From the NCBI RefSeq assembly GCF_024662235.1, contig NZ_CP096276.1, forward strand, positions 1,798,001 to 1,862,000: a DNA stretch of 64,000 nt. Reading direction: 5' to 3'. A program made the position numbers and the translations under genes. A model generated the notes under the pieces. The model worked only from the letters and a program-made list of their open reading frames with translations. It had not been told where the DNA came from and searched no databases. The stretch comes from Pimelobacter simplex. GTDB lineage: Bacteria; Actinomycetota; Actinomycetes; Propionibacteriales; Nocardioidaceae. Every line of letters starts with the position of its first letter. Position 1 is the stretch's first letter. This document shows, piece by piece, positions 1 through 64,000 of the stretch.

Positions 1-930
1 GGTGTCCCGGAGTCCCTGGGCGGGGTCTCCGAGGAGCGCTCCGCGATGGCCGGCACGCTCGTCGCCGAGGCGCTCGCCAAGGGCGACATGGGCCTGGCCG
101 TCGCCACGCTGGCGCCCGGTTCGGTCGCGACGGCCATCGGTCTGTGGGGCACCGATGCGCAGCAGCAGACCTACCTCCCGGCGTTCACCGGCGACGAGGT
201 CCCCGCGGCCGCGCTCGCGCTGAGCGAGCCGACCGTCCTCTTCGACGTGCTCAGCCCGTCGACCACCGCCAAGAAGTCCGGCGACGGCTACGTGCTCAAC
301 GGCACCAAGAGCCTGGTCGCCCGCGGTGACCACGCCGAGCTCTTCGTCGTCGGCGCCCAGCTCGACGGCAAGCCCGTGCTGTTCCTGGTCGAGTCCTCGA
401 CCGAGGGCCTCAGCATCGAGGGCGACCCGGCGATGGGCGTGCGCGCCGCGTCGCTGACCAAGCTCGTGCTCGAGAACGTCAAGGTCCCCGCGGACGCCGT
501 CCTCGGCGCCACCGACGGCTCGACCTACACCGAGTGCGTCCGCCTCTCCCGCCTGGCCTGGTGCGCGCTCGCGGTCGGCACGGCCCAGGCCGTGCTCGAC
601 TACGTGACGCCCTACGTCAAGGAGCGCGAGGCGTTCGGCGAGCCGATCGCCAACCGCCAGTCGGTCGCCTTCATGGTCGCCAACATCGCGATCGAGCTCC
701 AGGGCATGCGCCTGCTGACCTACCGCGCGGCTTCACGTGCCGCGGCCGGCAAGGACTTCTCCCGCGAGGTCGCACTGGCCCGCAAGGCGTGCACCGACAA
801 GGGCATGCAGATCGGCCTCGACGGCGTCCAGCTGCTCGGTGGCCACGGATTCGTCAAGGAGCACCCGGTCGAGCGGTGGTATCGCGACCTGCGTGCCATC
901 GGCATCATGGAAGGAACGGTGCTGGTCTGA
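1..930 (+). CDS. Acyl-CoA dehydrogenase, N-terminus outside window
   Basis: The frame is open from base 1, so the gene starts upstream; 309 residues are visible and roughly 70-100 N-terminal residues are missing compared with the usual 380-400. It would oxidise an acyl-CoA to the enoyl-CoA using FAD. The middle beta-domain is followed by the C-terminal helical domain, with the flavin-contact stretch LLGGHGFVKEHPVERWYRD and a terminal IMEGT motif whose Glu matches the catalytic base of MCAD-type enzymes. The stop overlaps the next start (TGATG), so the two dehydrogenases are translationally coupled and may form a heteromeric enzyme. The substrate cannot be read from the sequence. Confidence 0.9.
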   Translation, partial: GVPESLGGVSEERSAMAGTLVAEALAKGDMGLAVATLAPGSVATAIGLWGTDAQQQTYLPAFTGDEVPAAALALSEPTVLFDVLSPSTTAKKSGDGYVLNGTKSLVARGDHAELFVVGAQLDGKPVLFLVESSTEGLSIEGDPAMGVRAASLTKLVLENVKVPADAVLGATDGSTYTECVRLSRLAWCALAVGTAQAVLDYVTPYVKEREAFGEPIANRQSVAFMVANIAIELQGMRLLTYRAASRAAAGKDFSREVALARKACTDKGMQIGLDGVQLLGGHGFVKEHPVERWYRDLRAIGIMEGTVLV

Positions 931-2150
931 TGGCCATCAACCTCGAAGTCCCGAAGAAGCACCGGGCGCTGGTCGACCAGGCCCACCAGGTCGCGATGAA
1001 CATGCTGCGACCCATCTCGCGCAAGTACGACATCGCCGAGCACGAGTATCCCAAGGAGCTCGACATGCTCGCGGCGATGATCGACGGGCTCTCCGAGTCC
1101 GGCGCGAGCGAGGGTGCCGGCGCGACCGGCGTACGCCGCGACGCCGACGACAGCGACAAGAAGGGCTCGGTCAAGAACGGCGCCAACCTCGCCTCGGTGA
1201 CCTCGGTCGCCGAGATGTGCTGGGGCGACACCGGCCTGCTGCTGTCGATGCCCCGCCAGGGCCTCGGCAACTCCGCGATCGCCTCGGTCGCCAACGACGA
1301 GCAGCTCGAGCGCTTCAAGGGCCGCTGGGCCTCGATGGCGATCACCGAGCCGTCGTTCGGCTCCGACTCGGCCGCGATCTCGACGACCGCCGTGCTCGAC
1401 GGCGACGAGTACGTCATCAACGGCGAGAAGATCTTCGTCACCTCCGGCGAGCGCTCCGACTGCATCGTGGTGTGGGCGACGCTCGACAAGTCCCTGGGCC
1501 GCGCGGCGATCAAGTCGTTCGTGGTCGAGAAGGGCACGCCCGGCGTCAAGGTCGAGCGGCTCGAGGAGAAGCTCGGCATCCGTGCCTCCGACACCGCGGT
1601 GATCACGTTCACCGACGCGCGAGTGGCCAAGGAGAACCTCCTCGGCTCGCCCGAGATCAACGTCGAGCAGGGCTTCGCCGGCGCGATGGCGACGTTCGAC
1701 AACACCCGTCCGCTGGTCGCCGCGATGGCGGTCGGCTGCGCCCGGGCCTCGCTCGACCTGACCCGCGACCTGCTCAAGGAGGCGGGGATCGAGGTCGACT
1801 ACGACCGTCCCGCGCTGCTCCAGCACGCCGCTGCCGCGAAGTTCCTCCAGCTCGAGGCCGACTGGGAGGCCGGGCGCCTGCTCACCCTCCAGGCCGCGTG
1901 GATGGCGGACAACCGCAAGCCCAACTCGCTGGAGGCCTCGATGGCCAAGGCGAAGGCCGGCCGGGTCGGCTCCGACGTGACGCTGTCGTGCGTCGAGCTG
2001 TGCGCGTCGATCGGCTACAGCGAGGAGGAGCTGCTCGAGAAGTGGGCCCGCGACTCCAAGATCCTCGACATCTTCGAGGGCACCCAGCAGATCCAGCAGC
2101 TCATCGTGGCCCGCCGCATCCTGGGGCTGTCTAGCGCCGAGCTCAAGTGA
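930..2150 (+). CDS. Acyl-CoA dehydrogenase
   Basis: A full-length 406-residue acyl-CoA dehydrogenase. The FAD/substrate-binding middle domain carries MAITEPSFGSDSAAI around residue 135 (the T-E-P-x-x-GSD signature), and the catalytic Glu sits in DIFEGTQQIQQ near residue 383. The start ATG at 930 overlaps the preceding stop by one base. Pairs of adjacent dehydrogenases are common in actinobacterial fatty-acid, steroid and amino-acid catabolism. Here both members keep the catalytic Glu, unlike the alpha2-beta2 steroid enzymes in which one subunit lacks it. The region downstream carries composite repeat unit 1. Confidence 0.93.
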   Translation: MAINLEVPKKHRALVDQAHQVAMNMLRPISRKYDIAEHEYPKELDMLAAMIDGLSESGASEGAGATGVRRDADDSDKKGSVKNGANLASVTSVAEMCWGDTGLLLSMPRQGLGNSAIASVANDEQLERFKGRWASMAITEPSFGSDSAAISTTAVLDGDEYVINGEKIFVTSGERSDCIVVWATLDKSLGRAAIKSFVVEKGTPGVKVERLEEKLGIRASDTAVITFTDARVAKENLLGSPEINVEQGFAGAMATFDNTRPLVAAMAVGCARASLDLTRDLLKEAGIEVDYDRPALLQHAAAAKFLQLEADWEAGRLLTLQAAWMADNRKPNSLEASMAKAKAGRVGSDVTLSCVELCASIGYSEEELLEKWARDSKILDIFEGTQQIQQLIVARRILGLSSAELK

Positions 2151-2233
2151 GCTAGCAGGTTCGTGGGTCGAGGGCCCGTCTCCGCGGTCGTGGGGGCCGG
2201 GCCCTCGACGTCCGTGGGCGGGGTGGAACGTGT

Positions 2234-2298
2234 TGCGATTGGTCAGAGACTGCAGCGACACGCCGGTGGGACTTGCGGTTTGGGACCAAACCGCAAGT
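2234..2298. repeat. Composite palindromic repeat, unit 1
   Basis: The left half (2234-2255, TGCGATTGGTCAGAGACTGC) is a degenerate palindrome. The right half (2271-2298) is near-perfect: arms ACTTGCGGTTTGG and CCAAACCGCAAGT around a two-base centre GA. The TTGG cores of the halves lie 41 bp apart (2239 and 2280). The right half abuts the galK stop codon and sits between convergent genes, so one role could be bidirectional transcription termination, although no T-run follows. Five related units occur in this window. Confidence 0.9.
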
Positions 2299-3300
2299 TC
2301 AGGCCGGCGCCGCGATGAGGCGCGCGCCCACCGCGGGCAGGACGACGCGGTGGGCGGGCGCGTCCCACCCGGCGGCGCCGTAGGCGCCGTCGATCGCCGC
2401 GCGCACCGCGGCGACCCCGGTCTCCGGGACCAGCGCGATGGTGCACCCGCCGAACCCGCCGCCGGTGAGCCGGGCGCCGAGCGCGCCCGAGCCGATCGCC
2501 GCGTCGACGGCGGCGTCGAGCTGGGGGAGCGAGACCTCGAAGTCCTCGCGCAGCGACACGTGCGAGGCGGTCATCAGCAGACCGAGCCCGGGCCAGTCCC
2601 CGGCTGCGATCGCCGCGACGGCCGAGCCGACCCGGGCGTCCTCGGTCGTCACGTGCCGCAGCCGGCGAACGTCGCCCGCCGCGCACTCGCGCCGGCGTTG
2701 CGCGTACCCGCCGTCCCCGTCGGCGAGCACGTGCCGGACCCCGCTGTCGGTGACCAGGATCGTCAGCCCGGCCGCGGCCAGCGGCAGCGGTACGTCGCGC
2801 ACCCGGGGGTCCGCGGGATCCGCGAAGTCGATCAGCAGCGCGCCGCCTGCGCTGCCGAGCATGCTGGCGAGCTGGTCCATGCCGCCGGTCGGCGCTCCGA
2901 CGTGCTCGGTCTCGGCGCGGCGGCACGCCTCGGCGATCCGGCGCCGGCCCGGCCGGTCCAGCGGCTGGCCGAGCAGCCCGGCGATCGCCACGGCGACCGA
3001 GCACTCGAGTGCGGCCGAGCTGGACAGCCCGCCGCCGATCGGCAGGTCGGTCGTGACGGCGACGTCGAGGCCGGGGACGTCCCACCCGGCCTCCCGCAGC
3101 GCCCAGACGACGCCCGCGACGTACCCGGTGGCGTCGGCGTCCCCGCTGCCCTCCACCACCAGTGCGGCGTCGTCACGGACCGTGACGGTCGCGGTGGTGG
3201 CGAGCGGGATCGCGAACGGCAGGCAGCGCCCGCCGTTGTAGTCGGTGTGCTCGCCGATCAGGTTCACCCGGCCCGGAGCCGTGGCGGTCGCTGAGGTCAC
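2299..3300 (-). CDS. galK: Galactokinase
   Basis: A GHMP-family kinase of about 333 residues that would phosphorylate galactose to galactose-1-phosphate in the Leloir pathway. The galactokinase signature GRVNLIGEHTDYNGG lies at the N-terminus, the ATP-binding motif PIGGGLSSSAALE around residue 90, and the third GHMP motif GGGFGGC near the C-terminus. I prefer the GTG at 3300: it follows a GAGGATGG ribosome-binding stretch and a TAGCGG -10-like box. A GTG at 3318 would add six residues. No galT or galE is adjacent. It is divergent from the nucleosidase-like gene, and the two -10 boxes overlap at 3322-3331. Confidence 0.93.
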   Translation of the reverse strand: MTSATATAPGRVNLIGEHTDYNGGRCLPFAIPLATTATVTVRDDAALVVEGSGDADATGYVAGVVWALREAGWDVPGLDVAVTTDLPIGGGLSSSAALECSVAVAIAGLLGQPLDRPGRRRIAEACRRAETEHVGAPTGGMDQLASMLGSAGGALLIDFADPADPRVRDVPLPLAAAGLTILVTDSGVRHVLADGDGGYAQRRRECAAGDVRRLRHVTTEDARVGSAVAAIAAGDWPGLGLLMTASHVSLREDFEVSLPQLDAAVDAAIGSGALGARLTGGGFGGCTIALVPETGVAAVRAAIDGAYGAAGWDAPAHRVVLPAVGARLIAAPA

Positions 3301-3337
3301 CCGCCCATCCTCGCCCACCGGCCGCTAGCGTGACGCC

Positions 3338-3922
3338 GTGCCTCGTCCCCTCATCGTCGCCGCGGCCCGTGCCGAGGTCGCCCACGTCCCGGCCGGGCTC
3401 GACGTCGTCGTCACCGGCATCGGCAAGACCGCCGCCGCGACCGCGCTGACCCGGCACCTCGCCGGCCGTTCCGACCTCGACGACCTGGTCGTCGTCAACC
3501 TCGGCACCGCGGGCGCCCTGCACGACGGGCTCGACGGGCTCGACGGGCTCGACGGGCTCGACGGCGAGCATGGCCTCCACGAGATCGGGACCGTGCTCAA
3601 CCACGACATCAACGGCGACGCGATCCGGGCGCTCGGCTACGACCCGCGCGACCGGCTCGTGATCGGGGAGAGCCCGACCGTCCTGGCCACCGGCGACGTC
3701 TTCGTCACCGACCCGGTCGTCCGGACCCGGCTCGCCGAGCGGGCGCAGCTCGTCGACATGGAGGGCTACGCCGTCGCGTACGTCGCCCAGGAGTTCGGCG
3801 TCGCGCTGCGGATGGTCAAGCACGTCTCCGACAACGCCGACGAGGGCGCGATGGAGTGGGCCGCGCTGGTCGACCGCAGCGCCCGGGTCCTGGGGGAGTG
3901 GGCGGCGACCCACCTGGGCTGA
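3338..3922 (+). CDS. Nucleoside phosphorylase / MTA-SAH nucleosidase-like protein
   Basis: A 194-residue member of the PNP/UDP phosphorylase fold, which cleaves the N-glycosidic bond of nucleosides. The family hallmarks are VDMEGYAVAYVA (the ME..A ribose-contact motif) near residue 140 and VKHVSDNADE (catalytic Asp region) near residue 160. It is shorter than typical MTAN (about 230), so the substrate is uncertain. A GTG start follows a TAGCGT box at 3326-3331 by six bases, indicating a leaderless transcript. An in-frame run of GLD tripeptides, encoded by a 9-bp tandem repeat, lies around residues 63-74. Confidence 0.75.
   Translation: MPRPLIVAAARAEVAHVPAGLDVVVTGIGKTAAATALTRHLAGRSDLDDLVVVNLGTAGALHDGLDGLDGLDGLDGEHGLHEIGTVLNHDINGDAIRALGYDPRDRLVIGESPTVLATGDVFVTDPVVRTRLAERAQLVDMEGYAVAYVAQEFGVALRMVKHVSDNADEGAMEWAALVDRSARVLGEWAATHLG
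3524..3559 (+). repeat. In-frame 9-bp tandem repeat (4 copies)
   Basis: Four perfect tandem copies of GACGGGCTC, followed by a partial fifth, encode consecutive Asp-Gly-Leu units inside the nucleosidase-like gene. The unit length is a multiple of three, so copy-number change would keep the frame and only lengthen a surface loop. Confidence 0.95.
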
Positions 3923-3928
3923 CCGCCG

Positions 3929-4522
3929 TCAGCGGCTGCTGGAGGCCCGCCGGCCGCGCACCACGCCCACGAAGTCCTGGTGGACCGGGCTGTCGGCCTC
4001 GCGCGGCCACAGCAGCGCCACCGTCGTCGGGGGCAGGTCGACCGGACGGGTGACCACGTCCTTGCGGTGGTGCAGGCGCGCCAGCGACATCGGCACGATC
4101 ACCACCCCGGTGCCCGACGAGGCGACCTCGATCGCGTCCTTGACCGTCATCGGCGGGAACGGCAGCTGCTCGGCAGCCGGCGTCCACCCGGACGGGTGGG
4201 GGAGCACGAGCTGCTCGTCGGCGAGCTCGGCGAGGTCGAGCGGCGCGTCGGACTCGGCGGCGGCCACGAAGTGCTCGCGCCCGGCGACGACGACGGGCTG
4301 CTCGTCGTACAGGCGGACGCAGTGGAGGGGCGTCGGCGCCTCGAGGTCGACCGGCAGCCGGGCCAGGACGAGGTCGGCGGTGCCGTCGTCGAGCACGGCG
4401 CGGCCGGCGTCCTCCTCGATCGGCAGCAGCCGCAGCGGCAGGCGCGGGTGACGCTCGCGCCACACCCGGGCCCACTTGTCGGGCGTCACTCCGGGGACGA
4501 AGGCGACACGCAGCTCTTGCAT
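3929..4522 (-). CDS. LysR-type substrate-binding domain protein without HTH
   Basis: A 197-residue protein resembling only the effector-binding domain of LysR regulators: an opening beta-strand MQELRVAFVPGVTPDKW, a central DLVLARLP segment, and VASSGTGVVIVPMSLARL near residue 140, typical of the second lobe. The N-terminal winged helix-turn-helix is absent, and no such domain is encoded in frame upstream, because the gene begins shortly after a GATCGT -10-like box. It could bind a small ligand or act as a dominant partner of a full-length LysR protein. Its function is unknown. It lies downstream of the HesB-like gene on the same strand. Confidence 0.7.
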   Translation of the reverse strand: MQELRVAFVPGVTPDKWARVWRERHPRLPLRLLPIEEDAGRAVLDDGTADLVLARLPVDLEAPTPLHCVRLYDEQPVVVAGREHFVAAAESDAPLDLAELADEQLVLPHPSGWTPAAEQLPFPPMTVKDAIEVASSGTGVVIVPMSLARLHHRKDVVTRPVDLPPTTVALLWPREADSPVHQDFVGVVRGRRASSSR

Positions 4523-4568
4523 GCCCCCACGATCCCAGAAGCGACGCCCGAGCGTGGCTTCGGCGTCG

Positions 4569-4844
4569 CTAGGCCTGCGCGAGCAGGCCGAACTGCAACG
4601 CCCCCTGGTCGTCGACCCCGGCGTCGAGGGTCATCTCGCCGAGCTGGTCGGCGGCTCCCGCATCGAGGTAGACGGTCGCGCCGTCCTGCACCACCATCTC
4701 GTCACCCGCCTCGGGCTGGGCCGTCGCGGTGACGGCGAAGCCGGTGTCGACCTGCGTGATCCGCAGGCCCGCGGTGTCCGGAGCGTCGGGGATGTCGGTC
4801 ATCTGCTTGACGATCGTGCATGCGTTCTCAGTCAGGGTGAGCAT
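4569..4844 (-). CDS. HesB/IscA-fold protein lacking the cysteine triad
   Basis: A 91-residue protein with the length and beta-rich layout of A-type iron-sulfur carriers (opening MLTLTENACTIVKQM, then a VYLDAGAADQLGEMTLD region). IscA/ErpA proteins bind Fe-S clusters through one Cys plus a C-terminal CGC. Here the only Cys is residue 9 and the C-terminus (QGALQFGLLAQA) has none, so cluster transfer by the usual mechanism is unlikely. Similar cysteine-less relatives are known in actinobacteria without an assigned role. A GAGAAGG ribosome-binding site precedes the ATG. Confidence 0.7.
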   Translation of the reverse strand: MLTLTENACTIVKQMTDIPDAPDTAGLRITQVDTGFAVTATAQPEAGDEMVVQDGATVYLDAGAADQLGEMTLDAGVDDQGALQFGLLAQA

Positions 4845-4963
4845 GGCTTGCCTTCTCGGTTGAGGTCAGAGACCTCACCCACCGTGGCACGCGGACCAGG
4901 CTCGATCAAGGCGTGCGGATGCCCAGGAGGGGTGCCGATGCGGCATCTCGGGCCAGCCTTTGC

Positions 4964-4969
4964 TACGGT
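4964..4969 (+). promoter_or_regulatory. -10 box of tRNA-Leu gene
   Basis: TACGGT lies 13 bases before the mature 5' end of the tRNA, a normal distance for transcription start plus a short 5' leader removed by RNase P. Confidence 0.5.
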
Positions 4970-4982
4970 TTCACCCGCACTC

Positions 4983-5068
4983 GTCCGGGTGGCGGAATTG
5001 GCAGACGCGCTAGCTTGAGGTGCTAGTGCCCGTATTAGGGCGTGGGGGTTCAAGTCCCCCCTCGGACA
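4983..5068 (+). tRNA. tRNA-Leu (anticodon GAG)
   Basis: An 86-nt class II tRNA. The acceptor stem GTCCGGG pairs with CTCGGAC (one G-T), with discriminator A at 5068. The D-arm contains GGCAGAC, the anticodon stem-loop is CTAGCTTGAGGTGCTAG with anticodon GAG, a long variable arm (TGCCCGTATTAGGGCGT) is typical of leucine tRNAs, and the T-arm is GGGGGTTCAAGTCCCCC. The 3' CCA is not encoded. It would read CUC and, by wobble, CUU leucine codons. Confidence 0.97.
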
Positions 5069-5077
5069 CAGAAAAGC

Positions 5078-5107
5078 CAGAACGGCGGCCCTCGGGCCGC
5101 CGTTCTG
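5078..5107 (+). terminator. Hairpin terminator of tRNA-Leu
   Basis: A GC-rich inverted repeat with arms CAGAACGGCGGCC and GGCCGCCGTTCTG lies ten bases after the tRNA end. There is no strong T-run (only TTCTGCGTTG), as is usual in high-GC actinobacteria. Confidence 0.7.
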
Positions 5108-5132
5108 CGTTGCTGGCCCGACGGCTCGATTC

Positions 5133-5330
5133 CTAGCGCAGGTGGCCGAGCCCGCGGTACAGGTCGAGCTCGACCCGCACCTGCGCCGGGAGCGGTGCGC
5201 CGGAGCGCTGATCGTGGCGGCGTACTCCTCGAGCGCGGCGACCAGCCGGCGGCGGAAGGGGCGGGCCGAGGAGACCTCGGCCCGGCAGGCGCCCAGCAAC
5301 GCGCGCTCGTGGCGCGGTGCGCACGGGTGC
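5133..5330 (-). pseudogene. Frameshifted gene remnant
   Basis: On the minus strand a protein-like stretch with strong GC3 codon use reads ERALLGACRAEVSSARPF and on to ALEEYAATIS, then continues as sense only after a shift into another frame, LPAQVRVELDLYRGLGHLR, ending at a TAG (5133-5135). No start codon or full domain is present. I read it as the C-terminal remnant of a decayed gene; I do not recognise the family. A sequencing error that splits a short real gene is the alternative. Confidence 0.35.
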
Positions 5331-5349
5331 GCAGGGGGTGCCGACGCCT

Positions 5350-5817
5350 CTACCGCACGCCGGTCCCCACGATCCGCACCTCGCCCGCGGTCCGCAGCCG
5401 CACCTCCAGCACCCGACTCGCGAACCGCCACCCCGCGTCCGTACGCCGGTAGCGGTCCCGGTAGACGACGTGCCAGGTGTCGTCCCGGCCCCCGCCGTCG
5501 CGCTCGAACGCGTGGTGCGCGACGCAGGCGACCCGGCCGGTCGCCTCGTCGGGGGAAACGGCGTCGAAGACGGTGCCGACCACGGCGTGCACGGTGACGG
5601 GCAGGCGGTGGACCGCGCCGAGGGCGGTGGTGATGGCGTCGAGGCTGTCGTGGGTGGCGGTGCCGGGGGAGCGGCCGGGGTCGACCGGGGCGGTCATGGT
5701 GGCGTCGGAGGTGAAGAGGGCGACGACGGCGTCGAGGTCGCGGTCGTCGACGCCGGCGGCGTAGCGGTGGACGAGGTCGGCGAGCGCGAGGTGGTCGGCG
5801 GGGGAGAGCGACGTCAT
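5350..5817 (-). CDS. NTF2-like (SnoaL/ring-hydroxylating beta-type) protein
   Basis: A 155-residue small alpha+beta-barrel protein. The opening LSPADHLALADLVHRYAAGVDDRDLDAVVALFTSDATM is the characteristic N-terminal helix pair of SnoaL-4/NTF2-like proteins, followed by VHAVVGTVFD and a WHVVYRDRYRRTDAGWRFA strand pair. Such proteins act as ketosteroid isomerases, dehydratases or non-enzymatic binders; the substrate here is unknown. The ATG at 5817 is favoured over 5835 because a minus-strand TAGCCT box ends seven bases before it (leaderless start). Confidence 0.8.
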   Translation of the reverse strand: MTSLSPADHLALADLVHRYAAGVDDRDLDAVVALFTSDATMTAPVDPGRSPGTATHDSLDAITTALGAVHRLPVTVHAVVGTVFDAVSPDEATGRVACVAHHAFERDGGGRDDTWHVVYRDRYRRTDAGWRFASRVLEVRLRTAGEVRIVGTGVR

Positions 5818-5882
5818 GGGCCGAAGGCTAGACATGTAGCACAGGTGCACGCCGCCGTCTTCCGGCCAGCGGGATCGGCCGC

Positions 5883-6049
5883 TATCGTGGACGCCGCACA
5901 CGCAGAGGCCTCTGATCTTTCAGTTTTTCTGAAAGGTGCCCTGCAGAACTCCTCGATGGACGCACCTGTGGCCGCGACCACAGACTCCCTTCCTGAGATC
6001 CAAGCCGCGGTCCCGATCGATCGGGACCGCCTCACAGGAAGCGCGATCT
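5883..6049 (+). promoter_or_regulatory. Hairpin-rich leader of the oligopeptide transporter operon
   Basis: A TATCGT -10-like box at 5883-5888 is followed by about 155 nt of untranslated leader, long for this window. It holds three inverted repeats: CTTTCAG-TTTTT-CTGAAAG at 5917-5935, TGTGG-CCGCGA-CCACA at 5967-5982, and a perfect 24-bp palindrome at 6007-6030 whose arm is GCGGTCCCGATC. The palindrome ends just before the AGGAAG ribosome-binding site. It could be an attenuator or an operator; I recognise no riboswitch class. Confidence 0.55.
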
Positions 6050-7753
6050 ATGGCGAAACGATCCCGGAGAGTGGTGCCCGTCGGGCTCGCCCTCGTCCTG
6101 GCCCTCGCGGTGGCCGGCTGCAATGCCAACTCCTCGTCGAGCGACTCGACCAAGGACAAGAACACGTCGGCGATGGAGTCCGTGCCCCAGGGCGGGACGC
6201 TCCACTACCTCTCCCGCAAGGCGACGGAGTCCTTCGAGACCGCCAACGCGCAGATGGTGCCGACCAGCCGGCTGCGGTGGGAGCACCGCGGGCTGACGTC
6301 GTGGCAGACGTTCCCCGACAAGGACACGATCCTGGTCCCGGACCTCGCCAAGGACACCGGTACGACCGACGACGGCGGCAAGACCTGGACCTTCGAGCTG
6401 CAGGACGGCCTGAAGTTCTCCGACGGCAGCCCGATCACGGCCCAGGACGTCAAGTACGGCATCGAGCGGTCGTTCGCGCCGATGTTCCAGGGCGGCCTCG
6501 GTTACCACAAGACCCTGCTCGAGGGCGGTGCCGACTACGACGGCCCGTACGACGGCAAGGAGCTCGACTCCATCGAGGTCGTCGACGAGCACAAGATCGT
6601 CTTTCACCTGACCCGCCCGTTCGGCAACTGGCCGTGGATCGTGAGCATGCCGGCGTTCGCGCCCGTGCCGAAGGCGGCCGACACCCAGCCCGAGACGTAC
6701 GGCGAGAAGCCGGTCGCGAGCGGCCCGTACATGGTGACGAGCTTCAGCAAGGGCACCCAGGCCGTGCTGGAGCGCAACCCGAACTGGAAGGCGGACACCG
6801 ACCAGGCCCGCCTGGCCGGCCCGGACAAGATCATCCTCGACATGGGGCTGAACAACGACACGATCGTGCAGCGCCTCATCGACGACAAGGGCGACGACAA
6901 GAACGCGATCAGCAACGCGCTCATCTCGCCCTCGCAGTTCCAGCGCATCGAGTCCGACGCGTCGATCTCGGACCGGCTGGCCAACGGCCCCTCGGGCTAC
7001 TTCCGCTACCTCGCGATGAACGTGAAGCGGCCGGGTCTCTCCGACCTCCGGGTGCGCCAGGCGATCAACTACGCGATCAACAAGTCCGAGATCCAGAGCG
7101 TGTACGGCGGCCCGAAGTTCGGTGGTCAGATCACCTCGTCGATCATGACCGAGGGCATCCCCGGCGCCACCGACTACGACCTGTACCCGGGCGGCGACAC
7201 CGGTGACGTCGAGAAGGCCAAGGAGCTGCTCGACGAGGCCGGCGTGAAGAACCTCAAGCTCACGCTGACCTACCCGACCGACGTCAGCGCGATCGAGGAG
7301 AAGGAGGCGCTGAGCGTCAAGAACTCGCTCAAGCGGGTCGGCATCGACGTCGAGCTCAAGGGTCTCGACGGCAGCACCTGGTACGAGCTGATCTCGGACG
7401 CCAAGGGTGACTACGACCTGACCACGAACGGCTGGGGCGCCGACTTCCCGAGCGGCATGAGCACCATCCAGCCGCTCTTCGCCTCGAGCGAGATCGGCAA
7501 CGGCGGCGGCAACGCCTCGCAGTACTCCAACCCCGAGGTGGACGCGGCGATCGACGCCGCGATCTCCGAGCCCGACCTCGACAAGGCCGCCGAGATGTGG
7601 GCCGCGATCGACAAGCAGATCATGGAGGACGCCCCGATCGTCCCGTTCCTCGTGCAGCGCACGCAGGCACTGGCCGGATCGAACATCCTGAACTACTTCA
7701 TGCCCGCCTACCCGCCGTTCGCGAACGAGCTGGTCGTCGGTGTCGATCACTGA
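6050..7753 (+). CDS. Peptide/oligopeptide ABC transporter substrate-binding lipoprotein
   Basis: A 567-residue family 5 extracellular solute-binding protein (DppA/OppA type) that would capture peptides outside the membrane. A positively charged n-region MAKRSRR is followed by a hydrophobic stretch and lipobox AVAGC, so Cys24 is the lipidation site. The body has the family pattern WTFELQDGLKFSDGSPITAQDVKYGIERS around residue 120 and LRVRQAINYAINKSEI around 335. The ATG at 6050 follows AGGAAG; an upstream in-frame extension would run through the leader hairpins and is not credible. It is the first gene of a five-gene transporter operon and overlaps the next gene by 14 bases. Confidence 0.95.
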   Translation: MAKRSRRVVPVGLALVLALAVAGCNANSSSSDSTKDKNTSAMESVPQGGTLHYLSRKATESFETANAQMVPTSRLRWEHRGLTSWQTFPDKDTILVPDLAKDTGTTDDGGKTWTFELQDGLKFSDGSPITAQDVKYGIERSFAPMFQGGLGYHKTLLEGGADYDGPYDGKELDSIEVVDEHKIVFHLTRPFGNWPWIVSMPAFAPVPKAADTQPETYGEKPVASGPYMVTSFSKGTQAVLERNPNWKADTDQARLAGPDKIILDMGLNNDTIVQRLIDDKGDDKNAISNALISPSQFQRIESDASISDRLANGPSGYFRYLAMNVKRPGLSDLRVRQAINYAINKSEIQSVYGGPKFGGQITSSIMTEGIPGATDYDLYPGGDTGDVEKAKELLDEAGVKNLKLTLTYPTDVSAIEEKEALSVKNSLKRVGIDVELKGLDGSTWYELISDAKGDYDLTTNGWGADFPSGMSTIQPLFASSEIGNGGGNASQYSNPEVDAAIDAAISEPDLDKAAEMWAAIDKQIMEDAPIVPFLVQRTQALAGSNILNYFMPAYPPFANELVVGVDH

Positions 7754-8669
7754 GATCGAGCAGGCGGAGGGCCGGCGCACGTCGGTCCTCCGCCGCTTCC
7801 TCCGCAAGAAGTCCGGCGTCGCCGGGCTGGTGATGCTCGTCGTGCCGCTGGTCGCGGGGCTCTGCGCCCCGCTGCTGGTCCGGCTCGAGGGCCAGGACCC
7901 GCACACGTTCCACACCGACCTGCTCGACCCGGACGGCGGGCGCCCGCTCGGCGCCCTCGGCGGCGTCAGCGCCGACCACTGGCTGGGCGTCGTCCCGGTC
8001 ACCGGCGTCGACCTGTTCGCGCAGATCGTGTACGGCATCCGCTCCTCGCTGTTCATCGCGTTCGGCGCGAGCATCCTGGCGATCGTCTTCGCGGCGGTCC
8101 TGGGCACGGCGATGGGGTACTTCGGCGGCTGGCTCAATGCCGTCGCCGGCCGGCTGATCGACTTCATGTTCGGCTTCCCGGGCCTGATGTTCGTCATCGC
8201 GATCATGGCGATCGTGCCGGCGGAGATGCCCCGTGGGCTGGTGCTCGTGCTGGTCCTGGCATTCTTCGGCTGGACCGTGCCCGCCCGGATCATCGGCGCC
8301 CAGGCCGGTGCGATCAACGCCCGCGCCTTCGTCGAGGCCGCCCGCGCCACCGGGGCCCCGCCCTGGCAGATCATCCGGCGCGAGATGCTCCCGCACCTCT
8401 TCGGCCTGGTCGTCGTCCTGTTCGCGATGTCGCTGCCCGGCAACGTCAGCGTCGTCGCGGGCCTGTCCTTCCTCGGCGTCGGCATGCGTGGCGACGTGCC
8501 CGACCTCGGCAAGCTGCTCTCCGACTCCCTGCCGTGGATCTACTCCGGCGCGGACGTCTGGTACATGCTCTTCCCCGGCGCCGTGGTGTTCCTGATCGTC
8601 TTCGGCGCCACGCTCGCCGGTGACGCGCTCCGCGACGTCCTCGACGTCCGTACGGAGGATGCCTCGTGA
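7740..8669 (+). CDS. Peptide ABC transporter permease (DppC type)
   Basis: A 309-residue inner-membrane permease. An N-terminal transmembrane helix (GVAGLVMLVVPLVAGLCAPLL) precedes a periplasmic loop with HWLGVVPVTGVDLFAQIVYGIRSS, the DppC/OppC signature, and then the BPD_transp_1 core. The EAA loop FVEAARATGAPPWQIIRREMLPH around residue 200 contacts the ATPases. The GTG start at 7740 lies inside the end of the binding-protein gene. Unusually, the C-type permease precedes the B-type in this operon; most dpp/opp operons have B before C. Confidence 0.93.
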   Translation: MSITEIEQAEGRRTSVLRRFLRKKSGVAGLVMLVVPLVAGLCAPLLVRLEGQDPHTFHTDLLDPDGGRPLGALGGVSADHWLGVVPVTGVDLFAQIVYGIRSSLFIAFGASILAIVFAAVLGTAMGYFGGWLNAVAGRLIDFMFGFPGLMFVIAIMAIVPAEMPRGLVLVLVLAFFGWTVPARIIGAQAGAINARAFVEAARATGAPPWQIIRREMLPHLFGLVVVLFAMSLPGNVSVVAGLSFLGVGMRGDVPDLGKLLSDSLPWIYSGADVWYMLFPGAVVFLIVFGATLAGDALRDVLDVRTEDAS

Positions 8670-9644
8670 TCGCCTACATCGTCCGACGCATGGTCACCGC
8701 GGTGTTCATGCTCCTCGCGATCGCCTTCGTGACGATCGCCCTGTTCTTCGGTGCCTCCAAGGACCCGGCCCGCGCCATGTGCGGCAAGCCGTGCCCGGAG
8801 GAGACCAAGGCCAAGGTCAGTGCCTACATGCAGACCGACGAGAGCGTCGTGTGGCAGTACGGCCAGTTCGTCAAGGGGCTGGTCGCCGGCCGCACCTACG
8901 GCGAGGGCTCGCAGCAGGTGGACTGCGCGGCGCCGTGCTTCGGCTACTCGTTCCCCAACCGCAGCGACGTCACGACGCTCATCGGCGAGCGGCTGCCCGT
9001 CACGCTGTCGCTGGCCGCGGGCGCCGCGGTGCTCTGCCTGGTCGTCGGGATCGGGCTCGGCGCGCTCTCGGCGATCCGAAGAGGCGGGCTGGTCGACAGG
9101 TTCTCGACCGGCTTCGCGATGTTCGGGCTGTCGGTGCCGACCTTCCTGGTGGGCCTGCTCGTCGTGCAGGTGTTCGGCTTCATGCTCAACGCCCTGCCGT
9201 ACTCCGGCTTCGTCTCGTTCTCGGAGTCACCGGCCGACTGGGCCTGGCACCTGATCGGCCCGTGGATGGTGCTGTCGTTCATCCTCGCCGCGGGCTACAT
9301 CCGGGTCACCCGGACCCAGCTCCTCAACGAGCTCTCGGCCGAGCACCTCGTCGCGATGACCGCGCGCGGGGCCTCGCCCCGGCAGGTCAACCGGCACGCC
9401 GTGCGCGGCGTGATGGTGCCGGTGGTGGCGATGTTCGCGCTCGACGTGACCGCGCTGCTGGGCGGCTCGGTGATCGCGGAGAAGGTCTTCAGCCTCCACG
9501 GGCTCGGCGACCTGCTGCTCTCCGGCGTCAACGAGTCCGACCTCAGCATCGTCGTCGGGGTGACCCTGTTCTCCGCCTTCCTCATCATCGTCGGCAACCT
9601 GATCGCCGACCTGCTGATGCCGCTTCTCGACCCGAGGATCCGCC

Positions 9645-9652
<8 letters not shown>
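8666..9652 (+). CDS. Peptide ABC transporter permease (DppB type)
   Basis: A 328-residue permease that begins YIVRRMVTAVFMLLAIAFVTIALFF, the standard first helix of DppB/OppB. It has a periplasmic domain containing several cysteines (MCGKPC and CAAPCF), then TTLIGERLPVTLSLA and an EAA-like loop MTARGASPRQVNRHAVRG around residue 235. The GTG start overlaps the previous stop (GTGA). The four periplasmic cysteines could form disulfides and are not general to the family. Confidence 0.93.
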
Positions 9653-10663
<1,011 letters not shown>

Positions 10664-10667
<4 letters not shown>

Positions 10668-11458
10668 GCGCCGATGCCCCGATCCTGGAGATGACCGACG
10701 TCAGCAAGAGGTTCCGCACCCCGGGCGGCTTCGGCCGTCGCGGTGGTGGCTTCCTCGCCGTCGACGGTGTCTCGCTGCAGGTCGGCCGCGGCGAGGCCCT
10801 GGGCCTCGTCGGTGAGTCCGGCTCGGGCAAGTCCACGCTGGCGCGGATGGCCAACGGCCTGGTCACGCCGACGTCCGGCACGGTCCGCACCGACGGCCAC
10901 GACGTCGCCGCGCTCAGCCGGGGCGGCCTGCGCCGCCTGCGCCGCAACGTGGCGATGGTCTTCCAGGACCCGCTGGCCTCGCTCAACCCGCGCCAGACCG
11001 TGCGCCAGACGCTGGAGAACGTCTACCGCGCACACGGCGAGACGACCTCGATGGCCGAGCTGGTGGCCCTGCTGGAGTCGGTCGGCCTCGGCCCCGACTA
11101 CCTCGGGCGCTACCCGCACGAGGCGTCCGGCGGTCAGCTCCAGCGGGTCGCGGTCGCCCGGGCGCTCGCGCTCAAGCCGGACCTGATCATCGCCGACGAG
11201 CCGACGTCCGCGCTCGACGTGTCGGTGCGCGCCCAGATCCTCAACCTGCTCGCGGACCTCCAGCGCGACCAGGGGATCTCGTTCCTCCACGTCAGCCACG
11301 ACCTGGCGGTGATCCGCCTCTACAGCGACCGGGTCGCGGTCATGCAGCGCGGGCGCGTGGTGGAGATGGGGCCGTCCGACGAGATCTTCCGCTCGCCCCA
11401 GCACCCCTGCACCCAGGCGCTCGTGGCGGCCACGCCCGAGGCCGAGCTGCCGACCTGA
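10664..11458 (+). CDS. Peptide ABC transporter ATPase (DppF type)
   Basis: A 264-residue second ATPase that would pair with the preceding one. It has Walker A GESGSGKS, Q-loop VFQDPLASLNPRQTV, signature ASGGQLQRV, Walker B LIIADEPTSALD and switch HVSHDLAVI. The ATG overlaps the previous stop as ATGA, ending the tightly packed operon. It is shorter than DppD and lacks the cysteine-bearing C-terminal extension. Confidence 0.94.
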
Positions 11459-11506
11459 CCCTGCCCGACCTTCGCGCGACCGCTGCACGACGCCGACCGG
11501 CCGTGC

Positions 11507-11531
11507 CACGATCAGCACCATGACGCACTGA
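11507..11531 (+). promoter_or_regulatory. Possible leaderless promoter with three-codon ORF
   Basis: CACGAT at 11507-11512 is followed seven bases later by ATG ACG CAC TGA (11520-11531), a Met-Thr-His minimal ORF. Its stop is followed by a purine-rich AAAGAGAAAGAAGAG tract and the GTG of the hydrolase gene at 11548. It may be a leaderless mini-ORF feeding ribosomes to the downstream start. Confidence 0.35.
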
Positions 11532-11547
11532 AAGAGAAAGAAGAGAC

Positions 11548-12402
11548 GTGGGAACCGACCTGTTCGTCCGGACGTACGGGCGGGACGCAGCCGATGCGCC
11601 CGCCATCCTCATCCTGCACGGCGCCATCGAGTCCGGTGAGTGCTACGGCGACGCCGTCGACCGCTGGGGCGGTGACTTCCACATCGCGGCGCCCGACGCC
11701 CGCGGGCACGGGAAGTCGCCGGGCCGCCGGCCCGAGCACGAGGGCGTGCCGTCGACCGACGTGATGGTGCAGGACGCGATCGACATCCTGGGCGACATGC
11801 TCGAGGCGACGGGCCGCAGGACGCTGGTCGTGGGGCACTCGATGGGCGCCCGGATCGCGGCGTTCGTCGCCGCCGACGCGCCGCACCTCGTCGCGGGCGT
11901 GGTGCTGGAGGACCCGCCGTGGTGGGTGCCCGAGGCCGGGCCGAACCCGTGGCTGAGCGTGCCGGTCGACCAGCGCGAGCGCGACCCGTTCGACGAGGTC
12001 GACGTCCTCTCCGTCGACGAGATGGTCGACCTGCAGCGCGAGCTCAAGCCGCACTGGCCCGAGCAGGAGCTGCGCCCGCTGGCCGAGGCGATGCGGGCCG
12101 TCGACACCGGCTACATGGACCAGCGGCTCCACGAGAAGCGCCGGATCTGGACGCCCACCGCGCGCCAGATCACGGTCGGCCCGGCCGGCGTACCGGCTCT
12201 GCTGGTGACCGGCACCGGCGACGTCATCGTCGACAAGCACTCGCGCGAGCGGCTCACCGCCGTCGCGCCCGGCTTCGACGTCGTGGTGATCGAGGGCGCG
12301 GGTCACTGCGTGCGCCGCGACCGCCCCGACGAGTACCACGCGCACGTCGACGCGTTCCTGCGCGAGAGCGCGCCGTCGGTGGGCGCGGTCACTCCACGCT
12401 GA
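11548..12402 (+). CDS. Alpha/beta hydrolase
   Basis: A 284-residue hydrolase of the alpha/beta fold. The oxyanion region is LILHGAIESG, the nucleophile elbow GHSMG carries Ser98, the acid is probably the Asp in TGTGDVIVD near residue 227, and the catalytic His lies in EGAGHCVRRDRPD near residue 251. The substrate is not evident. The GTG start follows a purine-rich GAAAGAAGAG tract. Its 3' end overlaps the convergent LysR gene by 14 bases. Its position after a peptide transporter is compatible with, but does not show, a peptidase role. Confidence 0.87.
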   Translation: MGTDLFVRTYGRDAADAPAILILHGAIESGECYGDAVDRWGGDFHIAAPDARGHGKSPGRRPEHEGVPSTDVMVQDAIDILGDMLEATGRRTLVVGHSMGARIAAFVAADAPHLVAGVVLEDPPWWVPEAGPNPWLSVPVDQRERDPFDEVDVLSVDEMVDLQRELKPHWPEQELRPLAEAMRAVDTGYMDQRLHEKRRIWTPTARQITVGPAGVPALLVTGTGDVIVDKHSRERLTAVAPGFDVVVIEGAGHCVRRDRPDEYHAHVDAFLRESAPSVGAVTPR

Positions 12403-13384
12403 AGGTGTCGGAGCGCGCGAGCGGGCCGTAGATCTCCGAGTCCGGCTCGGCGAGCGCGGCCCGCATCGCCTCCAGCCCGGCGCGGACGACGGGATGTCCC
12501 TGGTTGTCGCGCCGGGTGGTCATGATGACCTTGCGCAGCGGCGCGATGCCGCGCGTGGGCAGGATCGTCACCCAGTCCGCGTCGCGCGCCGACAGCGCGG
12601 ACTCGGGCACCAGGCAGATGCCCGCCTCGGCGGCGACCAGGGCCAGCGCGGCGCGGTAGTCGTCCGAGACGTGGGCGATCGGCGGGTGGAAGCCGACCTC
12701 GGCGCACGCCTGGAGCACCATCGTCCGGCACGGGTTTCCCGGTGAGGGCATGATCCAGCCCTCGCCGGTGAGCTGGGTGAGCTCGATGCCCTCCTCACCC
12801 GCCAGCGGGTGACCGAGGGGCAGCACGGCCTTGAACCGCTCGATGTAGAGCGGGAACTTGGCGATGTCGGGGGAGTCGCGCTCGGGGTCGGACTCGTACT
12901 CCAGGCTCACGGTCACGTCGATGTCGCCGCGCATGAGCATCCGGTGGCTCATGTGCGCCTCGGCGTCGACGACCGTCACGTCGACCCCGGGCGCCTGGCG
13001 GCGCAGCTCGACGATCGCGGGCGCGACGACCCAGTTGATCGCCGTCGGGAAGGCGCCGATCCGGAGCTGGCCCAGGACGCCGCCCGCGTGCGCAGCAAGG
13101 TCGGCCTCGGCCATCTTGAGCCGGGAGCTGATCTCTTCGGCGTGGTCGGCCAGGATGCGCCCGGCCGGGGTCAGCGCCAGCTTGCGCCCCGTCCGTACGA
13201 CGAGCGCGTGCCCCACCTCGCGCTCGAGCGCGCTGAGCTGCTGGGACACCGCCGACGGCGTCAGGTGCAGGGCCGCGGCCGTCGCGGTGACCGAGTCGGA
13301 GTGCACGAAGGCGCGCAGGACCATCAGGCGTCGGGGGTCGATCGTGGGCACGCTGCTCCGTCGCGTCGGCCGGGCGTCCGTCAC
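12389..13384 (-). CDS. LysR-family transcriptional regulator
   Basis: A 331-residue full-length LysR regulator. The N-terminal winged HTH reads LMVLRAFVHSDSVTATAAALH and then LTPSAVSQQLSALEREVG (about residues 20-60), followed by the linker helix and a two-lobe effector domain from about residue 100. The GTG at 13384 gives a 20-residue extension before the HTH; the ATG at residue 21 is too late to keep the whole domain. It faces away from pyruvate carboxylase across a 262-bp gap and could regulate that gene, itself or the hydrolase. The target is inferred from position only. Confidence 0.9.
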   Translation of the reverse strand: MTDARPTRRSSVPTIDPRRLMVLRAFVHSDSVTATAAALHLTPSAVSQQLSALEREVGHALVVRTGRKLALTPAGRILADHAEEISSRLKMAEADLAAHAGGVLGQLRIGAFPTAINWVVAPAIVELRRQAPGVDVTVVDAEAHMSHRMLMRGDIDVTVSLEYESDPERDSPDIAKFPLYIERFKAVLPLGHPLAGEEGIELTQLTGEGWIMPSPGNPCRTMVLQACAEVGFHPPIAHVSDDYRAALALVAAEAGICLVPESALSARDADWVTILPTRGIAPLRKVIMTTRRDNQGHPVVRAGLEAMRAALAEPDSEIYGPLARSDTFSVE

Positions 13385-13539
13385 GGTAGGGGGATCCGCG
13401 AGGCGGGACCGGGGTACTGCCGATGCTAGCGCTTCCGGACCGGTCCCGGCGGGCTGCTCGGGACCTCTGATTCATGTCTCTCAGGCATAAGTGACCTCGC
13501 AAGTGGTCATTGGACGCATAGTCCGCGGGTCCTGAGGAT

Positions 13540-13644
13540 GGTGGTGCTTCACCACCTTCGACCCAGGGAGCCGCCATGCACCACACCGACACCGCCAGGA
13601 CGCAGGAGCGGCGCGTCGTGCCCGGCACCGGGTCGGGGTGCTGA
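13540..13644 (+). promoter_or_regulatory. Hairpin and 22-residue upstream ORF before pyruvate carboxylase
   Basis: A hairpin GGTGGTG-CTT-CACCACC (13540-13556) is followed by an AGGGAG ribosome-binding site and a 22-codon ORF (ATG 13576, stop 13642-13644; it begins MHHTDTARTQ and ends GSGC). Its stop lies two bases before the pyruvate carboxylase ATG at 13647, so coupled translation is likely. The peptide resembles no known attenuator leader; it may simply deliver ribosomes. Confidence 0.45.
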
Positions 13645-13646
13645 CG

Positions 13647-16600
13647 ATGTTCTCGAAGGTCCTGGTCGCCAACCGCGGCGAGATCGCCATCCGCGCGTTC
13701 CGGGCGGCGTACGAGCTCGAGGCCACGACCGTGGCCGTCTTCCCCTACGAGGACCGCGGCTCCGAGCACCGGCTCAAGGCCGACGAGGCCTACGAGATCG
13801 GCGAGCGCGGGCACCCGGTGCGCAGCTACCTCGACCCGGAGGCGATCGTGGCCGCCGCGGTGGCGTGCGGCGCGGACGCGATCTACCCGGGCTACGGCTT
13901 CCTGTCGGAGAACCCGGCGCTGGCCGAGGCCTGCACGGCGGCCGGCATCACGTTCATCGGCCCCTCGGCCGAGGTGCTGACGCTGACGGGCAACAAGGCC
14001 CGCGCGATCGCCGCGGCCAAGGCTGCGGGCGTCCCGACCCTGCGCAGCGTGGACCCGTCGACCGACGTCGACGCGCTGGTCGCCGCGGCCGAGGCGATCC
14101 CGACGCCCCTGTTCGTCAAGGCCGTCGCGGGCGGCGGCGGTCGCGGCATGCGCCGCGTGGACGAGCGCGCCGGACTGCGCGAGGCGGTCGAGACCTGCAT
14201 GCGCGAGGCCGAGGGCGCGTTCGGCGACCCGACGGTGTTCATCGAGCAGGCGGTGGTCGACCCGCGGCACATCGAGGTGCAGATCCTGGCTGACGGCTCG
14301 GGCGAGGTCATCCACCTGTTCGAGCGGGACTGCTCGGTGCAGCGCCGCCACCAGAAGGTCGTCGAGATCGCCCCGGCGCCCAACCTCGACCCCGCCCTGC
14401 GCGACCGGATGTGCGCCGACGCGGTGCGCTTCGCCCGCGAGATCGGCTACTCGTGCGCGGGCACGGTCGAGTTCCTGCTCGACCCCGAGGGCAACTACGT
14501 CTTCATCGAGATGAACCCGCGGATCCAGGTCGAGCACACGGTGACCGAGGAGGTCACCGACGTCGACCTGGTCCAGTCGCAGATGCGGATCGCGGCGGGG
14601 GAGACCCTGGCCGACCTGGGGCTGACCCAGGACAGCATCCGGCTGCGCGGCGCCGCGCTGCAGTGCCGGATCACGACCGAGGACCCGGCCAACGGCTTCC
14701 GTCCCGACACCGGCACCATCACCGCCTACCGGTCCCCGGGCGGGGCGGGCGTGCGCATCGACGGCGGTACGACGTTCACCGGCGCCGAGGTCAGCCCCCA
14801 CTTCGACTCCATGCTGGCCAAGCTGACCTGCCGCGGCCGCACCTTCGACGACGCCGTGGCCCGCGCCCGGCGGGCGGTCGCGGAGTTCCGGATCCGTGGC
14901 GTCGCCACGAACATCCCCTTCCTGCAGGCGCTGCTCGACGACCCCGACTTCGAGACCGGCCGGGTCACCACCTCGTTCATCGAGACCCACCCCGGGCTGC
15001 TGACGGCGCGGGCGTCCGGCGACCGCGGCACCCGGCTGCTGACCTACCTCGCCGACGTCACGCTCAACCAGCCCCACGGGCGCTCGCCGGTCTCGGTGGC
15101 GCCGGTCGCCAAGCTCGCCACCCTGGACCCCGCGCACGCCGTACCGGACGGCACGCGGCAGCGGCTGCTGGCCGTCGGGCCCGAGGCGTTCGCGGCCGAG
15201 CTGCGGGCGCAGTCGGCGGTCGCGGTCACCGACACGACCTTCCGCGACGCCCACCAGTCGCTGCTGGCGACGCGGGTCCGCACCCACGACCTGCTCGGGG
15301 TGGCCGGCCACGTCGCCCGCACCACGCCGGAGCTGTGGTCGCTGGAGTGCTGGGGCGGGGCGACCTACGACGTCGCGCTGCGCTTCCTGGCCGAGGACCC
15401 GTGGGACCGGCTGGCCAAGCTGCGCGCCGCGGTGCCCAACATCTGCCTGCAGATGCTGCTGCGCGGGCGCAACACGGTCGGCTACACGCCGTACCCGACC
15501 GCGGTGACCGACGCCTTCGTCGAGGAGGCCGCCGCCACCGGCATCGACGTGTTCCGGATCTTCGACGCGCTCAACGACGTCGAGCAGATGCGTCCCGCGA
15601 TCGCCGCGGTCCGGGCGACCGGCACCAGCGTCGCCGAGGTGGCGCTCTGCTACACCGGCGACCTCTCCTCGCCCGACGAGGACCTCTACACGCTCGACTA
15701 CTACCTGCGCCTGGCCGAGCGCATCGTCGACGCCGGCGCCCACGTGCTCGCGATCAAGGACATGGCCGGCCTGCTGCGCGCCCCGGCGGCGCACACGCTG
15801 GTGACGGCGCTGCGCGAGCGCTTCGACGTGCCCGTCCACCTGCACACCCACGACACCGCGGGCGGCCAGCTCGCCACCCTCGCGGCGGCGATCGACGCCG
15901 GTGTCGACGCCGTCGACGCCGCGTGCGCCGCGATGGCCGGCACCACCTCGCAGCCGCCGCTGTCGTCGCTGGTCGCGGCCACCGACCACGGCCCCCGCGA
16001 GACCGGGCTCGACCTGGGCGCGGTCAACGCGCTCGAGCCCTACTGGGAGGCCGTCCGCCGGCTCTACGCCCCGTTCGAGTCCGGGCTGCCGGCGCCGACC
16101 GGGCGGGTCTACCGCCACGAGATCCCCGGCGGCCAGCTCTCGAACCTGCGCCAGCAGGCGATCGCGCTGGGTCTGGGAGAGCGGTTCGAGGCGGTCGAGG
16201 ACATGTACGCCGCGGCCAACGACATCCTCGGCCGGGTGCCCAAGGTGACGCCGTCGTCCAAGGTCATCGGCGACCTCGCCCTGGCGCTCGTCGCCGCGGG
16301 CGCCGACCCCGAGGCGTTCGCGGCCGACCCGTCGTCGTACGACATCCCGGCGTCGGTGATCGGCTTCCTGCACGGCGAGCTCGGCGACCCGCCGGGCGGC
16401 TGGCCCGAGCCGTTCCGGTCCAAGGCGATCGCCGGCCGGCCGTGGACGCCGCCCGACGAGACGCTCACCGCCGAGCAGGCGGAGGGGCTCGCGGGCGACT
16501 CGGCCCAGCGCCGCGCGACGCTCAACCGGCTGCTGTTCCCCGGGCCCACCCGGGAGTACGACGAGGCGCGCTCGAAGTGGGGCGACCTGTCCGTCGTGCC

Positions 16601-17033
16601 GACGCGGGAGTACCTCTACGGCCTGCAGTCCGGTGAGGAGCACGTCGTCGAGCTGGCCGAGGGCAAGCGCCTCATCCTCGGCGTCCAGGCGATCAGCGAG
16701 CCCGACGAGCGCGGCTTCCGGACCGTGATGTGCCTGCTCAACGGGCAGATCCGCCCGATCTCGGTGCGGGACCGCTCGGTCGCCGCCGAGGTCGCCGCCG
16801 CCGAGAAGGCCGACCCCGCCCAGCGCGGCCACGTCGCGGCGCCCTTCCAGGGCGTCGTCACCGTGACCGTCGCGGAGGGCGACCAGGTCGCGGCCGGCGA
16901 CACCGTCGCCACCATCGAGGCGATGAAGATGGAGGCCGCGATCACCGCGCCCGTCGACGGGACCGTCCAGCGCGTCGCGCTCACCGGTCCGCACCCCGTC
17001 GAGGGCGGCGACCTGGTCGTGGTGGTCGGCTGA
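13647..17033 (+). CDS. pyc: Pyruvate carboxylase
   Basis: A 1128-residue single-chain pyruvate carboxylase, which makes oxaloacetate from pyruvate and bicarbonate for anaplerosis. Domains in order: biotin carboxylase (VLVANRGEIAIRAFRAA at the N-terminus, ATP-grasp loop KAVAGGGGRGMR near 160, EMNPRIQVEHTVTE near 290); carboxyltransferase (TDTTFRDAHQSLLATRVRT near 530, metal-binding HLHTHDTAG near 735); and C-terminal biotinyl domain (EAMKMEA, biotinylated Lys about residue 1094). The length matches the family. I choose the ATG at 13647 over the GTG at 13638 because of the upstream ORF ending at 13644. The next gene starts 13 bases later. Confidence 0.97.
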   Translation: MFSKVLVANRGEIAIRAFRAAYELEATTVAVFPYEDRGSEHRLKADEAYEIGERGHPVRSYLDPEAIVAAAVACGADAIYPGYGFLSENPALAEACTAAGITFIGPSAEVLTLTGNKARAIAAAKAAGVPTLRSVDPSTDVDALVAAAEAIPTPLFVKAVAGGGGRGMRRVDERAGLREAVETCMREAEGAFGDPTVFIEQAVVDPRHIEVQILADGSGEVIHLFERDCSVQRRHQKVVEIAPAPNLDPALRDRMCADAVRFAREIGYSCAGTVEFLLDPEGNYVFIEMNPRIQVEHTVTEEVTDVDLVQSQMRIAAGETLADLGLTQDSIRLRGAALQCRITTEDPANGFRPDTGTITAYRSPGGAGVRIDGGTTFTGAEVSPHFDSMLAKLTCRGRTFDDAVARARRAVAEFRIRGVATNIPFLQALLDDPDFETGRVTTSFIETHPGLLTARASGDRGTRLLTYLADVTLNQPHGRSPVSVAPVAKLATLDPAHAVPDGTRQRLLAVGPEAFAAELRAQSAVAVTDTTFRDAHQSLLATRVRTHDLLGVAGHVARTTPELWSLECWGGATYDVALRFLAEDPWDRLAKLRAAVPNICLQMLLRGRNTVGYTPYPTAVTDAFVEEAAATGIDVFRIFDALNDVEQMRPAIAAVRATGTSVAEVALCYTGDLSSPDEDLYTLDYYLRLAERIVDAGAHVLAIKDMAGLLRAPAAHTLVTALRERFDVPVHLHTHDTAGGQLATLAAAIDAGVDAVDAACAAMAGTTSQPPLSSLVAATDHGPRETGLDLGAVNALEPYWEAVRRLYAPFESGLPAPTGRVYRHEIPGGQLSNLRQQAIALGLGERFEAVEDMYAAANDILGRVPKVTPSSKVIGDLALALVAAGADPEAFAADPSSYDIPASVIGFLHGELGDPPGGWPEPFRSKAIAGRPWTPPDETLTAEQAEGLAGDSAQRRATLNRLLFPGPTREYDEARSKWGDLSVVPTREYLYGLQSGEEHVVELAEGKRLILGVQAISEPDERGFRTVMCLLNGQIRPISVRDRSVAAEVAAAEKADPAQRGHVAAPFQGVVTVTVAEGDQVAAGDTVATIEAMKMEAAITAPVDGTVQRVALTGPHPVEGGDLVVVVG

Positions 17034-17045
17034 CACCATCGGAGG

Positions 17046-17666
17046 GTGAGCGGGTACCTCTCCTTCGTCCTCTTCGCCGCGCTGCTCGCGACGGCACCGG
17101 GGCCGGACACCTTCCTGACCCTGCGCGCGAGCGTGGTCGGCGGCCGTCGCCGCGGCCTGCTGACCGCCGCCGGGATCACCGTGGCGGGCACCCTCCAGGG
17201 GGTGCTCGCCGCGACCGGCCTCGGCGCCGTCCTGGCCCACGCGGAGCCGGTCTTCCTGGCCGTGCGCTGGGCCGGCGTCGCCTACCTGACCTGGCTCGGG
17301 GTGAGCGCCCTGCGCGACGCGCTGCGCAACGACGGCCGCGGCTGGGCGGTCGGCACCGGCGGTGGGACGACGCGCCCGTGGGTCGCCTTCCGCCAGGGCT
17401 TCCTGTGTAACATCACCAACCCCAAGGTGCTCGCGTTCAACCTCGCGGTGCTGCCCCAGTTCGTCGGTGACGGCCAGGGCCTGCCCGCGCTGCTCGTCTA
17501 CGCGCTGACGCTCGTCGTCATCGGCGCCGTCGTCCTGGTCACCGTCGTCTGGATCGCCGGCAAGGCCACCACCGCGCTGGCCCGGCCCCGGCTGCGGCGC
17601 GGCGTCGACGGAGCGACCGGGGTGGTCATGCTGGGCTTCGCGACGGCCCTGGCCGTGGAGGCCTGA
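17046..17666 (+). CDS. LysE/RhtB-family amino-acid exporter
   Basis: A 206-residue membrane protein with about six transmembrane segments. It has the LysE/RhtB opening LFAALLATAPGPDTFLTLRAS and the central motif FRQGFLCNITNPKVLAFNLAVLPQF, which is diagnostic for the family. These proteins export amino acids or homoserine lactones; the specific substrate cannot be assigned. A CGGAGG stretch directly precedes the GTG. The gene follows pyruvate carboxylase closely and overlaps the end of the convergent AraC gene by 41 bases. Confidence 0.9.
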   Translation: MSGYLSFVLFAALLATAPGPDTFLTLRASVVGGRRRGLLTAAGITVAGTLQGVLAATGLGAVLAHAEPVFLAVRWAGVAYLTWLGVSALRDALRNDGRGWAVGTGGGTTRPWVAFRQGFLCNITNPKVLAFNLAVLPQFVGDGQGLPALLVYALTLVVIGAVVLVTVVWIAGKATTALARPRLRRGVDGATGVVMLGFATALAVEA

Positions 17667-18696
17667 GCCCGCGCGGGGTCCGCCCCGTCCAGCGCCGGTA
17701 GGCCACGACCAGGCTGGTGGCCTCCGCGTAGCCGAGGCGCTCGGCGATGTCGTCGAGGGTCAGCCCCGGGTCGGCGAGCAGCCGCTCGGCGGCGAGGGCG
17801 CGCACCTCGTCGAGGAGCGTCCGGTACGACATCCCGGCGTCCTGCAGCCGGCGCCGCAGCGAGCGCTCGCTGAGCCCGAGCGCCGCCGCGACCGCGGCCA
17901 TCGGCGCACCGTCCTCGAGCCGCTGCGCGACGAGGATTCGCACCTCCTCGGCGATGCCGTGCCGGCGCCGGTCGCGCCGCGGCGAGACCAGGTCGAGGCA
18001 CAGCGACTCGGCCAGCGCGAACGCGTGGGCGTTGGCCTGGGGGAGGCGCAGGTCGAGCCACGACGCGTCGAACCGCAGCGTCGCCGAGCGGCTCGCCCAC
18101 CGGGGAGCGACGCCGAACGCCGCCCGCCGCCCGGCGGCCGCGTCGTCGTCGGGCGCCGGGAACGGCAGCCCGACCGCGTTCAGCCGCGGCGCGCCGCCGC
18201 AAATCTCGCGCAGCACCGTCCAGATCGCCGCCAGGTCGCGCTCGACCACGAACGCGCGCACGTCCGGGGGCACGGCGTGCTCGTCGCCGGTGACCACGAC
18301 CGCGCCGTCCTCGACGACGGCGGAGAGGGGAGTGAACGAGAAGCTCAGGTCGATGAAGCGCAGCGCCAGGTTGGCGGCGTCGCCGAGCGTGGGGCTGCTG
18401 AGCAGGGCGAAGCCGAGCGGGCCGAAGGTCGAGGCGTGGTAGGCGGCGCCCGCCTCCGCGCCGGTGACCCGGGGATCCGCGGCGAGCAGGTTGCGCACCA
18501 CGCGCAGCTCCTGCGCGGCCGTGACCTCGCGGCGGTGGTCGGCGACGTCGCGGGCACCGAGCCCGGTGCCGCGCAGCAGCAGGGCCGGGTCGAGGCCGCG
18601 CGCGCTGCCGAGAGCGACCAGCAGCGCCGTGCCGGCGACGTACCGGGGGAAGTCCCAGTCGCGGGTGGCGGCCGGCTCGAAGGTCGCGGACATCAT
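17626..18696 (-). CDS. AraC-family transcriptional regulator
   Basis: A 356-residue regulator of the OruR/ArgR-like AraC subgroup: an N-terminal ligand-sensing Arabinose_bd-type domain and a C-terminal double HTH (MAAVAAALGLSERSLRRRLQ, then LTLDDIAERLGYAEATSLVVAYRRWTG, about residues 265-345). Two consecutive ATGs (18696, 18693) are possible. The gene is divergent from a monooxygenase-oxidase pair across only 70 bases, the usual arrangement for an AraC activator of the adjacent catabolic genes, which I infer here. Confidence 0.9.
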   Translation of the reverse strand: MMSATFEPAATRDWDFPRYVAGTALLVALGSARGLDPALLLRGTGLGARDVADHRREVTAAQELRVVRNLLAADPRVTGAEAGAAYHASTFGPLGFALLSSPTLGDAANLALRFIDLSFSFTPLSAVVEDGAVVVTGDEHAVPPDVRAFVVERDLAAIWTVLREICGGAPRLNAVGLPFPAPDDDAAAGRRAAFGVAPRWASRSATLRFDASWLDLRLPQANAHAFALAESLCLDLVSPRRDRRRHGIAEEVRILVAQRLEDGAPMAAVAAALGLSERSLRRRLQDAGMSYRTLLDEVRALAAERLLADPGLTLDDIAERLGYAEATSLVVAYRRWTGRTPRGLRPPRPGPSRSPA

Positions 18697-18766
18697 GGCC
18701 GGAATTATGGATCGGCTGGCCGGAGGTCGCTGGCACCGACCCGCCGTGGTTCCTACCGTGGGGACC

Positions 18767-20245
18767 ATGAGCTCCCGTCCCTCCGTGATCGTCGTCGGCG
18801 CCGGCTTCGGCGGTCTTGCCGTCGCCCACCACCTGCGGGCGGCGGGCTTCGACGACATCACCCTCCTCGAGCGCGCCGACGACGTCGGCGGGGTCTGGCG
18901 CGACAACACCTACCCGGGCGCGGCGTGCGACGTCCCGTCGGTGCTCTACTCCTGGTCGTTCGCGCCCAAGACCGACTGGTCGCACCGCTACGCGCGCCAG
19001 CCGGAGATCCTCGACTACATCCGCGACCAGGCCCGGCGCAGCGGGCTGCGGGACCGGGTCCGCACCGGAGCCGAGGTGGCCGCCGCCCGGTACGACGAGG
19101 CGACCCGCCGCTGGACCGTCACCCTCACCGGCGGCGAGACCCTCGACGCCGACGTGCTCGTCTCGGCCGTCGGCCAGCTCTCGCGGCCGGCCGTGCCGCG
19201 GATCCCGGGGCTCGACACGTTCGCCGGCCCGGTCTTCCACTCGGCGGACTGGGACCACGACGTGCCGCTCTCCGGACGCCGGGTCGGCGTGATCGGCACC
19301 GGCGCGAGCGCCATCCAGCTCGTCCCCGCCATCGTCGACCGGGTCGGTGCGCTCACCGTCTTCCAGCGCTCGGCGCCCTACGTCGTCCCGAAGCCCGACG
19401 GCGCCTACTCCCGCCGCCAGCAGCACCGGTTCGCCCGGCACCCCCGCCTGCACCGCGCCACCCGGCAGGGGGTCTTCCACCTCTCCGAGCAGCTCAACCG
19501 CACGCTCGACTCCGACGGACGGCTGGCCGGCGTGCTGCACCGCGCCTGGCGACTCCACCTGCGCCGGCAGGTCGCCGACCCGCAGCTGCGGGCGAAGCTG
19601 GTGCCCGACTACCCGCTGGGCTGCAAGCGGCTGCTGTTCTCCAACGACTGGTACCCCGCGCTCACCCGCCCCCACGTCGAGGTGGTGGGCGACGCCATCG
19701 CGGCGGTCGAGCCGACCGGGGTGCGGACCGGCGACGGTCGGCTGCACGAGCTCGACGTGCTCGTCCTCGGTACCGGGTTCGCCGCCACCGACCTCCTGGC
19801 GCCGATGGAGATCACCGGCCGTGGCGGACGCCGCCTCGCCGACGCCTGGGCCGGTGGCGCCCGCGCCCACCTGGGCATCACGGTGCCGGAGTTCCCGAGC
19901 CTGTTCGTGCTCTACGGACCGAACACCAATCTCGGCGGCAGCTCGATCATCGGGATGCTCGAGGCCCAGGCCCGCTACGTCGTGCAGGCCGTCCGCGAGA
20001 TCGCCGCGCACGGACCGTTGGAGGTGCGCGCCGACCGCGCCGCGGCCTACGACACGGAGATGCAGGACCGGCTGGCCGGCAGCGTGTGGAGCGCGTGCGC
20101 GAGCTGGTACCGCGAGCCCGGCGGCCGGATCACCACCAACTGGCCCGGCACGGTGACCGAGTACCGCCGCCGCACGGCCCGGTTCGACCCCGGTGACTTC
20201 CGGCGGCTCGACGAGCGCCGCGACGAGGAGGCGGAGGTCCGGTGA
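18767..20245 (+). CDS. Flavin monooxygenase, Baeyer-Villiger-like
   Basis: A 492-residue class B flavoprotein monooxygenase. The FAD Rossmann motif is VIVVGAGFGGLA at the N-terminus, followed by GGVWRDNTYPGAACD typical of cyclic-ketone monooxygenases. The BVMO-like fingerprint FAGPVFHSADWDHD lies near residue 150, the NADPH Rossmann motif VGVIGTGASAIQ near 172, and a GTGF motif near 330. Such enzymes insert oxygen into ketones or hydroxylate alkyl compounds, including steroids. A TACCGT box ends seven bases before the ATG (leaderless). It is coupled to the next oxidase by a GTGA overlap. Confidence 0.9.
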   Translation: MSSRPSVIVVGAGFGGLAVAHHLRAAGFDDITLLERADDVGGVWRDNTYPGAACDVPSVLYSWSFAPKTDWSHRYARQPEILDYIRDQARRSGLRDRVRTGAEVAAARYDEATRRWTVTLTGGETLDADVLVSAVGQLSRPAVPRIPGLDTFAGPVFHSADWDHDVPLSGRRVGVIGTGASAIQLVPAIVDRVGALTVFQRSAPYVVPKPDGAYSRRQQHRFARHPRLHRATRQGVFHLSEQLNRTLDSDGRLAGVLHRAWRLHLRRQVADPQLRAKLVPDYPLGCKRLLFSNDWYPALTRPHVEVVGDAIAAVEPTGVRTGDGRLHELDVLVLGTGFAATDLLAPMEITGRGGRRLADAWAGGARAHLGITVPEFPSLFVLYGPNTNLGGSSIIGMLEAQARYVVQAVREIAAHGPLEVRADRAAAYDTEMQDRLAGSVWSACASWYREPGGRITTNWPGTVTEYRRRTARFDPGDFRRLDERRDEEAEVR

Positions 20246-21933
20246 CCCACTACGACGTCCTGGTGATCGGCTCCGGCTTCGGCGGCAGCGTCACAGCGCT
20301 CCGGCTGGCCGAGAAGGGCTACCGCGTCGGCGTCCTGGAGGCGGGCCGGCGGTTCGCCGACGACGAGCTGCCGACGAGCTCGTGGAAGGTCCGCGACTAC
20401 GTCTTCAACCCGGCGCTCGGGTGCTACGGCCTGCTCCGGATGACCCTGCTCAAGGACGTGCTGGTGCTCACCGGTGCGGGCGTGGGCGGCGGCTCGCTCG
20501 TCTACGCCAACACGCTCTACGAGCCGCCCGCAGCCTTCTACGACGACCCGCACTGGGCCGCGATCACCGACTGGGCCGACGAGCTCGCCCCCTACTACGA
20601 CCAGGCGCGGCGGATGCTCGGCGTGACGGCGTACCCGCACACGTCGCCCTCGGACCGGGTGATGCGTTCGGTCGCCGACGGGCTCGGCGTGGGGAAGACC
20701 TTCCGGCCGACCGACGTCGGGGTGCTCTTCGGCGAGCGGCCGGGGCAGCGCGTGCCCGACCCGTTCTTCGGCGGTGCCGGCCCCGAGCGCACCACCTGCA
20801 CCGACTGCGGCGCCTGCATGACCGGCTGCCGGGTGGGCGCGAAGAACACGACGGTCAAGAACTACCTGCACCTCGCCGAGGCCGCCGGTGCCGTCGTGCA
20901 CCCGCTGACCACCGTCACCGACGTGCGCCCCCGTCCCGGCGGCGGGTACGCCGTCACCACGCGCCGCACCGAGGGCAAGCTGCGCCGCGGCCGGAGCACC
21001 TTCACCGCCGACCAGGTCGTCTTCGCCGCCGCCTCGCTCGGCACCCAGCGGCTGCTCCACCGGCTGTGCGAGCGCGGCAGCCTGCCCCGGATCTCACCGC
21101 GCCTCGGCGAGCTCACCCGGACCAACTCCGAGGCCATCCTCGGCGTGCGGGCGCGCGGCGACGACGTCGACTACTCGCGCGGCGTCGCGATCACCTCCTC
21201 GCTCCACGTCGACGAGCACACCCACGTCGAGCCGGTCCGCTACGGCCGCGGCAGCAACCTGCTCGGCCTGCTCATGGCCGCACTCACCGACGCGCCCGGC
21301 GACGGCCGCTCCCGGGCGCTGGCCGGCCTGCGCGAGATGTGGCGGCAGCGCCGCGACCTGCCGCGGCTGCACGACCCGCGCGGCTGGTCGGAGCAGACCA
21401 TCGTGCTGCTGGTGATGCAGAGCCTCGACAACTCGCTGACGACGTACCTGCGCCGGCGGCCGTGGGGCCGCACGATGAGCACCCGGCAGGGCACCGGCGC
21501 CGCCAACCCGGTGTGGATCCCCCAGGGCCACGACGTCGCCCGCAGCGTGGCCGCCGAGATCGACGGCATCCCGGGCGGCACCTGGGCCGACCTCGTCAAC
21601 GTCCCGGCCACCGGGCACCTGATCGGGGGCTGCCCGATCGGCGAGAGCGCCGCCGACGGGGTCGTCGACCCCTACCACCGCCTCCACGGGTACGACGGCC
21701 TGCACGTGATCGACGGCTCCACGGTGGCCGCCAACCTGGGCGTGAACCCGTCGCTGACCATCACCGCGATGGCCGAGCGGGCGGTCGCGATGTGGCCGAA
21801 CCGGGGTGAGGCCGACGGCCGGCCCGCGCCCGGCTCGTCGTACGTGCGGGTGGCGCCGGTCGCGCCGCGCGCGCCCGCCGTCCCGGCCGGCGCTCCGGCT
21901 GGGTACCGCGTCCTAGATTGGTGGCGTGCCTGA
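20242..21933 (+). CDS. GMC oxidoreductase, cholesterol-oxidase-like (ChoD type)
   Basis: A 563-residue FAD-dependent GMC-family oxidoreductase with the dinucleotide fold VLVIGSGFGGSVTALRLAEKG, the flavin-contact GAGVGGGSLVYAN near residue 75 and the C-terminal GMC motif HVIDGSTVAANLGVNPSLT. An insertion CTDCGACMTGCRVGAKNT near residue 190 carries four clustered cysteines (C-x2-C-x2-C-x3-C), a feature shared with mycobacterial ChoD-like proteins and suggestive of a metal or Fe-S site. Next to a Baeyer-Villiger-like monooxygenase, it probably oxidises a sterol or terpenoid alcohol. The true substrate is unproven. Confidence 0.9.
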   Translation: MTHYDVLVIGSGFGGSVTALRLAEKGYRVGVLEAGRRFADDELPTSSWKVRDYVFNPALGCYGLLRMTLLKDVLVLTGAGVGGGSLVYANTLYEPPAAFYDDPHWAAITDWADELAPYYDQARRMLGVTAYPHTSPSDRVMRSVADGLGVGKTFRPTDVGVLFGERPGQRVPDPFFGGAGPERTTCTDCGACMTGCRVGAKNTTVKNYLHLAEAAGAVVHPLTTVTDVRPRPGGGYAVTTRRTEGKLRRGRSTFTADQVVFAAASLGTQRLLHRLCERGSLPRISPRLGELTRTNSEAILGVRARGDDVDYSRGVAITSSLHVDEHTHVEPVRYGRGSNLLGLLMAALTDAPGDGRSRALAGLREMWRQRRDLPRLHDPRGWSEQTIVLLVMQSLDNSLTTYLRRRPWGRTMSTRQGTGAANPVWIPQGHDVARSVAAEIDGIPGGTWADLVNVPATGHLIGGCPIGESAADGVVDPYHRLHGYDGLHVIDGSTVAANLGVNPSLTITAMAERAVAMWPNRGEADGRPAPGSSYVRVAPVAPRAPAVPAGAPAGYRVLDWWRA

Positions 21934-22414
21934 GCAGCCCGACCCCACCGACCGGTCCGCGCGCGCCGTCGCCGCCGCCGACGAGCTCGGCCTCTCCTAC
22001 GAGGTGACCCGGCACGGCCCGGTCGGCTCGCTCGAGGAGGCCGCCGCCGCCCGCGGCGTCGAGCCGCGCCAGATCGTCAAGACCATGGTGGTCCGGGTGG
22101 CCGACGGCGACCACCGCTTCGTGCTCGTGCCCGGCGACCGCGAGATCTCCTGGCCCCTGCTCCGGACGCTGCTCGGCGTCAACCGGATCTCGATGCCCTC
22201 GGCCGACGCCGCCCGCGAGGTCACCGGCTACGTCCGCAGCACGATCACGCCGCTCGGCGCCACCACCGCGCTGCCGGTGATCGCCGACGAGCGGGTCACC
22301 GGTCCGGTCTCCATCGGCGGCGGCGGATACGGCGTCGCGCTCACCGTCGACGGCGACGCCCTGGTCGCGGCGCTCGGGGCGACCGTCGCCGACGTCACCG
22401 CGCCGGCCGGCTGA
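21926..22414 (+). CDS. YbaK/EbsC-type aminoacyl-tRNA deacylase
   Basis: A 162-residue YbaK-fold protein. The region VEPRQIVKTMVVRVADGDHRFVLVPGDREI contains the conserved Lys that positions the aminoacyl ester, and the C-terminal SIGGGGYGVALTVDGDALV is a YbaK/EbsC landmark. The family hydrolyses misacylated tRNAs such as Cys-tRNA-Pro. The GTG at 21926 is six bases after TAGATT (21914-21919), so it is transcribed from its own leaderless promoter inside the end of the GMC gene. Confidence 0.88.
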   Translation: MPEQPDPTDRSARAVAAADELGLSYEVTRHGPVGSLEEAAAARGVEPRQIVKTMVVRVADGDHRFVLVPGDREISWPLLRTLLGVNRISMPSADAAREVTGYVRSTITPLGATTALPVIADERVTGPVSIGGGGYGVALTVDGDALVAALGATVADVTAPAG

Positions 22415-23149
22415 TCAGCTCGGCGCCGCCGACGGCCGCAGCTCGTCGAGCACCGCGCCCGCGAGGTCGTAGCGGACCACCGCGGACTGGCCGTACTCGT
22501 CGCTCGCGTAGGCGGTGAGCCAGTCCTGCGTGCTGTCGTCGGGCTGCGGCCGGGTGACGAGCAGGTAGCACTGCTCCGGACGGGCGAGCAGCCCCTGCGC
22601 GTAGTCGCACATCTCCGCCAGCCGGGTGCCGTCCAGGCTCGCCAGGTCGTACGGCGTCTCGCGGCTGGTGGTCTTGTTCCACTCGGCGAACCCGGTGCCG
22701 TCCCACTGGTAGACGTCCGCGGCCTCGCCGCCGACCGGGGCGGGGACGGTGAGCACCGCGTAGTCGTCGTACAGGGCGACCTCGTAGGCGGTCGTGCCGA
22801 TGCCCTCCTCGCGCATGGCGGTGAGCATGGTGTCGAAGCCGACCGCGCTCTGCGGCCCGGGCACGGGGGCCGCGGCCTCGTCCCGGGCGACCTGCTCGTC
22901 GCCGGACCGGCCGATCACCACGCCGACCACGATCATCGCGACCATCGCCACCAGCACGAGCACCCCGGTCGCCGGGGTGGTCGGTCCGCGCCGCACCGTG
23001 CGCTCCTCGACGGTGCGCACGTAGGGGAGGTCCGCCGGCGGCTCGTAGGGGGTCACCGACGGCCGGACGTCCGCCGCGTCGGCGTCCCGCCCGGTCTCGG
23101 CGCGCCGGCGCGAGCCGGGGCGGTACTGCTGCCAGTTGGGGGGTGCCAC
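22415..23149 (-). CDS. Single-pass membrane protein of unknown function
   Basis: A 244-residue protein with a charged, proline-rich N-terminal tail of about 60 residues, one transmembrane helix (TGVLVLVAMVAMIVVGVVIG) and an extracytoplasmic domain containing CDYAQGLLARPEQCYLL, whose two cysteines could form a disulfide. I recognise no enzymatic motif. The GTG start follows a minus-strand TACCGT box by six bases (leaderless). Its stop nearly abuts the YbaK gene stop, so the two are convergent with no spare intergenic DNA. Confidence 0.7.
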   Translation of the reverse strand: MAPPNWQQYRPGSRRRAETGRDADAADVRPSVTPYEPPADLPYVRTVEERTVRRGPTTPATGVLVLVAMVAMIVVGVVIGRSGDEQVARDEAAAPVPGPQSAVGFDTMLTAMREEGIGTTAYEVALYDDYAVLTVPAPVGGEAADVYQWDGTGFAEWNKTTSRETPYDLASLDGTRLAEMCDYAQGLLARPEQCYLLVTRPQPDDSTQDWLTAYASDEYGQSAVVRYDLAGAVLDELRPSAAPS

Positions 23150-23206
23150 GGCGCCACGGTAGTGGCCCGGGTGCACCCGTCGGGGACCAGGTGCGACGAT
23201 GGCGCC

Positions 23207-24532
23207 ATGGCCGACCCCACCCCCCACGACGTCACCGGCGAGGTCGTCGACATCTGCCGTGACCTGATCCGCATCGACACCTCCAACTACGGCTCCGACG
23301 AGGGCCCCGGCGAGCGCAAGGCGGCCGAGTACGTCGCCGGCCTGCTCGACGAGGTCGGCATCGCCGCCGAGGTGATCGAGTCCAAGCCGGGGCGGGCCAA
23401 CGTGGTGGCGCGCTGGGGCGGCTCCGGGTCCGCGGCGACCGCCGAGCGGGGTGCCCTGCTGCTGCACGGCCACCTGGACGTCGTACCGGCGGCGGCGGAG
23501 GACTGGCAGGTCGACCCGTTCAGCGGCGAGGTCAAGGACGGCTACGTGTGGGGCCGCGGCGCGGTCGACATGAAGGACTTCGACGCGATGCTGCTCTCGG
23601 TGGTCCGGGCCCGGCAGCGCGCCGGCCGGGCGCCCGAGCGCGAGGTCGTGCTCTGCTTCACCGCCGACGAGGAGGCCGGCGGCCACGACGGCGCCCAGGT
23701 ACTCGTCGAGGAGCACGCCGAGTGGTTCGAGGGCTGCACCGAGGCCGTCGGCGAGGTCGGCGGCTTCAGCACCACCGTCCGCGGCCAGCGCCTCTACCTC
23801 ATCGAGGCCGCTGAGAAGGGCATGGCCTGGATGCGCCTGAGCGCCCGCGGCCGTGCCGGCCACGGCTCGATGCTCAACGACGACAACGCCGTCACCCGCC
23901 TCGCCGCCGCCGTCGCCCGCATCGGCGCCCACGACTGGCCCGTCCGCCTCACCCCGACCATGCGCACCCTGCTCGCCACCGTCGGCGAGCTCGCCGGCGT
24001 CGAGGCCACCCCCGAGAACGCCCCCGCCCTCGTCGAGGAGTTCGGCGGCGCCGCCCGCATGCTCGGCGCGGTCCTGCGCAACTCGACCAACCCGACCATG
24101 CTCGAGGCCGGCTACAAGGTGAACGTCATCCCGACCGACGCCACCGCCCACGTCGACGGCCGCTTCCTGCCCGGCTTCGAGGACGAGTTCTTCAGCACGC
24201 TCGCCGAGCTGACCGGCGAGGGCATCGACATCGACTTCGTCTCCCGTCAGCCGCCCTGGGAGACGCCGTACGACGGCGCGCTCGTCGACGCCATGACCCG
24301 CAGCCTCCTCGCGGAGGACCCGGGCGCGCTGGTCGCGCCGTACCTGATGAGCGGGGGGACGGACGCCAAGCACTTCACCCAGCTCGGCATGCGCGCCTAC
24401 GGCTTCGCGCCGCTGCGGCTGCCCGAGGACCTCGACTTCACCGCGCTCTTCCACGGGGTCGACGAGCGGGTGCCGGTGGACGCGCTGGAGTTCGGTGCGC
24501 GGGTGATGGACCGGTTCCTCGACGAGATCTGA
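23207..24532 (+). CDS. M20-family metallopeptidase
   Basis: A 441-residue M20/M25/M40 peptidase-like hydrolase (ArgE/DapE/CPG2 clan). The di-zinc ligands are visible: His and Asp in LLLHGHLDVVPA, bridging Asp in GRGAVDMKDF, the catalytic Glu pair in FTADEEAGG, and the late His in GTDAKHF. A dimerisation domain lies between about residues 205 and 320. Its substrate, probably a peptide or N-acyl amino acid, is undetermined. The ATG is six bases after a GACGAT box. Composite repeat unit 2 begins four bases after the stop. Confidence 0.92.
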   Translation: MADPTPHDVTGEVVDICRDLIRIDTSNYGSDEGPGERKAAEYVAGLLDEVGIAAEVIESKPGRANVVARWGGSGSAATAERGALLLHGHLDVVPAAAEDWQVDPFSGEVKDGYVWGRGAVDMKDFDAMLLSVVRARQRAGRAPEREVVLCFTADEEAGGHDGAQVLVEEHAEWFEGCTEAVGEVGGFSTTVRGQRLYLIEAAEKGMAWMRLSARGRAGHGSMLNDDNAVTRLAAAVARIGAHDWPVRLTPTMRTLLATVGELAGVEATPENAPALVEEFGGAARMLGAVLRNSTNPTMLEAGYKVNVIPTDATAHVDGRFLPGFEDEFFSTLAELTGEGIDIDFVSRQPPWETPYDGALVDAMTRSLLAEDPGALVAPYLMSGGTDAKHFTQLGMRAYGFAPLRLPEDLDFTALFHGVDERVPVDALEFGARVMDRFLDEI

Positions 24533-24535
24533 GGT

Positions 24536-24598
24536 CGCGGTTTGGTCCCAAACCGCATGTCTGCACGGCGTGTCGTTGCGGTTTGGGACCAAACCGCA
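24536..24598. repeat. Composite palindromic repeat, unit 2
   Basis: Two near-perfect palindromes lie in opposite orientation: left half 24537-24556 (centre TC) and right half 24577-24598 (centre GA). Each has the arms GCGGTTTGG/CCAAACCGC. Their TTGG cores are 41 bp apart, and the 20-bp spacer is unrelated to other units. It lies between the convergent M20 peptidase and DUF5703 genes and fills nearly the whole gap, four bases from both stops. Confidence 0.93.
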
Positions 24599-24602
24599 CG
24601 CA

Positions 24603-24842
24603 TCAGGCGGTACGCACGGCCCGGATGATCTTGCGGCGCAGCACGACCCGCCGCTTGCCGTCCGGGCCGATCTGCACCCGGTCCAGCTCCCAGCCACCGT
24701 GCTCGGCGCGCTCGACGAGCAGCTTGGTGACCACGTTGCGCGAGAAGTCGCGGTCGAAGGTGACCCGCTCGAACTCCCACTCGACCCCGCGGCCCAGCCC
24801 GCGCATCAGGCCGGGACGCAGCAGGGTGCGGCTGGTGGTCAT
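24603..24842 (-). CDS. DUF5703-family small protein
   Basis: A 79-residue basic protein: the core EWEFERVTFDRDFSRNVVTK followed by AEHGGWELDRVQIGPDG and a closing RRKIIRAVRT matches a small uncharacterised actinobacterial family. The ATG overlaps the aldo-keto reductase stop as ATGA, so the two are cotranslated. It has no cysteines and no membrane segment. Function unknown. Confidence 0.8.
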   Translation of the reverse strand: MTTSRTLLRPGLMRGLGRGVEWEFERVTFDRDFSRNVVTKLLVERAEHGGWELDRVQIGPDGKRRVVLRRKIIRAVRTA

Positions 24843-25792
24843 GCCGCGCCGCCCGAGACGTCGTCCAGGGCCGCCCTGATCTCGGGGGGCAGCACCTTGT
24901 CCTCGGAGCCGAGCGCCGCGCTGAGCTGGGCGGCGGTGCGGGCGCCGACGACGGGTGCGGTGACGCCGGGGGAGTCGCGCACCCAGACCAGGGCCACCTC
25001 GAGCGGGGTCCAGCCGAGGCCGTCGGCCGCGCGGGCGACCGCCTCGACGATGCCGCGGCTGTGGTCGTCGAGGTAGGCCTCGACGAAACCGGAGAAGACG
25101 GGCGAGGCGGCGCGGGAGTCCGAGGGGGTGCCGGTGCGGTACTTGCCGGTCAGCACGCCGCGTCCCAGCGGCGACCACGGCAGGACGCCGATGCCGAGCG
25201 CCTCGGCGGCCGGCAGCACCTCGCGCTCGATGCGCCGGTTGACCAGGGAGTACTCCACCTGGGTGGACGCGATCCGTGCCCGGCCGGGGACGGACTCCTG
25301 GAGGGTCACCGCGCGGGCGGTCTGCCAGCCGTTGTAGTTGGAGATCCCGACGTACGTCGCCCGTCCGGACGCCACCGCGTGGTCGAGCGCGGCCAGCGTC
25401 TCCTCGAGCGGGACCTCGTCGGTCCAGATGTGCACCTGCCACAGGTCGACGTGGTCGGTGCCGAGCCGCTTCAGGGACGTGTCGAGCCCGCGGAGCAGCG
25501 CACCCCGGGAGGTGTCGGTGACCCGCTCGGACCCGCGCCGCCAGATGCCGGCTTTGGTCGCGAGGACCACCTCGTCCCGGCGTACGACGTCGCCCAGGAG
25601 GGTGCCGATCAGCTCCTCGGAGCGTCCGTCGGTGTAGCCGGCGGCGGTGTCGATCGTCGTACCGCCGGCCTCGACGAAGGCCGTGAGCTGGTCGCGCGCC
25701 TCGTGCTCGTCGGTGTCCTTGCCCCACGTCATCGTGCCCAGGGCGAGCCGCGACACCTGGAGGCCGCTGGCGCCGACGTACCGCTGCTGCAT
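24839..25792 (-). CDS. Aldo-keto reductase
   Basis: A 317-residue NADPH-dependent (beta/alpha)8-barrel oxidoreductase. The catalytic tetrad is readable: Asp in TTIDTAAGYTDG, its Tyr, Lys in VVLATKAG, and His in DLWQVHIW. The C-terminal cofactor region PVVGARTAAQL is present. It is of the YajO/Tas-like subgroup; the substrate is an unspecified carbonyl. The start at 25792 is supported by a minus-strand TACCTT box seven bases upstream. Confidence 0.92.
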   Translation of the reverse strand: MQQRYVGASGLQVSRLALGTMTWGKDTDEHEARDQLTAFVEAGGTTIDTAAGYTDGRSEELIGTLLGDVVRRDEVVLATKAGIWRRGSERVTDTSRGALLRGLDTSLKRLGTDHVDLWQVHIWTDEVPLEETLAALDHAVASGRATYVGISNYNGWQTARAVTLQESVPGRARIASTQVEYSLVNRRIEREVLPAAEALGIGVLPWSPLGRGVLTGKYRTGTPSDSRAASPVFSGFVEAYLDDHSRGIVEAVARAADGLGWTPLEVALVWVRDSPGVTAPVVGARTAAQLSAALGSEDKVLPPEIRAALDDVSGGAA

Positions 25793-25871
25793 GGGGCACA
25801 AGGTATCCGGCCCGCCCCGCGAGCGGTGCGCCGCCACACCGCCGACCACCCACTCCCTACGATGAGCCCTC

Positions 25872-26714
25872 GTGGCCGACTTCTTCCAGGCAGTGTTCCT
25901 CGGCGTGCTCCAGGGGCTGACCGAGTTCCTCCCGATCTCCAGCAGCGCGCACCTGCGGATCTTCCCCGAGCTGTTCGGCTGGGGCGACCCGGGCGCGGCG
26001 TTCACCGCGGTGATCCAGATCGGCACCGAGCTCGCCGTCCTCGTCTACTTCCGCAAGGACATCTGGCGCATCGCCCGCGCCTGGGTGCTCTCGCTGGTCA
26101 AGCCGGAGTACCGCGGCTCCCTGGACGCCCGGATGGGCTGGTACATCATCGTCGGCTCGATGCCCATCGTGATCCTCGGCGTCCTGCTCAAGGACATCAT
26201 CGAGAAGGACTTCCGCAACCTCTGGATCATCGGCTGCACCCTGATCGTGATGGGCCTCGTCCTCGGCCTCGCCGACCGGATCGGCCGCAACGAGCGCGCC
26301 ATCAAGCAGATGACCCTGCGCGACGCCGCCCTCATGGGCGGCGCCCAGGCCCTCGCCCTCGTCCCCGGCGTCTCCCGCTCCGGCGCCACCCTGTCGATGG
26401 GCCGCTTCCTCGGGTACGAGCGCGAGGCGGCCACCCGCTTCGCCTTCCTGCTCGCCATCCCGGCCGTCGTCGGCGCCGGCCTGTTCGAGCTCAAGGAGAT
26501 CGCCAACGTCGGCACCGCGCACGCGGGCGAGGCCAACTACGGCTGGGTCCCGACCATCACCGCGACCGTCGTCTCGTTCGTCGTCGGGTACGCCGCCATC
26601 GCGTGGCTGCTGCGCTGGGTCAGCACCAAGTCCTACACGCCGTTCGTGCTCTACCGGGTGGTGCTCGGGGCGGCTGTGCTGGTGCTGCTGGGGACGGGTG
26701 TGCTGGCGGCCTGA
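25872..26714 (+). CDS. uppP: Undecaprenyl-diphosphatase
   Basis: A 280-residue membrane enzyme that recycles undecaprenyl diphosphate to the monophosphate for peptidoglycan and other polymers; it is the BacA-type bacitracin-resistance protein. Both signatures are present: LQGLTEFLPISSSAHLRI (catalytic Glu and Ser-rich loop) at the N-terminus and LVPGVSRSGATLSMGRFLG (catalytic Arg region) near residue 165. There are about seven transmembrane helices. The GTG is preceded by a TACGAT box at 25858-25863. Confidence 0.97.
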   Translation: MADFFQAVFLGVLQGLTEFLPISSSAHLRIFPELFGWGDPGAAFTAVIQIGTELAVLVYFRKDIWRIARAWVLSLVKPEYRGSLDARMGWYIIVGSMPIVILGVLLKDIIEKDFRNLWIIGCTLIVMGLVLGLADRIGRNERAIKQMTLRDAALMGGAQALALVPGVSRSGATLSMGRFLGYEREAATRFAFLLAIPAVVGAGLFELKEIANVGTAHAGEANYGWVPTITATVVSFVVGYAAIAWLLRWVSTKSYTPFVLYRVVLGAAVLVLLGTGVLAA

Positions 26715-26720
26715 GCGTCG

Positions 26721-27185
26721 CTAGCGGCGGCCGAGCGAGACGCCGAGGTCGGTACGCGGGTCGCTGCGGAACTCGTCGTCGTAGGTGAGCGTCGCGTGGA
26801 TCCGGTGGCCGTCGATGCGGGTCCGGAAGGTCCACGGATCGCCCGGCACGGCTGTCCAGCCGGCCTCCGCCAGGACCCCTGCGCCGTGGCGGAGCGCGGC
26901 GTCCCGCGCCAGACCGGTGGCCAGCTCGAGCCCGGCGGCGATCGAGCTGTCGTCCGGGTCGCACGACCAGTACGGGTCCGCGCCGGGATCGAGCCGGTCG
27001 GCCAGTGCGGCGAGCGCCGGGTCGTCGGCGAGGCGCCGAGCCAGGTCGACGTCGGTCCGGGTGCAGCCGTAGATCCCCGTCCCGCCGTCGTACGCGAGGA
27101 CGGCGCCGACCGCCGTCATGCTGACGAGCGTGACCGCCGCGGCGCCGAGGGCGACCGCCGTGCGGCCGCGGGCCCTCAGAACCAT
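26721..27185 (-). CDS. Hypothetical secreted or membrane-anchored protein
   Basis: A 154-residue protein. Residues 8-31 form a signal-anchor-like hydrophobic helix after a basic MVLRARGR start, and the remainder is a soluble domain with a pair of cysteines (YGCTRTD and WSCDPDD). No recognised family. The ATG at 27185 overlaps the end of the corA-like gene by ten bases, so the two are probably cotranscribed. Confidence 0.6.
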   Translation of the reverse strand: MVLRARGRTAVALGAAAVTLVSMTAVGAVLAYDGGTGIYGCTRTDVDLARRLADDPALAALADRLDPGADPYWSCDPDDSSIAAGLELATGLARDAALRHGAGVLAEAGWTAVPGDPWTFRTRIDGHRIHATLTYDDEFRSDPRTDLGVSLGRR

Positions 27186-28156
27186 CCCGACTTCTTGAAG
27201 AAGATCCACAACCCCGTCACCGACGCCAGCATCAGCAGGATCGCGAAGGGGTACCCGAAGGTCCAGCTGAGCTCGGGCATGTGCGTGAAGTTCATGCCGT
27301 AGACCCCCGCGATCAACGTCGGTACGACGACCAGCGCCGCGCCCGCCGAGATCTTGCGCATGTCGTCGTTCTGCTGCACCGCCACCCGGGACAGGTGCGC
27401 GTCGAAGGCGCTGGAGAGCAGGTCGTCGAGGGTCTCCAGGCCGTCGGTGGCGAGCTGGAGGTGGTCGTTGACGTCGCGGAAGAAGGGCGCGGACTCGGCG
27501 GCGACGAGGTCGACGGCGCCGGTGGCGAAGCGGCGCATCGGCTCGCGGAGGGGGAGGACGGCGCGGCGGACCTCGGAGAGCTCGCGCTTGAGGATGTAGA
27601 TCCGGCCGGCGTCGTTGGTGCGGCGGTCGGAGAAGACGGAGACCTCGACCTCGTCGACGTCGGTCTGGAGCTCGGCGACGACGGAGGTGTAGCCGTCGAC
27701 GACGGCGTCGCACACGGCGTACACGACGGCGGACGGGCCGTGGCCGAGGACGGCCTGCTGCTGCTCGAGCTCGTGGCGGGCGTCGCGCAGCGAGGAGCCG
27801 CGGCCGTGGCGGACGGTGATGACGAAGTCGGGGCCGACGAACATGTTGATCTCGCCGGTCTCGACGGCGTCGTCCTCGTCGACGTACCAGAGGGTCTTGA
27901 GGACGAGGAAGAGGCTGTTCTCGTAGCGCTCCAGCTTGGGGCGCTGGTGGGCGACGACCGCGTCCTCGACGGCGAGCGGGTGCAGGCCGAAGGCCTGCGC
28001 GATCTCGGAGAGCTCGATGTGGCTCGGCTCGTAGAGGCCGACCCAGACGAAGTCGCCCTCGCCGTCGGCGGCGGCGCGCAGCGCCGGGTAGTCGTGCAGG
28101 TGGCAGTCCACCGGGACCCGGACGCCGTGGCGGTAGACGGCGCTGTCGACGATCAC
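27176..28156 (-). CDS. corA: CorA-family magnesium/cobalt transporter
   Basis: A 326-residue divalent-cation channel. A long cytoplasmic alpha/beta funnel is followed by two C-terminal transmembrane helices; the pore-lining helix ends in YGMNF (the GMN signature, about residue 284), and the protein closes with basic KKSGWF, as in CorA proteins. The GTG start is six bases after a minus-strand TAGCGT box (28163-28168). It is divergent from the phosphomutase-like gene, with both leaderless promoters in a 48-bp gap. Confidence 0.95.
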   Translation of the reverse strand: MIVDSAVYRHGVRVPVDCHLHDYPALRAAADGEGDFVWVGLYEPSHIELSEIAQAFGLHPLAVEDAVVAHQRPKLERYENSLFLVLKTLWYVDEDDAVETGEINMFVGPDFVITVRHGRGSSLRDARHELEQQQAVLGHGPSAVVYAVCDAVVDGYTSVVAELQTDVDEVEVSVFSDRRTNDAGRIYILKRELSEVRRAVLPLREPMRRFATGAVDLVAAESAPFFRDVNDHLQLATDGLETLDDLLSSAFDAHLSRVAVQQNDDMRKISAGAALVVVPTLIAGVYGMNFTHMPELSWTFGYPFAILLMLASVTGLWIFFKKSGWF

Positions 28157-28204
28157 GGGCCCACGCTAGTACCGGCGCTCGGGGCGGCCACTAGGCTCGC
28201 CGTC

Positions 28205-28942
28205 ATGGCCACCCTGCTGCTGGTCCGCCACGGGCGGACCACCGCGAACGCCTCGGGCATCCTCGCCGGACGTACGCCGGGGGTGCGCCTCGACGACACC
28301 GGCACCGAGCAGGTCGCGCGGGCCGGGGCGCGGATCGCCGCCGTCCCCCTCGCGGCGCTCCTCACCAGCCCCCAGGAGCGCTGCCGGCAGACCGCGAAGG
28401 CGGTCGCCGACGGGCAGCGCGGGGCCGGGCACCCGGTCACCAAGGCGGTCACCGAGCGGGGCCTGGCCGAGTGCGACTACGGCGACTGGCAGGGCCGGCC
28501 GATCAAGGAGCTGCTCAAGGAGCCGCTGTGGCAGACGGTCCAGCGTCAGCCGTCCGCGGCGGTGTTCCCGGGCGGTGAGTCGATGGTCGTCATGCAGCAC
28601 CGCGCCGTGTCCGCCGTACGACGGATCGACGCGGCGATCACCGCCGAGCACGGCCCCGACGCGGTCTGGGTGGCGGTCAGCCACGGCGACATCATCAAGT
28701 CGGTGCTGGCCGACGCGCTGGGCATGCACCTCGACCTGTTCCAGCGGATCAACGTCGACCCGGCCTCGGTGTCGGTGGTCCGCTACGCGGCCGACCGGCC
28801 CTACGTGCTGGCCAGCAACACCCACGACGGCGACCTGTCCTGGCTCGCGCCGAAGCCGGCTCCGAAGGGCGCGAGCAAGCGCCGGCGGCGTGCCGCGACC
28901 GACGACGGTGCCGTCGTCGGCGGTGGCGCCGGTCCGGCCTGA
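28205..28942 (+). CDS. Histidine phosphatase (MSMEG_4193-type phosphomutase-like)
   Basis: A 245-residue histidine-phosphatase-superfamily protein. The phosphohistidine motif LVRHGRTTAN is at residues 5-14, a second Arg lies in SPQERCRQTA, and the distal His in VAVSHGDIIKSVLAD. A basic, low-complexity tail (SKRRRRAATDD) ends it. In actinobacteria this gene heads a conserved cluster with DUF3090, SCO1664-type and mshC genes, as here. Its substrate is unknown. A TAGGCT box lies seven bases before the ATG. Confidence 0.9.
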   Translation: MATLLLVRHGRTTANASGILAGRTPGVRLDDTGTEQVARAGARIAAVPLAALLTSPQERCRQTAKAVADGQRGAGHPVTKAVTERGLAECDYGDWQGRPIKELLKEPLWQTVQRQPSAAVFPGGESMVVMQHRAVSAVRRIDAAITAEHGPDAVWVAVSHGDIIKSVLADALGMHLDLFQRINVDPASVSVVRYAADRPYVLASNTHDGDLSWLAPKPAPKGASKRRRRAATDDGAVVGGGAGPA

Positions 28943-28966
28943 ACCGGGCTGGATAGGCTCGGGACC

Positions 28967-29524
28967 ATGCCCATCGTCCACGGATTCGACCCGCCGGAGC
29001 GCTTCGTCGCCGGCACCGTCGGCGAGCCCGGCAGCCGCACCTTCTTCCTCCAGGCCCGGATCGGACCGCGCATGGTCTCGGTCTCGCTGGAGAAGCAGCA
29101 GGTCGCGGCGCTGGCCGAGCGGATCGACGAGCTGCTGGACGAGGTGATCGCCGACGGCCGGGCCCGCGGGGTGGTGCCGGCGATGGCGCCGTTCGGGCTC
29201 GCCGACGACGAGCCGCTGGAGCTGCCGATCGTCGAGGAGTTCCGGGCGGGCACCATGACCCTCTCCTGGGACCCCGACGACGAGCGGGTGGTGGTCGAGG
29301 TCTTCCCGGTCGGTGAGGAGCCGGTCGAGCTCACCGACGGCGAGGACCCGGCCGAGGTGCTGCTGGTCCGGCTCGAGCCCGGCCAGGCCCGCGCCTTCGT
29401 ACGACGCTCGGAGCACGTCGTGGGCGCCGGACGTCCGTCCTGCCCGTTCTGCGGCCAGCCGATCGACCCCGAGGGCCACCTGTGCGTGCGAGCCAACGGG
29501 TTCAAGCGCCGCGACCCGTCGTGA
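28967..29524 (+). CDS. DUF3090-family protein
   Basis: A 185-residue conserved actinobacterial protein opening MPIVHGFDPPERFVAGTVGE and ending in a zinc-finger-like knuckle CPFCGQPIDPEGHLC. No function is established. Its own TAGGCT box sits seven bases before the ATG, although it follows the phosphatase gene by only 24 bases. Its stop overlaps the next start (GTGA). Confidence 0.9.
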   Translation: MPIVHGFDPPERFVAGTVGEPGSRTFFLQARIGPRMVSVSLEKQQVAALAERIDELLDEVIADGRARGVVPAMAPFGLADDEPLELPIVEEFRAGTMTLSWDPDDERVVVEVFPVGEEPVELTDGEDPAEVLLVRLEPGQARAFVRRSEHVVGAGRPSCPFCGQPIDPEGHLCVRANGFKRRDPS

Positions 29525-30261
29525 CGATCACCATCAAGGGCCGGATCATGCCGGCCTCCAACGCCACCTTCCTCGGCGAGCTCGACGGCCGCGAGGTCGT
29601 CTACAAGCCGGTCGCGGGGGAGCGCCCGCTGTGGGACTTCCCCGACGGGACGCTCGCGGACCGCGAGGTGGCGGCGTACCTCGTCGCCCAGGCCACCGGC
29701 TGGGACCTGGTGCCGCGCACGTGGTGGGGCGAGGGCCCGCACGGTCCCGGCATGGTCCAGGAGTGGCAGGAGGTCGACCCCGACCAGGACGCCGTCACGC
29801 TGGTCCGCTCCGGGGCGACGCCCGACGGCTGGCTCGAGGTGGTCGAGGGGCTCGACGACCGCGACCGGCCGGTCACCCTCGTCCACGAGGACACCGCCGT
29901 CCTGCGCCGCCTCGCCGTGTACGACGTGCTCGTCAACAACGCCGACCGCAAGGGCGGTCACGTGCTCGCCATGACCGGCGGCCACCGCTACGGGGTCGAC
30001 CACGGTGTCGCCTTCCACCACGAGCCCAAGCTGCGCACCGTCCTGTGGGGCTGGGCCGGTACGCCGCTCGCCGACGACGAGGTCGCCGTGGTCACCTCGG
30101 TGCTCGCCGCGGTGCGCGGTGACCTGGGGGAGCGGCTCGGCACCCACCTGGCCGAGCACGAGCTGCGGGCGCTGGAGCGGCGTACCGAGCGGCTGCTGGC
30201 GGCCGGTGTCCTCCCGGGGCCCTCGGGGGACTGGCCCGCCATCCCCTGGCCGCCGTTCTAG
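29521..30261 (+). CDS. SCO1664-family protein (PI3/4-kinase-like fold)
   Basis: A 246-residue protein of a conserved actinobacterial family. LRRLAVYDVLVNNADRKGGH followed by YGVDHGVAFH resembles the catalytic (HRD-like) and metal-binding (DHG) loops of the phosphatidylinositol 3/4-kinase fold, so ATP-dependent activity is conceivable but undemonstrated. It is translationally coupled to DUF3090. The order phosphatase / DUF3090 / SCO1664 / mshC is kept across actinobacteria, hinting at a link to mycothiol or redox metabolism. Confidence 0.88.
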   Translation: MTITIKGRIMPASNATFLGELDGREVVYKPVAGERPLWDFPDGTLADREVAAYLVAQATGWDLVPRTWWGEGPHGPGMVQEWQEVDPDQDAVTLVRSGATPDGWLEVVEGLDDRDRPVTLVHEDTAVLRRLAVYDVLVNNADRKGGHVLAMTGGHRYGVDHGVAFHHEPKLRTVLWGWAGTPLADDEVAVVTSVLAAVRGDLGERLGTHLAEHELRALERRTERLLAAGVLPGPSGDWPAIPWPPF

Positions 30262-30283
30262 GCCGAACCCCTAACATCAAGGC

Positions 30284-31519
30284 ATGCGCGCATGGAACGC
30301 GCCGGGTCTCCCGGCGCTCCCGGTCTCCGGCCCCCCGGTCGTCCTCCACGACACCGCTACCGGCACCAAGGTCGCCGCACGCCCCGACGGCGCCGCGCGC
30401 CTCTACGTCTGCGGCATCACGCCCTACGACGCCACGCACATCGGCCACGCCAACACGTACGTCGCCTTCGACCTGCTCAACCGCGCCTGGCGCACCGCCG
30501 GGCACGACGTGCAGTACGTCCAGAACGTCACCGACGTCGACGACCCGCTGCTCGAGCGGGCCGACAAGGTCGGCGTCGACTGGGTCGAGCTCGCCGAGCG
30601 CGAGACCGAGCTGTTCCGCAAGGACATGGAGGCGCTGCGGGTGCTCCCGCCGGTCGCCTACATCGGCGCGGTCGAGTCGATCCCGCTCGTCATCGACCTG
30701 ATCCAGCGCCTCGACGCGGCCGGGTCGGTCTACCGCGTCGAGCAGGACCTCTACTTCTCCGTGACCGCCGACCCCGCCTTCGGCGGCGAGTCCGGCTACG
30801 ACCGCGAGACGATGCTCCGCTTCTTCGGCGAGCGCGGGGGAGACCCCGACCGCGCCGGCAAGAAGGACCCGCTCGACTGCGTCGTGTGGCGCGGCGAGCG
30901 CGACGGCGAGCCCGCCTGGGACAGCCCGTTCGGCCGCGGCCGTCCCGGCTGGCACATCGAGTGCGCGGCGATCGCGCTGGAGCACCTCGGCGGGGCGTTC
31001 GACGTCCAGGCCGGCGGCAGCGACCTCGTCTTCCCGCACCACGAGATGTGCGCCGGGCACGTGCAGGTGGCGACCGGCGAGCGCTTCGCCGAGATCTACA
31101 GCCACGCCGGCATGGTGGCCTACGACGGTCAGAAGATGTCGAAGTCGCTCGGCAACCTCGTCTTCGTCTCCGCCCTGCGCAACAGCGACATCGACCCGAT
31201 GGCGATCCGCCTCGCGCTCCTGCGCCACCACTACCGCACCGACTGGGAGTGGACCGACGCCCAGCTCTGGCAGGCCGTCGACGACATCGCCTCCTGGCGC
31301 CGCGCGCTCGCCCTCGGCGCGGGCGCGGCCGCCGCCCCCGTGGTCACCGAGGTCCTGGCGGCGCTCGCCGACGACCTCGACGCCCCGCGCGCGACCGCCG
31401 CGATCGACGCCTGGGTCAAGGCGACCCTCGGCACCGACGGCCTCGCCGACACCAGCGATGCCGAGGCGGCCGTGACGCTGCTGCCGGTGCTCGACGCCGC
31501 GCTCGGCCTGGCGCTCTAG
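30284..31519 (+). CDS. mshC: Mycothiol cysteine ligase
   Basis: A 411-residue ligase that joins cysteine to GlcN-inositol in mycothiol synthesis. It has the class I aminoacyl-tRNA-synthetase fold shared with CysRS: HIGH-type THIGHANTY near residue 53 and KMSKS near residue 285, with zinc ligands YVCGITPYD (Cys) and [11 protein letters not shown]. The length and the N-terminal [13 protein letters not shown] opening match MshC rather than CysRS (about 460). A TAACAT box is six bases before the ATG. Repeat unit 3 lies downstream. Confidence 0.95.
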
Positions 31520-31657
31520 CCCGCCGCGGCGAGGACGCCAGCCGCTGCGGCAGTCGAGCGGTGGTTAGCGCACCCAGCGGCCCGAACGGCGCCGCCCCCG
31601 GCGGTGACCACGGTGACGGACGGCCGCCGGCGTGGGCGCCCTAGCCGCGGAACGCGT

Positions 31658-31721
31658 TGCAATTGGGCACGAACCGCACACGACGGGCCCGAATTTCTGC
31701 GGTTTGGGACCAAACCGCAGA
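31658..31721. repeat. Composite palindromic repeat, unit 3
   Basis: The left half 31658-31678 (TGCAATTGGGCACGAACCGC) is degenerate. The right half 31696-31721 has arms TCTGCGGTTTGG/CCAAACCGCAGA around GA. The core-to-core distance is 41 bp (31663 and 31704). It lies in the 224-bp gap between convergent mshC and the PAC2 gene. The rest of that gap (31520-31657) is GC-rich without a convincing gene. Confidence 0.92.
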
Positions 31722-31743
31722 GCCGGGCAGGTGAGAAACCCGC

Positions 31744-32592
31744 TCAGTCCTCTTCGCCGCGGCGCTTGAGGTAGCGCTCGAACTCCCGGGCGATTGCCTC
31801 ACCCGTCGCCTCGGGCAGGTCGGCGGTGTCGCGCGACTCCTCGAGCGAGCGGACGTACTCGGCGATGTCCTCGTCCTCCTCGGCGAGCTCGTCGACGCCG
31901 CGCTCCCAGGCGCGGGCCTCGTCGGGCAGGTCGCCGAGGGGGATCGGGACCTCGAGCAGGTCCTCGAGCCGGCCGATCAGGGCGAGGGTGGCCTTGGGGC
32001 AGGGCGGCTGGGCGACGTAGTGGGGGACCGCGGCCCAGTAGGAGACGGCCGGCATGTCGACGCGGACGCAGGCCTCCTGGAGGACGCCGACGATCCCTGT
32101 CGGCCCCTCGTACGTCGACTGCTCCAGCGAGAGCCGGTCGAGCAGGTCGGCCTCGGTGGCCGAGCCCGAGACCGGGATGGGGCGAGTGTGAGGGCTGTCG
32201 GAGAGCAGGGCGCCGAGGGTGACCAGGAGCTCGCCGCCGAGCTCGTCGACGGTGCCGAGGAGCTCCTCGGTGAACTGGCGCCAGCGCATGTTGGGCTCGA
32301 TGCCGCGGATCAGGATGACGTCGCGGTGGAGCTCGGGCGGCGAGGCGACCGCCACGTGGGTGCTGGGCCAGGTGAGCTTGCGGAAACCGTGCTCGTCGAT
32401 GCCGACGGTGGGCCGGTTGACCTGGAAGTCGTAGTAGTCCTCGGGGTCTATCGCGGCCACGACCTTGGCGTTCCAGACCCGCATCAGGTGGTCCACCACG
32501 CCGGTGGCCGACTCCGCGGCGTCGTTCCAGCCTTCGAACGCGGCGATGACCACCGGCCGCACCAGCCCGGTGACCGTCTCGATCTCCATCAC
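31744..32592 (-). CDS. PAC2-family protein
   Basis: A 282-residue PAC2 (proteasome assembly chaperone 2) family protein: [19 protein letters not shown] near residue 19 and the conserved LRGLEPN-like segment [18 protein letters not shown]. In bacteria the family has no proven role, although it recurs near mshC, metH and the proteasome region in actinobacteria. The C-terminus is strongly acidic ([13 protein letters not shown]). The GTG at 32592 is favoured over the adjacent ATG because a minus-strand TAGGCT box ends six bases before it. Confidence 0.9.
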
Positions 32593-32620
32593 TCTGCGAG
32601 CCTAGTCGGCTCCGACGAAG

Positions 32621-32626
32621 TAGGAT
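32621..32626 (+). promoter_or_regulatory. metH: -10 box for metH leader
   Basis: TAGGAT, placed so that transcription would begin around 32633, at the first helix of the putative riboswitch. It is back-to-back with the PAC2 promoter. Confidence 0.5.
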
Positions 32627-32632
32627 CGGCAG

Positions 32633-32712
32633 CAGTCGAGAGGCGTTGCAACGGACGGCCCACCGAGGGGTCGGTCCGCCACGCTCGGCCGATGAACCAA
32701 GGGCGCCTTCCA
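32633..32712 (+). promoter_or_regulatory. Probable S-adenosylhomocysteine (SAH) riboswitch
   Basis: The metH leader contains the order of elements known for the SAH aptamer: GTCGAGAGGCGTTGCAACGG, a hairpin closed by GGAC and GTCC, CCACGCTCGGC pairing back to the first helix (CGAG with CTCG), and a downstream AAGGGCGCC that can form the pseudoknot with GGCG. SAH riboswitches raise expression of SAH-recycling and methionine-cycle genes, including metH. I judged this by eye against the remembered consensus; a covariance-model search would settle it. Confidence 0.7.
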
Positions 32713-32729
32713 CACGGAAGGATTGGTGC

Positions 32730-36512
<3,783 letters not shown>

Positions 36513-36540
36513 GCCGGCGCGGGGCTCCTAGGCTGGGTGG

Positions 36541-37206
36541 GTGACGAGCGCACCCCCCGGCCTGCCGGCCGCGGTCCTGTGGGACATGGACGGCACCATC
36601 GTGGACACCGAGCCCTACTGGATGGCGGCCGAGCAGGCCATCGCCGAGGAGCACGGCGGGACCTGGACCCACGAGGACGCGATGGCGCTGGTCGGCAGCG
36701 ACCTGCTCGTCTCGGGCGCCTACATCAAGGACCGTCTCGGGCTGGCGCAGACGCCGGAGGAGATCGTCGAGATGCTCCTCGACAGCGTCGTCGCCCAGGT
36801 GCACCACGCGGTGCCGTGGCAGGCCGGCGCGCGGGAGCTACTGCTGGCACTGCGCGACGCCGGGGTGCCGTGCGCGCTGGTGACGATGTCCTACCAGCGG
36901 CTGGTCGCGCCGATCCTGGAGCACCTGCCGCCGGAGACCTTCCGGGTGATCGTCACCGGCGACATGGTCGACCGGGGCAAGCCGCACCCGGAGCCCTACC
37001 TGACGGCGGCGGCCGCCCTCGGCGTCGAGCCCGGTGACTGCGTCGCGGTCGAGGACTCGCCGACCGGGGCCACGTCCGCGGCGGCCGCGGGGTGCCGGGT
37101 GCTCGTCGTACCGAACCACGTGCCGGTGCCGGCCGCGCCCGGGCTGGTCTTCCGCGAGACGCTCGAGGAGCTCACTCCGCAGGAGCTGGGCTCGCTGCGC
37201 CCCTGA
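36541..37206 (+). CDS. HAD-superfamily hydrolase
   Basis: A 221-residue HAD subfamily IA phosphatase: motif I LWDMDGTIVDTEP (nucleophile Asp near residue 15), motif II Thr in ALVTMSYQ, motif III Lys in GKPHPEPYL and motif IV AVEDSPTGATSA. The substrate is likely a small phosphorylated metabolite, not identifiable. A TAGGCT box at 36529-36534 ends six bases before the GTG. The C-terminus overlaps the convergent nuclease gene by 35 bases. Confidence 0.9.
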   Translation: MTSAPPGLPAAVLWDMDGTIVDTEPYWMAAEQAIAEEHGGTWTHEDAMALVGSDLLVSGAYIKDRLGLAQTPEEIVEMLLDSVVAQVHHAVPWQAGARELLLALRDAGVPCALVTMSYQRLVAPILEHLPPETFRVIVTGDMVDRGKPHPEPYLTAAAALGVEPGDCVAVEDSPTGATSAAAAGCRVLVVPNHVPVPAAPGLVFRETLEELTPQELGSLRP

Positions 37207-38077
37207 CCGTGTCGAAGGGGAACGGCGGGGGAGTCCCGCCGTAGGACGGGCAGAGGGCCTGGTGCGCGCACCACTGGCACAGCGCGCCCGGCCGGGACTG
37301 GAACTCCCCGCGCTCGGTCGCCTGGCCGATGGCCTGCCAGACCGCCTGGACCTTGCGCTCGACGGCGAGCAGCTCGTGCTCGTCGGGCTCGTAGCGCAGC
37401 ACCTGGCCGTCGCCGAGGTAGATCAGCTGGAGCAGCTTGGGCACGACGCCGCGGGTGCGCCAGATGACCAGGGCGTAGAACTTGAGCTGGAAGAGGACCT
37501 TGCCCTCGAACATCTCGCTGGGGGAGGCGCCGGTCTTGTAGTCGACCACCCGGATCGCGCCGTCGGGGGCGACGTCGACGCGGTCGACGACCCCGCGCAG
37601 CAGCAGCTTGGTGTCGGTGAGCGTCTCGACGTAGAGCTCGCGCTCGGCGGGCTCGAGCCGGCGCGGGTCCTCGAGGTCGAAGTAGCGGCGCAGCGTCTCG
37701 CGGCAGGAGACCAGCCAGGCGGCGACCTCGGGACCGTCGACGGGGAACATGGTGGCGACCGCGGGCTCGATCTCCTGGAGCTCGGCCCACGCCGGGTCGA
37801 TCATCGTGTCGGCCGTCTCGGGCGTGCGGTCGGCGGCCGGGAGGTCGAAGAGCTGCTCGAGGACCCGGTGGACGACGGTGCCGCGCACGGCGGCCGGGGA
37901 GGGCGGCTCGGGGAGCCGGTCGATGGTGCGGAACCGGAACAGCAGCGGGCACGACAGGAAGTCGCCGACCCGCGAGGGGGACAGCGCGCCGACCACCTCG
38001 ACCCCGTCGACGGGCGTACCGCCGCGCTCGGACGGATCGGCCGGCTCGACGCCGGCCGTGGTGGTCTCGGTGGTCAT
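37172..38077 (-). CDS. RecB-family PD-(D/E)XK exonuclease with Fe-S cysteines
   Basis: A 301-residue stand-alone nuclease of the RecB/Cas4/AddB type. Catalytic motifs are GVVDRVD and IRVVDYKTG (near residues 178 and 193), with the QxxxY-like QLKFYAL. Four cysteines, one in LSCPLLF near residue 43 and three in CQWCAHQALC near the C-terminus, match the 4Fe-4S staple of this group. It probably cleaves single-stranded DNA ends. No cas genes are nearby. The ATG is seven bases after a minus-strand TAGTGT box. Confidence 0.9.
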   Translation of the reverse strand: MTTETTTAGVEPADPSERGGTPVDGVEVVGALSPSRVGDFLSCPLLFRFRTIDRLPEPPSPAAVRGTVVHRVLEQLFDLPAADRTPETADTMIDPAWAELQEIEPAVATMFPVDGPEVAAWLVSCRETLRRYFDLEDPRRLEPAERELYVETLTDTKLLLRGVVDRVDVAPDGAIRVVDYKTGASPSEMFEGKVLFQLKFYALVIWRTRGVVPKLLQLIYLGDGQVLRYEPDEHELLAVERKVQAVWQAIGQATERGEFQSRPGALCQWCAHQALCPSYGGTPPPFPFDTVRGAASPAPAE

Positions 38078-38128
38078 GCGTTCGACACTAGGGCAGGGCT
38101 CCGACAGCGGGCCGGATAGCCTCGGAGT

Positions 38129-39265
38129 GTGTCCGGTTCCTCCCCGTCCCGCCCCGAGCGTGCGCCCGTGCCCCGGGGGATGTTCCGGATCGGCCAGATC
38201 GCCGGCAGCGACGTCCTCGTGTCGGGCTCGTGGTTCCTCATCGCGGGCCTGATCGCGCTGATCATGGCGCCGCGGGTCGACCAGGTCCAGAGCGGCCTCG
38301 GCGTGTGGAAGTACGTCGTCGGGCTCGCCTTCGCGATCGCGCTCTACCTCGCTGTGCTGCTGCACGAGGCCTCGCACGCCGTGGTGGCCCGCCGGTTCGG
38401 CTTCCGGGTCCACTCCATCACCCTGCACTTCCTCGGCGGCGCGACGGCGATCGAGGGCGAGGCGCAGCGCCCGCGCCAGGAGTTCTGGATCGCGGTCGTC
38501 GGACCGCTGACCTCGATCCTGGTCGGTGCCGGCGCGCTCGGCCTGTGGTTCGTCATCCCCGAGGGCCTGCTGCGGCTGGTCGTCGAGGGCCTGGCCGGCG
38601 CGAACCTGCTCATCGGCGTGCTCAACCTGGTGCCCGGGCTGCCGCTCGACGGCGGCCGGGTGCTCAAGGCCGGCGTCTGGGCGGTCACCGGCCGGGTCGA
38701 GACCGGGACCACCGTCGCGGCGTGGGGCGGGCGCGTCCTGGCCCTGCTCGTCGGTGCCTGGGCGCTGTGGAGCACCCAGTTCGGGAGCATCACGAGCCCG
38801 CTGATCCTGGGCATCGTCGCGATCTTCCTGTGGACCGGCGCCTCCCAGGCGCTCGCTGTGTCCCAGATCAGCCGGCAGTTCAGCCGGCTCGACCCGGTCC
38901 GGCTGGCCCGCCGCGGCCTGGCCGTGGCCCCCGACCTCCCGCTCGCCGAGGCGGTCCGCCGGGCCCGCGAGGCCGAGGCCGGCGGCATCGTCACGGTCAC
39001 CTCCGACGGCCGCCCGAGCGGGCTGGTCAACGAGGACGCCGCGCGCGCCGTACCGGAGGAGCGGCGGCCGTGGGTGCCGGTCTCCAGCGTCGCCCACGCC
39101 ATCGGGCCGGAGCGGACCCTGCCCGCTGACGTCTCCGGCGCCGCGCTCCTCGAGACGCTGCGCCACAACCCGGCGACGGAGTACCTGCTGCTCAACCCCG
39201 ACGGCTCGGTCTACGGCGTGCTGGTCACCTCCGACGTGCTCCGGCTCGTCCGCCGGTCCGGCTGA
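38129..39265 (+). CDS. Site-2 protease family intramembrane metalloprotease with CBS domain
   Basis: A 378-residue membrane protease. The zinc-binding HEASH lies in a helix near residue 78, and the third ligand is the Asp in NLVPGLPLDGGRV near 172. About six transmembrane helices are followed by a cytoplasmic CBS-domain pair (about residues 255-375). The CBS-containing S2P subgroup is thought to respond to nucleotides; the substrate is unknown. A TAGCCT box at 38117-38122 ends six bases before the GTG. Confidence 0.92.
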   Translation: MSGSSPSRPERAPVPRGMFRIGQIAGSDVLVSGSWFLIAGLIALIMAPRVDQVQSGLGVWKYVVGLAFAIALYLAVLLHEASHAVVARRFGFRVHSITLHFLGGATAIEGEAQRPRQEFWIAVVGPLTSILVGAGALGLWFVIPEGLLRLVVEGLAGANLLIGVLNLVPGLPLDGGRVLKAGVWAVTGRVETGTTVAAWGGRVLALLVGAWALWSTQFGSITSPLILGIVAIFLWTGASQALAVSQISRQFSRLDPVRLARRGLAVAPDLPLAEAVRRAREAEAGGIVTVTSDGRPSGLVNEDAARAVPEERRPWVPVSSVAHAIGPERTLPADVSGAALLETLRHNPATEYLLLNPDGSVYGVLVTSDVLRLVRRSG

Positions 39266-39298
39266 GCGCCCGCGCGGGCCTCCCGGTAGATTGCGCCG

Positions 39299-40240
39299 GT
39301 GACCGAAGCGACTCCCGACGTCCCGAACGACGCCTGGTCCGGTGTGCACCGCGGCCCCCTGCGTGCCGGCGAGTGGGTGCGCCTGGTCGACGGCAAGGGC
39401 CGCAAGCACAACTTCGAGCTGGTCGAGGGCAAGCGGTTCTTCTCCAACAAGGGCCACCTCGACCACGACGAGCTGATCGGCCGCGAGGAGGGCTTCGCGG
39501 TCACCTCGTCGGTGGGCGGGGAGTACCTCGTCTTCCGCCCGCTGCTCTCCGAGTTCGTGGTCTCGATGCCGCGCGGCGCGGCCGTCGTCTACCCCAAGGA
39601 CTCCGCCCAGATCGTGGCGATGGCCGACATCTTCCCCGGCGCCCACGTCGTCGAGGCCGGCGTCGGCTCCGGTGCGCTGACCTGCTCGCTGCTGCGCGCG
39701 GTCGGCCCGCACGGGCGCGTGTCGTCGTACGAGCGGCGCGAGGAGTTCGCCGACATCGCCCGGCGCAATGTCACCCAGTTCTTCGGCGGCGACCACCCGG
39801 CCTGGCACCTCACCCTCGGCGACCTCGCCGAGGAGCTGCCCGCCTCGGGCGAGCGCTGCGACCGGATCATCCTCGACATGCTCGCCCCCTGGGACTGCCT
39901 CGACGCCGCCGCCGACGCGCTGCGCCCCGGCGGCATCGTCTGCGCGTACGTCGCGACCACCACCCAGCTCTCGAAGTTCGTCGAGGCGGTGCGGGTCCAC
40001 GGCGGCTTCACCGAGCCCGCGCCCTGGGAGTCGCTGGTGCGCGACTGGCACGTCGAGGGGCTCGCCGTACGGCCCGGGCACAAGATGATCGGCCACACGG
40101 CGTTCCTGGTGACCGCTCGCCGGATGGCCCCGGGCGAGCGCGCCCCGCTCAAGAAGCGCCGCCCCGCGCCGGGCGCCTACGGCCCCGACTACACCGGCCC
40201 GCGCCCGCCCGGCGTCCCCGCGACGCCTGCCGACGACTAG
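39299..40240 (+). CDS. trmI: tRNA (adenine-58-N1)-methyltransferase
   Basis: A 313-residue TrmI-family enzyme that methylates A58 of the tRNA T-loop. The N-terminal beta-domain is FELVEGKRFFSNKGHLDHDEL, the SAM-binding motif I is VVEAGVGSGALT near residue 118, and the motif IV-like catalytic segment is IILDMLAPWD near 192. A GTG start follows TAGATT by six bases. In actinobacteria trmI commonly lies immediately upstream of the proteasomal ATPase, as here; repeat unit 4 separates them. Confidence 0.93.
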   Translation: MTEATPDVPNDAWSGVHRGPLRAGEWVRLVDGKGRKHNFELVEGKRFFSNKGHLDHDELIGREEGFAVTSSVGGEYLVFRPLLSEFVVSMPRGAAVVYPKDSAQIVAMADIFPGAHVVEAGVGSGALTCSLLRAVGPHGRVSSYERREEFADIARRNVTQFFGGDHPAWHLTLGDLAEELPASGERCDRIILDMLAPWDCLDAAADALRPGGIVCAYVATTTQLSKFVEAVRVHGGFTEPAPWESLVRDWHVEGLAVRPGHKMIGHTAFLVTARRMAPGERAPLKKRRPAPGAYGPDYTGPRPPGVPATPADD

Positions 40241-40251
40241 CGCGGATGCTT

Positions 40252-40315
40252 TGCGGTTTGGTCCCAAACCGCAGCGTTTCGGGCTCCGGACATGCGGTTT
40301 GGGACCAAACCGCAT
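40252..40315. repeat. Composite palindromic repeat, unit 4
   Basis: Left half 40252-40273 (arms TGCGGTTTGG/CCAAACCGCA, centre TC) and right half 40292-40315 (arms ATGCGGTTTGG/CCAAACCGCAT, centre GA) are perfect palindromes of opposite polarity, with TTGG cores 41 bp apart (40258 and 40299). The unit sits between co-directional trmI and arc, so it is not limited to convergent gene pairs. Confidence 0.94.
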
Positions 40316-40347
40316 CAATCACCGCCGCGTTGCGCCCTGCCGCCGAG

Positions 40348-40353
40348 TAGGGT
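40348..40353 (+). promoter_or_regulatory. -10 box upstream of arc
   Basis: TAGGGT, about 19 bases before the arc ATG, with an AGGAGGTG ribosome-binding site in between. This is a conventional leadered promoter, unlike most genes around it. Confidence 0.5.
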
Positions 40354-40372
40354 CGTTTCCAGGAGGTGTGCC

Positions 40373-42136
40373 ATGACGAGCATGGGAGAAGGCACTTCGG
40401 GGAGCCACCGCTCTCGGAGCCGCGAGGAGCTCGAGGAGCAGGTCCGCTACCTCGAGGACGAGGTCCACGACCTGCGCCGCCGCCTGGTCGACACGCCCGG
40501 AGCTCCGTCGAGATCGCTGGACATGCGGCTCGCGGACGCCCAGCGGTCGCTCGCGGCGGTCACCGCGCAGAACGAGCGCCTGGCCACGACCCTGCGCGAC
40601 GCGCGGGACCAGATCATGAAGCTGAAGGAGGAGGTCGACCGGCTGGCGCAGCCGCCGGCGGGCTTCGGCACCTTCCTCCAGCGCAACGAGGACGACTCGG
40701 TCGACGTGTTCACCGGCGGCCGCAAGCTGCGGGTCACCGTGAGCCCGGCGGTCGACCTCGACACGCTGCAGCGCGGCCAGGAGGTCATGCTCAACGAGGC
40801 GCTCAACGTGGTCGCCGCGTTCGAGTTCGAGAACGTCGGTGACGTGGTCATGTTCAAGGAGCTCCTCGCCGACGGCGAGCGGGTCCTGGTGATCGCCAAC
40901 GCCGACGAGGAGCGCGTCGTACGGCTGGCCGAGCCGCTGCTCACCGAGACGCTTCGGGCCGGCGACTCGCTGCTGCTCGACGCCCGCGCCGGCTACGCGT
41001 ACGAGAAGGTCCCGAAGTCCGAGGTCGAGGAGCTCGTCCTCGAAGAGGTCCCCGACATCACCTACGAGACCATCGGCGGCCTGGGCAACCAGATCGAGAT
41101 GATCCAGGACGCCGTCGAGCTGCCCTACCTCTACCCCGAGCTGTTCGCCGAGCACGAGCTCAAGCCGCCCAAGGGCATCCTGCTCTACGGCCCTCCGGGC
41201 TGCGGCAAGACGCTCATCGCCAAGGCGGTCGCCAACTCGCTGGCCAAGAAGGTCGCGGCCAAGACGGGCCAGGAGGGCAAGTCCTTCTTCCTCAACATCA
41301 AGGGCCCCGAGCTCCTCAACAAGTACGTCGGCGAGACCGAGCGCCACATCCGCCTGGTCTTCCAGCGGGCTCGCGAGAAGGCCAGCACCGGCACACCGGT
41401 CATCGTGTTCTTCGACGAGATGGACTCCCTGTTCCGCACCCGCGGCTCGGGCGTCTCCTCCGACGTCGAGAACACGATCGTCCCGCAGCTGCTCAGCGAG
41501 ATCGACGGCGTCGAGCTGCTCGAGAACGTCCTGGTCATCGGCGCCTCCAACCGCGAGGACATGATCGACCCGGCGATCCTGCGCCCCGGTCGCCTCGACG
41601 TGAAGATCAAGATCGAGCGCCCCGACGCCGAGTCGGCACGCGACATCTTCAGCAAGTACCTCACCGCCAACCTGCCGCTGCACACCGAGGACCTCGCCGA
41701 GTTCGGCGGCGACCGCCAGGCGACCGTCAGCGGCATGATCCGCGCGGCGGTCGAGCGGATGTACTCCGAGACCGAGGAGAACCGCTTCCTCGAGGTCACC
41801 TACGCCAACGGTGACAAGGAGGTCCTCTACTTCAAGGACTTCAACTCCGGCGCGATGATCCAGAACATCGTCGACCGGGCCAAGAAGACCGCGATCAAGG
41901 ACTTCCTCGACCACGACCAGAAGGGGCTGCGGATCTCGCACCTCCTCCAGGCGTGCGTCGACGAGTTCAAGGAGAACGAGGACCTGCCCAACACGACCAA
42001 CCCCGACGACTGGGCGCGGATCTCGGGCAAGAAGGGCGAGCGGATCGTGTTCATCCGCACGCTCATCACCGGCAAGCAGGGCACCGAGCCCGGCCGCTCC
42101 ATCGACACGGTCAGCGACACGGGCCAGTACCTCTGA
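40373..42136 (+). CDS. arc: Proteasome-associated AAA ATPase ARC/Mpa
   Basis: A 587-residue hexameric unfoldase that recognises pupylated proteins and feeds them to the 20S proteasome. An N-terminal coiled coil ([20 protein letters not shown], about residues 20-75) binds Pup; OB domains follow; the AAA module has Walker A GPPGCGKT near residue 273 and Walker [10 protein letters not shown] near 345. The C-terminus is GQYL, the docking tail for the proteasome alpha ring. The ATG at 40373 is fixed by AGGAGGTG. First gene of the Pup-proteasome locus. Confidence 0.97.
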
Positions 42137-42203
42137 CGCTGACTTGCATGGCTCACCTAGGGTGGGCACCGTCCACCCCCGACAACACCCCGAGGAGTTC
42201 CCC

Positions 42204-42281
42204 GTGGTCAAGAAGCTCGTCATCGTCGCCCTGGTCGCGCTCGGCATCACCGCCGCCGTCAAGGTCGCCAAGGGTCGCTGA
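42204..42281 (+). CDS. Small membrane peptide between arc and dop
   Basis: A 25-codon ORF starting with GTG behind a CGAGGAG ribosome-binding site and ending just before a terminator. The product is a single hydrophobic helix flanked by lysines (VVKKLVIVALVALGITAAV, then KVAKGR). Its placement, ribosome-binding site and amphipathic layout suggest a real small protein. It could sit in the membrane; a role with the proteasome is speculation. Confidence 0.55.
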   Translation: MVKKLVIVALVALGITAAVKVAKGR

Positions 42282-42296
42282 ACCCGATTCATCGCG

Positions 42297-42332
42297 AAAG
42301 GCCCTGACACGGATTCCCGTGTCGGGGCCTTT
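42297..42332 (+). terminator. Intrinsic terminator after arc and small ORF
   Basis: A strong hairpin with arms AAAGGCCCTGACACGG and CCGTGTCGGGGCCTTT around a short ATTC-containing loop, the most canonical terminator in the window. It separates arc from dop, which restarts from its own promoter 4 bases later. Confidence 0.88.
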
Positions 42333-42335
42333 GCG

Positions 42336-42341
42336 TAGGCT
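42336..42341 (+). promoter_or_regulatory. -10 box of leaderless dop
   Basis: TAGGCT, six bases before the dop ATG and immediately downstream of the arc terminator. Confidence 0.6.
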
Positions 42342-42347
42342 GGTGCC

Positions 42348-43856
42348 ATGAGCGTGCGCCGCGTGATGGGCACCGAGGTCGAGTACGGCATCTCGGTCCA
42401 GGGCCAGCCGACCGCCAACCCGATGGTGGCGTCGTCCCAGGTCGTCAACGCCTACGCCACGGCGACCGTGCGGGCGCGGCGGGCGCGGTGGGACTTCGAG
42501 GAGGAGTCGCCGCTGCGTGACGCGCGCGGCTTCGACATGTCGCGCCAGATCGCCGACCCGACCCAGCTCACCGACGAGGACCTGGGGCTGGCCAACGTCA
42601 TCCTCACCAACGGCGCCCGGCTCTACGTCGACCACGCCCACCCGGAGTACTCCACCCCCGAGGTGGTGACCCCCCTCGACATCGTCCGGTGGGACAAGGC
42701 GGGGGAGCAGGTCATGCTCGACGCCGCCCGCCGCGCCCAGCAGCTGCCGGGCAACCCGCAGATCGTGCTCTACAAGAACAACACCGACAACAAGGGCGCC
42801 TCCTACGGCGCCCACGAGAACTACCTGATGCGGCGCTCGACGCCGTTCGGCGACATCGTGCGGCACCTCACGCCGTTCTTCGTCAGCCGCCAGGTGTTCT
42901 GCGGCGCCGGCCGGGTCGGCAAGGGCCAGGACGGGCGGGGCGAGGGCTTCCAGATCAGCCAGCGCGCCGACTTCTTCGAGGTCGAGGTCGGCCTCGAGAC
43001 CACGCTCAAGCGGCCCATCATCAACACCCGCGACGAGCCGCACGCCGATCCCGAGAAGTACCGCCGGCTCCACGTCATCATCGGCGACGCCAACCTCTCC
43101 GAGATCGCCACCTACCTCAAGGTCGGCACCACCTCGCTGGTGCTGGCGATGATCGAGGACCGCTTCATCAGCCGCGACCTGAGCGTCGACGGCCCGGTGG
43201 CGGCGCTGCGGGCGGTCTCCCACGACCCCGGGCTGCGTGAGCTGGTCACCCTGGCCGACGGCCGCAAGCTGACCGGCATCCAGCTCCAGCTGGAGTACCT
43301 CGACCTGGCCAAGAAGTACGTCGAGGACCGCTACGGCGCCGACGCGGACGCCCAGACGGTCGACGTACTGGCCCGCTGGGAGGACGTCCTGGCCCGGCTC
43401 GAGTCCGACCCGATGTCGCTGGCCGACCAGCTCGACTGGGTCGCCAAGCTCAAGCTGATCGAGCAGTACCGCTCGCGCGACGGGCTGGGCTGGAAGGACG
43501 CCAAGCTCCAGCTCATCGACTACCAGTACTCCGACATCCGCCCCGAGAAGGGCCTCTACCACCGCCTCGTCGGGGCCGGCCGGATCCAGCGGCTGCTCAC
43601 CGACGACGAGGTCGACGCCGCGATGACCAACCCGCCGGCCGAGACCCGCGCCTACTTCCGCGGCCGCTGCCTGGAGAAGTACGCGCCCGACATCGCCGCG
43701 GCGTCGTGGGACTCGGTCATCTTCGACCTGCCCGGACGCGAGTCCCTGCAGCGCGTGCCCACCATCGACCCGCTGCGCGGCAGCAAGGCCCACGTGGGCG
43801 CGCTGATCGACAAGTGCGCGACGGCTGACGAGTTGGTCCGCGCGCTCACCCGTTGA
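42348..43856 (+). CDS. dop: Depupylase/deamidase Dop
   Basis: A 502-residue glutamine-synthetase-like enzyme that removes Pup from proteins and, in species with Pup-Gln, deamidates Pup. The N-terminal GTEVEYGIS carries the metal-binding Glu, and the catalytic Asp corresponds to Asp95 in [17 protein letters not shown] Dop-specific insert replaces the short loop of PafA after [13 protein letters not shown]. Because Pup here already ends in Glu, only depupylation is needed. Leaderless start; pup follows after 17 bases with its own -10. Confidence 0.97.
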
Positions 43857-43861
43857 GTGGA

Positions 43862-43867
43862 TAGGGT
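43862..43867 (+). promoter_or_regulatory. -10 box of pup
   Basis: TAGGGT, six bases before the pup ATG, giving a leaderless pup-prcB-prcA transcript in addition to any read-through from dop. Confidence 0.6.
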
Positions 43868-43873
43868 TGGGAC

Positions 43874-44071
43874 ATGGCTCAGGAGCAGAAGCAGCCGCGC
43901 AAGTCCGACGAGACCGAGGAGACCACCGAGGTCGCCCCCGAGAGCGACGTCGCCGAGCGCAAGGAGTCGCTCGACGACGACGTCGACGCGATCCTCGACG
44001 AGATCGACGACGTCCTCGAGACCAACGCCGAGGACTTCGTGAAGTCGTTCATCCAGAAGGGCGGCGAGTAG
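43874..44071 (+). CDS. pup: Prokaryotic ubiquitin-like protein Pup
   Basis: A 65-residue intrinsically disordered protein tag. It begins [19 protein letters not shown], has the acidic helical binding region [17 protein letters not shown] and ends [11 protein letters not shown]. The C-terminal residue is Glu, so Pup is made ready for ligation, unlike the Gln form of mycobacteria that Dop must deamidate. prcB starts six bases after its stop. Confidence 0.98.
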
Positions 44072-44077
44072 CCCCCG

Positions 44078-44941
44078 ATGAGCGACGCGCGCATCCCGGG
44101 CGCCTTCCTGCGCCCGGGCACCTCCTCGTTCAGCGACTTCCTCGCCGAGAACGCCCCCGACCTGCTCCCCGCCCGCCGCTCGCTGCCCGCCGGCAGCCCC
44201 GGTGCGGCCGCCGACCTCGCCCCCCACGGGACGACGATCGTCGCGCTGACCTTCCCCGGTGGCGTGGTGATGGCCGGGGACCGGCGCGCGACGATGGGCA
44301 ACGTCATCGCCCAGCGCGACATCGAGAAGGTCTTCCCGGCCGACGAGTACTCCGTGGTCGGCATCGCCGGCACCGCCGGTCTCGCGGTCGAGATGGTCCG
44401 GCTGTTCCAGGTCGAGCTCGAGCACTACGAGAAGATCGAGGGCTCGATCCTCTCCCTCGACGGCAAGGCCAACCGGCTCTCCGCGCTGATCCGCGCCAAC
44501 CTCGCCATGGCGATGCAGGGGCTGGCCGTCGTCCCGATGTTCGCCGGCTACGACCTCGACAGCGGCACCGGCCGGATCTTCGGCTACGACGTGACCGGCG
44601 GCCGGCACGAGGAGGCGGCGTTCTTCACCGTCGGCTCGGGCTCGATGTTCGCCCGCGGCGCCCTCAAGAAGCTCTACCGCGACGACCTCTCCGCCGACGA
44701 CGCCGTCCGGGTGTGCCTCCAGGCCCTCTACGACGCCGCCGACGACGACTCCGCCACCGGTGGCCCCGACCTGACCCGCCGGATCTTCCCGGTCGTGTGG
44801 GTGGTCACCGCCGACGGCGGCGTCCGCATCCTCGAGGACCGGATCGGCGCCCTCGCCGACCAGGTCGTCGGCGCCCGCCTGCAGCGTCCCGACGGACCCG
44901 TCGCCCCGCTGCCCGGCGGGGGAGAGGAGGCTCAGGCATGA
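44078..44941 (+). CDS. prcB: 20S proteasome beta subunit
   Basis: A 287-residue Ntn hydrolase precursor. An N-terminal propeptide of 51 residues ends at HG before Thr52 (TTIVALTF), the catalytic nucleophile released by autoprocessing; the Asp and Lys partners appear in [11 protein letters not shown] and RDIEKVF. It forms the inner beta rings of the proteasome. It overlaps prcA by ATGA, which ensures balanced alpha and beta synthesis. Confidence 0.97.
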
Positions 44942-45828
44942 GCACCCCGTTCTACGTCTCGCCCGAGCAGCTGATGAAGGACCGGGCCGACTTCGCCCGC
45001 AAGGGCATCGCCCGCGGCCGCTCCCTCGTCGCCGTCCAGTACGCCGACGGCGTCCTCCTGGTCACCGAGAACCCCTCGCAGGCCCTGCACAAGGTCTCCG
45101 AGCTCTACGACCGCCTCGCGTTCGCCGCGGTCGGCCGCTACAACGAGTTCGAGAACCTCCGCATCGCCGGGGTCCGCCTCGCCGACATGCGCGGCTACGC
45201 CTACGACCGGCGCGACGTCACCGGCCGCGGCCTGGCCAACGCCTACGCCCAGACCCTCGGCACGATCTTCTCCTCGGGCGGCGAGAAGCCCTACGAGGTC
45301 GAGATCTTCGTCGCCGAGGTCGGCGCCACCGCCGCCGACGACCAGATCTACCGGCTGACCTACGAGGGCCGGGTCGCCGACGAGCACGGCTACGCGGTGA
45401 TGGGCGGTGACGCTGAGACCGTGACGTCGTACCTTGAGGCGCACTACACCGACGGCGCCACCCTCGACGCCGCCCTGCGCGTCGCGGTGGCCGCGCTCGG
45501 CCACACCGCCGTCGGCGGAAAGGTCGAGGACCGGGTGATCCCGGTCGGCGACCTCGAGGTCGCCGTCCTCGACCGCACCCGCACCCAGCCGCGCAAGTTC
45601 CGCCGGGTCCTCCCGGCCCGCCTCGAGGAGCTTCTCGGCGACCGCGGCCCGGCCGAGCACGCCGCCCCGCTGCCCGACGACGGCGTCGGCGGCTCCGTGC
45701 CCGCCGGTGGCGGCCCCGACGACCCGGCCGACCCGACCGACCAGGTCTCCGGCCACGTCGCGCCGCTCGAGGACCCGGGCACCGGCGAGCCGTCGTCCGG
45801 CGAGCCGCCGGTGGCGCCGCCGCTCTAG
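44938..45828 (+). CDS. prcA: 20S proteasome alpha subunit
   Basis: A 296-residue alpha-ring subunit that gates the proteasome and receives the ARC C-terminus. It opens [20 protein letters not shown] (gate and H0 helix) and contains the alpha-type [18 protein letters not shown]. After about residue 230 there is an extra, low-complexity acidic/proline tail of some 60 residues ([24 protein letters not shown]) not needed for the fold. Instead of leading directly to pafA, prcA is followed by repeat unit 5 and a foreign-looking gene. Confidence 0.96.
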
Positions 45829-45855
45829 TCGCGGACCGGGTGCCGGGTGCCGGGT

Positions 45856-45921
45856 TGCTGCGGTTTGGGACCAAACCGCAGCAGTTCGGCCTCTTGCTGC
45901 TGCAGTCTCTGCCCAATCAGC
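45856..45921. repeat. Composite palindromic repeat, unit 5 (inverted relative to unit 6)
   Basis: Here the near-perfect half comes first: 45856-45883, arms TGCTGCGGTTTGG/CCAAACCGCAGCA around GA. The degenerate half follows in reverse at 45900-45921 (CTGCAGTCTCTGCCCAATC). The matching cores are 42 bp apart, one more than in other units. Read on the minus strand, the order of halves equals that of units 1, 3 and 6. It lies between prcA and the DUF559-like gene, with the degenerate half facing that gene. Confidence 0.88.
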
Positions 45922-45938
45922 GCGCAGATCGTCGTGTT

Positions 45939-46973
45939 GTGCGACTGCTGTCCACAGCCTCACCGGTCGAACTTGATCTCCAAACGTCGTACGCCAACTC
46001 TGTCCGGATGGAAGTTGGGCCCGACGGTGCTATCCGCGGCGAGGTGCGCATCGCGGGGCATCAGCGCGTCTCTCACGGTCTCTACCGTCCGGAAACGCCT
46101 GAGCTCGGCACGCGGGCCAACTTCTTGCGCGACCTGAGCGCGCTGCTCCTGGTCCTGCCTGAAGGCGCTGTCTTCACCCACGTCACCGCTGCGCGTCTCC
46201 TCGGATGGCAGCTGCCGGCCTTGCCGCGGGACGTGCCACACTTCGCGGCCGTTCGCGGTGAGCGTCGTCCTCGACGGCCCGCCGTCATCTGCTCCCGGCT
46301 GACACGGGAGTCGGCCGCGGGTGTCGTGGACGGCCTTCCCATCGACCACCCATCAGAGATCCTGCTTCGGGCGGCGCGCGACCTCGGCGATCTCGACTTG
46401 GCACTCATGGTCGACTCGGCTGTGCGGCTCGGTCACATTGACGAGGCGGCGATGCACGACGTTCTTGCATCGCGACGCCCAGGCACGAAGCGCCTGCGCT
46501 GGGTGTGGGAGGGTCGCGATCCGCTGGCGGAGTCTGCTGGCGAGACTCTCCTTCGGAAGTTCCACGACGTCATGGATGTCGCGACCGAGTCGCAGGTCGA
46601 CGTTCATGACGAACATGGACGATTCATCGGCCGTGCGGATCTGCTCGTGGTCGGCACCTTGAACGTCCACGAGTACGACGGAGCAGTTCACCGCGAGGCG
46701 GCGACGCACAAGCGCGATCTCCGTCGGGAGCGTGCGCTGGCAAGCTCGTCGTACGTTCGCCGCGGCTACACGCTTGACGACCTGCTGAACCACGCCGCGA
46801 TCCTGATGCACGAGATCGACCGGGCGCTGGGGCGGCCGCATCAGGCGGAGCGGCTCCGGAAGTGGCGCGCGCTGGTGGACGATTCGTTCTACTCGGATGT
46901 AGGGAGCGCGCGGGTGATGAACCGCTGGTACCGCTCAACCAACCCGGTCGATTGGGCACGAACTGCAGGTTGA
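45939..46973 (+). CDS. DUF559/AbiEi-like nuclease-fold protein, probable insertion
   Basis: About 344 residues from a GTG at 45939; an in-frame ATG at 45840 would force translation through repeat unit 5 and is disfavoured. The N-terminal part resembles AbiEi-type proteins (VSHGLYRPETPELG, then VLPEGAVFTHVTAARLLGW), and the C-terminal part resembles DUF559/PD-(D/E)XK folds (AESAGETLLRKF, FIGRADLLVV, NVHEYDGAVHRE, then RDLRRERALA). Codons end in A/T far more often than in neighbouring genes (GAT, GAA, TCT, CTT), a sign of transfer. It separates prcA from pafA and is bracketed by repeat units 5 and 6 in opposite orientation. The last codons overlap unit 6. Function unknown. Confidence 0.75.
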   Translation: MRLLSTASPVELDLQTSYANSVRMEVGPDGAIRGEVRIAGHQRVSHGLYRPETPELGTRANFLRDLSALLLVLPEGAVFTHVTAARLLGWQLPALPRDVPHFAAVRGERRPRRPAVICSRLTRESAAGVVDGLPIDHPSEILLRAARDLGDLDLALMVDSAVRLGHIDEAAMHDVLASRRPGTKRLRWVWEGRDPLAESAGETLLRKFHDVMDVATESQVDVHDEHGRFIGRADLLVVGTLNVHEYDGAVHREAATHKRDLRRERALASSSYVRRGYTLDDLLNHAAILMHEIDRALGRPHQAERLRKWRALVDDSFYSDVGSARVMNRWYRSTNPVDWARTAG

Positions 46974-47010
46974 TCCCCTGAATTGATGTGGTTTGGGACC
47001 AAACCGCGTC
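46948..47010. repeat. Composite palindromic repeat, unit 6
   Basis: The left, degenerate half (46948-46967, GATTGGGCACGAACTGC) lies inside the end of the DUF559-like gene, just before its stop. The right half (46985-47010) has arms GATGTGGTTTGG/CCAAACCGCGTC around GA, in which two pairs are G-T wobbles. Cores are 41 bp apart (46952 and 46993). The pafA promoter follows 40 bases downstream. Confidence 0.9.
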
Positions 47011-47049
47011 CCTCGGCCCGCATCTCCCGCGCGGCTCCCACGACGGCAG

Positions 47050-47055
47050 TAGTGT
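47050..47055 (+). promoter_or_regulatory. -10 box of leaderless pafA
   Basis: TAGTGT, six bases before the pafA ATG. It allows pafA expression despite the upstream insertion and repeats. Confidence 0.55.
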
Positions 47056-47061
47056 GCCTAC

Positions 47062-48423
47062 ATGGACCGGCGGATCTTCGGGATCGAGAACGAATACGGG
47101 GTCACCTGCACGTTCCGCGGCCAGCGCCGGCTCAGTCCCGACGAGGTCGCGCGCTACCTGTTCCGCAAGGTCGTGAGCTGGGGTCGTTCCAGCAACGTCT
47201 TCCTGCGCAACGGCGCCCGGCTCTACCTCGACGTCGGCAGCCACCCGGAGTACGCCACCCCCGAGTGCGACGACGTCACCGAGCTCGTCACGCACGACAA
47301 GGCGGGGGAGCGGGTGCTCGAGGGGCTGCTGCTCGACGCCGAGCAGCGGCTGCACGACGAGGGCATCGCGGGCGAGATCTACCTGTTCAAGAACAACACC
47401 GACTCCGCGGGCAACTCCTACGGCTGCCACGAGAACTACCTGGTCAGCCGGGCCGGTGAGTTCAGCCGGCTCGCCGACGTGCTCATCCCGTTCCTGGTGA
47501 CCCGCCAGATCATCGTGGGCGCCGGCAAGGTGACCCAGACGCCGCGGGGGACCAGCTACTCGGTCAGCCAGCGCGCCGAGCACATCTGGGAGGGCGTCTC
47601 CAGCGCGACCACCCGGAGCCGGCCGATCATCAACACCCGCGACGAGCCTCACGCGGACGCCGAGAAGTACCGCCGGCTCCACGTCATCGTCGGCGACTCC
47701 AACATGAGCGAGACGACCACCATGCTCAAGGTCGCCTCCTGCGACCTGGTGCTGCGGATGATCGAGGAGGGCGTGGTGATGCGCGACCTCACGATGGAGA
47801 ACCCCATCCGGGCCATCCGCGAGATCGCGCACGACGTCACCGGGCGGCGCAAGGTGCGCCTGGCCAACGGGCGCGAGGCGAGCGCGCTGGAGATCCAGGG
47901 CGAGTACCTCGCCAAGGCCCGCGACTTCGTCGACCGCCGTGGGATCAGCACGCCGGTCATCGAGCGCTCGCTCGACCTGTGGGAGCGGGGCCTCAAGGCG
48001 GTCGAGTCCGACGACCTCAGCCTGGTCGACCGCGAGATCGACTGGGTGATCAAGTGGAAGCTCATCGATCGCTACCGCGCCAAGCACGGGCTGCCGATGA
48101 GCCACCCGCGCGTGGCCCAGCTCGACCTGGCCTACCACGACATCCACCGCAACCGCGGGCTCTACTACCTGCTCGAGAAGCGCGGGGCGGTCGCCCGGGT
48201 CTCCACCGACCTCAAGATCTTCGAGGCCAAGTCGGTCCCGCCCCAGAACACCCGGGCCCGGCTGCGCGGCGAGTTCATCCGTCGCGCCCAGGAGCGGCGC
48301 CGCGACTTCACCGTCGACTGGGTGCACCTCAAGCTCAACGACCAGGCGCAGCGCACGGTGCTCTGCAAGGACCCGTTCCGGGCGTACGACGAGCGCGTGC
48401 AGCGACTCATCGACGGCATGTGA
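47062..48423 (+). CDS. pafA: Pup--protein ligase PafA
   Basis: A 453-residue carboxylate-amine ligase that attaches the C-terminal Glu of Pup to substrate lysines with ATP. It starts [15 protein letters not shown] (metal-binding Glu) and has the catalytic Asp57 in [17 protein letters not shown], the ATP/Mg loop [40 protein letters not shown], and the C-terminal Pup-binding domain. It is clearly paralogous to Dop, sharing these motifs but lacking the Dop loop. Leaderless start. Confidence 0.97.
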
Positions 48424-48468
48424 GCGACTCCTGCCGGATTCCTCAGGGTGACTCGGTAGGGTTTGCGC

Positions 48469-49575
48469 GTGCTGATGCGTCTGCGACGTCCGACGACCCT
48501 TGTCCTCACCGCCCTGCTCCCGGCCAGCCTCGCGCTGGCCGCGTGCGGCAGCGACTCCTCCGACGGCGTCAAGGGGTTCGACGCCGTCAGCATCAGCGGT
48601 GCGGTGGGGGAGGCGCCCGAGCTGGACTGGAAGGACACCATGACGGCCGAGAAGGCCGAGTCCAAGGTGGTCTCCAAGGGCGATGGCGACGCGCTCAAGA
48701 ACGGCGACCTGGTCCGGGTCGAGTTCACGCTGGCCGACGGCTGGACCCACAAGGTCGCCTACGACAGCTATGACGACACCAAGCTCAGCACCCTGGTCCG
48801 CATCGGCACCAAGAAGGAGCCGCAGTCGCTGACCGACCTGCTCGCGATCGGCCTCGACGGCCAGATCAAGGCCGGTCAGACCGTCGGCACCCGGCTCGCG
48901 GTCGCCGTCGGCAGCGACGTCGCCTTCGGTGACTACTTCGGCAGCCAGGCCGCGACCCTGCTCGCCAACCTCAACATCGGCAACGAGGACGGCATGCTCT
49001 ACGTCGCCGACATCGTCGGCCTCGCCGGGCCCGAGGGTGCCGCGCAGACCGCGCCGGCCTGGGCGCCCAAGGTCGTCGAGAAGGACGGCGTCCCGACCGG
49101 GCTCGACTTCAAGGGCGTGCCCGCCGCCAACGGCGAGCTGCGCGTCGCCGTGCTCACCAAGGGCACCGGCCCGGCGATCAAGGACGGCCAGCAGGCGCTG
49201 GTCAACTACCTCGGCCAGCTCGCCAAGGGCACCAAGCCCTTCGACGAGAGCTTCAGCAAGAGCGGCTTCACCGCCACCCTCGGTGGCAAGGAGGCCACCG
49301 TGGTCAAGGGCTGGTCCAAGGCCCTGGTCGGCCAGACGGTCGGCAGCCGGGTGATCCTCGAGATCCCGCCCAAGCTGGGCTACGGCGACAAGGCCCAGGG
49401 CGAGGACATCCCGGCCAACTCCACGCTCTACTTCGTCATCGACATCCTCGACGTCGCCGACCCCGAGCCGAAGCCGGAGCCGACCGACACCGCCTCCCCG
49501 AGCGGTACGCCGAGCGGCTCGCCGAGCAGCACGGCGACGCCGTCGGGCAGCGCGAGCGAGGGTTCGTCGAACTGA
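48469..49575 (+). CDS. FKBP-type peptidyl-prolyl isomerase lipoprotein
   Basis: A lipoprotein of 368 residues. Signal MLMRLRRPTTLVLTALLPAS is followed by lipobox LAAC (Cys26). Two FKBP-like modules follow: a degenerate one (about residues 60-180, VAFGDYFG region) and a more canonical C-terminal one (GQQALVNYLGQL, FDESFSKSGF, VGSRVILEIPPKLGYGDKAQ, YFVIDILDV). A Ser/Thr/Pro/Gly-rich tail ends it. The GTG at 48469 lies six bases after TAGGGT (48457-48462). It would fold exported proteins; this position between pafA and pafBC recurs in actinobacteria. Confidence 0.93.
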   Translation: MLMRLRRPTTLVLTALLPASLALAACGSDSSDGVKGFDAVSISGAVGEAPELDWKDTMTAEKAESKVVSKGDGDALKNGDLVRVEFTLADGWTHKVAYDSYDDTKLSTLVRIGTKKEPQSLTDLLAIGLDGQIKAGQTVGTRLAVAVGSDVAFGDYFGSQAATLLANLNIGNEDGMLYVADIVGLAGPEGAAQTAPAWAPKVVEKDGVPTGLDFKGVPAANGELRVAVLTKGTGPAIKDGQQALVNYLGQLAKGTKPFDESFSKSGFTATLGGKEATVVKGWSKALVGQTVGSRVILEIPPKLGYGDKAQGEDIPANSTLYFVIDILDVADPEPKPEPTDTASPSGTPSGSPSSTATPSGSASEGSSN

Positions 49576-49600
49576 TGTTCGACGGGGCACAATAGTCCCC

Positions 49601-50563
49601 ATGCCCGCGCCGAAGAGCGAGCGCCTGCTCAACCTGCTCATCATGCTCCTGGTCCAGCGGCGCCCGATCGCCAAGGAGCGGATCCGGGAGCTGCTCTACC
49701 CCGACTCGCGCCCGGACGCCTTCGAGAAGATGTTCGAGCGCGACAAGGACGAGCTGCGCAGCCTCGGCGTCCCCGTCGAGGTGGCGCCGATCGACCCCTT
49801 CTTCGACGACGAGGTCGGCTACCGGATCCCGCCCGAGGCGTTCGCCCTGCCCGAGGTCGAGCTCACCGCCGAGGAGGCCCAGGTGGTCGGCATCGCCTCC
49901 CGGGTCTGGCAGCACGCGACGATGGCCCAGGCGACCACCGACGCGGTGCGCAAGCTGACCGCGGCCGGCATCGACGTCGACCTCGACGCGCTCGAGATCG
50001 CCCGCCCGCTGCTGACCGCGGAGGAGCCGGCCTTCGAGACCTGCTGGATCGCGGTGTGCGAGCGCCAGGCGATCGAGTTCGACTACCAGCGCCCCGGTGA
50101 CGAGGACCCGATGCGCCGCCACGTCGAGCCCTGGGGCGTCGTCCGGTACGGCGGCCGCTGGTACCTCGTCGGCCACGACGCCGATCGCGGGGCCGAGCGG
50201 GTCTTCCGGCTCTCCCGGGTCGTCGGTGAGGTGCGGCTGGTCGGCCAGCCCGGCGCGTACGACGTCCCGCCCGACACCGACGTGCGCTCGATCGCGCGGC
50301 GGATGGCGCCGCCGATCCCCACCGCGACCGCGGTGCTCCTCGTGCGCGAGGGCGCCGGTCACGGTCTGCGCCGCGCGGCGGCCCGGGTGACGACCGGCGT
50401 CGCCGGACCCGACGAGCGCACCGGCTGGGACCGGGTCGAGGTGGTCCGCCCGACCCAGGGCCTGGCCGACGAGGTGCTCTCGCACGGTCCCGACGTCGTC
50501 CTCGTCGAGCCCGCCGCGATCCGTGCCGACGTGGTCGCCCGGCTCCAGCAGGTGGCCCGGTGA
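49601..50563 (+). CDS. pafB: WYL-domain transcriptional regulator PafB
   Basis: A 320-residue regulator with an N-terminal winged HTH (RLLNLLIMLLVQRRPIAKERIRELL), a WYL domain (FDYQRPGD, EPWGVVRYGGRWYLVGHDADRG with the W-Y-L motif) and a WCX extension. In mycobacteria PafBC forms a heterodimer that activates the LexA-independent DNA-damage response; the paf name comes from operon linkage, not a proteasome role. Stop and start of pafB-pafC overlap (GTGA). Confidence 0.95.
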   Translation: MPAPKSERLLNLLIMLLVQRRPIAKERIRELLYPDSRPDAFEKMFERDKDELRSLGVPVEVAPIDPFFDDEVGYRIPPEAFALPEVELTAEEAQVVGIASRVWQHATMAQATTDAVRKLTAAGIDVDLDALEIARPLLTAEEPAFETCWIAVCERQAIEFDYQRPGDEDPMRRHVEPWGVVRYGGRWYLVGHDADRGAERVFRLSRVVGEVRLVGQPGAYDVPPDTDVRSIARRMAPPIPTATAVLLVREGAGHGLRRAAARVTTGVAGPDERTGWDRVEVVRPTQGLADEVLSHGPDVVLVEPAAIRADVVARLQQVAR

Positions 50564-51582
50564 GCCGCGCGTCCGCCCCCGCTCCCGGTGCCCGCGACCA
50601 GGTCGCCCGGCTGCTGACCCTGGTGCCCTTCCTGCACCACCGCGACGGCGTCCGCCTCGAGGAGGCCGCCAAGGTGCTCGGCACCACGCCGGCCCAGGTG
50701 GTGCGCGACCTGCGGGTGCTGTTCATGTGCGGCCTGCCCGGCGGTCTCCCCGACGACCTCATCGACGTCGACCTCGACGCGATCGTCACCGACGAGGGCA
50801 GCCCGGTCACCGAGGGCGTGATCCGGGTCGAGAACGCCGACTACCTGGCCCGCCCCCTGCGGCTGAGCGCCACCGAGGCCTCCGCGGTCATCGTCGCGTT
50901 GCGGATGCTGCGCGAGACCCGCGCCGCGGGCGCCACGCCCGAGCTCGTGGACCGGGTCCTGGCCAAGCTCGAGCGGGCCGCGGCCACCGCCGGTGCCGCC
51001 CACGTCGAGGTGGCGCCGTCCCCGCGCGACGCCCAGCAGGTCGTCGTCGCCGAGCTCACCGCGCTCGTCGAGCAGGCCCTGGCCGGCTCCCAGCAGCTGC
51101 GGCTGTCGTACTTCGTGCCCTCGCGCGACGAGGAGTCCGAGCGCGTCGTCGACCCCTACGGCGTGGTCACCCACGGCGTCTTCGCCTACCTCGACGCCTG
51201 GTGCCACCGCGCCGGCGGCGACCGGCTGTTCCGCCTCGACCGGATCAGCAAGGCCGAGCTCCTCCCCAGCCGTACGACGACCGCCCCGCGCGCCCCGCGC
51301 GACCTCAGCGACGGCCTGTTCACCGACGACGCCGCGCCCGACGCCGTCCCGGTGACCCTCCGGCTGGCCCCGCCGGCCCGGTGGGCCACCGACTACTACC
51401 CGGTCCGCGCGGTGCGCCCGCTCGCGGACGGATCGGCCGAGGTCGACCTCCTCGTGGTCGACCGCCGCTGGCTCACCCGGCTGCTCCTGCGCCTCGCGCC
51501 GCACGCCGAGGTGGTCAGCCCGGGCACCTTCACCGACACGTTCACCGAACGTGCACAGGAGACACTCAGCCTCTACCTGTGA
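50560..51582 (+). CDS. pafC: WYL-domain transcriptional regulator PafC
   Basis: A 340-residue partner of PafB: an N-terminal HTH (VARLLTLVPFLHHRDGVRLEEAAKVLGTTPAQV), then a WYL domain in which the signature is altered to FAYLDAWCHRAGGDRLFRLDRI, and a C-terminal WCX domain (RWATDYYPVRAV). PafB and PafC are both required for DNA-damage-dependent activation in mycobacteria. The GTG overlaps the pafB stop, ensuring equal synthesis. Confidence 0.95.
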   Translation: MSRASAPAPGARDQVARLLTLVPFLHHRDGVRLEEAAKVLGTTPAQVVRDLRVLFMCGLPGGLPDDLIDVDLDAIVTDEGSPVTEGVIRVENADYLARPLRLSATEASAVIVALRMLRETRAAGATPELVDRVLAKLERAAATAGAAHVEVAPSPRDAQQVVVAELTALVEQALAGSQQLRLSYFVPSRDEESERVVDPYGVVTHGVFAYLDAWCHRAGGDRLFRLDRISKAELLPSRTTTAPRAPRDLSDGLFTDDAAPDAVPVTLRLAPPARWATDYYPVRAVRPLADGSAEVDLLVVDRRWLTRLLLRLAPHAEVVSPGTFTDTFTERAQETLSLYL

Positions 51583-51642
51583 CAATGGGCGTAGCATGGG
51601 CCACGTCCGCAGTACCCGAGACAACGAGAGTTGGTTGCACCG

Positions 51643-51909
51643 ATGATCCCCCTGATCGGAATGCCCCAGGGAGCCGAGTGGCTCATCATCCTGGCGATCG
51701 TGGTTCTCGTCTTCGGAGCCGCGAAGCTCCCCGACCTGGCTCGGGGCACCGGACAGGCGCTGCGGATCTTCAAGGCCGAGACCAAGGGCCTGCGCGACGA
51801 AGAGGACGACAAGAAGAAGCCCACCGCGCCGACCAGTGAGCTCAACGCCGCCGACGACGAGATCGCCGAGGGCGAGATCGTCGACGAGCGTCGCGAGAAC
51901 AACGCCTGA
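51643..51909 (+). CDS. tatA: Sec-independent translocase protein TatA
   Basis: An 88-residue single-span protein: a short N-terminus, hydrophobic helix EWLIILAIVVLVFGAAKLPDLARG with the FGxxKLP hinge, an amphipathic helix and a charged acidic tail. It oligomerises to form the Tat export pore for folded proteins. The ATG at 51643 is preferred; a possible TAGCAT -10 box lies at 51592-51597, leaving a short leader. tatC starts three bases after the stop. Confidence 0.95.
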   Translation: MIPLIGMPQGAEWLIILAIVVLVFGAAKLPDLARGTGQALRIFKAETKGLRDEEDDKKKPTAPTSELNAADDEIAEGEIVDERRENNA

Positions 51910-51912
51910 CCC

Positions 51913-52755
51913 TTGGCCCTGTCCGGCATCCTCAAGCTCTTCGTCGGCAGGCCGGTCCACCCCGTCGGTAGCGACGGGCGGATGGCCCTGTCCGATCACC
52001 TGCGAGAGCTGCGCGCCCGCATCCTCAAGGCGGCGCTCGTGCTCCTCGTGGGCTTCATCGTCGCGCTCTTCTTCTTCGACCCGATCTTCGCGATCATCAA
52101 CGAGCCCTACCAGAAGGCGCGCGAGTCCCTCGGCGCCGAGCGCACGATGGCGACCACCAGCGGCGTGGCCGGCGGCTTCATCCTGTACCTCAAGCTGTGC
52201 GGGCTGGCCGCGGTCATCGGGACGAGCCCGATCTGGCTCTACCAGATCTGGGCGTTCATCCTGCCCGGCCTGCACCGGACCGAGAAGCGCTGGACGGCGC
52301 TCTTCGCGGTGATCGCGGGTCCGCTCTTCATCGGCGGCATCGTGCTGGCCTACGTGACCCTGCCCAAGGGTCTGGAGATCCTGATCGGGTTCACCCAGGC
52401 CGACCTGACCAACCTGGTCGAGTTCAACGACTACCTGAGCTTCTTCACCCGGACCATGCTGGTCTTCGGGGTCGCCTTCGAGATCCCGGTCTTCGTGGTG
52501 CTGCTCAACATGGCGGGCATCCTGCGCGGCAAGGCGCTGGGCGCGGTCCGCCCGTGGATCGTGATCGGCTGCTTCGTGTTCGCCGCGGCCGCCACGCCCT
52601 CGACCGACCCGTTCACGATGACGTTCATGGCCGTCCCGATGGTCGTGCTGTTCTTCGTCTCCGAGGTGATCGCCCGGCTCAACGACCGGCGTCGCGACAA
52701 GAACCGGATCAACGCCGGGCTCTCGCCCGACGAGGCCAGCCCGCTCGACCTCTAG
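51913..52755 (+). CDS. tatC: Twin-arginine translocase subunit TatC
   Basis: A 280-residue six-span membrane receptor for twin-arginine signal peptides. It contains MALSDHLRELRARILKAAL (the conserved N-terminal HLxELR), the first periplasmic loop and LPGLHRTEKRW with the family Glu. A TTG start at 51913, three bases after tatA, gives a 23-residue extension that is usual in actinobacteria; the internal ATG at 51982 is the alternative. No tatB is adjacent. Confidence 0.94.
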   Translation: MALSGILKLFVGRPVHPVGSDGRMALSDHLRELRARILKAALVLLVGFIVALFFFDPIFAIINEPYQKARESLGAERTMATTSGVAGGFILYLKLCGLAAVIGTSPIWLYQIWAFILPGLHRTEKRWTALFAVIAGPLFIGGIVLAYVTLPKGLEILIGFTQADLTNLVEFNDYLSFFTRTMLVFGVAFEIPVFVVLLNMAGILRGKALGAVRPWIVIGCFVFAAAATPSTDPFTMTFMAVPMVVLFFVSEVIARLNDRRRDKNRINAGLSPDEASPLDL

Positions 52756-52774
52756 GCCCCGCTAGCCTTCACCC

Positions 52775-53644
52775 GTGCCCCGCGCGATCGTCCTGACCAA
52801 CCCGACCTCGGGCAAGGGGCGTGGTGCGCGGATGCGCGACGAGGCGCTGCCGCGCTTCCACGGCGCCGGCTGGCGCACGACGGCCCTGACCGGTCGCGAC
52901 GCCGGCGAGGCGCTCGACCTGGCCCGGCTGGCGGTCGCCGAGGAGCCGGACGTGCTCGTCCTGTGCGGCGGTGACGGCATGGTCAACATCGGCCTCCAGG
53001 CGGCCGCGGGCACCACGGTGCCGGTGGGGATCCTGCCGGCGGGCACGGGCAACGACTTCGCGCGCTACTTCGACCTGCCGCTCGGCCACGGTGCCGCGGC
53101 GGCCCAGCGGATCCTGCAGGCCTCGCCGCGCACGATCGACCTGGGCCGGATCGGCGATCGCTACTTCGGCGGCGTGCTCGCCGCCGGCTTCGACGCGGTC
53201 GTCAACGAGCGGGCCAACCGGATGCGCTGGCCGCGCGGGCAGATGCGCTACAACCTGGCCACGCTCGCCGAGCTGCGGGTCTTCGAGCCGCTGCAGTACG
53301 TCCTCGAGCTCGACGGCGTCGAGCGGCGCCTGGAGGCGATGCTGGTCGCGGTCGGCAACGGCCCTTCCTTCGGTGGCGGGCTGCGGATCACCCACGGTGC
53401 CCAGCTCGACGACGGCCTCCTCGACGTGGTCCTCATCAAGCCGGTGGGCAGGATGGAGCTGATCAGGACCTTCCCCAAGCTCTTCGACGGGAGACACGTG
53501 AGCCACCCCCAGTACGAGCGCCACCGCGTCAAGCGGGTCACGGTGGCCAGCGCCGGCATCGTCGGGTACGCCGACGGCGAGCGGTTCGGACCGCTCCCGA
53601 TGACCGTCGAGTGCGTGCCCGGCGCGGTGCGGGTGATGGCATGA
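52775..53644 (+). CDS. Diacylglycerol/sphingosine kinase-family lipid kinase
   Basis: A 289-residue DAGK-catalytic-domain protein. The nucleotide-binding GGDGMVN lies near residue 67, GTGNDFAR near 90, and a C-terminal beta-domain with YADGERFGPLP completes the fold. It would phosphorylate diacylglycerol or a related lipid at the membrane surface. The GTG is six bases after TAGCCT (52763-52768). The helicase gene overlaps its end by ATGA. Confidence 0.9.
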   Translation: MPRAIVLTNPTSGKGRGARMRDEALPRFHGAGWRTTALTGRDAGEALDLARLAVAEEPDVLVLCGGDGMVNIGLQAAAGTTVPVGILPAGTGNDFARYFDLPLGHGAAAAQRILQASPRTIDLGRIGDRYFGGVLAAGFDAVVNERANRMRWPRGQMRYNLATLAELRVFEPLQYVLELDGVERRLEAMLVAVGNGPSFGGGLRITHGAQLDDGLLDVVLIKPVGRMELIRTFPKLFDGRHVSHPQYERHRVKRVTVASAGIVGYADGERFGPLPMTVECVPGAVRVMA

Positions 53645-56436
53645 GCGCCGACGAGCGGGAGCCGGCCGGCCAGAGCCCGGCCGAGCGCTACGCGTCGTAC
53701 CGCAAGGACAAGGGGCACCCGGTGTTCCGCGACTTCGCGGCGGGCTTCTCCTTCGAGCTCGACGACTTCCAGGTCGAGGGCTGCCGCGCGGTCGAGGAGG
53801 GCGACGGCGTGCTGGTCGCCGCGCCGACCGGTGCCGGCAAGACGGTGGTCGGCGAGTTCGCCGTGCACCTGGCGCTCGAGACCGGGCGCAAGTGCTTCTA
53901 CACGACGCCGATCAAGGCGCTGTCGAACCAGAAGTACCACGACCTCGCCGAGCGCTACGGCGCCGACCAGGTCGGTCTGCTCACCGGCGACACCTCGATC
54001 AACGGTGAGGCGCCGGTCGTGGTGATGACCACCGAGGTGCTGCGCAACATGCTCTACGCGCGCTCCCGGACCCTGGTCGGGCTGGGCTTCGTCGTGATGG
54101 ACGAGGTGCACTACCTCGCCGACCGGGCCCGCGGCGCGGTCTGGGAGGAGGTCATCATCCACCTCCCCGAGTCGGTCTCGGTGATCTCGCTGTCGGCGAC
54201 GGTCTCCAACGCCGAGGAGTTCGGCGAGTGGCTCGAGACGGTGCGCGGCTCGACCCGCACGATCGTGGCCGAGCGGCGTCCGGTGCCGCTGTTCCAGCAC
54301 GTCATGGTGGGACGCCGGCTGCTCGACCTGTTCGCCTCCTCCGACGTCGACGCGGCGGCCGGCTTCGTCCGCGAGGGCGCCCCGGTCAACGACGAGCTGA
54401 TGAAGCTCGCCCGCGACGACTGGGCCTCGACCCGCCTCAAGGACCGCCGCACGCCCAAGGGCGCGCGCGGGCGCCAGGGCGGCCCCGGCAGCCGCAACGT
54501 CGGCAGCGGACGCCGGATCTGGATCCCGGGGCGGCTCGACGTGATCGACCAGCTCGAGCGGCACAACCTGCTGCCCGCGATCGACTTCATCTTCAGCCGC
54601 GCCGGATGCGACGCCGCCGTCAAGCAGTGCCTCGAGGCCAACCTGCGGCTCACCACGCCCGAGGAGCGCGACGAGGCGATCGAGTACGTCGAGCGGACCC
54701 TCGGCGGCCTGCCCTCCGACGACCTGCACGTGCTCGGCTACCACGACTTCCTCGACGCCGCCTCGCGCGGCGTCGCCGCCCACCACGCCGGCATGCTGCC
54801 GGCGTTCAAGGAGTGCGTCGAGGAGCTCTACCTGCGCGGGCTGGTCAAGATGGTCTTCGCCACCGAGACGCTCGCGCTCGGCATCAACATGCCCGCGCGC
54901 ACCGTCGTCCTGGAGAAGCTCTCGAAGTGGAACGGCGAGACGCACGCCGACATCACGCCGGGGGAGTACACCCAGCTCACCGGCCGGGCCGGGCGCCGCG
55001 GTCTCGACATCGAGGGCCATGCGGTCGTGCTCTGGCAGCCGGGGATGAACCCGCGCGAGCTGGCGGGTCTCGCCTCGACCCGGACCTATCCGCTGCGCTC
55101 GTCGTTCCGGCCGTCGTACAACATGGCGGTCAACCTGGTGCACTCCTACGGGCGGCACCAGGCCCGCGAGCTGCTGGAGCAGTCGTTCGCGCAGTTCCAG
55201 GCCGACCGCGCGGTGGTCGGCCTGGCCCGCCAGCAGCGCAAGGCCGAGGACGCGCTCGAGGGCTATGCCGAGGCCGCGCAGTGCCACCTCGGCGACTTCC
55301 TGGAGTACGCCGCCCTGCGCCGCCGGGTCAGCGAGCTGGAGAAGGAGTCCAGCAAGGCCCGCCGCCACGACCGCCGCGACGAGGCCGGCGCCTCGCTGGA
55401 GCGGCTGACGACGGGTGACGTGATCATCGTCCCGGTCGGCAAGTTCGCGGGCCCGGCGGTGATCGTCGAGCCCGGTCTGTCCGAGCACGGCCACCGCCCG
55501 CTGGTGATCACCGCCGAGCGCCAGGGGCGCCGGCTGGCGATGATGGACTTCCCGACACCGGTCGAGCCGGTCGCCCACATCCGGCTGCCCAAGCGGGTCG
55601 ACGCGCGCAACCCGCACCAGCGCAAGGACATCGCCCAGCAGGTCCGCGAGGCGGTCCGGGCGCTGCCGCTGTCGGTGACCCGGCCCAAGGCCGAGCGCGG
55701 GCCCGTCGACGAGGCCGCCGCGCGCGAGATCCAGGCGCTGCGCGCCCAGATCCGCGAGCACCCGTGCCACGGCTGCTCCGAGCGCGAGGACCACTCCCGG
55801 TGGGCCGAGCGCTACGCCAAGCTGCAGAAGGACACCGACCTGCTCGCGGCCCGCATCGAGCGGCGGACCAACACCGTGGCGCGCACCTTCGACCGGGTGC
55901 TCGAGGTGCTCGAGGCGCTCGACTACCTCGTCGGGGACGACGTCACCGAGCGTGGCCGCGGCCTGATGCGGATCTACTCCGACCTCGACCTGGTCGCGGC
56001 CGAGTCGCTGCGCACGGGCCTGTGGGACGACCTCTCACCGGCCCAGCTCGGCGCGGTGCTCTCCGCCCTCGTCTACGAGGCCCGCCGGCCCGAGGAGGGC
56101 CCGCCGAACGTCCCGGGCGGCGCGATCCAGGTGACCGTCGACGCGATGACGCGGCTGTGGGGCGAGCTGGAGCGCCTGGAGCGCGACCACCGCCTCGACT
56201 TCCTCCGCAAGCCCGACCCGGGCTTCGCCTGGACGGCGTACCGCTGGGCCGAGGGTCAGGACCTCGACGAGGTGATCACCCGCAACGACCAGACCGCCGG
56301 TGACTTCGTGCGCCAGATGAAGCAGCTCATCGACTTCGCCGGCCAGATCGCCGACGCGGCGGCGGGGACGCCGGTGCGCGACACCGCGCGCCAGCTGGTC
56401 AAGCTCCTGCGCCGCGGGATCGTGGCGAGCGAGTGA
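53641..56436 (+). CDS. Ski2-like DEAD/DEAH-box RNA helicase
   Basis: A 931-residue superfamily 2 helicase of the actinobacterial HelY/Ski2-Mtr4 type: Q-like FELDDFQVEGCRAVEEGDGVLV, Walker A APTGAGKT, motif Ia TTPIKALSNQKYHD, motif II DEVH in VVMDEVHYLADRARG, motif III SLSATVSN, motif V ALGINMPARTVV and motif VI QLTGRAGRRG. A C-terminal DSHCT domain (about residues 780-930) and an arch-like insert are present. It is linked to RNA turnover in eukaryotic homologues; the bacterial role is less clear. Cotranslated with the lipid kinase and NUDIX genes. Confidence 0.95.
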   Translation: MSADEREPAGQSPAERYASYRKDKGHPVFRDFAAGFSFELDDFQVEGCRAVEEGDGVLVAAPTGAGKTVVGEFAVHLALETGRKCFYTTPIKALSNQKYHDLAERYGADQVGLLTGDTSINGEAPVVVMTTEVLRNMLYARSRTLVGLGFVVMDEVHYLADRARGAVWEEVIIHLPESVSVISLSATVSNAEEFGEWLETVRGSTRTIVAERRPVPLFQHVMVGRRLLDLFASSDVDAAAGFVREGAPVNDELMKLARDDWASTRLKDRRTPKGARGRQGGPGSRNVGSGRRIWIPGRLDVIDQLERHNLLPAIDFIFSRAGCDAAVKQCLEANLRLTTPEERDEAIEYVERTLGGLPSDDLHVLGYHDFLDAASRGVAAHHAGMLPAFKECVEELYLRGLVKMVFATETLALGINMPARTVVLEKLSKWNGETHADITPGEYTQLTGRAGRRGLDIEGHAVVLWQPGMNPRELAGLASTRTYPLRSSFRPSYNMAVNLVHSYGRHQARELLEQSFAQFQADRAVVGLARQQRKAEDALEGYAEAAQCHLGDFLEYAALRRRVSELEKESSKARRHDRRDEAGASLERLTTGDVIIVPVGKFAGPAVIVEPGLSEHGHRPLVITAERQGRRLAMMDFPTPVEPVAHIRLPKRVDARNPHQRKDIAQQVREAVRALPLSVTRPKAERGPVDEAAAREIQALRAQIREHPCHGCSEREDHSRWAERYAKLQKDTDLLAARIERRTNTVARTFDRVLEVLEALDYLVGDDVTERGRGLMRIYSDLDLVAAESLRTGLWDDLSPAQLGAVLSALVYEARRPEEGPPNVPGGAIQVTVDAMTRLWGELERLERDHRLDFLRKPDPGFAWTAYRWAEGQDLDEVITRNDQTAGDFVRQMKQLIDFAGQIADAAAGTPVRDTARQLVKLLRRGIVASE

Positions 56437-56852
56437 GCGCCGGCCTCGTCGTCGCCGCGGCCGTCGTGCTGCGCGAGCGGCGCCTGCTCGTGGTCAGCAA
56501 GCACGCGGCGCCCGACGTGTTCTACCTGCCCGGCGGCAAGCTCGAGCCGGGGGAGTCGTTCGAGGACGCCATGCGCCGCGAGGTCCACGAGGAGCTCGGT
56601 GTCGTCGTGCGCGAGGCCGAGCACTTCCTGGACGTCGAGGCGCCCGCCGCGATCGAGCGGGTCCCGATGCGGCTCACCGTCTTCGTCGTGAGCATCGACG
56701 GCGAGCCGGCCCTCCACGCCGAGCTCGCCGCGCTCGACTGGGTCGCGGACGCGGCCAAGCCCGGCCTCGGGCCGGCGATCCGGGACCACGTGATCCCGGC
56801 GCTCGTCGACGCGGGCCTGCTCGGCCCTGAGGGCGTCCCGGGCGCGTCCTAG
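56433..56852 (+). CDS. NUDIX hydrolase
   Basis: A 139-residue NUDIX hydrolase with a complete Nudix box GGKLEPGESFEDAMRREVHE then ELGV (Gx5Ex7REUxEExGU). It would hydrolyse a nucleoside diphosphate derivative, perhaps an oxidised or capped nucleotide. The GTG overlaps the helicase stop, and its own stop overlaps the end of the convergent exonuclease gene by four bases. Confidence 0.92.
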   Translation: MSAGLVVAAAVVLRERRLLVVSKHAAPDVFYLPGGKLEPGESFEDAMRREVHEELGVVVREAEHFLDVEAPAAIERVPMRLTVFVVSIDGEPALHAELAALDWVADAAKPGLGPAIRDHVIPALVDAGLLGPEGVPGAS

Positions 56853-57775
56853 CCCTCGGCGCGCGCCAGGATGCCGGTCAGCCGCTCGACCGGCGAGGAC
56901 AGCGACCAGCGCTCCACCAGGTCGGCGAGGGCGTCCGGGTCGGCCGGCGTCGCCGGGAGGGCCAGGTGCTCGCGCGGCAGGTCGATGTCGCGCGCGACCG
57001 CCACGACGGTCGGGGCCACGTCCAGGTAGGGCGCCGCGTCCTTGAGCTTGAGCCGCGGGCCGGGGCCGAGGTCGCTGGCCGGGTCCTCGGCGGCGGCGCG
57101 GATGCCGTCCAGGTCGCCGTACTTCTGGAGCATCGAGGCCGCGGTCTTCTCGCCGACGCCCTTGACGCCCGGCAGGCCGTCGGAGGCGTCGCCGCGCAGG
57201 GTGGCGAAGTCGGCGTACTGGTCGGCGCGGACGCCGTACTTGTCGAGCACCCAGGTCTCGTCGACGCGCTCGTGGCGGCCGACGCCGCGCCCGACGTACA
57301 GGACCCGGACGGCGGCCTCGTCGTCGACGAGCTGGAACAGGTCGCGGTCGCCGGTGACGACGTCGACCGGCATGCCGGCCCCCGTCGCGAGCGTGCCGAT
57401 CACGTCGTCGGCCTCGTAGCCGGGCGCGCCGACCACCGCGATGCCGAACGCCGCGAGCACGTCGCGGATGATCGGCACCTGGAGCTCGAGCGGGTCGGGC
57501 ACCTCCTCGACGTCCGGTGCGCCGGCGACCTCGGTCACGACCCGGTGCGCCTTGTAGGTCGGGATCAGGTCGACCCGCCACTGGGGACGCCAGTCGTCGT
57601 CCCAGCAGCAGGCCAGGTGGGTGGGCTCGTACTGCTCGACGAGCTGGGAGATGTAGCCGAGCAGACCGCGCACGGCGTTCACGTTGGTGCCGTCGGGCGC
57701 GAGGATCTCCGGCGAGCCGAAGTAGGCCCGGAAGTAGAGGCTGGCCGTATCGAGGAGTAGAAGGCGCTGAGTCAT
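56849..57775 (-). CDS. Stand-alone 5'-3' exonuclease (PolA N-domain-like, FEN fold)
   Basis: A 308-residue FEN-superfamily nuclease resembling the 5'-nuclease domain of DNA polymerase I. The N-terminal LLLLDTASLYFRAYFG, arch region, metal-binding PGYEADDVIGTLA and VVTGDRDLFQLV, and the helix-hairpin-helix GLPGVKGVGEKTAASML are present. It would process flaps or RNA primers. The ATG is eight bases after a minus-strand TAGGCT that mirrors the Lrp gene -10 box. Confidence 0.93.
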   Translation of the reverse strand: MTQRLLLLDTASLYFRAYFGSPEILAPDGTNVNAVRGLLGYISQLVEQYEPTHLACCWDDDWRPQWRVDLIPTYKAHRVVTEVAGAPDVEEVPDPLELQVPIIRDVLAAFGIAVVGAPGYEADDVIGTLATGAGMPVDVVTGDRDLFQLVDDEAAVRVLYVGRGVGRHERVDETWVLDKYGVRADQYADFATLRGDASDGLPGVKGVGEKTAASMLQKYGDLDGIRAAAEDPASDLGPGPRLKLKDAAPYLDVAPTVVAVARDIDLPREHLALPATPADPDALADLVERWSLSSPVERLTGILARAEG

Positions 57776-57783
57776 CAGGGCAG

Positions 57784-57796
57784 AGCCTATTAGGCT
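57784..57796. promoter_or_regulatory. Mirror-image divergent -10 boxes
   Basis: AGCCTA-T-TAGGCT: the palindrome supplies TAGGCT to both strands. On the minus strand it lies eight bases before the exonuclease ATG; on the plus strand seven bases before the Lrp GTG. The two promoters therefore occupy almost the same DNA and should compete for polymerase. Confidence 0.6.
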
Positions 57797-57803
57797 GCAC
57801 GTT

Positions 57804-58268
57804 GTGAGTCAGAGCACCAATCCCGCGGTCGAGGCGACCGACCGGCAGATCCTGGAGCTTCTGGCCAAGGACGGGCGCATGTCGTACACCGATCTCGGGC
57901 GGGCCACGGGGCTCTCGACCTCGGCCGTGCACCAGCGGGTCAAGCGCCTCGAGCAGCGCGGCCTCATCCTCGGCTACGGCGCCACCGTCAACTACGCCGA
58001 GATCGGTCTGCCGCTGACCGCGTTCATCGCGATCCGCCCGATCGACCCCTCGCAGCCCGACGACTGCCCCGACCGGCTCGTCGACCTGCCCGAGATCGAG
58101 TCGTGCTGGTCGGTGGCCGGTGAGGAGTCCTACCTCCTCAAGGTGCGGATCACCACGCCCTTCGAGCTCGAGGGCCTGCTGAGCCGGATCCGCTCGGTCG
58201 CCAACGTGTCGACCCGGACCACGATCGTGCTCTCGACCTACTACGAGAACCGGCCCGTCAGCACCTGA
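57804..58268 (+). CDS. Lrp/AsnC-family transcriptional regulator
   Basis: A 154-residue regulator with an N-terminal HTH (TDRQILELLAKDGRMSYTDL, GLSTSAVHQRVKRLEQRGLI) and a C-terminal RAM/AsnC ligand-binding domain (SCWSVAGEESYLLKVRI, then STRTTIVLSTYYENRPV). It probably senses an amino acid and acts as a dimer or octamer. Target unknown; the divergent promoter arrangement would allow control of the exonuclease and itself. Confidence 0.92.
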   Translation: MSQSTNPAVEATDRQILELLAKDGRMSYTDLGRATGLSTSAVHQRVKRLEQRGLILGYGATVNYAEIGLPLTAFIAIRPIDPSQPDDCPDRLVDLPEIESCWSVAGEESYLLKVRITTPFELEGLLSRIRSVANVSTRTTIVLSTYYENRPVST

Positions 58269-58665
58269 GCCCGGCGCGTCGCCCGGCGACACGCCGTGGG
58301 CGCCGACTTTTTTCGGACTTTTTCGGGCCCCCGGCGGCCCCTTCTGACCTGCGAGAACGCGGATCGCCGCAGGTCAGCGGACGGTTGACAGTGCGGGTAA
58401 GGCTCACCAGAGTACGGAGACGTTCGCTCGTGCAGGTCGTGGCCGGCGGACCGACGTCCGAGTGGCCGTACGTTCGGGGGAGTAGCACCAGCTCCACCCG
58501 ACCACGGTTCGCGGAGGTCGGTTCGCTCCTCGAGGGCGGACCGGAAGGGTCCGGGGCTCCCTAGACAACGTCGCTGCTTCTGCAGCCAGCCGGCGTCGCG
58601 ATGGTCCGAAGGCGCCCCCGACCCTTCCGTCCTGCAGGGGAGGCCCGGCCGACTAGGCTCTGCGC
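58269..58665. other. 397-bp non-coding, structure-rich region before lnt
   Basis: No credible gene on either strand. It holds a hairpin GTCGCC-C-GGCGAC after the Lrp stop, two T-runs (58308-58313 and 58319-58323), a perfect 10-bp stem CTGACCTGCG/CGCAGGTCAG (58344-58377) and a TTGACA -35-like element at 58385-58390. A downstream GC-rich block can fold as a multi-branch structure: GGGAG near 58480 pairs with CTCCC near 58558, enclosing stems GACC/GGTC and GGACC-GGAA-GGGTCC. The lnt -10 box TAGGCT (58654-58659) closes it. It may encode a small RNA or a long leader. Confidence 0.5.
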
Positions 58666-60255
58666 GTGGTGCAACGCTCGTTCCTCGCGGCTCTCGGCGG
58701 CGCCCTGCTGACCGCGTCGTTCGAGCCGGTCGCGATGGGGTGGCTGCTGCCCCTCGGCGTCGCGCTCTACGCGCTCGCGCTGCGCGACCTCAGCGTGCGC
58801 CGCTCCTTCCTCGTCGGGCTCGTCTTCGGCGTGGTCTTCTACTACAGCCACATCGCCTGGATGCGGGCCTCGATCGGCACCGACGCCTGGCTGGCGCTCT
58901 CGGCCGCCGAGGCGCTGTTCTACGGCCTGCTGGGCCTCGCCGTGCCCCTGCTGCGCCGGCTGCCGGTCTGGCCGCTGTGGCTGGCCGCGGCGTGGACCAC
59001 CATGGAGACGATCCGCAGCGGCTGGCCGTTCAGCGGGATGCCCTGGGGACGACTGGCGTTCGCCGCGGTCGACACCCCGGCGGCCAACATGGTCGCCTAC
59101 GTCGGGATGACCGGGCTCTCGTTCCTGCTCGCCCTGACCGGGTTCGCCCTGGCTCGCCTGGTCGAGGCCCTGCTCGCGCGGCGCCGCGACACCACGGTGC
59201 CGTGGCGGCTGCCCGCGCTCGGCGCGGTCGGCGTCCTGGCGCTGCTGGTGACGCCCGCCGTCGTGCCCTACGACATCCCCCAGACCGGGACCGCGACCGT
59301 GGCCGTCGTCCAGGGCAACGTGCCCGGACCGGGCAACGACATCCTCTGGGACTACCTCGGCGTCACCCGCAACCACGTCGACGCCACGGTCGAGCTCGCC
59401 GCGCAGGTCTCGGCGGGGGAGCGGCCGCGGCCCGACTTCGTGCTGTGGCCCGAGAACTCCACGGCGGTCGACCCGTTCGAGCCCGGCGAGGTCAACACCG
59501 GGATCACCGAGGCGGTCGCCGCGATCGGCGTACCGGTGGTGGTCGGCGGGATCGTCGACGACGGCCCGAAGCACGTCCTCAACCAGGGCATCGTCTGGGA
59601 CCCGGAGACCGGGCCGGGGGACCGCTACACCAAGCACCACCCGGTGCCCTACGGCGAGTACATCCCGTTCCGCGACATCTGGAACCCCAAGTTCGGCAAG
59701 CTCGCGCTCATCTCGCGCGACATGCGGGCCGGCACCCGCACCACGCCGCTGCGGGTGGCCGGGATCGAGGTCGCCGACGCGATCTGCTTCGACGTCGCCT
59801 ACGACGGCGTGCTGCCGCCGCAGGTCCGCTCGGGAGCCCAGCTGCTCACGGTCCAGACCAGCAACGCCAGCTTCATCTTCACCCACCAGATCGAGCAGCA
59901 GTTCGCGATCACCCGGCTGCGGGCCATCGAGGCGGGCCGCTGGCTGACGGTGGCCTCGACCAACGGCCGCACCGGCGTGATCGCCTCCGACGGCACCGTG
60001 GTCGCCTCGCTGACGCCGCGGACCACGGGCGTGCTCGACGAGGAGGTCGGCCTGGCCACGGGCCTGACCCCGGCGATGCGCCTGGGCCCCTGGCCGGCCC
60101 GGATGTTCACCCTCCTGACGCTCGGCGCTCTCGTGTCAGGTGCCCTCGCGTACCGTCGACGGCGAGAGTTCGATGGCCCTGCGCGGGTGAGCTCCACCGA
60201 GGGCGACCCCGCGCCGACCCCCACCACGAACACGAGCGAGGCATCCGTTGGCTGA
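58666..60255 (+). CDS. lnt: Apolipoprotein N-acyltransferase
   Basis: A 529-residue integral membrane enzyme that adds the third acyl chain to lipoproteins. About seven N-terminal membrane helices precede a nitrilase-like domain with catalytic Glu in LWPENSTAVD, Lys in YTKHHPVPYGEYIPF and Cys in DAICFDVAYD. A Ser/Thr-rich cytoplasmic tail ends it. In actinobacteria lnt lies next to, or is fused with, polyprenol-phosphate mannosyltransferase, as here. A GTG start six bases after TAGGCT. Confidence 0.95.
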   Translation: MVQRSFLAALGGALLTASFEPVAMGWLLPLGVALYALALRDLSVRRSFLVGLVFGVVFYYSHIAWMRASIGTDAWLALSAAEALFYGLLGLAVPLLRRLPVWPLWLAAAWTTMETIRSGWPFSGMPWGRLAFAAVDTPAANMVAYVGMTGLSFLLALTGFALARLVEALLARRRDTTVPWRLPALGAVGVLALLVTPAVVPYDIPQTGTATVAVVQGNVPGPGNDILWDYLGVTRNHVDATVELAAQVSAGERPRPDFVLWPENSTAVDPFEPGEVNTGITEAVAAIGVPVVVGGIVDDGPKHVLNQGIVWDPETGPGDRYTKHHPVPYGEYIPFRDIWNPKFGKLALISRDMRAGTRTTPLRVAGIEVADAICFDVAYDGVLPPQVRSGAQLLTVQTSNASFIFTHQIEQQFAITRLRAIEAGRWLTVASTNGRTGVIASDGTVVASLTPRTTGVLDEEVGLATGLTPAMRLGPWPARMFTLLTLGALVSGALAYRRRREFDGPARVSSTEGDPAPTPTTNTSEASVG

Positions 60256-61033
60256 CACCGATCTCACCCTGGGCCGCACGGTGATGGTGATCCCCACGTA
60301 CAACGAGGCGGACAACCTCGCCTGGATCGTCGACCGGCTGCGCACCGCCCAGCCCGCCGTCGACGTCCTCGTGGTCGACGACGGCTCGCCCGACGGCACC
60401 GGCGCCATCGCCGACCGGCTCGCCGCGGCCGACCCCCAGGTCCACGTGCTGCACCGCACCGCCAAGGGCGGGCTCGGGGCGGCGTACCTCGCCGGGTTCG
60501 GGTGGGCCCTGGAGCAGGGCTACGACGTCATCGGCGAGATGGACGCCGACGGCTCCCACCAGCCCGAGCAGCTCCACCGCCTGCTCACCGCGCTGCGCGA
60601 CGCCGACCTGGTGATCGGCTCGCGCTGGGTCCCCGGCGGCTCGGTCGTCAACTGGCCCTGGCAGCGCGAGGCGCTCTCGCGCGGCGGCAACCTGTACGTC
60701 CGGGTGCTGCTCGGCATCGACGTGCGCGACGCGACCGCCGGCTTCCGGCTCTTCCGGAGCACGACCCTGGAGAAGCTGCGCCTCGACGAGGTGCGCTCCA
60801 CGGGCTACGTCTTCCAGACCGACCTCGTCTCGCGGACCCTGCGCGCCGGCCTGACCGTGCGCGAGGTGCCCATTGAGTTCGTCGAGCGGGTGCGCGGCGA
60901 GTCCAAGATGAGCGGCCAGGTGGCCGTGGAGTCGCTCAAGCGGATCACCGAGTGGGGTCTGCGCGAGCGGTGGGCGCGGCTGCGCAGCGAGCGCGGCCCG
61001 GCGGAGGCGGAGCGGGAGCTGCAACGACGATGA
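60248..61033 (+). CDS. Polyprenol monophosphomannose synthase
   Basis: A 261-residue GT2-family glycosyltransferase related to dolichol-phosphate mannose synthase and to domain 2 of mycobacterial Ppm1. It makes polyprenyl-phosphate mannose for lipoglycans and protein mannosylation. VMVIPTYNEADNLAWIVD lies at the N-terminus, VVDDGSPDGT (nucleotide-binding DDG) near residue 40 and the DXD-like EMDADGSHQPE near 98. There is no membrane domain, so it is the soluble catalytic type. A TTG at 60248 with GAGG upstream overlaps the lnt end by eight bases; an ATG at 60284 is the alternative. Confidence 0.93.
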   Translation: MADTDLTLGRTVMVIPTYNEADNLAWIVDRLRTAQPAVDVLVVDDGSPDGTGAIADRLAAADPQVHVLHRTAKGGLGAAYLAGFGWALEQGYDVIGEMDADGSHQPEQLHRLLTALRDADLVIGSRWVPGGSVVNWPWQREALSRGGNLYVRVLLGIDVRDATAGFRLFRSTTLEKLRLDEVRSTGYVFQTDLVSRTLRAGLTVREVPIEFVERVRGESKMSGQVAVESLKRITEWGLRERWARLRSERGPAEAERELQRR

Positions 61034-61046
61034 GGGAGAGACGCCG

Positions 61047-61529
61047 ATGAGCAGGCGCGGACGCCGGACGCTGGCCCTGGTGCTGCTGGGCCTCGGCCTC
61101 GTGGCGGCCCTCGAGGTGGTCGTGCTGGCCGCCGTGGGCCGGAGCATCGGCGTGGGCTGGACCGTGCTCCTGCTGTTCCTCGACGTCGTCCTCGGCATCG
61201 CGGTGATCCGGCGCGCCGGACGCCGCGCGGTCGACGCCCTGCGCACCCGGCTCGAGACCGGTCAGCTGCCCGACCGCGAGGTCGGCGACCGGGGGCTGGT
61301 CGTGGTCGCGGGCGTGCTGCTCGCCGTCCCGGGGTTCGTCAGCGACCTGCTCGCGCTGCTGCTCATCGTCCCGTTCACCCGGCCGCTGTTCCGCGGGCTG
61401 GTCGCCGGGCTCGCCGTACGGCGGGTCGGGACGTTCAGCGGCCCCTTCGGCCCGGCCGGCCCCGGAGACGCCACTCGCCCCGGACCAGTGGTGGTCCGGG
61501 GCGAGGTGATCGACGAGTCCGAGGACTGA
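61047..61529 (+). CDS. fxsA: FxsA-family membrane protein
   Basis: A 160-residue membrane protein of the FxsA family, named for F-exclusion of phage T7. Hydrophobic segments LALVLLGLGLVAALEVVVLAAVG and VGWTVLLLFLDVVLGIAVI are followed by the family motif VVAGVLLAVPGFVSDLLALLLIVP and a short hydrophilic tail. Third gene of the lnt group, 13 bases after the mannosyltransferase. It converges on rbpA across 22 bases, in which a weak inverted repeat CTCGG/CCGAG (61532-61549) may help termination. Confidence 0.9.
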   Translation: MSRRGRRTLALVLLGLGLVAALEVVVLAAVGRSIGVGWTVLLLFLDVVLGIAVIRRAGRRAVDALRTRLETGQLPDREVGDRGLVVVAGVLLAVPGFVSDLLALLLIVPFTRPLFRGLVAGLAVRRVGTFSGPFGPAGPGDATRPGPVVVRGEVIDESED

Positions 61530-61551
61530 TCCTCGGTTCGTGGGCCGAGCG

Positions 61552-61941
61552 TCAGGCCTTGGCAGCCTTGCGCTTGCGGGCGTTGGCCCGGTGCAGGTGC
61601 GCCGGGCCGATCTCGCCGCCGCGCAGGAGCTCCAGGCGCTCGGTGAGGATCTCCTCGAGCTCCTTCTCCGAGCGACGCTCCAGCAGCATGTCCCAGTGGG
61701 TCCGCTGGGGCTTCTCCGCCTTGACCTCACGCTGGATGCCGGCCGTGGACTCGGCCTCGAGCCCGCATCGGGGGCACTCCCAGATGGCGGGCACCTCCGC
61801 CTCGATCGACATCGTGATCTCGAAATCGTGCCCCTGGGGACAGCGGTAGCCGACCTGCTGGCGAGCAGCGAACTCGATCCCCCGCTCGTCCTCGAACGAC
61901 TGGCCGCCCAGTCGGGCACCGCGCAGTGTGCGCTCCGCCAT
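61552..61941 (-). CDS. rbpA: RNA polymerase-binding protein RbpA
   Basis: A 129-residue actinobacterial transcription activator that binds the principal sigma factor and stabilises open complexes. The opening MAERTLRGARLGGQSFEDERG, the zinc-ribbon-like core YRCPQGHDFE and WECPRCGLEA, and the C-terminal sigma-interaction domain with THWDMLLERRSEKELEEILTERL are all present. The ATG has a GGGAGGTGAG ribosome-binding site and lies behind a SigR-type promoter. Confidence 0.96.
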   Translation of the reverse strand: MAERTLRGARLGGQSFEDERGIEFAARQQVGYRCPQGHDFEITMSIEAEVPAIWECPRCGLEAESTAGIQREVKAEKPQRTHWDMLLERRSEKELEEILTERLELLRGGEIGPAHLHRANARKRKAAKA

Positions 61942-61979
61942 GAGAACCTCACCTCCCGTGTTTCGCCTCTGGTCCTTTC

Positions 61980-62005
61980 AACGCTACCCACCGGTAAAAG
62001 GTTCC
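61980..62005 (-). promoter_or_regulatory. SigR-type promoter of rbpA
   Basis: On the minus strand GGAAC is followed by exactly 18 bases and then GTT, matching the SigR/SigH thiol-stress consensus GGAAT-N18-GTT. It is 39 bases before the rbpA ATG. rbpA is a known SigR target in Streptomyces. The match was found by eye. Confidence 0.65.
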
Positions 62006-62075
62006 AAGCCTCGATGAGGCGCCTGACACCATCTGTCTGTACCACCCTGTCCGGCCACCCATGGTGCGCACGGGG

Positions 62076-63419
62076 TCAGATCACGGCCGGCCGCTCGTTG
62101 CCAGCGTCCCGGATCCCACGCTCCGTGTCGACCCGCAGGAGCAGCAGCCCGCCCAGGACGAAGAACGCGATGAGGGCGAAGATCGCCGGCCGGTAGGAGT
62201 CGGTGATCTGGTAGACGATGCCGAAGGTCAGCGTGCCGAACCACGAGGTCCCGCGGTCCATGGCGTGGTAGAGGCTGAAGTACTCCGCCTCCTTGCCGCG
62301 CGGGATGAACAGCGAGAAGTACGAGCGGGCCAGCGCCTGGGTGCCGCCGAGGACGACGCCGATCGCGACGCCGAGGACCAGGAAGGGCACCAGCTGCCCG
62401 TCCGGTACGACGAGCGCGACGCTCACGATGGCCATCCAGCCGACGAGCCCGGCCAGGATGACCTTCTTGGCGCCGTGGCGCGCGGCAGCGCGGCCGAAGC
62501 CGATCGCGCCGAACATGGCCACGAACTGCACGAGCAGGTAGGTGCCGAGCACGGTGCCCTCGCCGAAGCCGAGCTCCTCGATGCCGAAGGTCGAGGCGGA
62601 GGCGATGACGGTCTGGATGCCGTCGTTGAAGAACAGGTAGGCGACCAGGAAGGTCAGCGCGACCGGGTAGTTGCGCAGGTCGCGCAGGGTCGCGGCGAGC
62701 TGGCCGAAGGAGCGGGACATCAGGCCGCCGCTGACTTCCTCGACATCGACCGGGGGGTGCTGCTTGATCCGGCGCCAGGGGATGACCATGAACGCCGCCC
62801 ACCAGATCGCGGCCGAGAGCAGGGAGAGGCGCACGGCCATCTCCTTGTCGAGGCCGAGGGCGTCGTGGAAGGTGACGACGGCGAAGTTGACGGCGAGCAG
62901 GAGGCCGCCGCCGGCGTAACCGTAGGCCCAGCCGACCGACGAGACGCGGTCGCGCTCCTTCTCGTCGGAGATGAGGGGCAGGATCGAGTCGCTGACCACG
63001 ATCGCGGCGCCACCGGCGAGGTTGGCGACCATGAACGCGATGCTGCCGAAGAGCCAGTTCTCGCCGCTCATGAAGAACAGCAGGCCCGCGGCGACCGCGC
63101 CGATCCAGGACAGGCCGACCAGCAGGTCGGGCTTGCGGGCGGTGCGATCGGCGATCGCGCCGACGAGGGGGAAGATCAGGGCGCTCAGGAGCGTCGACAC
63201 CGTGATCACGTACGACGGCAGCGAGCCCGGCGCGATCGCGAGCCCGAGCACGTGGATCCGCCCGTGCTCGCCGACGGCGTTCTCGGCCACCGAGATCAGG
63301 TAGGGCGCGAAGAGCACGCCGGCGACGGTCGTCTGGAACGCCGAGGCGGCCCAGTCGGTGAAGTACCAGGCGCGCTGCTCGCGGGCCCGGTTGAGCGGGC
63401 CCAGGTCCGCGATCGTCAT
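62076..63419 (-). CDS. MFS transporter, UMF1/Atg22-like
   Basis: A 447-residue membrane protein with about twelve transmembrane helices. FTDWAASAFQTTVAGVLFAPYL at the N-terminus, VGAIADRTARKPDLLVGL and the central GGTQALARSYFSLFIPRGKEAEYFSLY are typical of the UMF1/Atg22-related major facilitator group, whose yeast member effluxes vacuolar amino acids. The bacterial substrate is unknown. The ATG follows GGGGAGG and overlaps the stop of the upstream phosphodiesterase gene (ATGA). Confidence 0.9.
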   Translation of the reverse strand: MTIADLGPLNRAREQRAWYFTDWAASAFQTTVAGVLFAPYLISVAENAVGEHGRIHVLGLAIAPGSLPSYVITVSTLLSALIFPLVGAIADRTARKPDLLVGLSWIGAVAAGLLFFMSGENWLFGSIAFMVANLAGGAAIVVSDSILPLISDEKERDRVSSVGWAYGYAGGGLLLAVNFAVVTFHDALGLDKEMAVRLSLLSAAIWWAAFMVIPWRRIKQHPPVDVEEVSGGLMSRSFGQLAATLRDLRNYPVALTFLVAYLFFNDGIQTVIASASTFGIEELGFGEGTVLGTYLLVQFVAMFGAIGFGRAAARHGAKKVILAGLVGWMAIVSVALVVPDGQLVPFLVLGVAIGVVLGGTQALARSYFSLFIPRGKEAEYFSLYHAMDRGTSWFGTLTFGIVYQITDSYRPAIFALIAFFVLGGLLLLRVDTERGIRDAGNERPAVI

Positions 63420-64000
63420 GTCGTGCCTCCCCGCGCGGACCACCACTGGCCACGTCGCTGCAGCACATCCTTGAGCACGTCGGTGCGGTCCGTGAAGAGC
63501 CCGTCGACACCGCGGTCGAGGAGCGTGTGCATCTCGGCGGGCTCGTCGATGGTCCAGACGTGGACCTGGAGGCCGGCCGCGTGGGCGCGGCGCACGAAGC
63601 CGGGCGTGGTCACCACGAACCGGCCGCGCCGGTGGGGCACCTGGAAGGCGGCGAAGCGCCCTCCGGCGAGGAGCCGGGCCAGCCGGACGCTGGGGGAGAG
63701 CCGGAAGGCGACGATCTGCCAGGGGTCGGCCGCGGTCGGCACCCGGCCGCCGGTGAGCTCACGGAAGCGGCCGATCCGGCGGCGCGAGAACGAGGCGACG
63801 AGCAGCCGGTCCCACAGGTCGCGCTCGCGGACGAGCGCGGCGAGCGCCTCGGCCGCGCCCTCGGACTTGAGGTCGATGTTGAACCGCGCCTCGGGGAAGG
63901 CGTCGAGGAGGTCGACCAGGGTCGGCACCTCCTCGCGCCCGCCGATCCGGGCGCGGCGTACCTCGGCGAGGGTGAGCTCGCGGATCGCGCCCTGCTGGTC
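63416..64000 (-). CDS. Glycerophosphodiester phosphodiesterase, N-terminus outside window
   Basis: The last 194 residues of a GDPD-family protein; the frame stays open to the window edge, so the start and the catalytic HRG motif are beyond 64000. Visible family features are LTLAEVRRARIGG, VPTLVDLLDAFPEARFNIDLKSE (metal-binding Glu/Asp strand region) and HVWTIDEPAEMHTLLDRGVDGLFTDRTDVL at the C-terminus. It hydrolyses glycerophosphodiesters to glycerol-3-phosphate and an alcohol. Coupled to the MFS gene. Confidence 0.92.
   Translation of the reverse strand, partial: DQQGAIRELTLAEVRRARIGGREEVPTLVDLLDAFPEARFNIDLKSEGAAEALAALVRERDLWDRLLVASFSRRRIGRFRELTGGRVPTAADPWQIVAFRLSPSVRLARLLAGGRFAAFQVPHRRGRFVVTTPGFVRRAHAAGLQVHVWTIDEPAEMHTLLDRGVDGLFTDRTDVLKDVLQRRGQWWSARGGTT

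Follow-up and report, generated by a model that had tools for sequence, protein, structure and literature searches.

A two-armed palindromic repeat bracketing a nuclease-like gene in Nocardioidaceae: a possible mobile-repeat system

Results

Two-armed repeat units and a nuclease-like gene in a 64-kb window

The window, the whole 64-kb stretch of Pimelobacter simplex DNA that was analysed, contains six repeat units, two of which bracket a gene for a nuclease-like protein. Each unit is built from two halves. Half A is a perfect palindrome, TGCGGTTTGG-NN-CCAAACCGCA, and half B, approximately TGCAGTTCGTGCCCAATCG, is related to A and poorly palindromic. Units 2 and 4 are of type A-A and units 1, 3, 5 and 6 of type A-B. 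Unit 1 (2234..2298, minus strand; B half at about 2233-2254, A core at 2274-2295), unit 2 (24536..24598, no strand assigned; A cores at 24536-24557 and 24577-24598) and unit 3 (31658..31721, minus strand; B half at about 31657-31678, A core at 31698-31719) each have a core distance of 41 bp and lie between convergent open reading frames. Unit 4 (40252..40315, no strand assigned) has A cores at 40252-40273 and 40293-40314, again 41 bp apart, and lies at the start of a proteasomal ATPase reading frame. Unit 5 (45856..45921, plus strand; A core at 45859-45880, B half at about 45901-45922, 42 bp) is 5' of the nuclease-like gene. Unit 6 (46948..47010, minus strand; 41 bp) has its B half at about 46946-46967, within the 3' end of that gene, and its A core at 46987-47008, and precedes a Pup-ligase-family reading frame at 47062.

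An earlier note on this DNA had described six units with two related palindromic halves each. All six are present where it placed them, with the best partner half at 41 bp in five and at 42 bp in unit 5, as it had also claimed; the halves are indeed related, although they are of two types and the B half is poorly palindromic. Confinement of copies to gene ends, which it had named as support for a defined family, is seen in part: on our reading of the open reading frames, units 1-3 are flanked by convergent genes and units 4-6 by same-strand genes.

The core GCGGTTTGG-NN-CCAAACCGC, with up to three mismatches, occurs eight times in the window, compared to 0.02 expected from dinucleotide shuffles. 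In a scan for a core with a partner half at 40-42 bp all window matches are cores of units 1-6, and ten windows in which single bases had been shuffled in 100-bp blocks gave no matches, at a threshold loose enough that a perfect core with a weak partner passes.

The nuclease-like gene (46008..46973, plus strand) encodes 321 amino acids if translation starts at the ATG at 46008; the longest open reading frame starts at 45840. The C-terminal residues DWARTA are encoded by the B half of unit 6, and the stop codon lies within the unit 6 spacer. Proteasome subunit genes lie upstream and a Pup-ligase-family gene (pafA) directly downstream, and no DUF1814 nucleotidyltransferase toxin gene adjoins. 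The earlier note had overlooked the nuclease-like gene that units 5 and 6 enclose.

Structural modelling suggests a protein with an AbiEi-like middle domain joined to a Vsr-like PD-(D/E)XK nuclease domain, for which DNA cleavage is predicted. The fold reading rests on VIA alignments, in which the model has an AbiEi-fold domain and a fold like that of I-Bth0305I and Vsr; residues E179, Q196, D211, E222, D224 and H228 are invariant across 48 homologs, providing the conserved acidic residues of a Vsr-like PD-(D/E)XK fold. In Foldseek the single match with E of 0.001 or less is an R2 retrotransposon protein (TM 0.24), and I-Bth0305I scores E 0.0085. A complete winged helix was not seen in the modelled N-terminus, where residues 1-34, barely covered by the fold comparison, form short strands and one three-residue helix. 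None of the 48 homologs matches Pfam at E 0.01, the window protein having a sub-threshold match to FliG_M (E 0.049); NCBIfam gave no match to the window protein, and a sequence search for a relative of known structure found none (best E 0.35).

Geometry and conservation of the units

Among neighbouring cores no more than 60 bp apart, 108 of 109 distances fall at 40-42 bp, and in eight genomes 192 of 295 cores lie that far from a second core (both counts taken, for genomes G029 and G049, among an incomplete set of listed matches). A degenerate B half is also present beside a number of the cores that have no second core. Neither random spacing nor a predominance of single copies, the two outcomes that the earlier note had held to speak against a defined element, was thus seen. 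Its statement that the spacers share nothing does not hold: by eye, a TTCGGG-like sequence is present in many of them, and in G029 the spacer frequently forms a short palindrome of its own, for example TTTCGG-N-CCGAAA.

Genomes G079 and G134, which are mostly 87-95% identical, were compared at ten A-A and four A-B sites at matching places. At the ten shared A-A sites the cores are 96-98% identical and the spacers 75% (ungapped). A few sites differ between the two, one example being G079 1969624, which is without a listed counterpart in G134. Comparison of G000 with G013, whose sequences between genes are too diverged for insertion boundaries to be defined, gave neither a clean boundary nor a duplicated target.

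Away from the gene, 32 A-B matches are co-directional with replication and 12 opposed, with G132 reversed (2 versus 5), these counts taking in tandem copies, sites common to G079 and G134, and A-A units that in some cases were classed as A-B. Folding of the perfect palindrome is strong and pairing beyond the core is weak: outer and inner flanks pair at positions 2-4 from the core with frequencies of 0.59, 0.59 and 0.37, compared to shuffle means of 0.35, 0.51 and 0.29 (n=199), with some shuffles reaching 0.39 at position 4. No T run was seen behind the palindrome stems, and an Rfam search of the window at the gathering score returned tRNA only, with no family at the unit positions.

Repeats and gene across Nocardioides

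Repeats and gene occur together in 58 of 215 Nocardioides genomes and are both absent from 149, with five genomes having repeats only and three the gene only, in counts that ignore shared ancestry. Four of the five repeats-only genomes are 69-87% complete; G013 has kept repeats without the gene. With a narrower first pattern the gene was present in 33 of 39 repeat genomes. A wide pattern, designed after variants at the gene had been seen, has at least one match in 67 of the 215 genomes and none in 148, with 1 to 79 matches per repeat genome, some in tandem arrays.

Across the genus the units flank the gene, which is single-copy, with one unit upstream and an equal unit directly behind or at the stop codon, the B half lying in the final codons. 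The spelling of the palindrome varies by lineage and is alike at the gene and in the scattered copies. Y1_Tnp (PF01797), the domain of RAYT and IS200-type transposases, was not found in 214 of the 215 genomes by a search that detected it in 5 of 14 known genomes; the exception, G126, is an 86% complete draft. Two exact spellings of the repeat gave 0 and 0 matches in viral contigs, and plasmids gave no match to protein P0001.

The repeat cluster accompanies the gene

Most of the species examined have the repeat cluster near the terminus (dif). It surrounds the site facing dnaA in the first six genomes, closely in some of them and more loosely in the rest, and a distance of 31-59 kb separates the gene from dif in 11 of 12 genomes. 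Over 12 genomes, 61 loci are found no more than 25 kb from the gene and 20 no more than 25 kb from dif; in G063 and G077 the loci are not gene-centred by median. In Nocardioides sp. TF02-7 (G158; assembly rated 70% complete) the gene is at 2.218 Mb, 2.1 Mb from dif, and its usual neighbours, prcBA/pafA, are still beside dif at 4.27-4.31 Mb. Here 19 of 24 repeat loci are within 110 kb of the gene and none of the 24 within 110 kb of dif; the cluster does not stay with dif when gene order changes. The TF02-7 protein falls inside the ortholog clade, where support for nearby branches is only moderate and the bootstrap had not converged. The dif positions, the gene-centred counts and TF02-7 speak strongly against terminus-organising sites.

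Related genes carry repeats of their own

Identical arms of at least 10 nt are present at both ends of 11 of 27 related genes and of 0 of 219 controls. An inverted-repeat unit lies on at least one side of 20 of the 27, compared to 13 of 236 controls, and at the other seven none was found. A search for near-perfect palindromes at 20 related genes returned mostly terminator-like ones, with a two-armed unit already visible at one locus (L249); the search for inverted repeats found two-armed units. Within 80 kb for each of ten related genes, nine have no copies away from the gene, except for one match with three mismatches (G062); the related gene of G100 has a five-copy tandem array 29 kb away.

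Discussion

The sequences compared here display a bracketed gene, co-occurrence of repeat and gene, a 41-bp geometry, palindrome spelling that changes in parallel with gene lineage, and a cluster that lies with the gene also where the gene is located elsewhere. This paired-palindrome family looks like a mobile-repeat system with an enzyme of a kind unlike the known ones. We propose, with a probability of roughly 0.7, that the unit is the two-armed recognition site of the AbiEi/Vsr-like nuclease, that the gene with its end units is the parent, and that copies have multiplied as REPINs do, mainly within about 100 kb of the gene. The protein would bind the arms of the unit, probably as one dimer per palindrome, side by side; recognition by such a dimer of dimers fits the parallel with AbiEi operators. 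The nuclease domain would then nick or cut near the arms, and repair or strand transfer may copy the unit nearby. The parent element would be the gene together with its two flanking units, and unit-only copies, both A-B and the symmetrical A-A, would spread mainly locally into intergenic gaps. Binding, cutting and movement of the unit are what we infer from these patterns.

Other explanations account for part of the data. The units could be AbiEi-type regulatory operators through which the protein represses its own and nearby genes while nothing moves. Pairs of 23-bp inverted repeats, separated by 3 and 13 bp within the pair, are the binding sites of AbiEi and Rv2827c (PMC7319586), a unit does lie upstream of the gene, and shared sites show higher conservation in the cores than in the spacers; yet an equal unit sits at or right after the stop codon, three window units are between convergent reading frames and not at promoters, and repeat genomes have as many as 79 matches with tandem arrays, which makes this explanation unlikely. 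The convergent position of those three units would suit gene-end RNA elements, either transcription terminators or two-hairpin RNAs, as would the strong folding of the perfect palindrome and flank pairing above the shuffle means at positions 2-4. Terminators would not be expected to show crowding around the gene, co-occurrence with it, species-specific sequence or a pair at a fixed 41 bp, however, and no Rfam family lies at the units, so that we regard this as very unlikely; the earlier suggestion of a two-hairpin RNA finds little support given the tRNA-only Rfam result, the weak extra pairing and the lack of a T run.

matS/MatP is a terminus macrodomain system with multiple copies near the terminus. 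That the units organise the terminus in this way, or as a fork trap, is favoured by the clusters opposite dnaA and the proximity of the gene to dif, but is contradicted by the TF02-7 cluster, which lies 2.1 Mb away with the gene; with 61 loci near the gene against 20 near dif and 148 genomes without any match, it is highly improbable. An ordinary REP/REPIN mobilised by a RAYT or IS200-type transposase whose gene lies at another place would have the same outward form, namely intergenic pairs of inverted palindromes and a flanked single-copy gene, but with PF01797 found in a single draft genome it is already contradicted wherever that gene is absent, and is close to untenable.

A broader proposal can also be made. 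Somewhat short of even odds, we suggest a new class of mobile element, an AbiEi/Vsr-fused nuclease gene with two-armed end units and lineage-specific arms, present, judging from the named genomes, in several genera of Nocardioidaceae, with the end units of one Nocardioides lineage having turned into a REPIN-like population that spreads chiefly close to the parent gene and accompanies it at its other location. Literature searches, mostly outside subscription journals, listed no description of such a system, and no paper on DUF559 with inverted repeats.

The standard example of a population of short palindromic repeats linked to a single-copy nuclease gene is the REPIN, and the same arrangement with an unrelated enzyme fold would show that this partnership is a general outcome. 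If the proposal is correct, Nocardioides has a repeat-maintaining system of its own, and an uncharacterised protein family gains candidate DNA targets. These targets are testable at once because many related genes are flanked by a site of their own, and crowding around the parent gene, repeated at the gene's other location, opens local spreading to direct tests.

Comparison with known systems

Of the three suggestions in the earlier note, a REPIN-like unit comes nearest: inverted short palindromes at fixed spacing occur in many intergenic copies, in 67 of 215 genomes, they flank a single-copy gene, and repeat and gene vary together. The system is not REPIN/RAYT in the strict sense because Y1 transposases were not found, the gene here being AbiEi/Vsr-like and not an HUH Y1 transposase. 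REPIN clusters adjoining RAYT genes are reported, and the GI REPINs of SBW25 have a spacing of 71 bp (both from PMC3116915); here the spacing is 41 bp and copies crowd around the gene. A term search for actinobacterial names in PMC3733652, on tagged REPs, found none.

The likeness to matS/MatP is confined to the several copies that most of the species examined have near the terminus, whereas here palindromes are paired and the cluster goes with the gene and not with dif. Compared to Vsr and the EDxHD homing endonucleases (I-Bth0305I), the gene here is bracketed by two-armed repeats and encodes a putative nuclease. In contrast to AbiEi of Streptococcus agalactiae and Rv2827c, a nuclease-like domain follows the AbiEi-like domain, the gene that comes after belongs to the Pup-ligase family and is not a DUF1814 toxin, the gap is 19 bp and not 3 or 13, and a second site lies behind the gene, along with many scattered copies.

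Repeat units in the window

The six two-part units at 2234-2298, 24536-24598, 31658-31721, 40252-40315, 45856-45921 and 46948-47010 form part of a population of REPIN-like repeats that belongs to an AbiEi/Vsr-like nuclease gene located, like them, in this window (46008..46973, plus strand) and bracketed by units 5 and 6. The earlier note's observation of these six units holds as a whole: all lie where it placed them, with a spacing of 41 bp in five units and 42 bp in one. Its description of two related palindromic halves applies fully to the A half, a perfect palindrome with a 2-nt centre, but the B half, although related, is poorly palindromic. Both halves are of type A in units 2 and 4, and units 1, 3, 5 and 6 are A-B. 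The spacers, said to share nothing, are not unrelated, because by eye a TTCGGG-like stretch is common to those of many copies. Eight of the 22-bp cores were observed in the window versus 0.02 expected from shuffled windows, and in a looser combined scan every match fell on the six units, with none in 10 shuffled windows. The nuclease-like gene interrupts a group of proteasome and pupylation genes at 40292-48423, identified by Pfam as a proteasomal ATPase, two Pup-ligase-family genes and a proteasome subunit gene. A tRNA gene is located at 4983-5068.

Distribution and association with the nuclease-like gene

The window is bases 1,798,001-1,862,000 of a 6.09 Mb chromosome, and genome-wide the core is found at 23 places with up to three mismatches, two of which (C1:1892297 and C3:45260) are judged to be chance matches. 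Two distant A cores (L015 and L016, at C1 3723127 and 4862188) have the common neighbouring sequence GGAGGTAAGACCA, possibly promoters. Of 215 genomes of the genus, 39 have cores with at most one mismatch, and 67 have matches to a wider core pattern, devised after variants beside the nuclease-like gene had been seen; the reversed pattern, used as a control, gave five matches in total over the 215. Carriers among the matches listed include Nocardioides carbamazepini, N. daeguensis, N. immobilis, Pimelobacter simplex 3E and Nocardioides sp. TF02-7. The fixed spacing extends beyond the window, and random spacing is not seen: among neighbouring cores no more than 60 bp apart in eight genomes, 108 of 109 distances are 40-42 bp and 99 are exactly 41 bp. 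TF02-7 (L064, L070, L085) has tandem arrays in which as many as six cores follow one another at 41-bp steps, and others with a period of about 92 bp.

Orthologs of the nuclease-like gene, defined by at least 46% identity over most of the protein (a line set after inspecting the match list), are present in 61 of the 215 genomes; weaker or fragmentary matches in 52 more (113 matched in all) were scored as no ortholog. Taking at least two repeat matches as presence, 58 genomes have both repeats and gene, 149 neither, five repeats only and three the gene only, an association that common descent and the history of the wider pattern both inflate. If one match suffices, nine genomes have repeats only, and if five are required, nine have the gene only. 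With the first, narrower pattern the gene was present in 33 of 39 repeat genomes, the exceptions being G004, G013, G163, G166, G170 and G171. The five repeats-only genomes are G013, which is complete, and G126, G166, G170 and G171, with completeness of 69-87%; G170 has a gene fragment. Two of the gene-only genomes, G176 and G185, have a differently spelled palindrome-like sequence at the gene, and in the third, G199, the gene locus is unreadable with the motif applied. The spelling of the palindrome varies by lineage (G079 and G134, for instance, have CGTTTGGTCCCCAACG and G035 has CGTTTGGTCACCAACG), and scattered copies match the spelling at the gene.

In G013 the gene is missing from the prcA-pafA gap, where a perfect palindrome, TGCTGCGGTTCGG-GC-CGAACCGCAGCA, persists with matching changes in both arms (L182). 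The ORF between prcA and pafA in this genome and in G158 (TF02-7) is presumably an FAD-dependent oxidoreductase.

The repeats follow the gene, not the terminus

The first six genomes examined initially pointed to a terminus function: their repeats are grouped about the position opposite dnaA, tightly in G013, G029 and G037 and more loosely in G000 (the window's genome), G054 and G063. Each of 20 genomes from the genus has exactly one dif-like site (up to two mismatches), and that of G000, CGCCGATAASTGACATTATGTC at C1:1885720-1885741, is 24 kb beyond the window, which lies at the replication terminus. The nuclease-like gene is 31-59 kb from dif in 11 of 12 genomes. Excluding the repeat loci at the gene itself, 61 loci in these 12 genomes are within 25 kb of the gene versus 20 within 25 kb of dif; the exceptions are G063, with a median nearer dif, and G077, with no difference.

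Genome G158 (completeness rating 70%) separates the two positions, with proteasome and pafA sequence beside dif at 4.27-4.31 Mb and the nuclease gene at 2.218 Mb. When the 180 kb around this gene is compared with the terminus stretches of G000, G037 and G029, the gene aligns (about 880 bp, to G037 and G029), and the only other alignments are two single matches elsewhere at 68% identity. Its protein falls inside the ortholog clade (support 100/99, moderate within), and the gene either moved or was lost and then re-acquired elsewhere. The 78 repeat matches in G158 merge into 24 loci, of which 19 are no more than 110 kb from the gene and none is that close to dif; under either history, therefore, the repeats accompany the gene. 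We thus reject a terminus function. ORFs at G000:C2:17594-18451 and G000:C1:2372814-2373350 have two to three tandem matches to the DnaA C-terminal DNA-binding domain.

Repeats at related nuclease genes

Among 341 genomes of the family, orthologs with at least 46% identity are confined to the window's own genus. We compared 27 related genes, 20 of this genus (37-44% identity) and seven further homologs (41-45%; two of this genus and five in four other genera). A two-armed inverted-repeat unit of 44-70 bp is found on at least one side in 20 of the 27 versus 13 of 236 controls, and on both sides in 10 versus none of the 236; end repeats with at least 10 identical bases in common are present in 11 versus none of 219 controls. 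The arm sequences vary from one related gene to another. For ten related genes, searched over 80 kb each with one arm per gene, nine have no copies away from the gene except one 3-mismatch match, and G100 has a tandem array of five copies, spaced by about 187 bp, 29 kb from the gene (G100:C1:3184650-3185399, L320). The units at the ends of most related genes and the scarcity of distant copies indicate that, as far as tested, bracketing is common and scattering peculiar to the lineage of the window.

Proposed mechanism and relation to known elements

No RNA family match was found at the units, and neither of the two spellings searched for occurs in viral contigs. Pairing beyond the core is slightly above the shuffled mean at positions 2-4, a pattern equally compatible with a longer hairpin and with a longer dyad. 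At 10 A-A sites common to G079 and G134, cores are 96-98% identical, spacers 75% and flanks 59-72%, the latter two being low estimates from an ungapped comparison; such conservation of the cores can reflect selection for binding or copying between repeats. The encoded protein may bind the arms of the unit, and its nuclease-like domain points to nicking or cutting. Local crowding would fit either a protein acting near where it is made or repair that copies from near neighbours. These steps of binding, nicking or cutting, and local copying are proposals.

AbiEi and Rv2827c are described in PMC7319586 as binding 23-bp inverted repeats in pairs whose members are 3 or 13 bp apart. The unit has 22-bp arms and a 19-bp gap. 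These dimensions and the AbiEi-like domain make it plausible, by analogy, that the unit is a site of the AbiEi-operator sort for the encoded protein. The REPIN-like reading offered by the earlier note stands for the arrangement of repeats and gene, which resembles REPIN/RAYT, but not for the enzyme: a Y1 (RAYT/IS200-type) transposase was not found in 214 of 215 genomes, and the window's element, with its AbiEi/Vsr-like enzyme, is not a REPIN/RAYT member by that measure. There is a fair chance that the repeats and their nuclease form a mobile-element class of their own.
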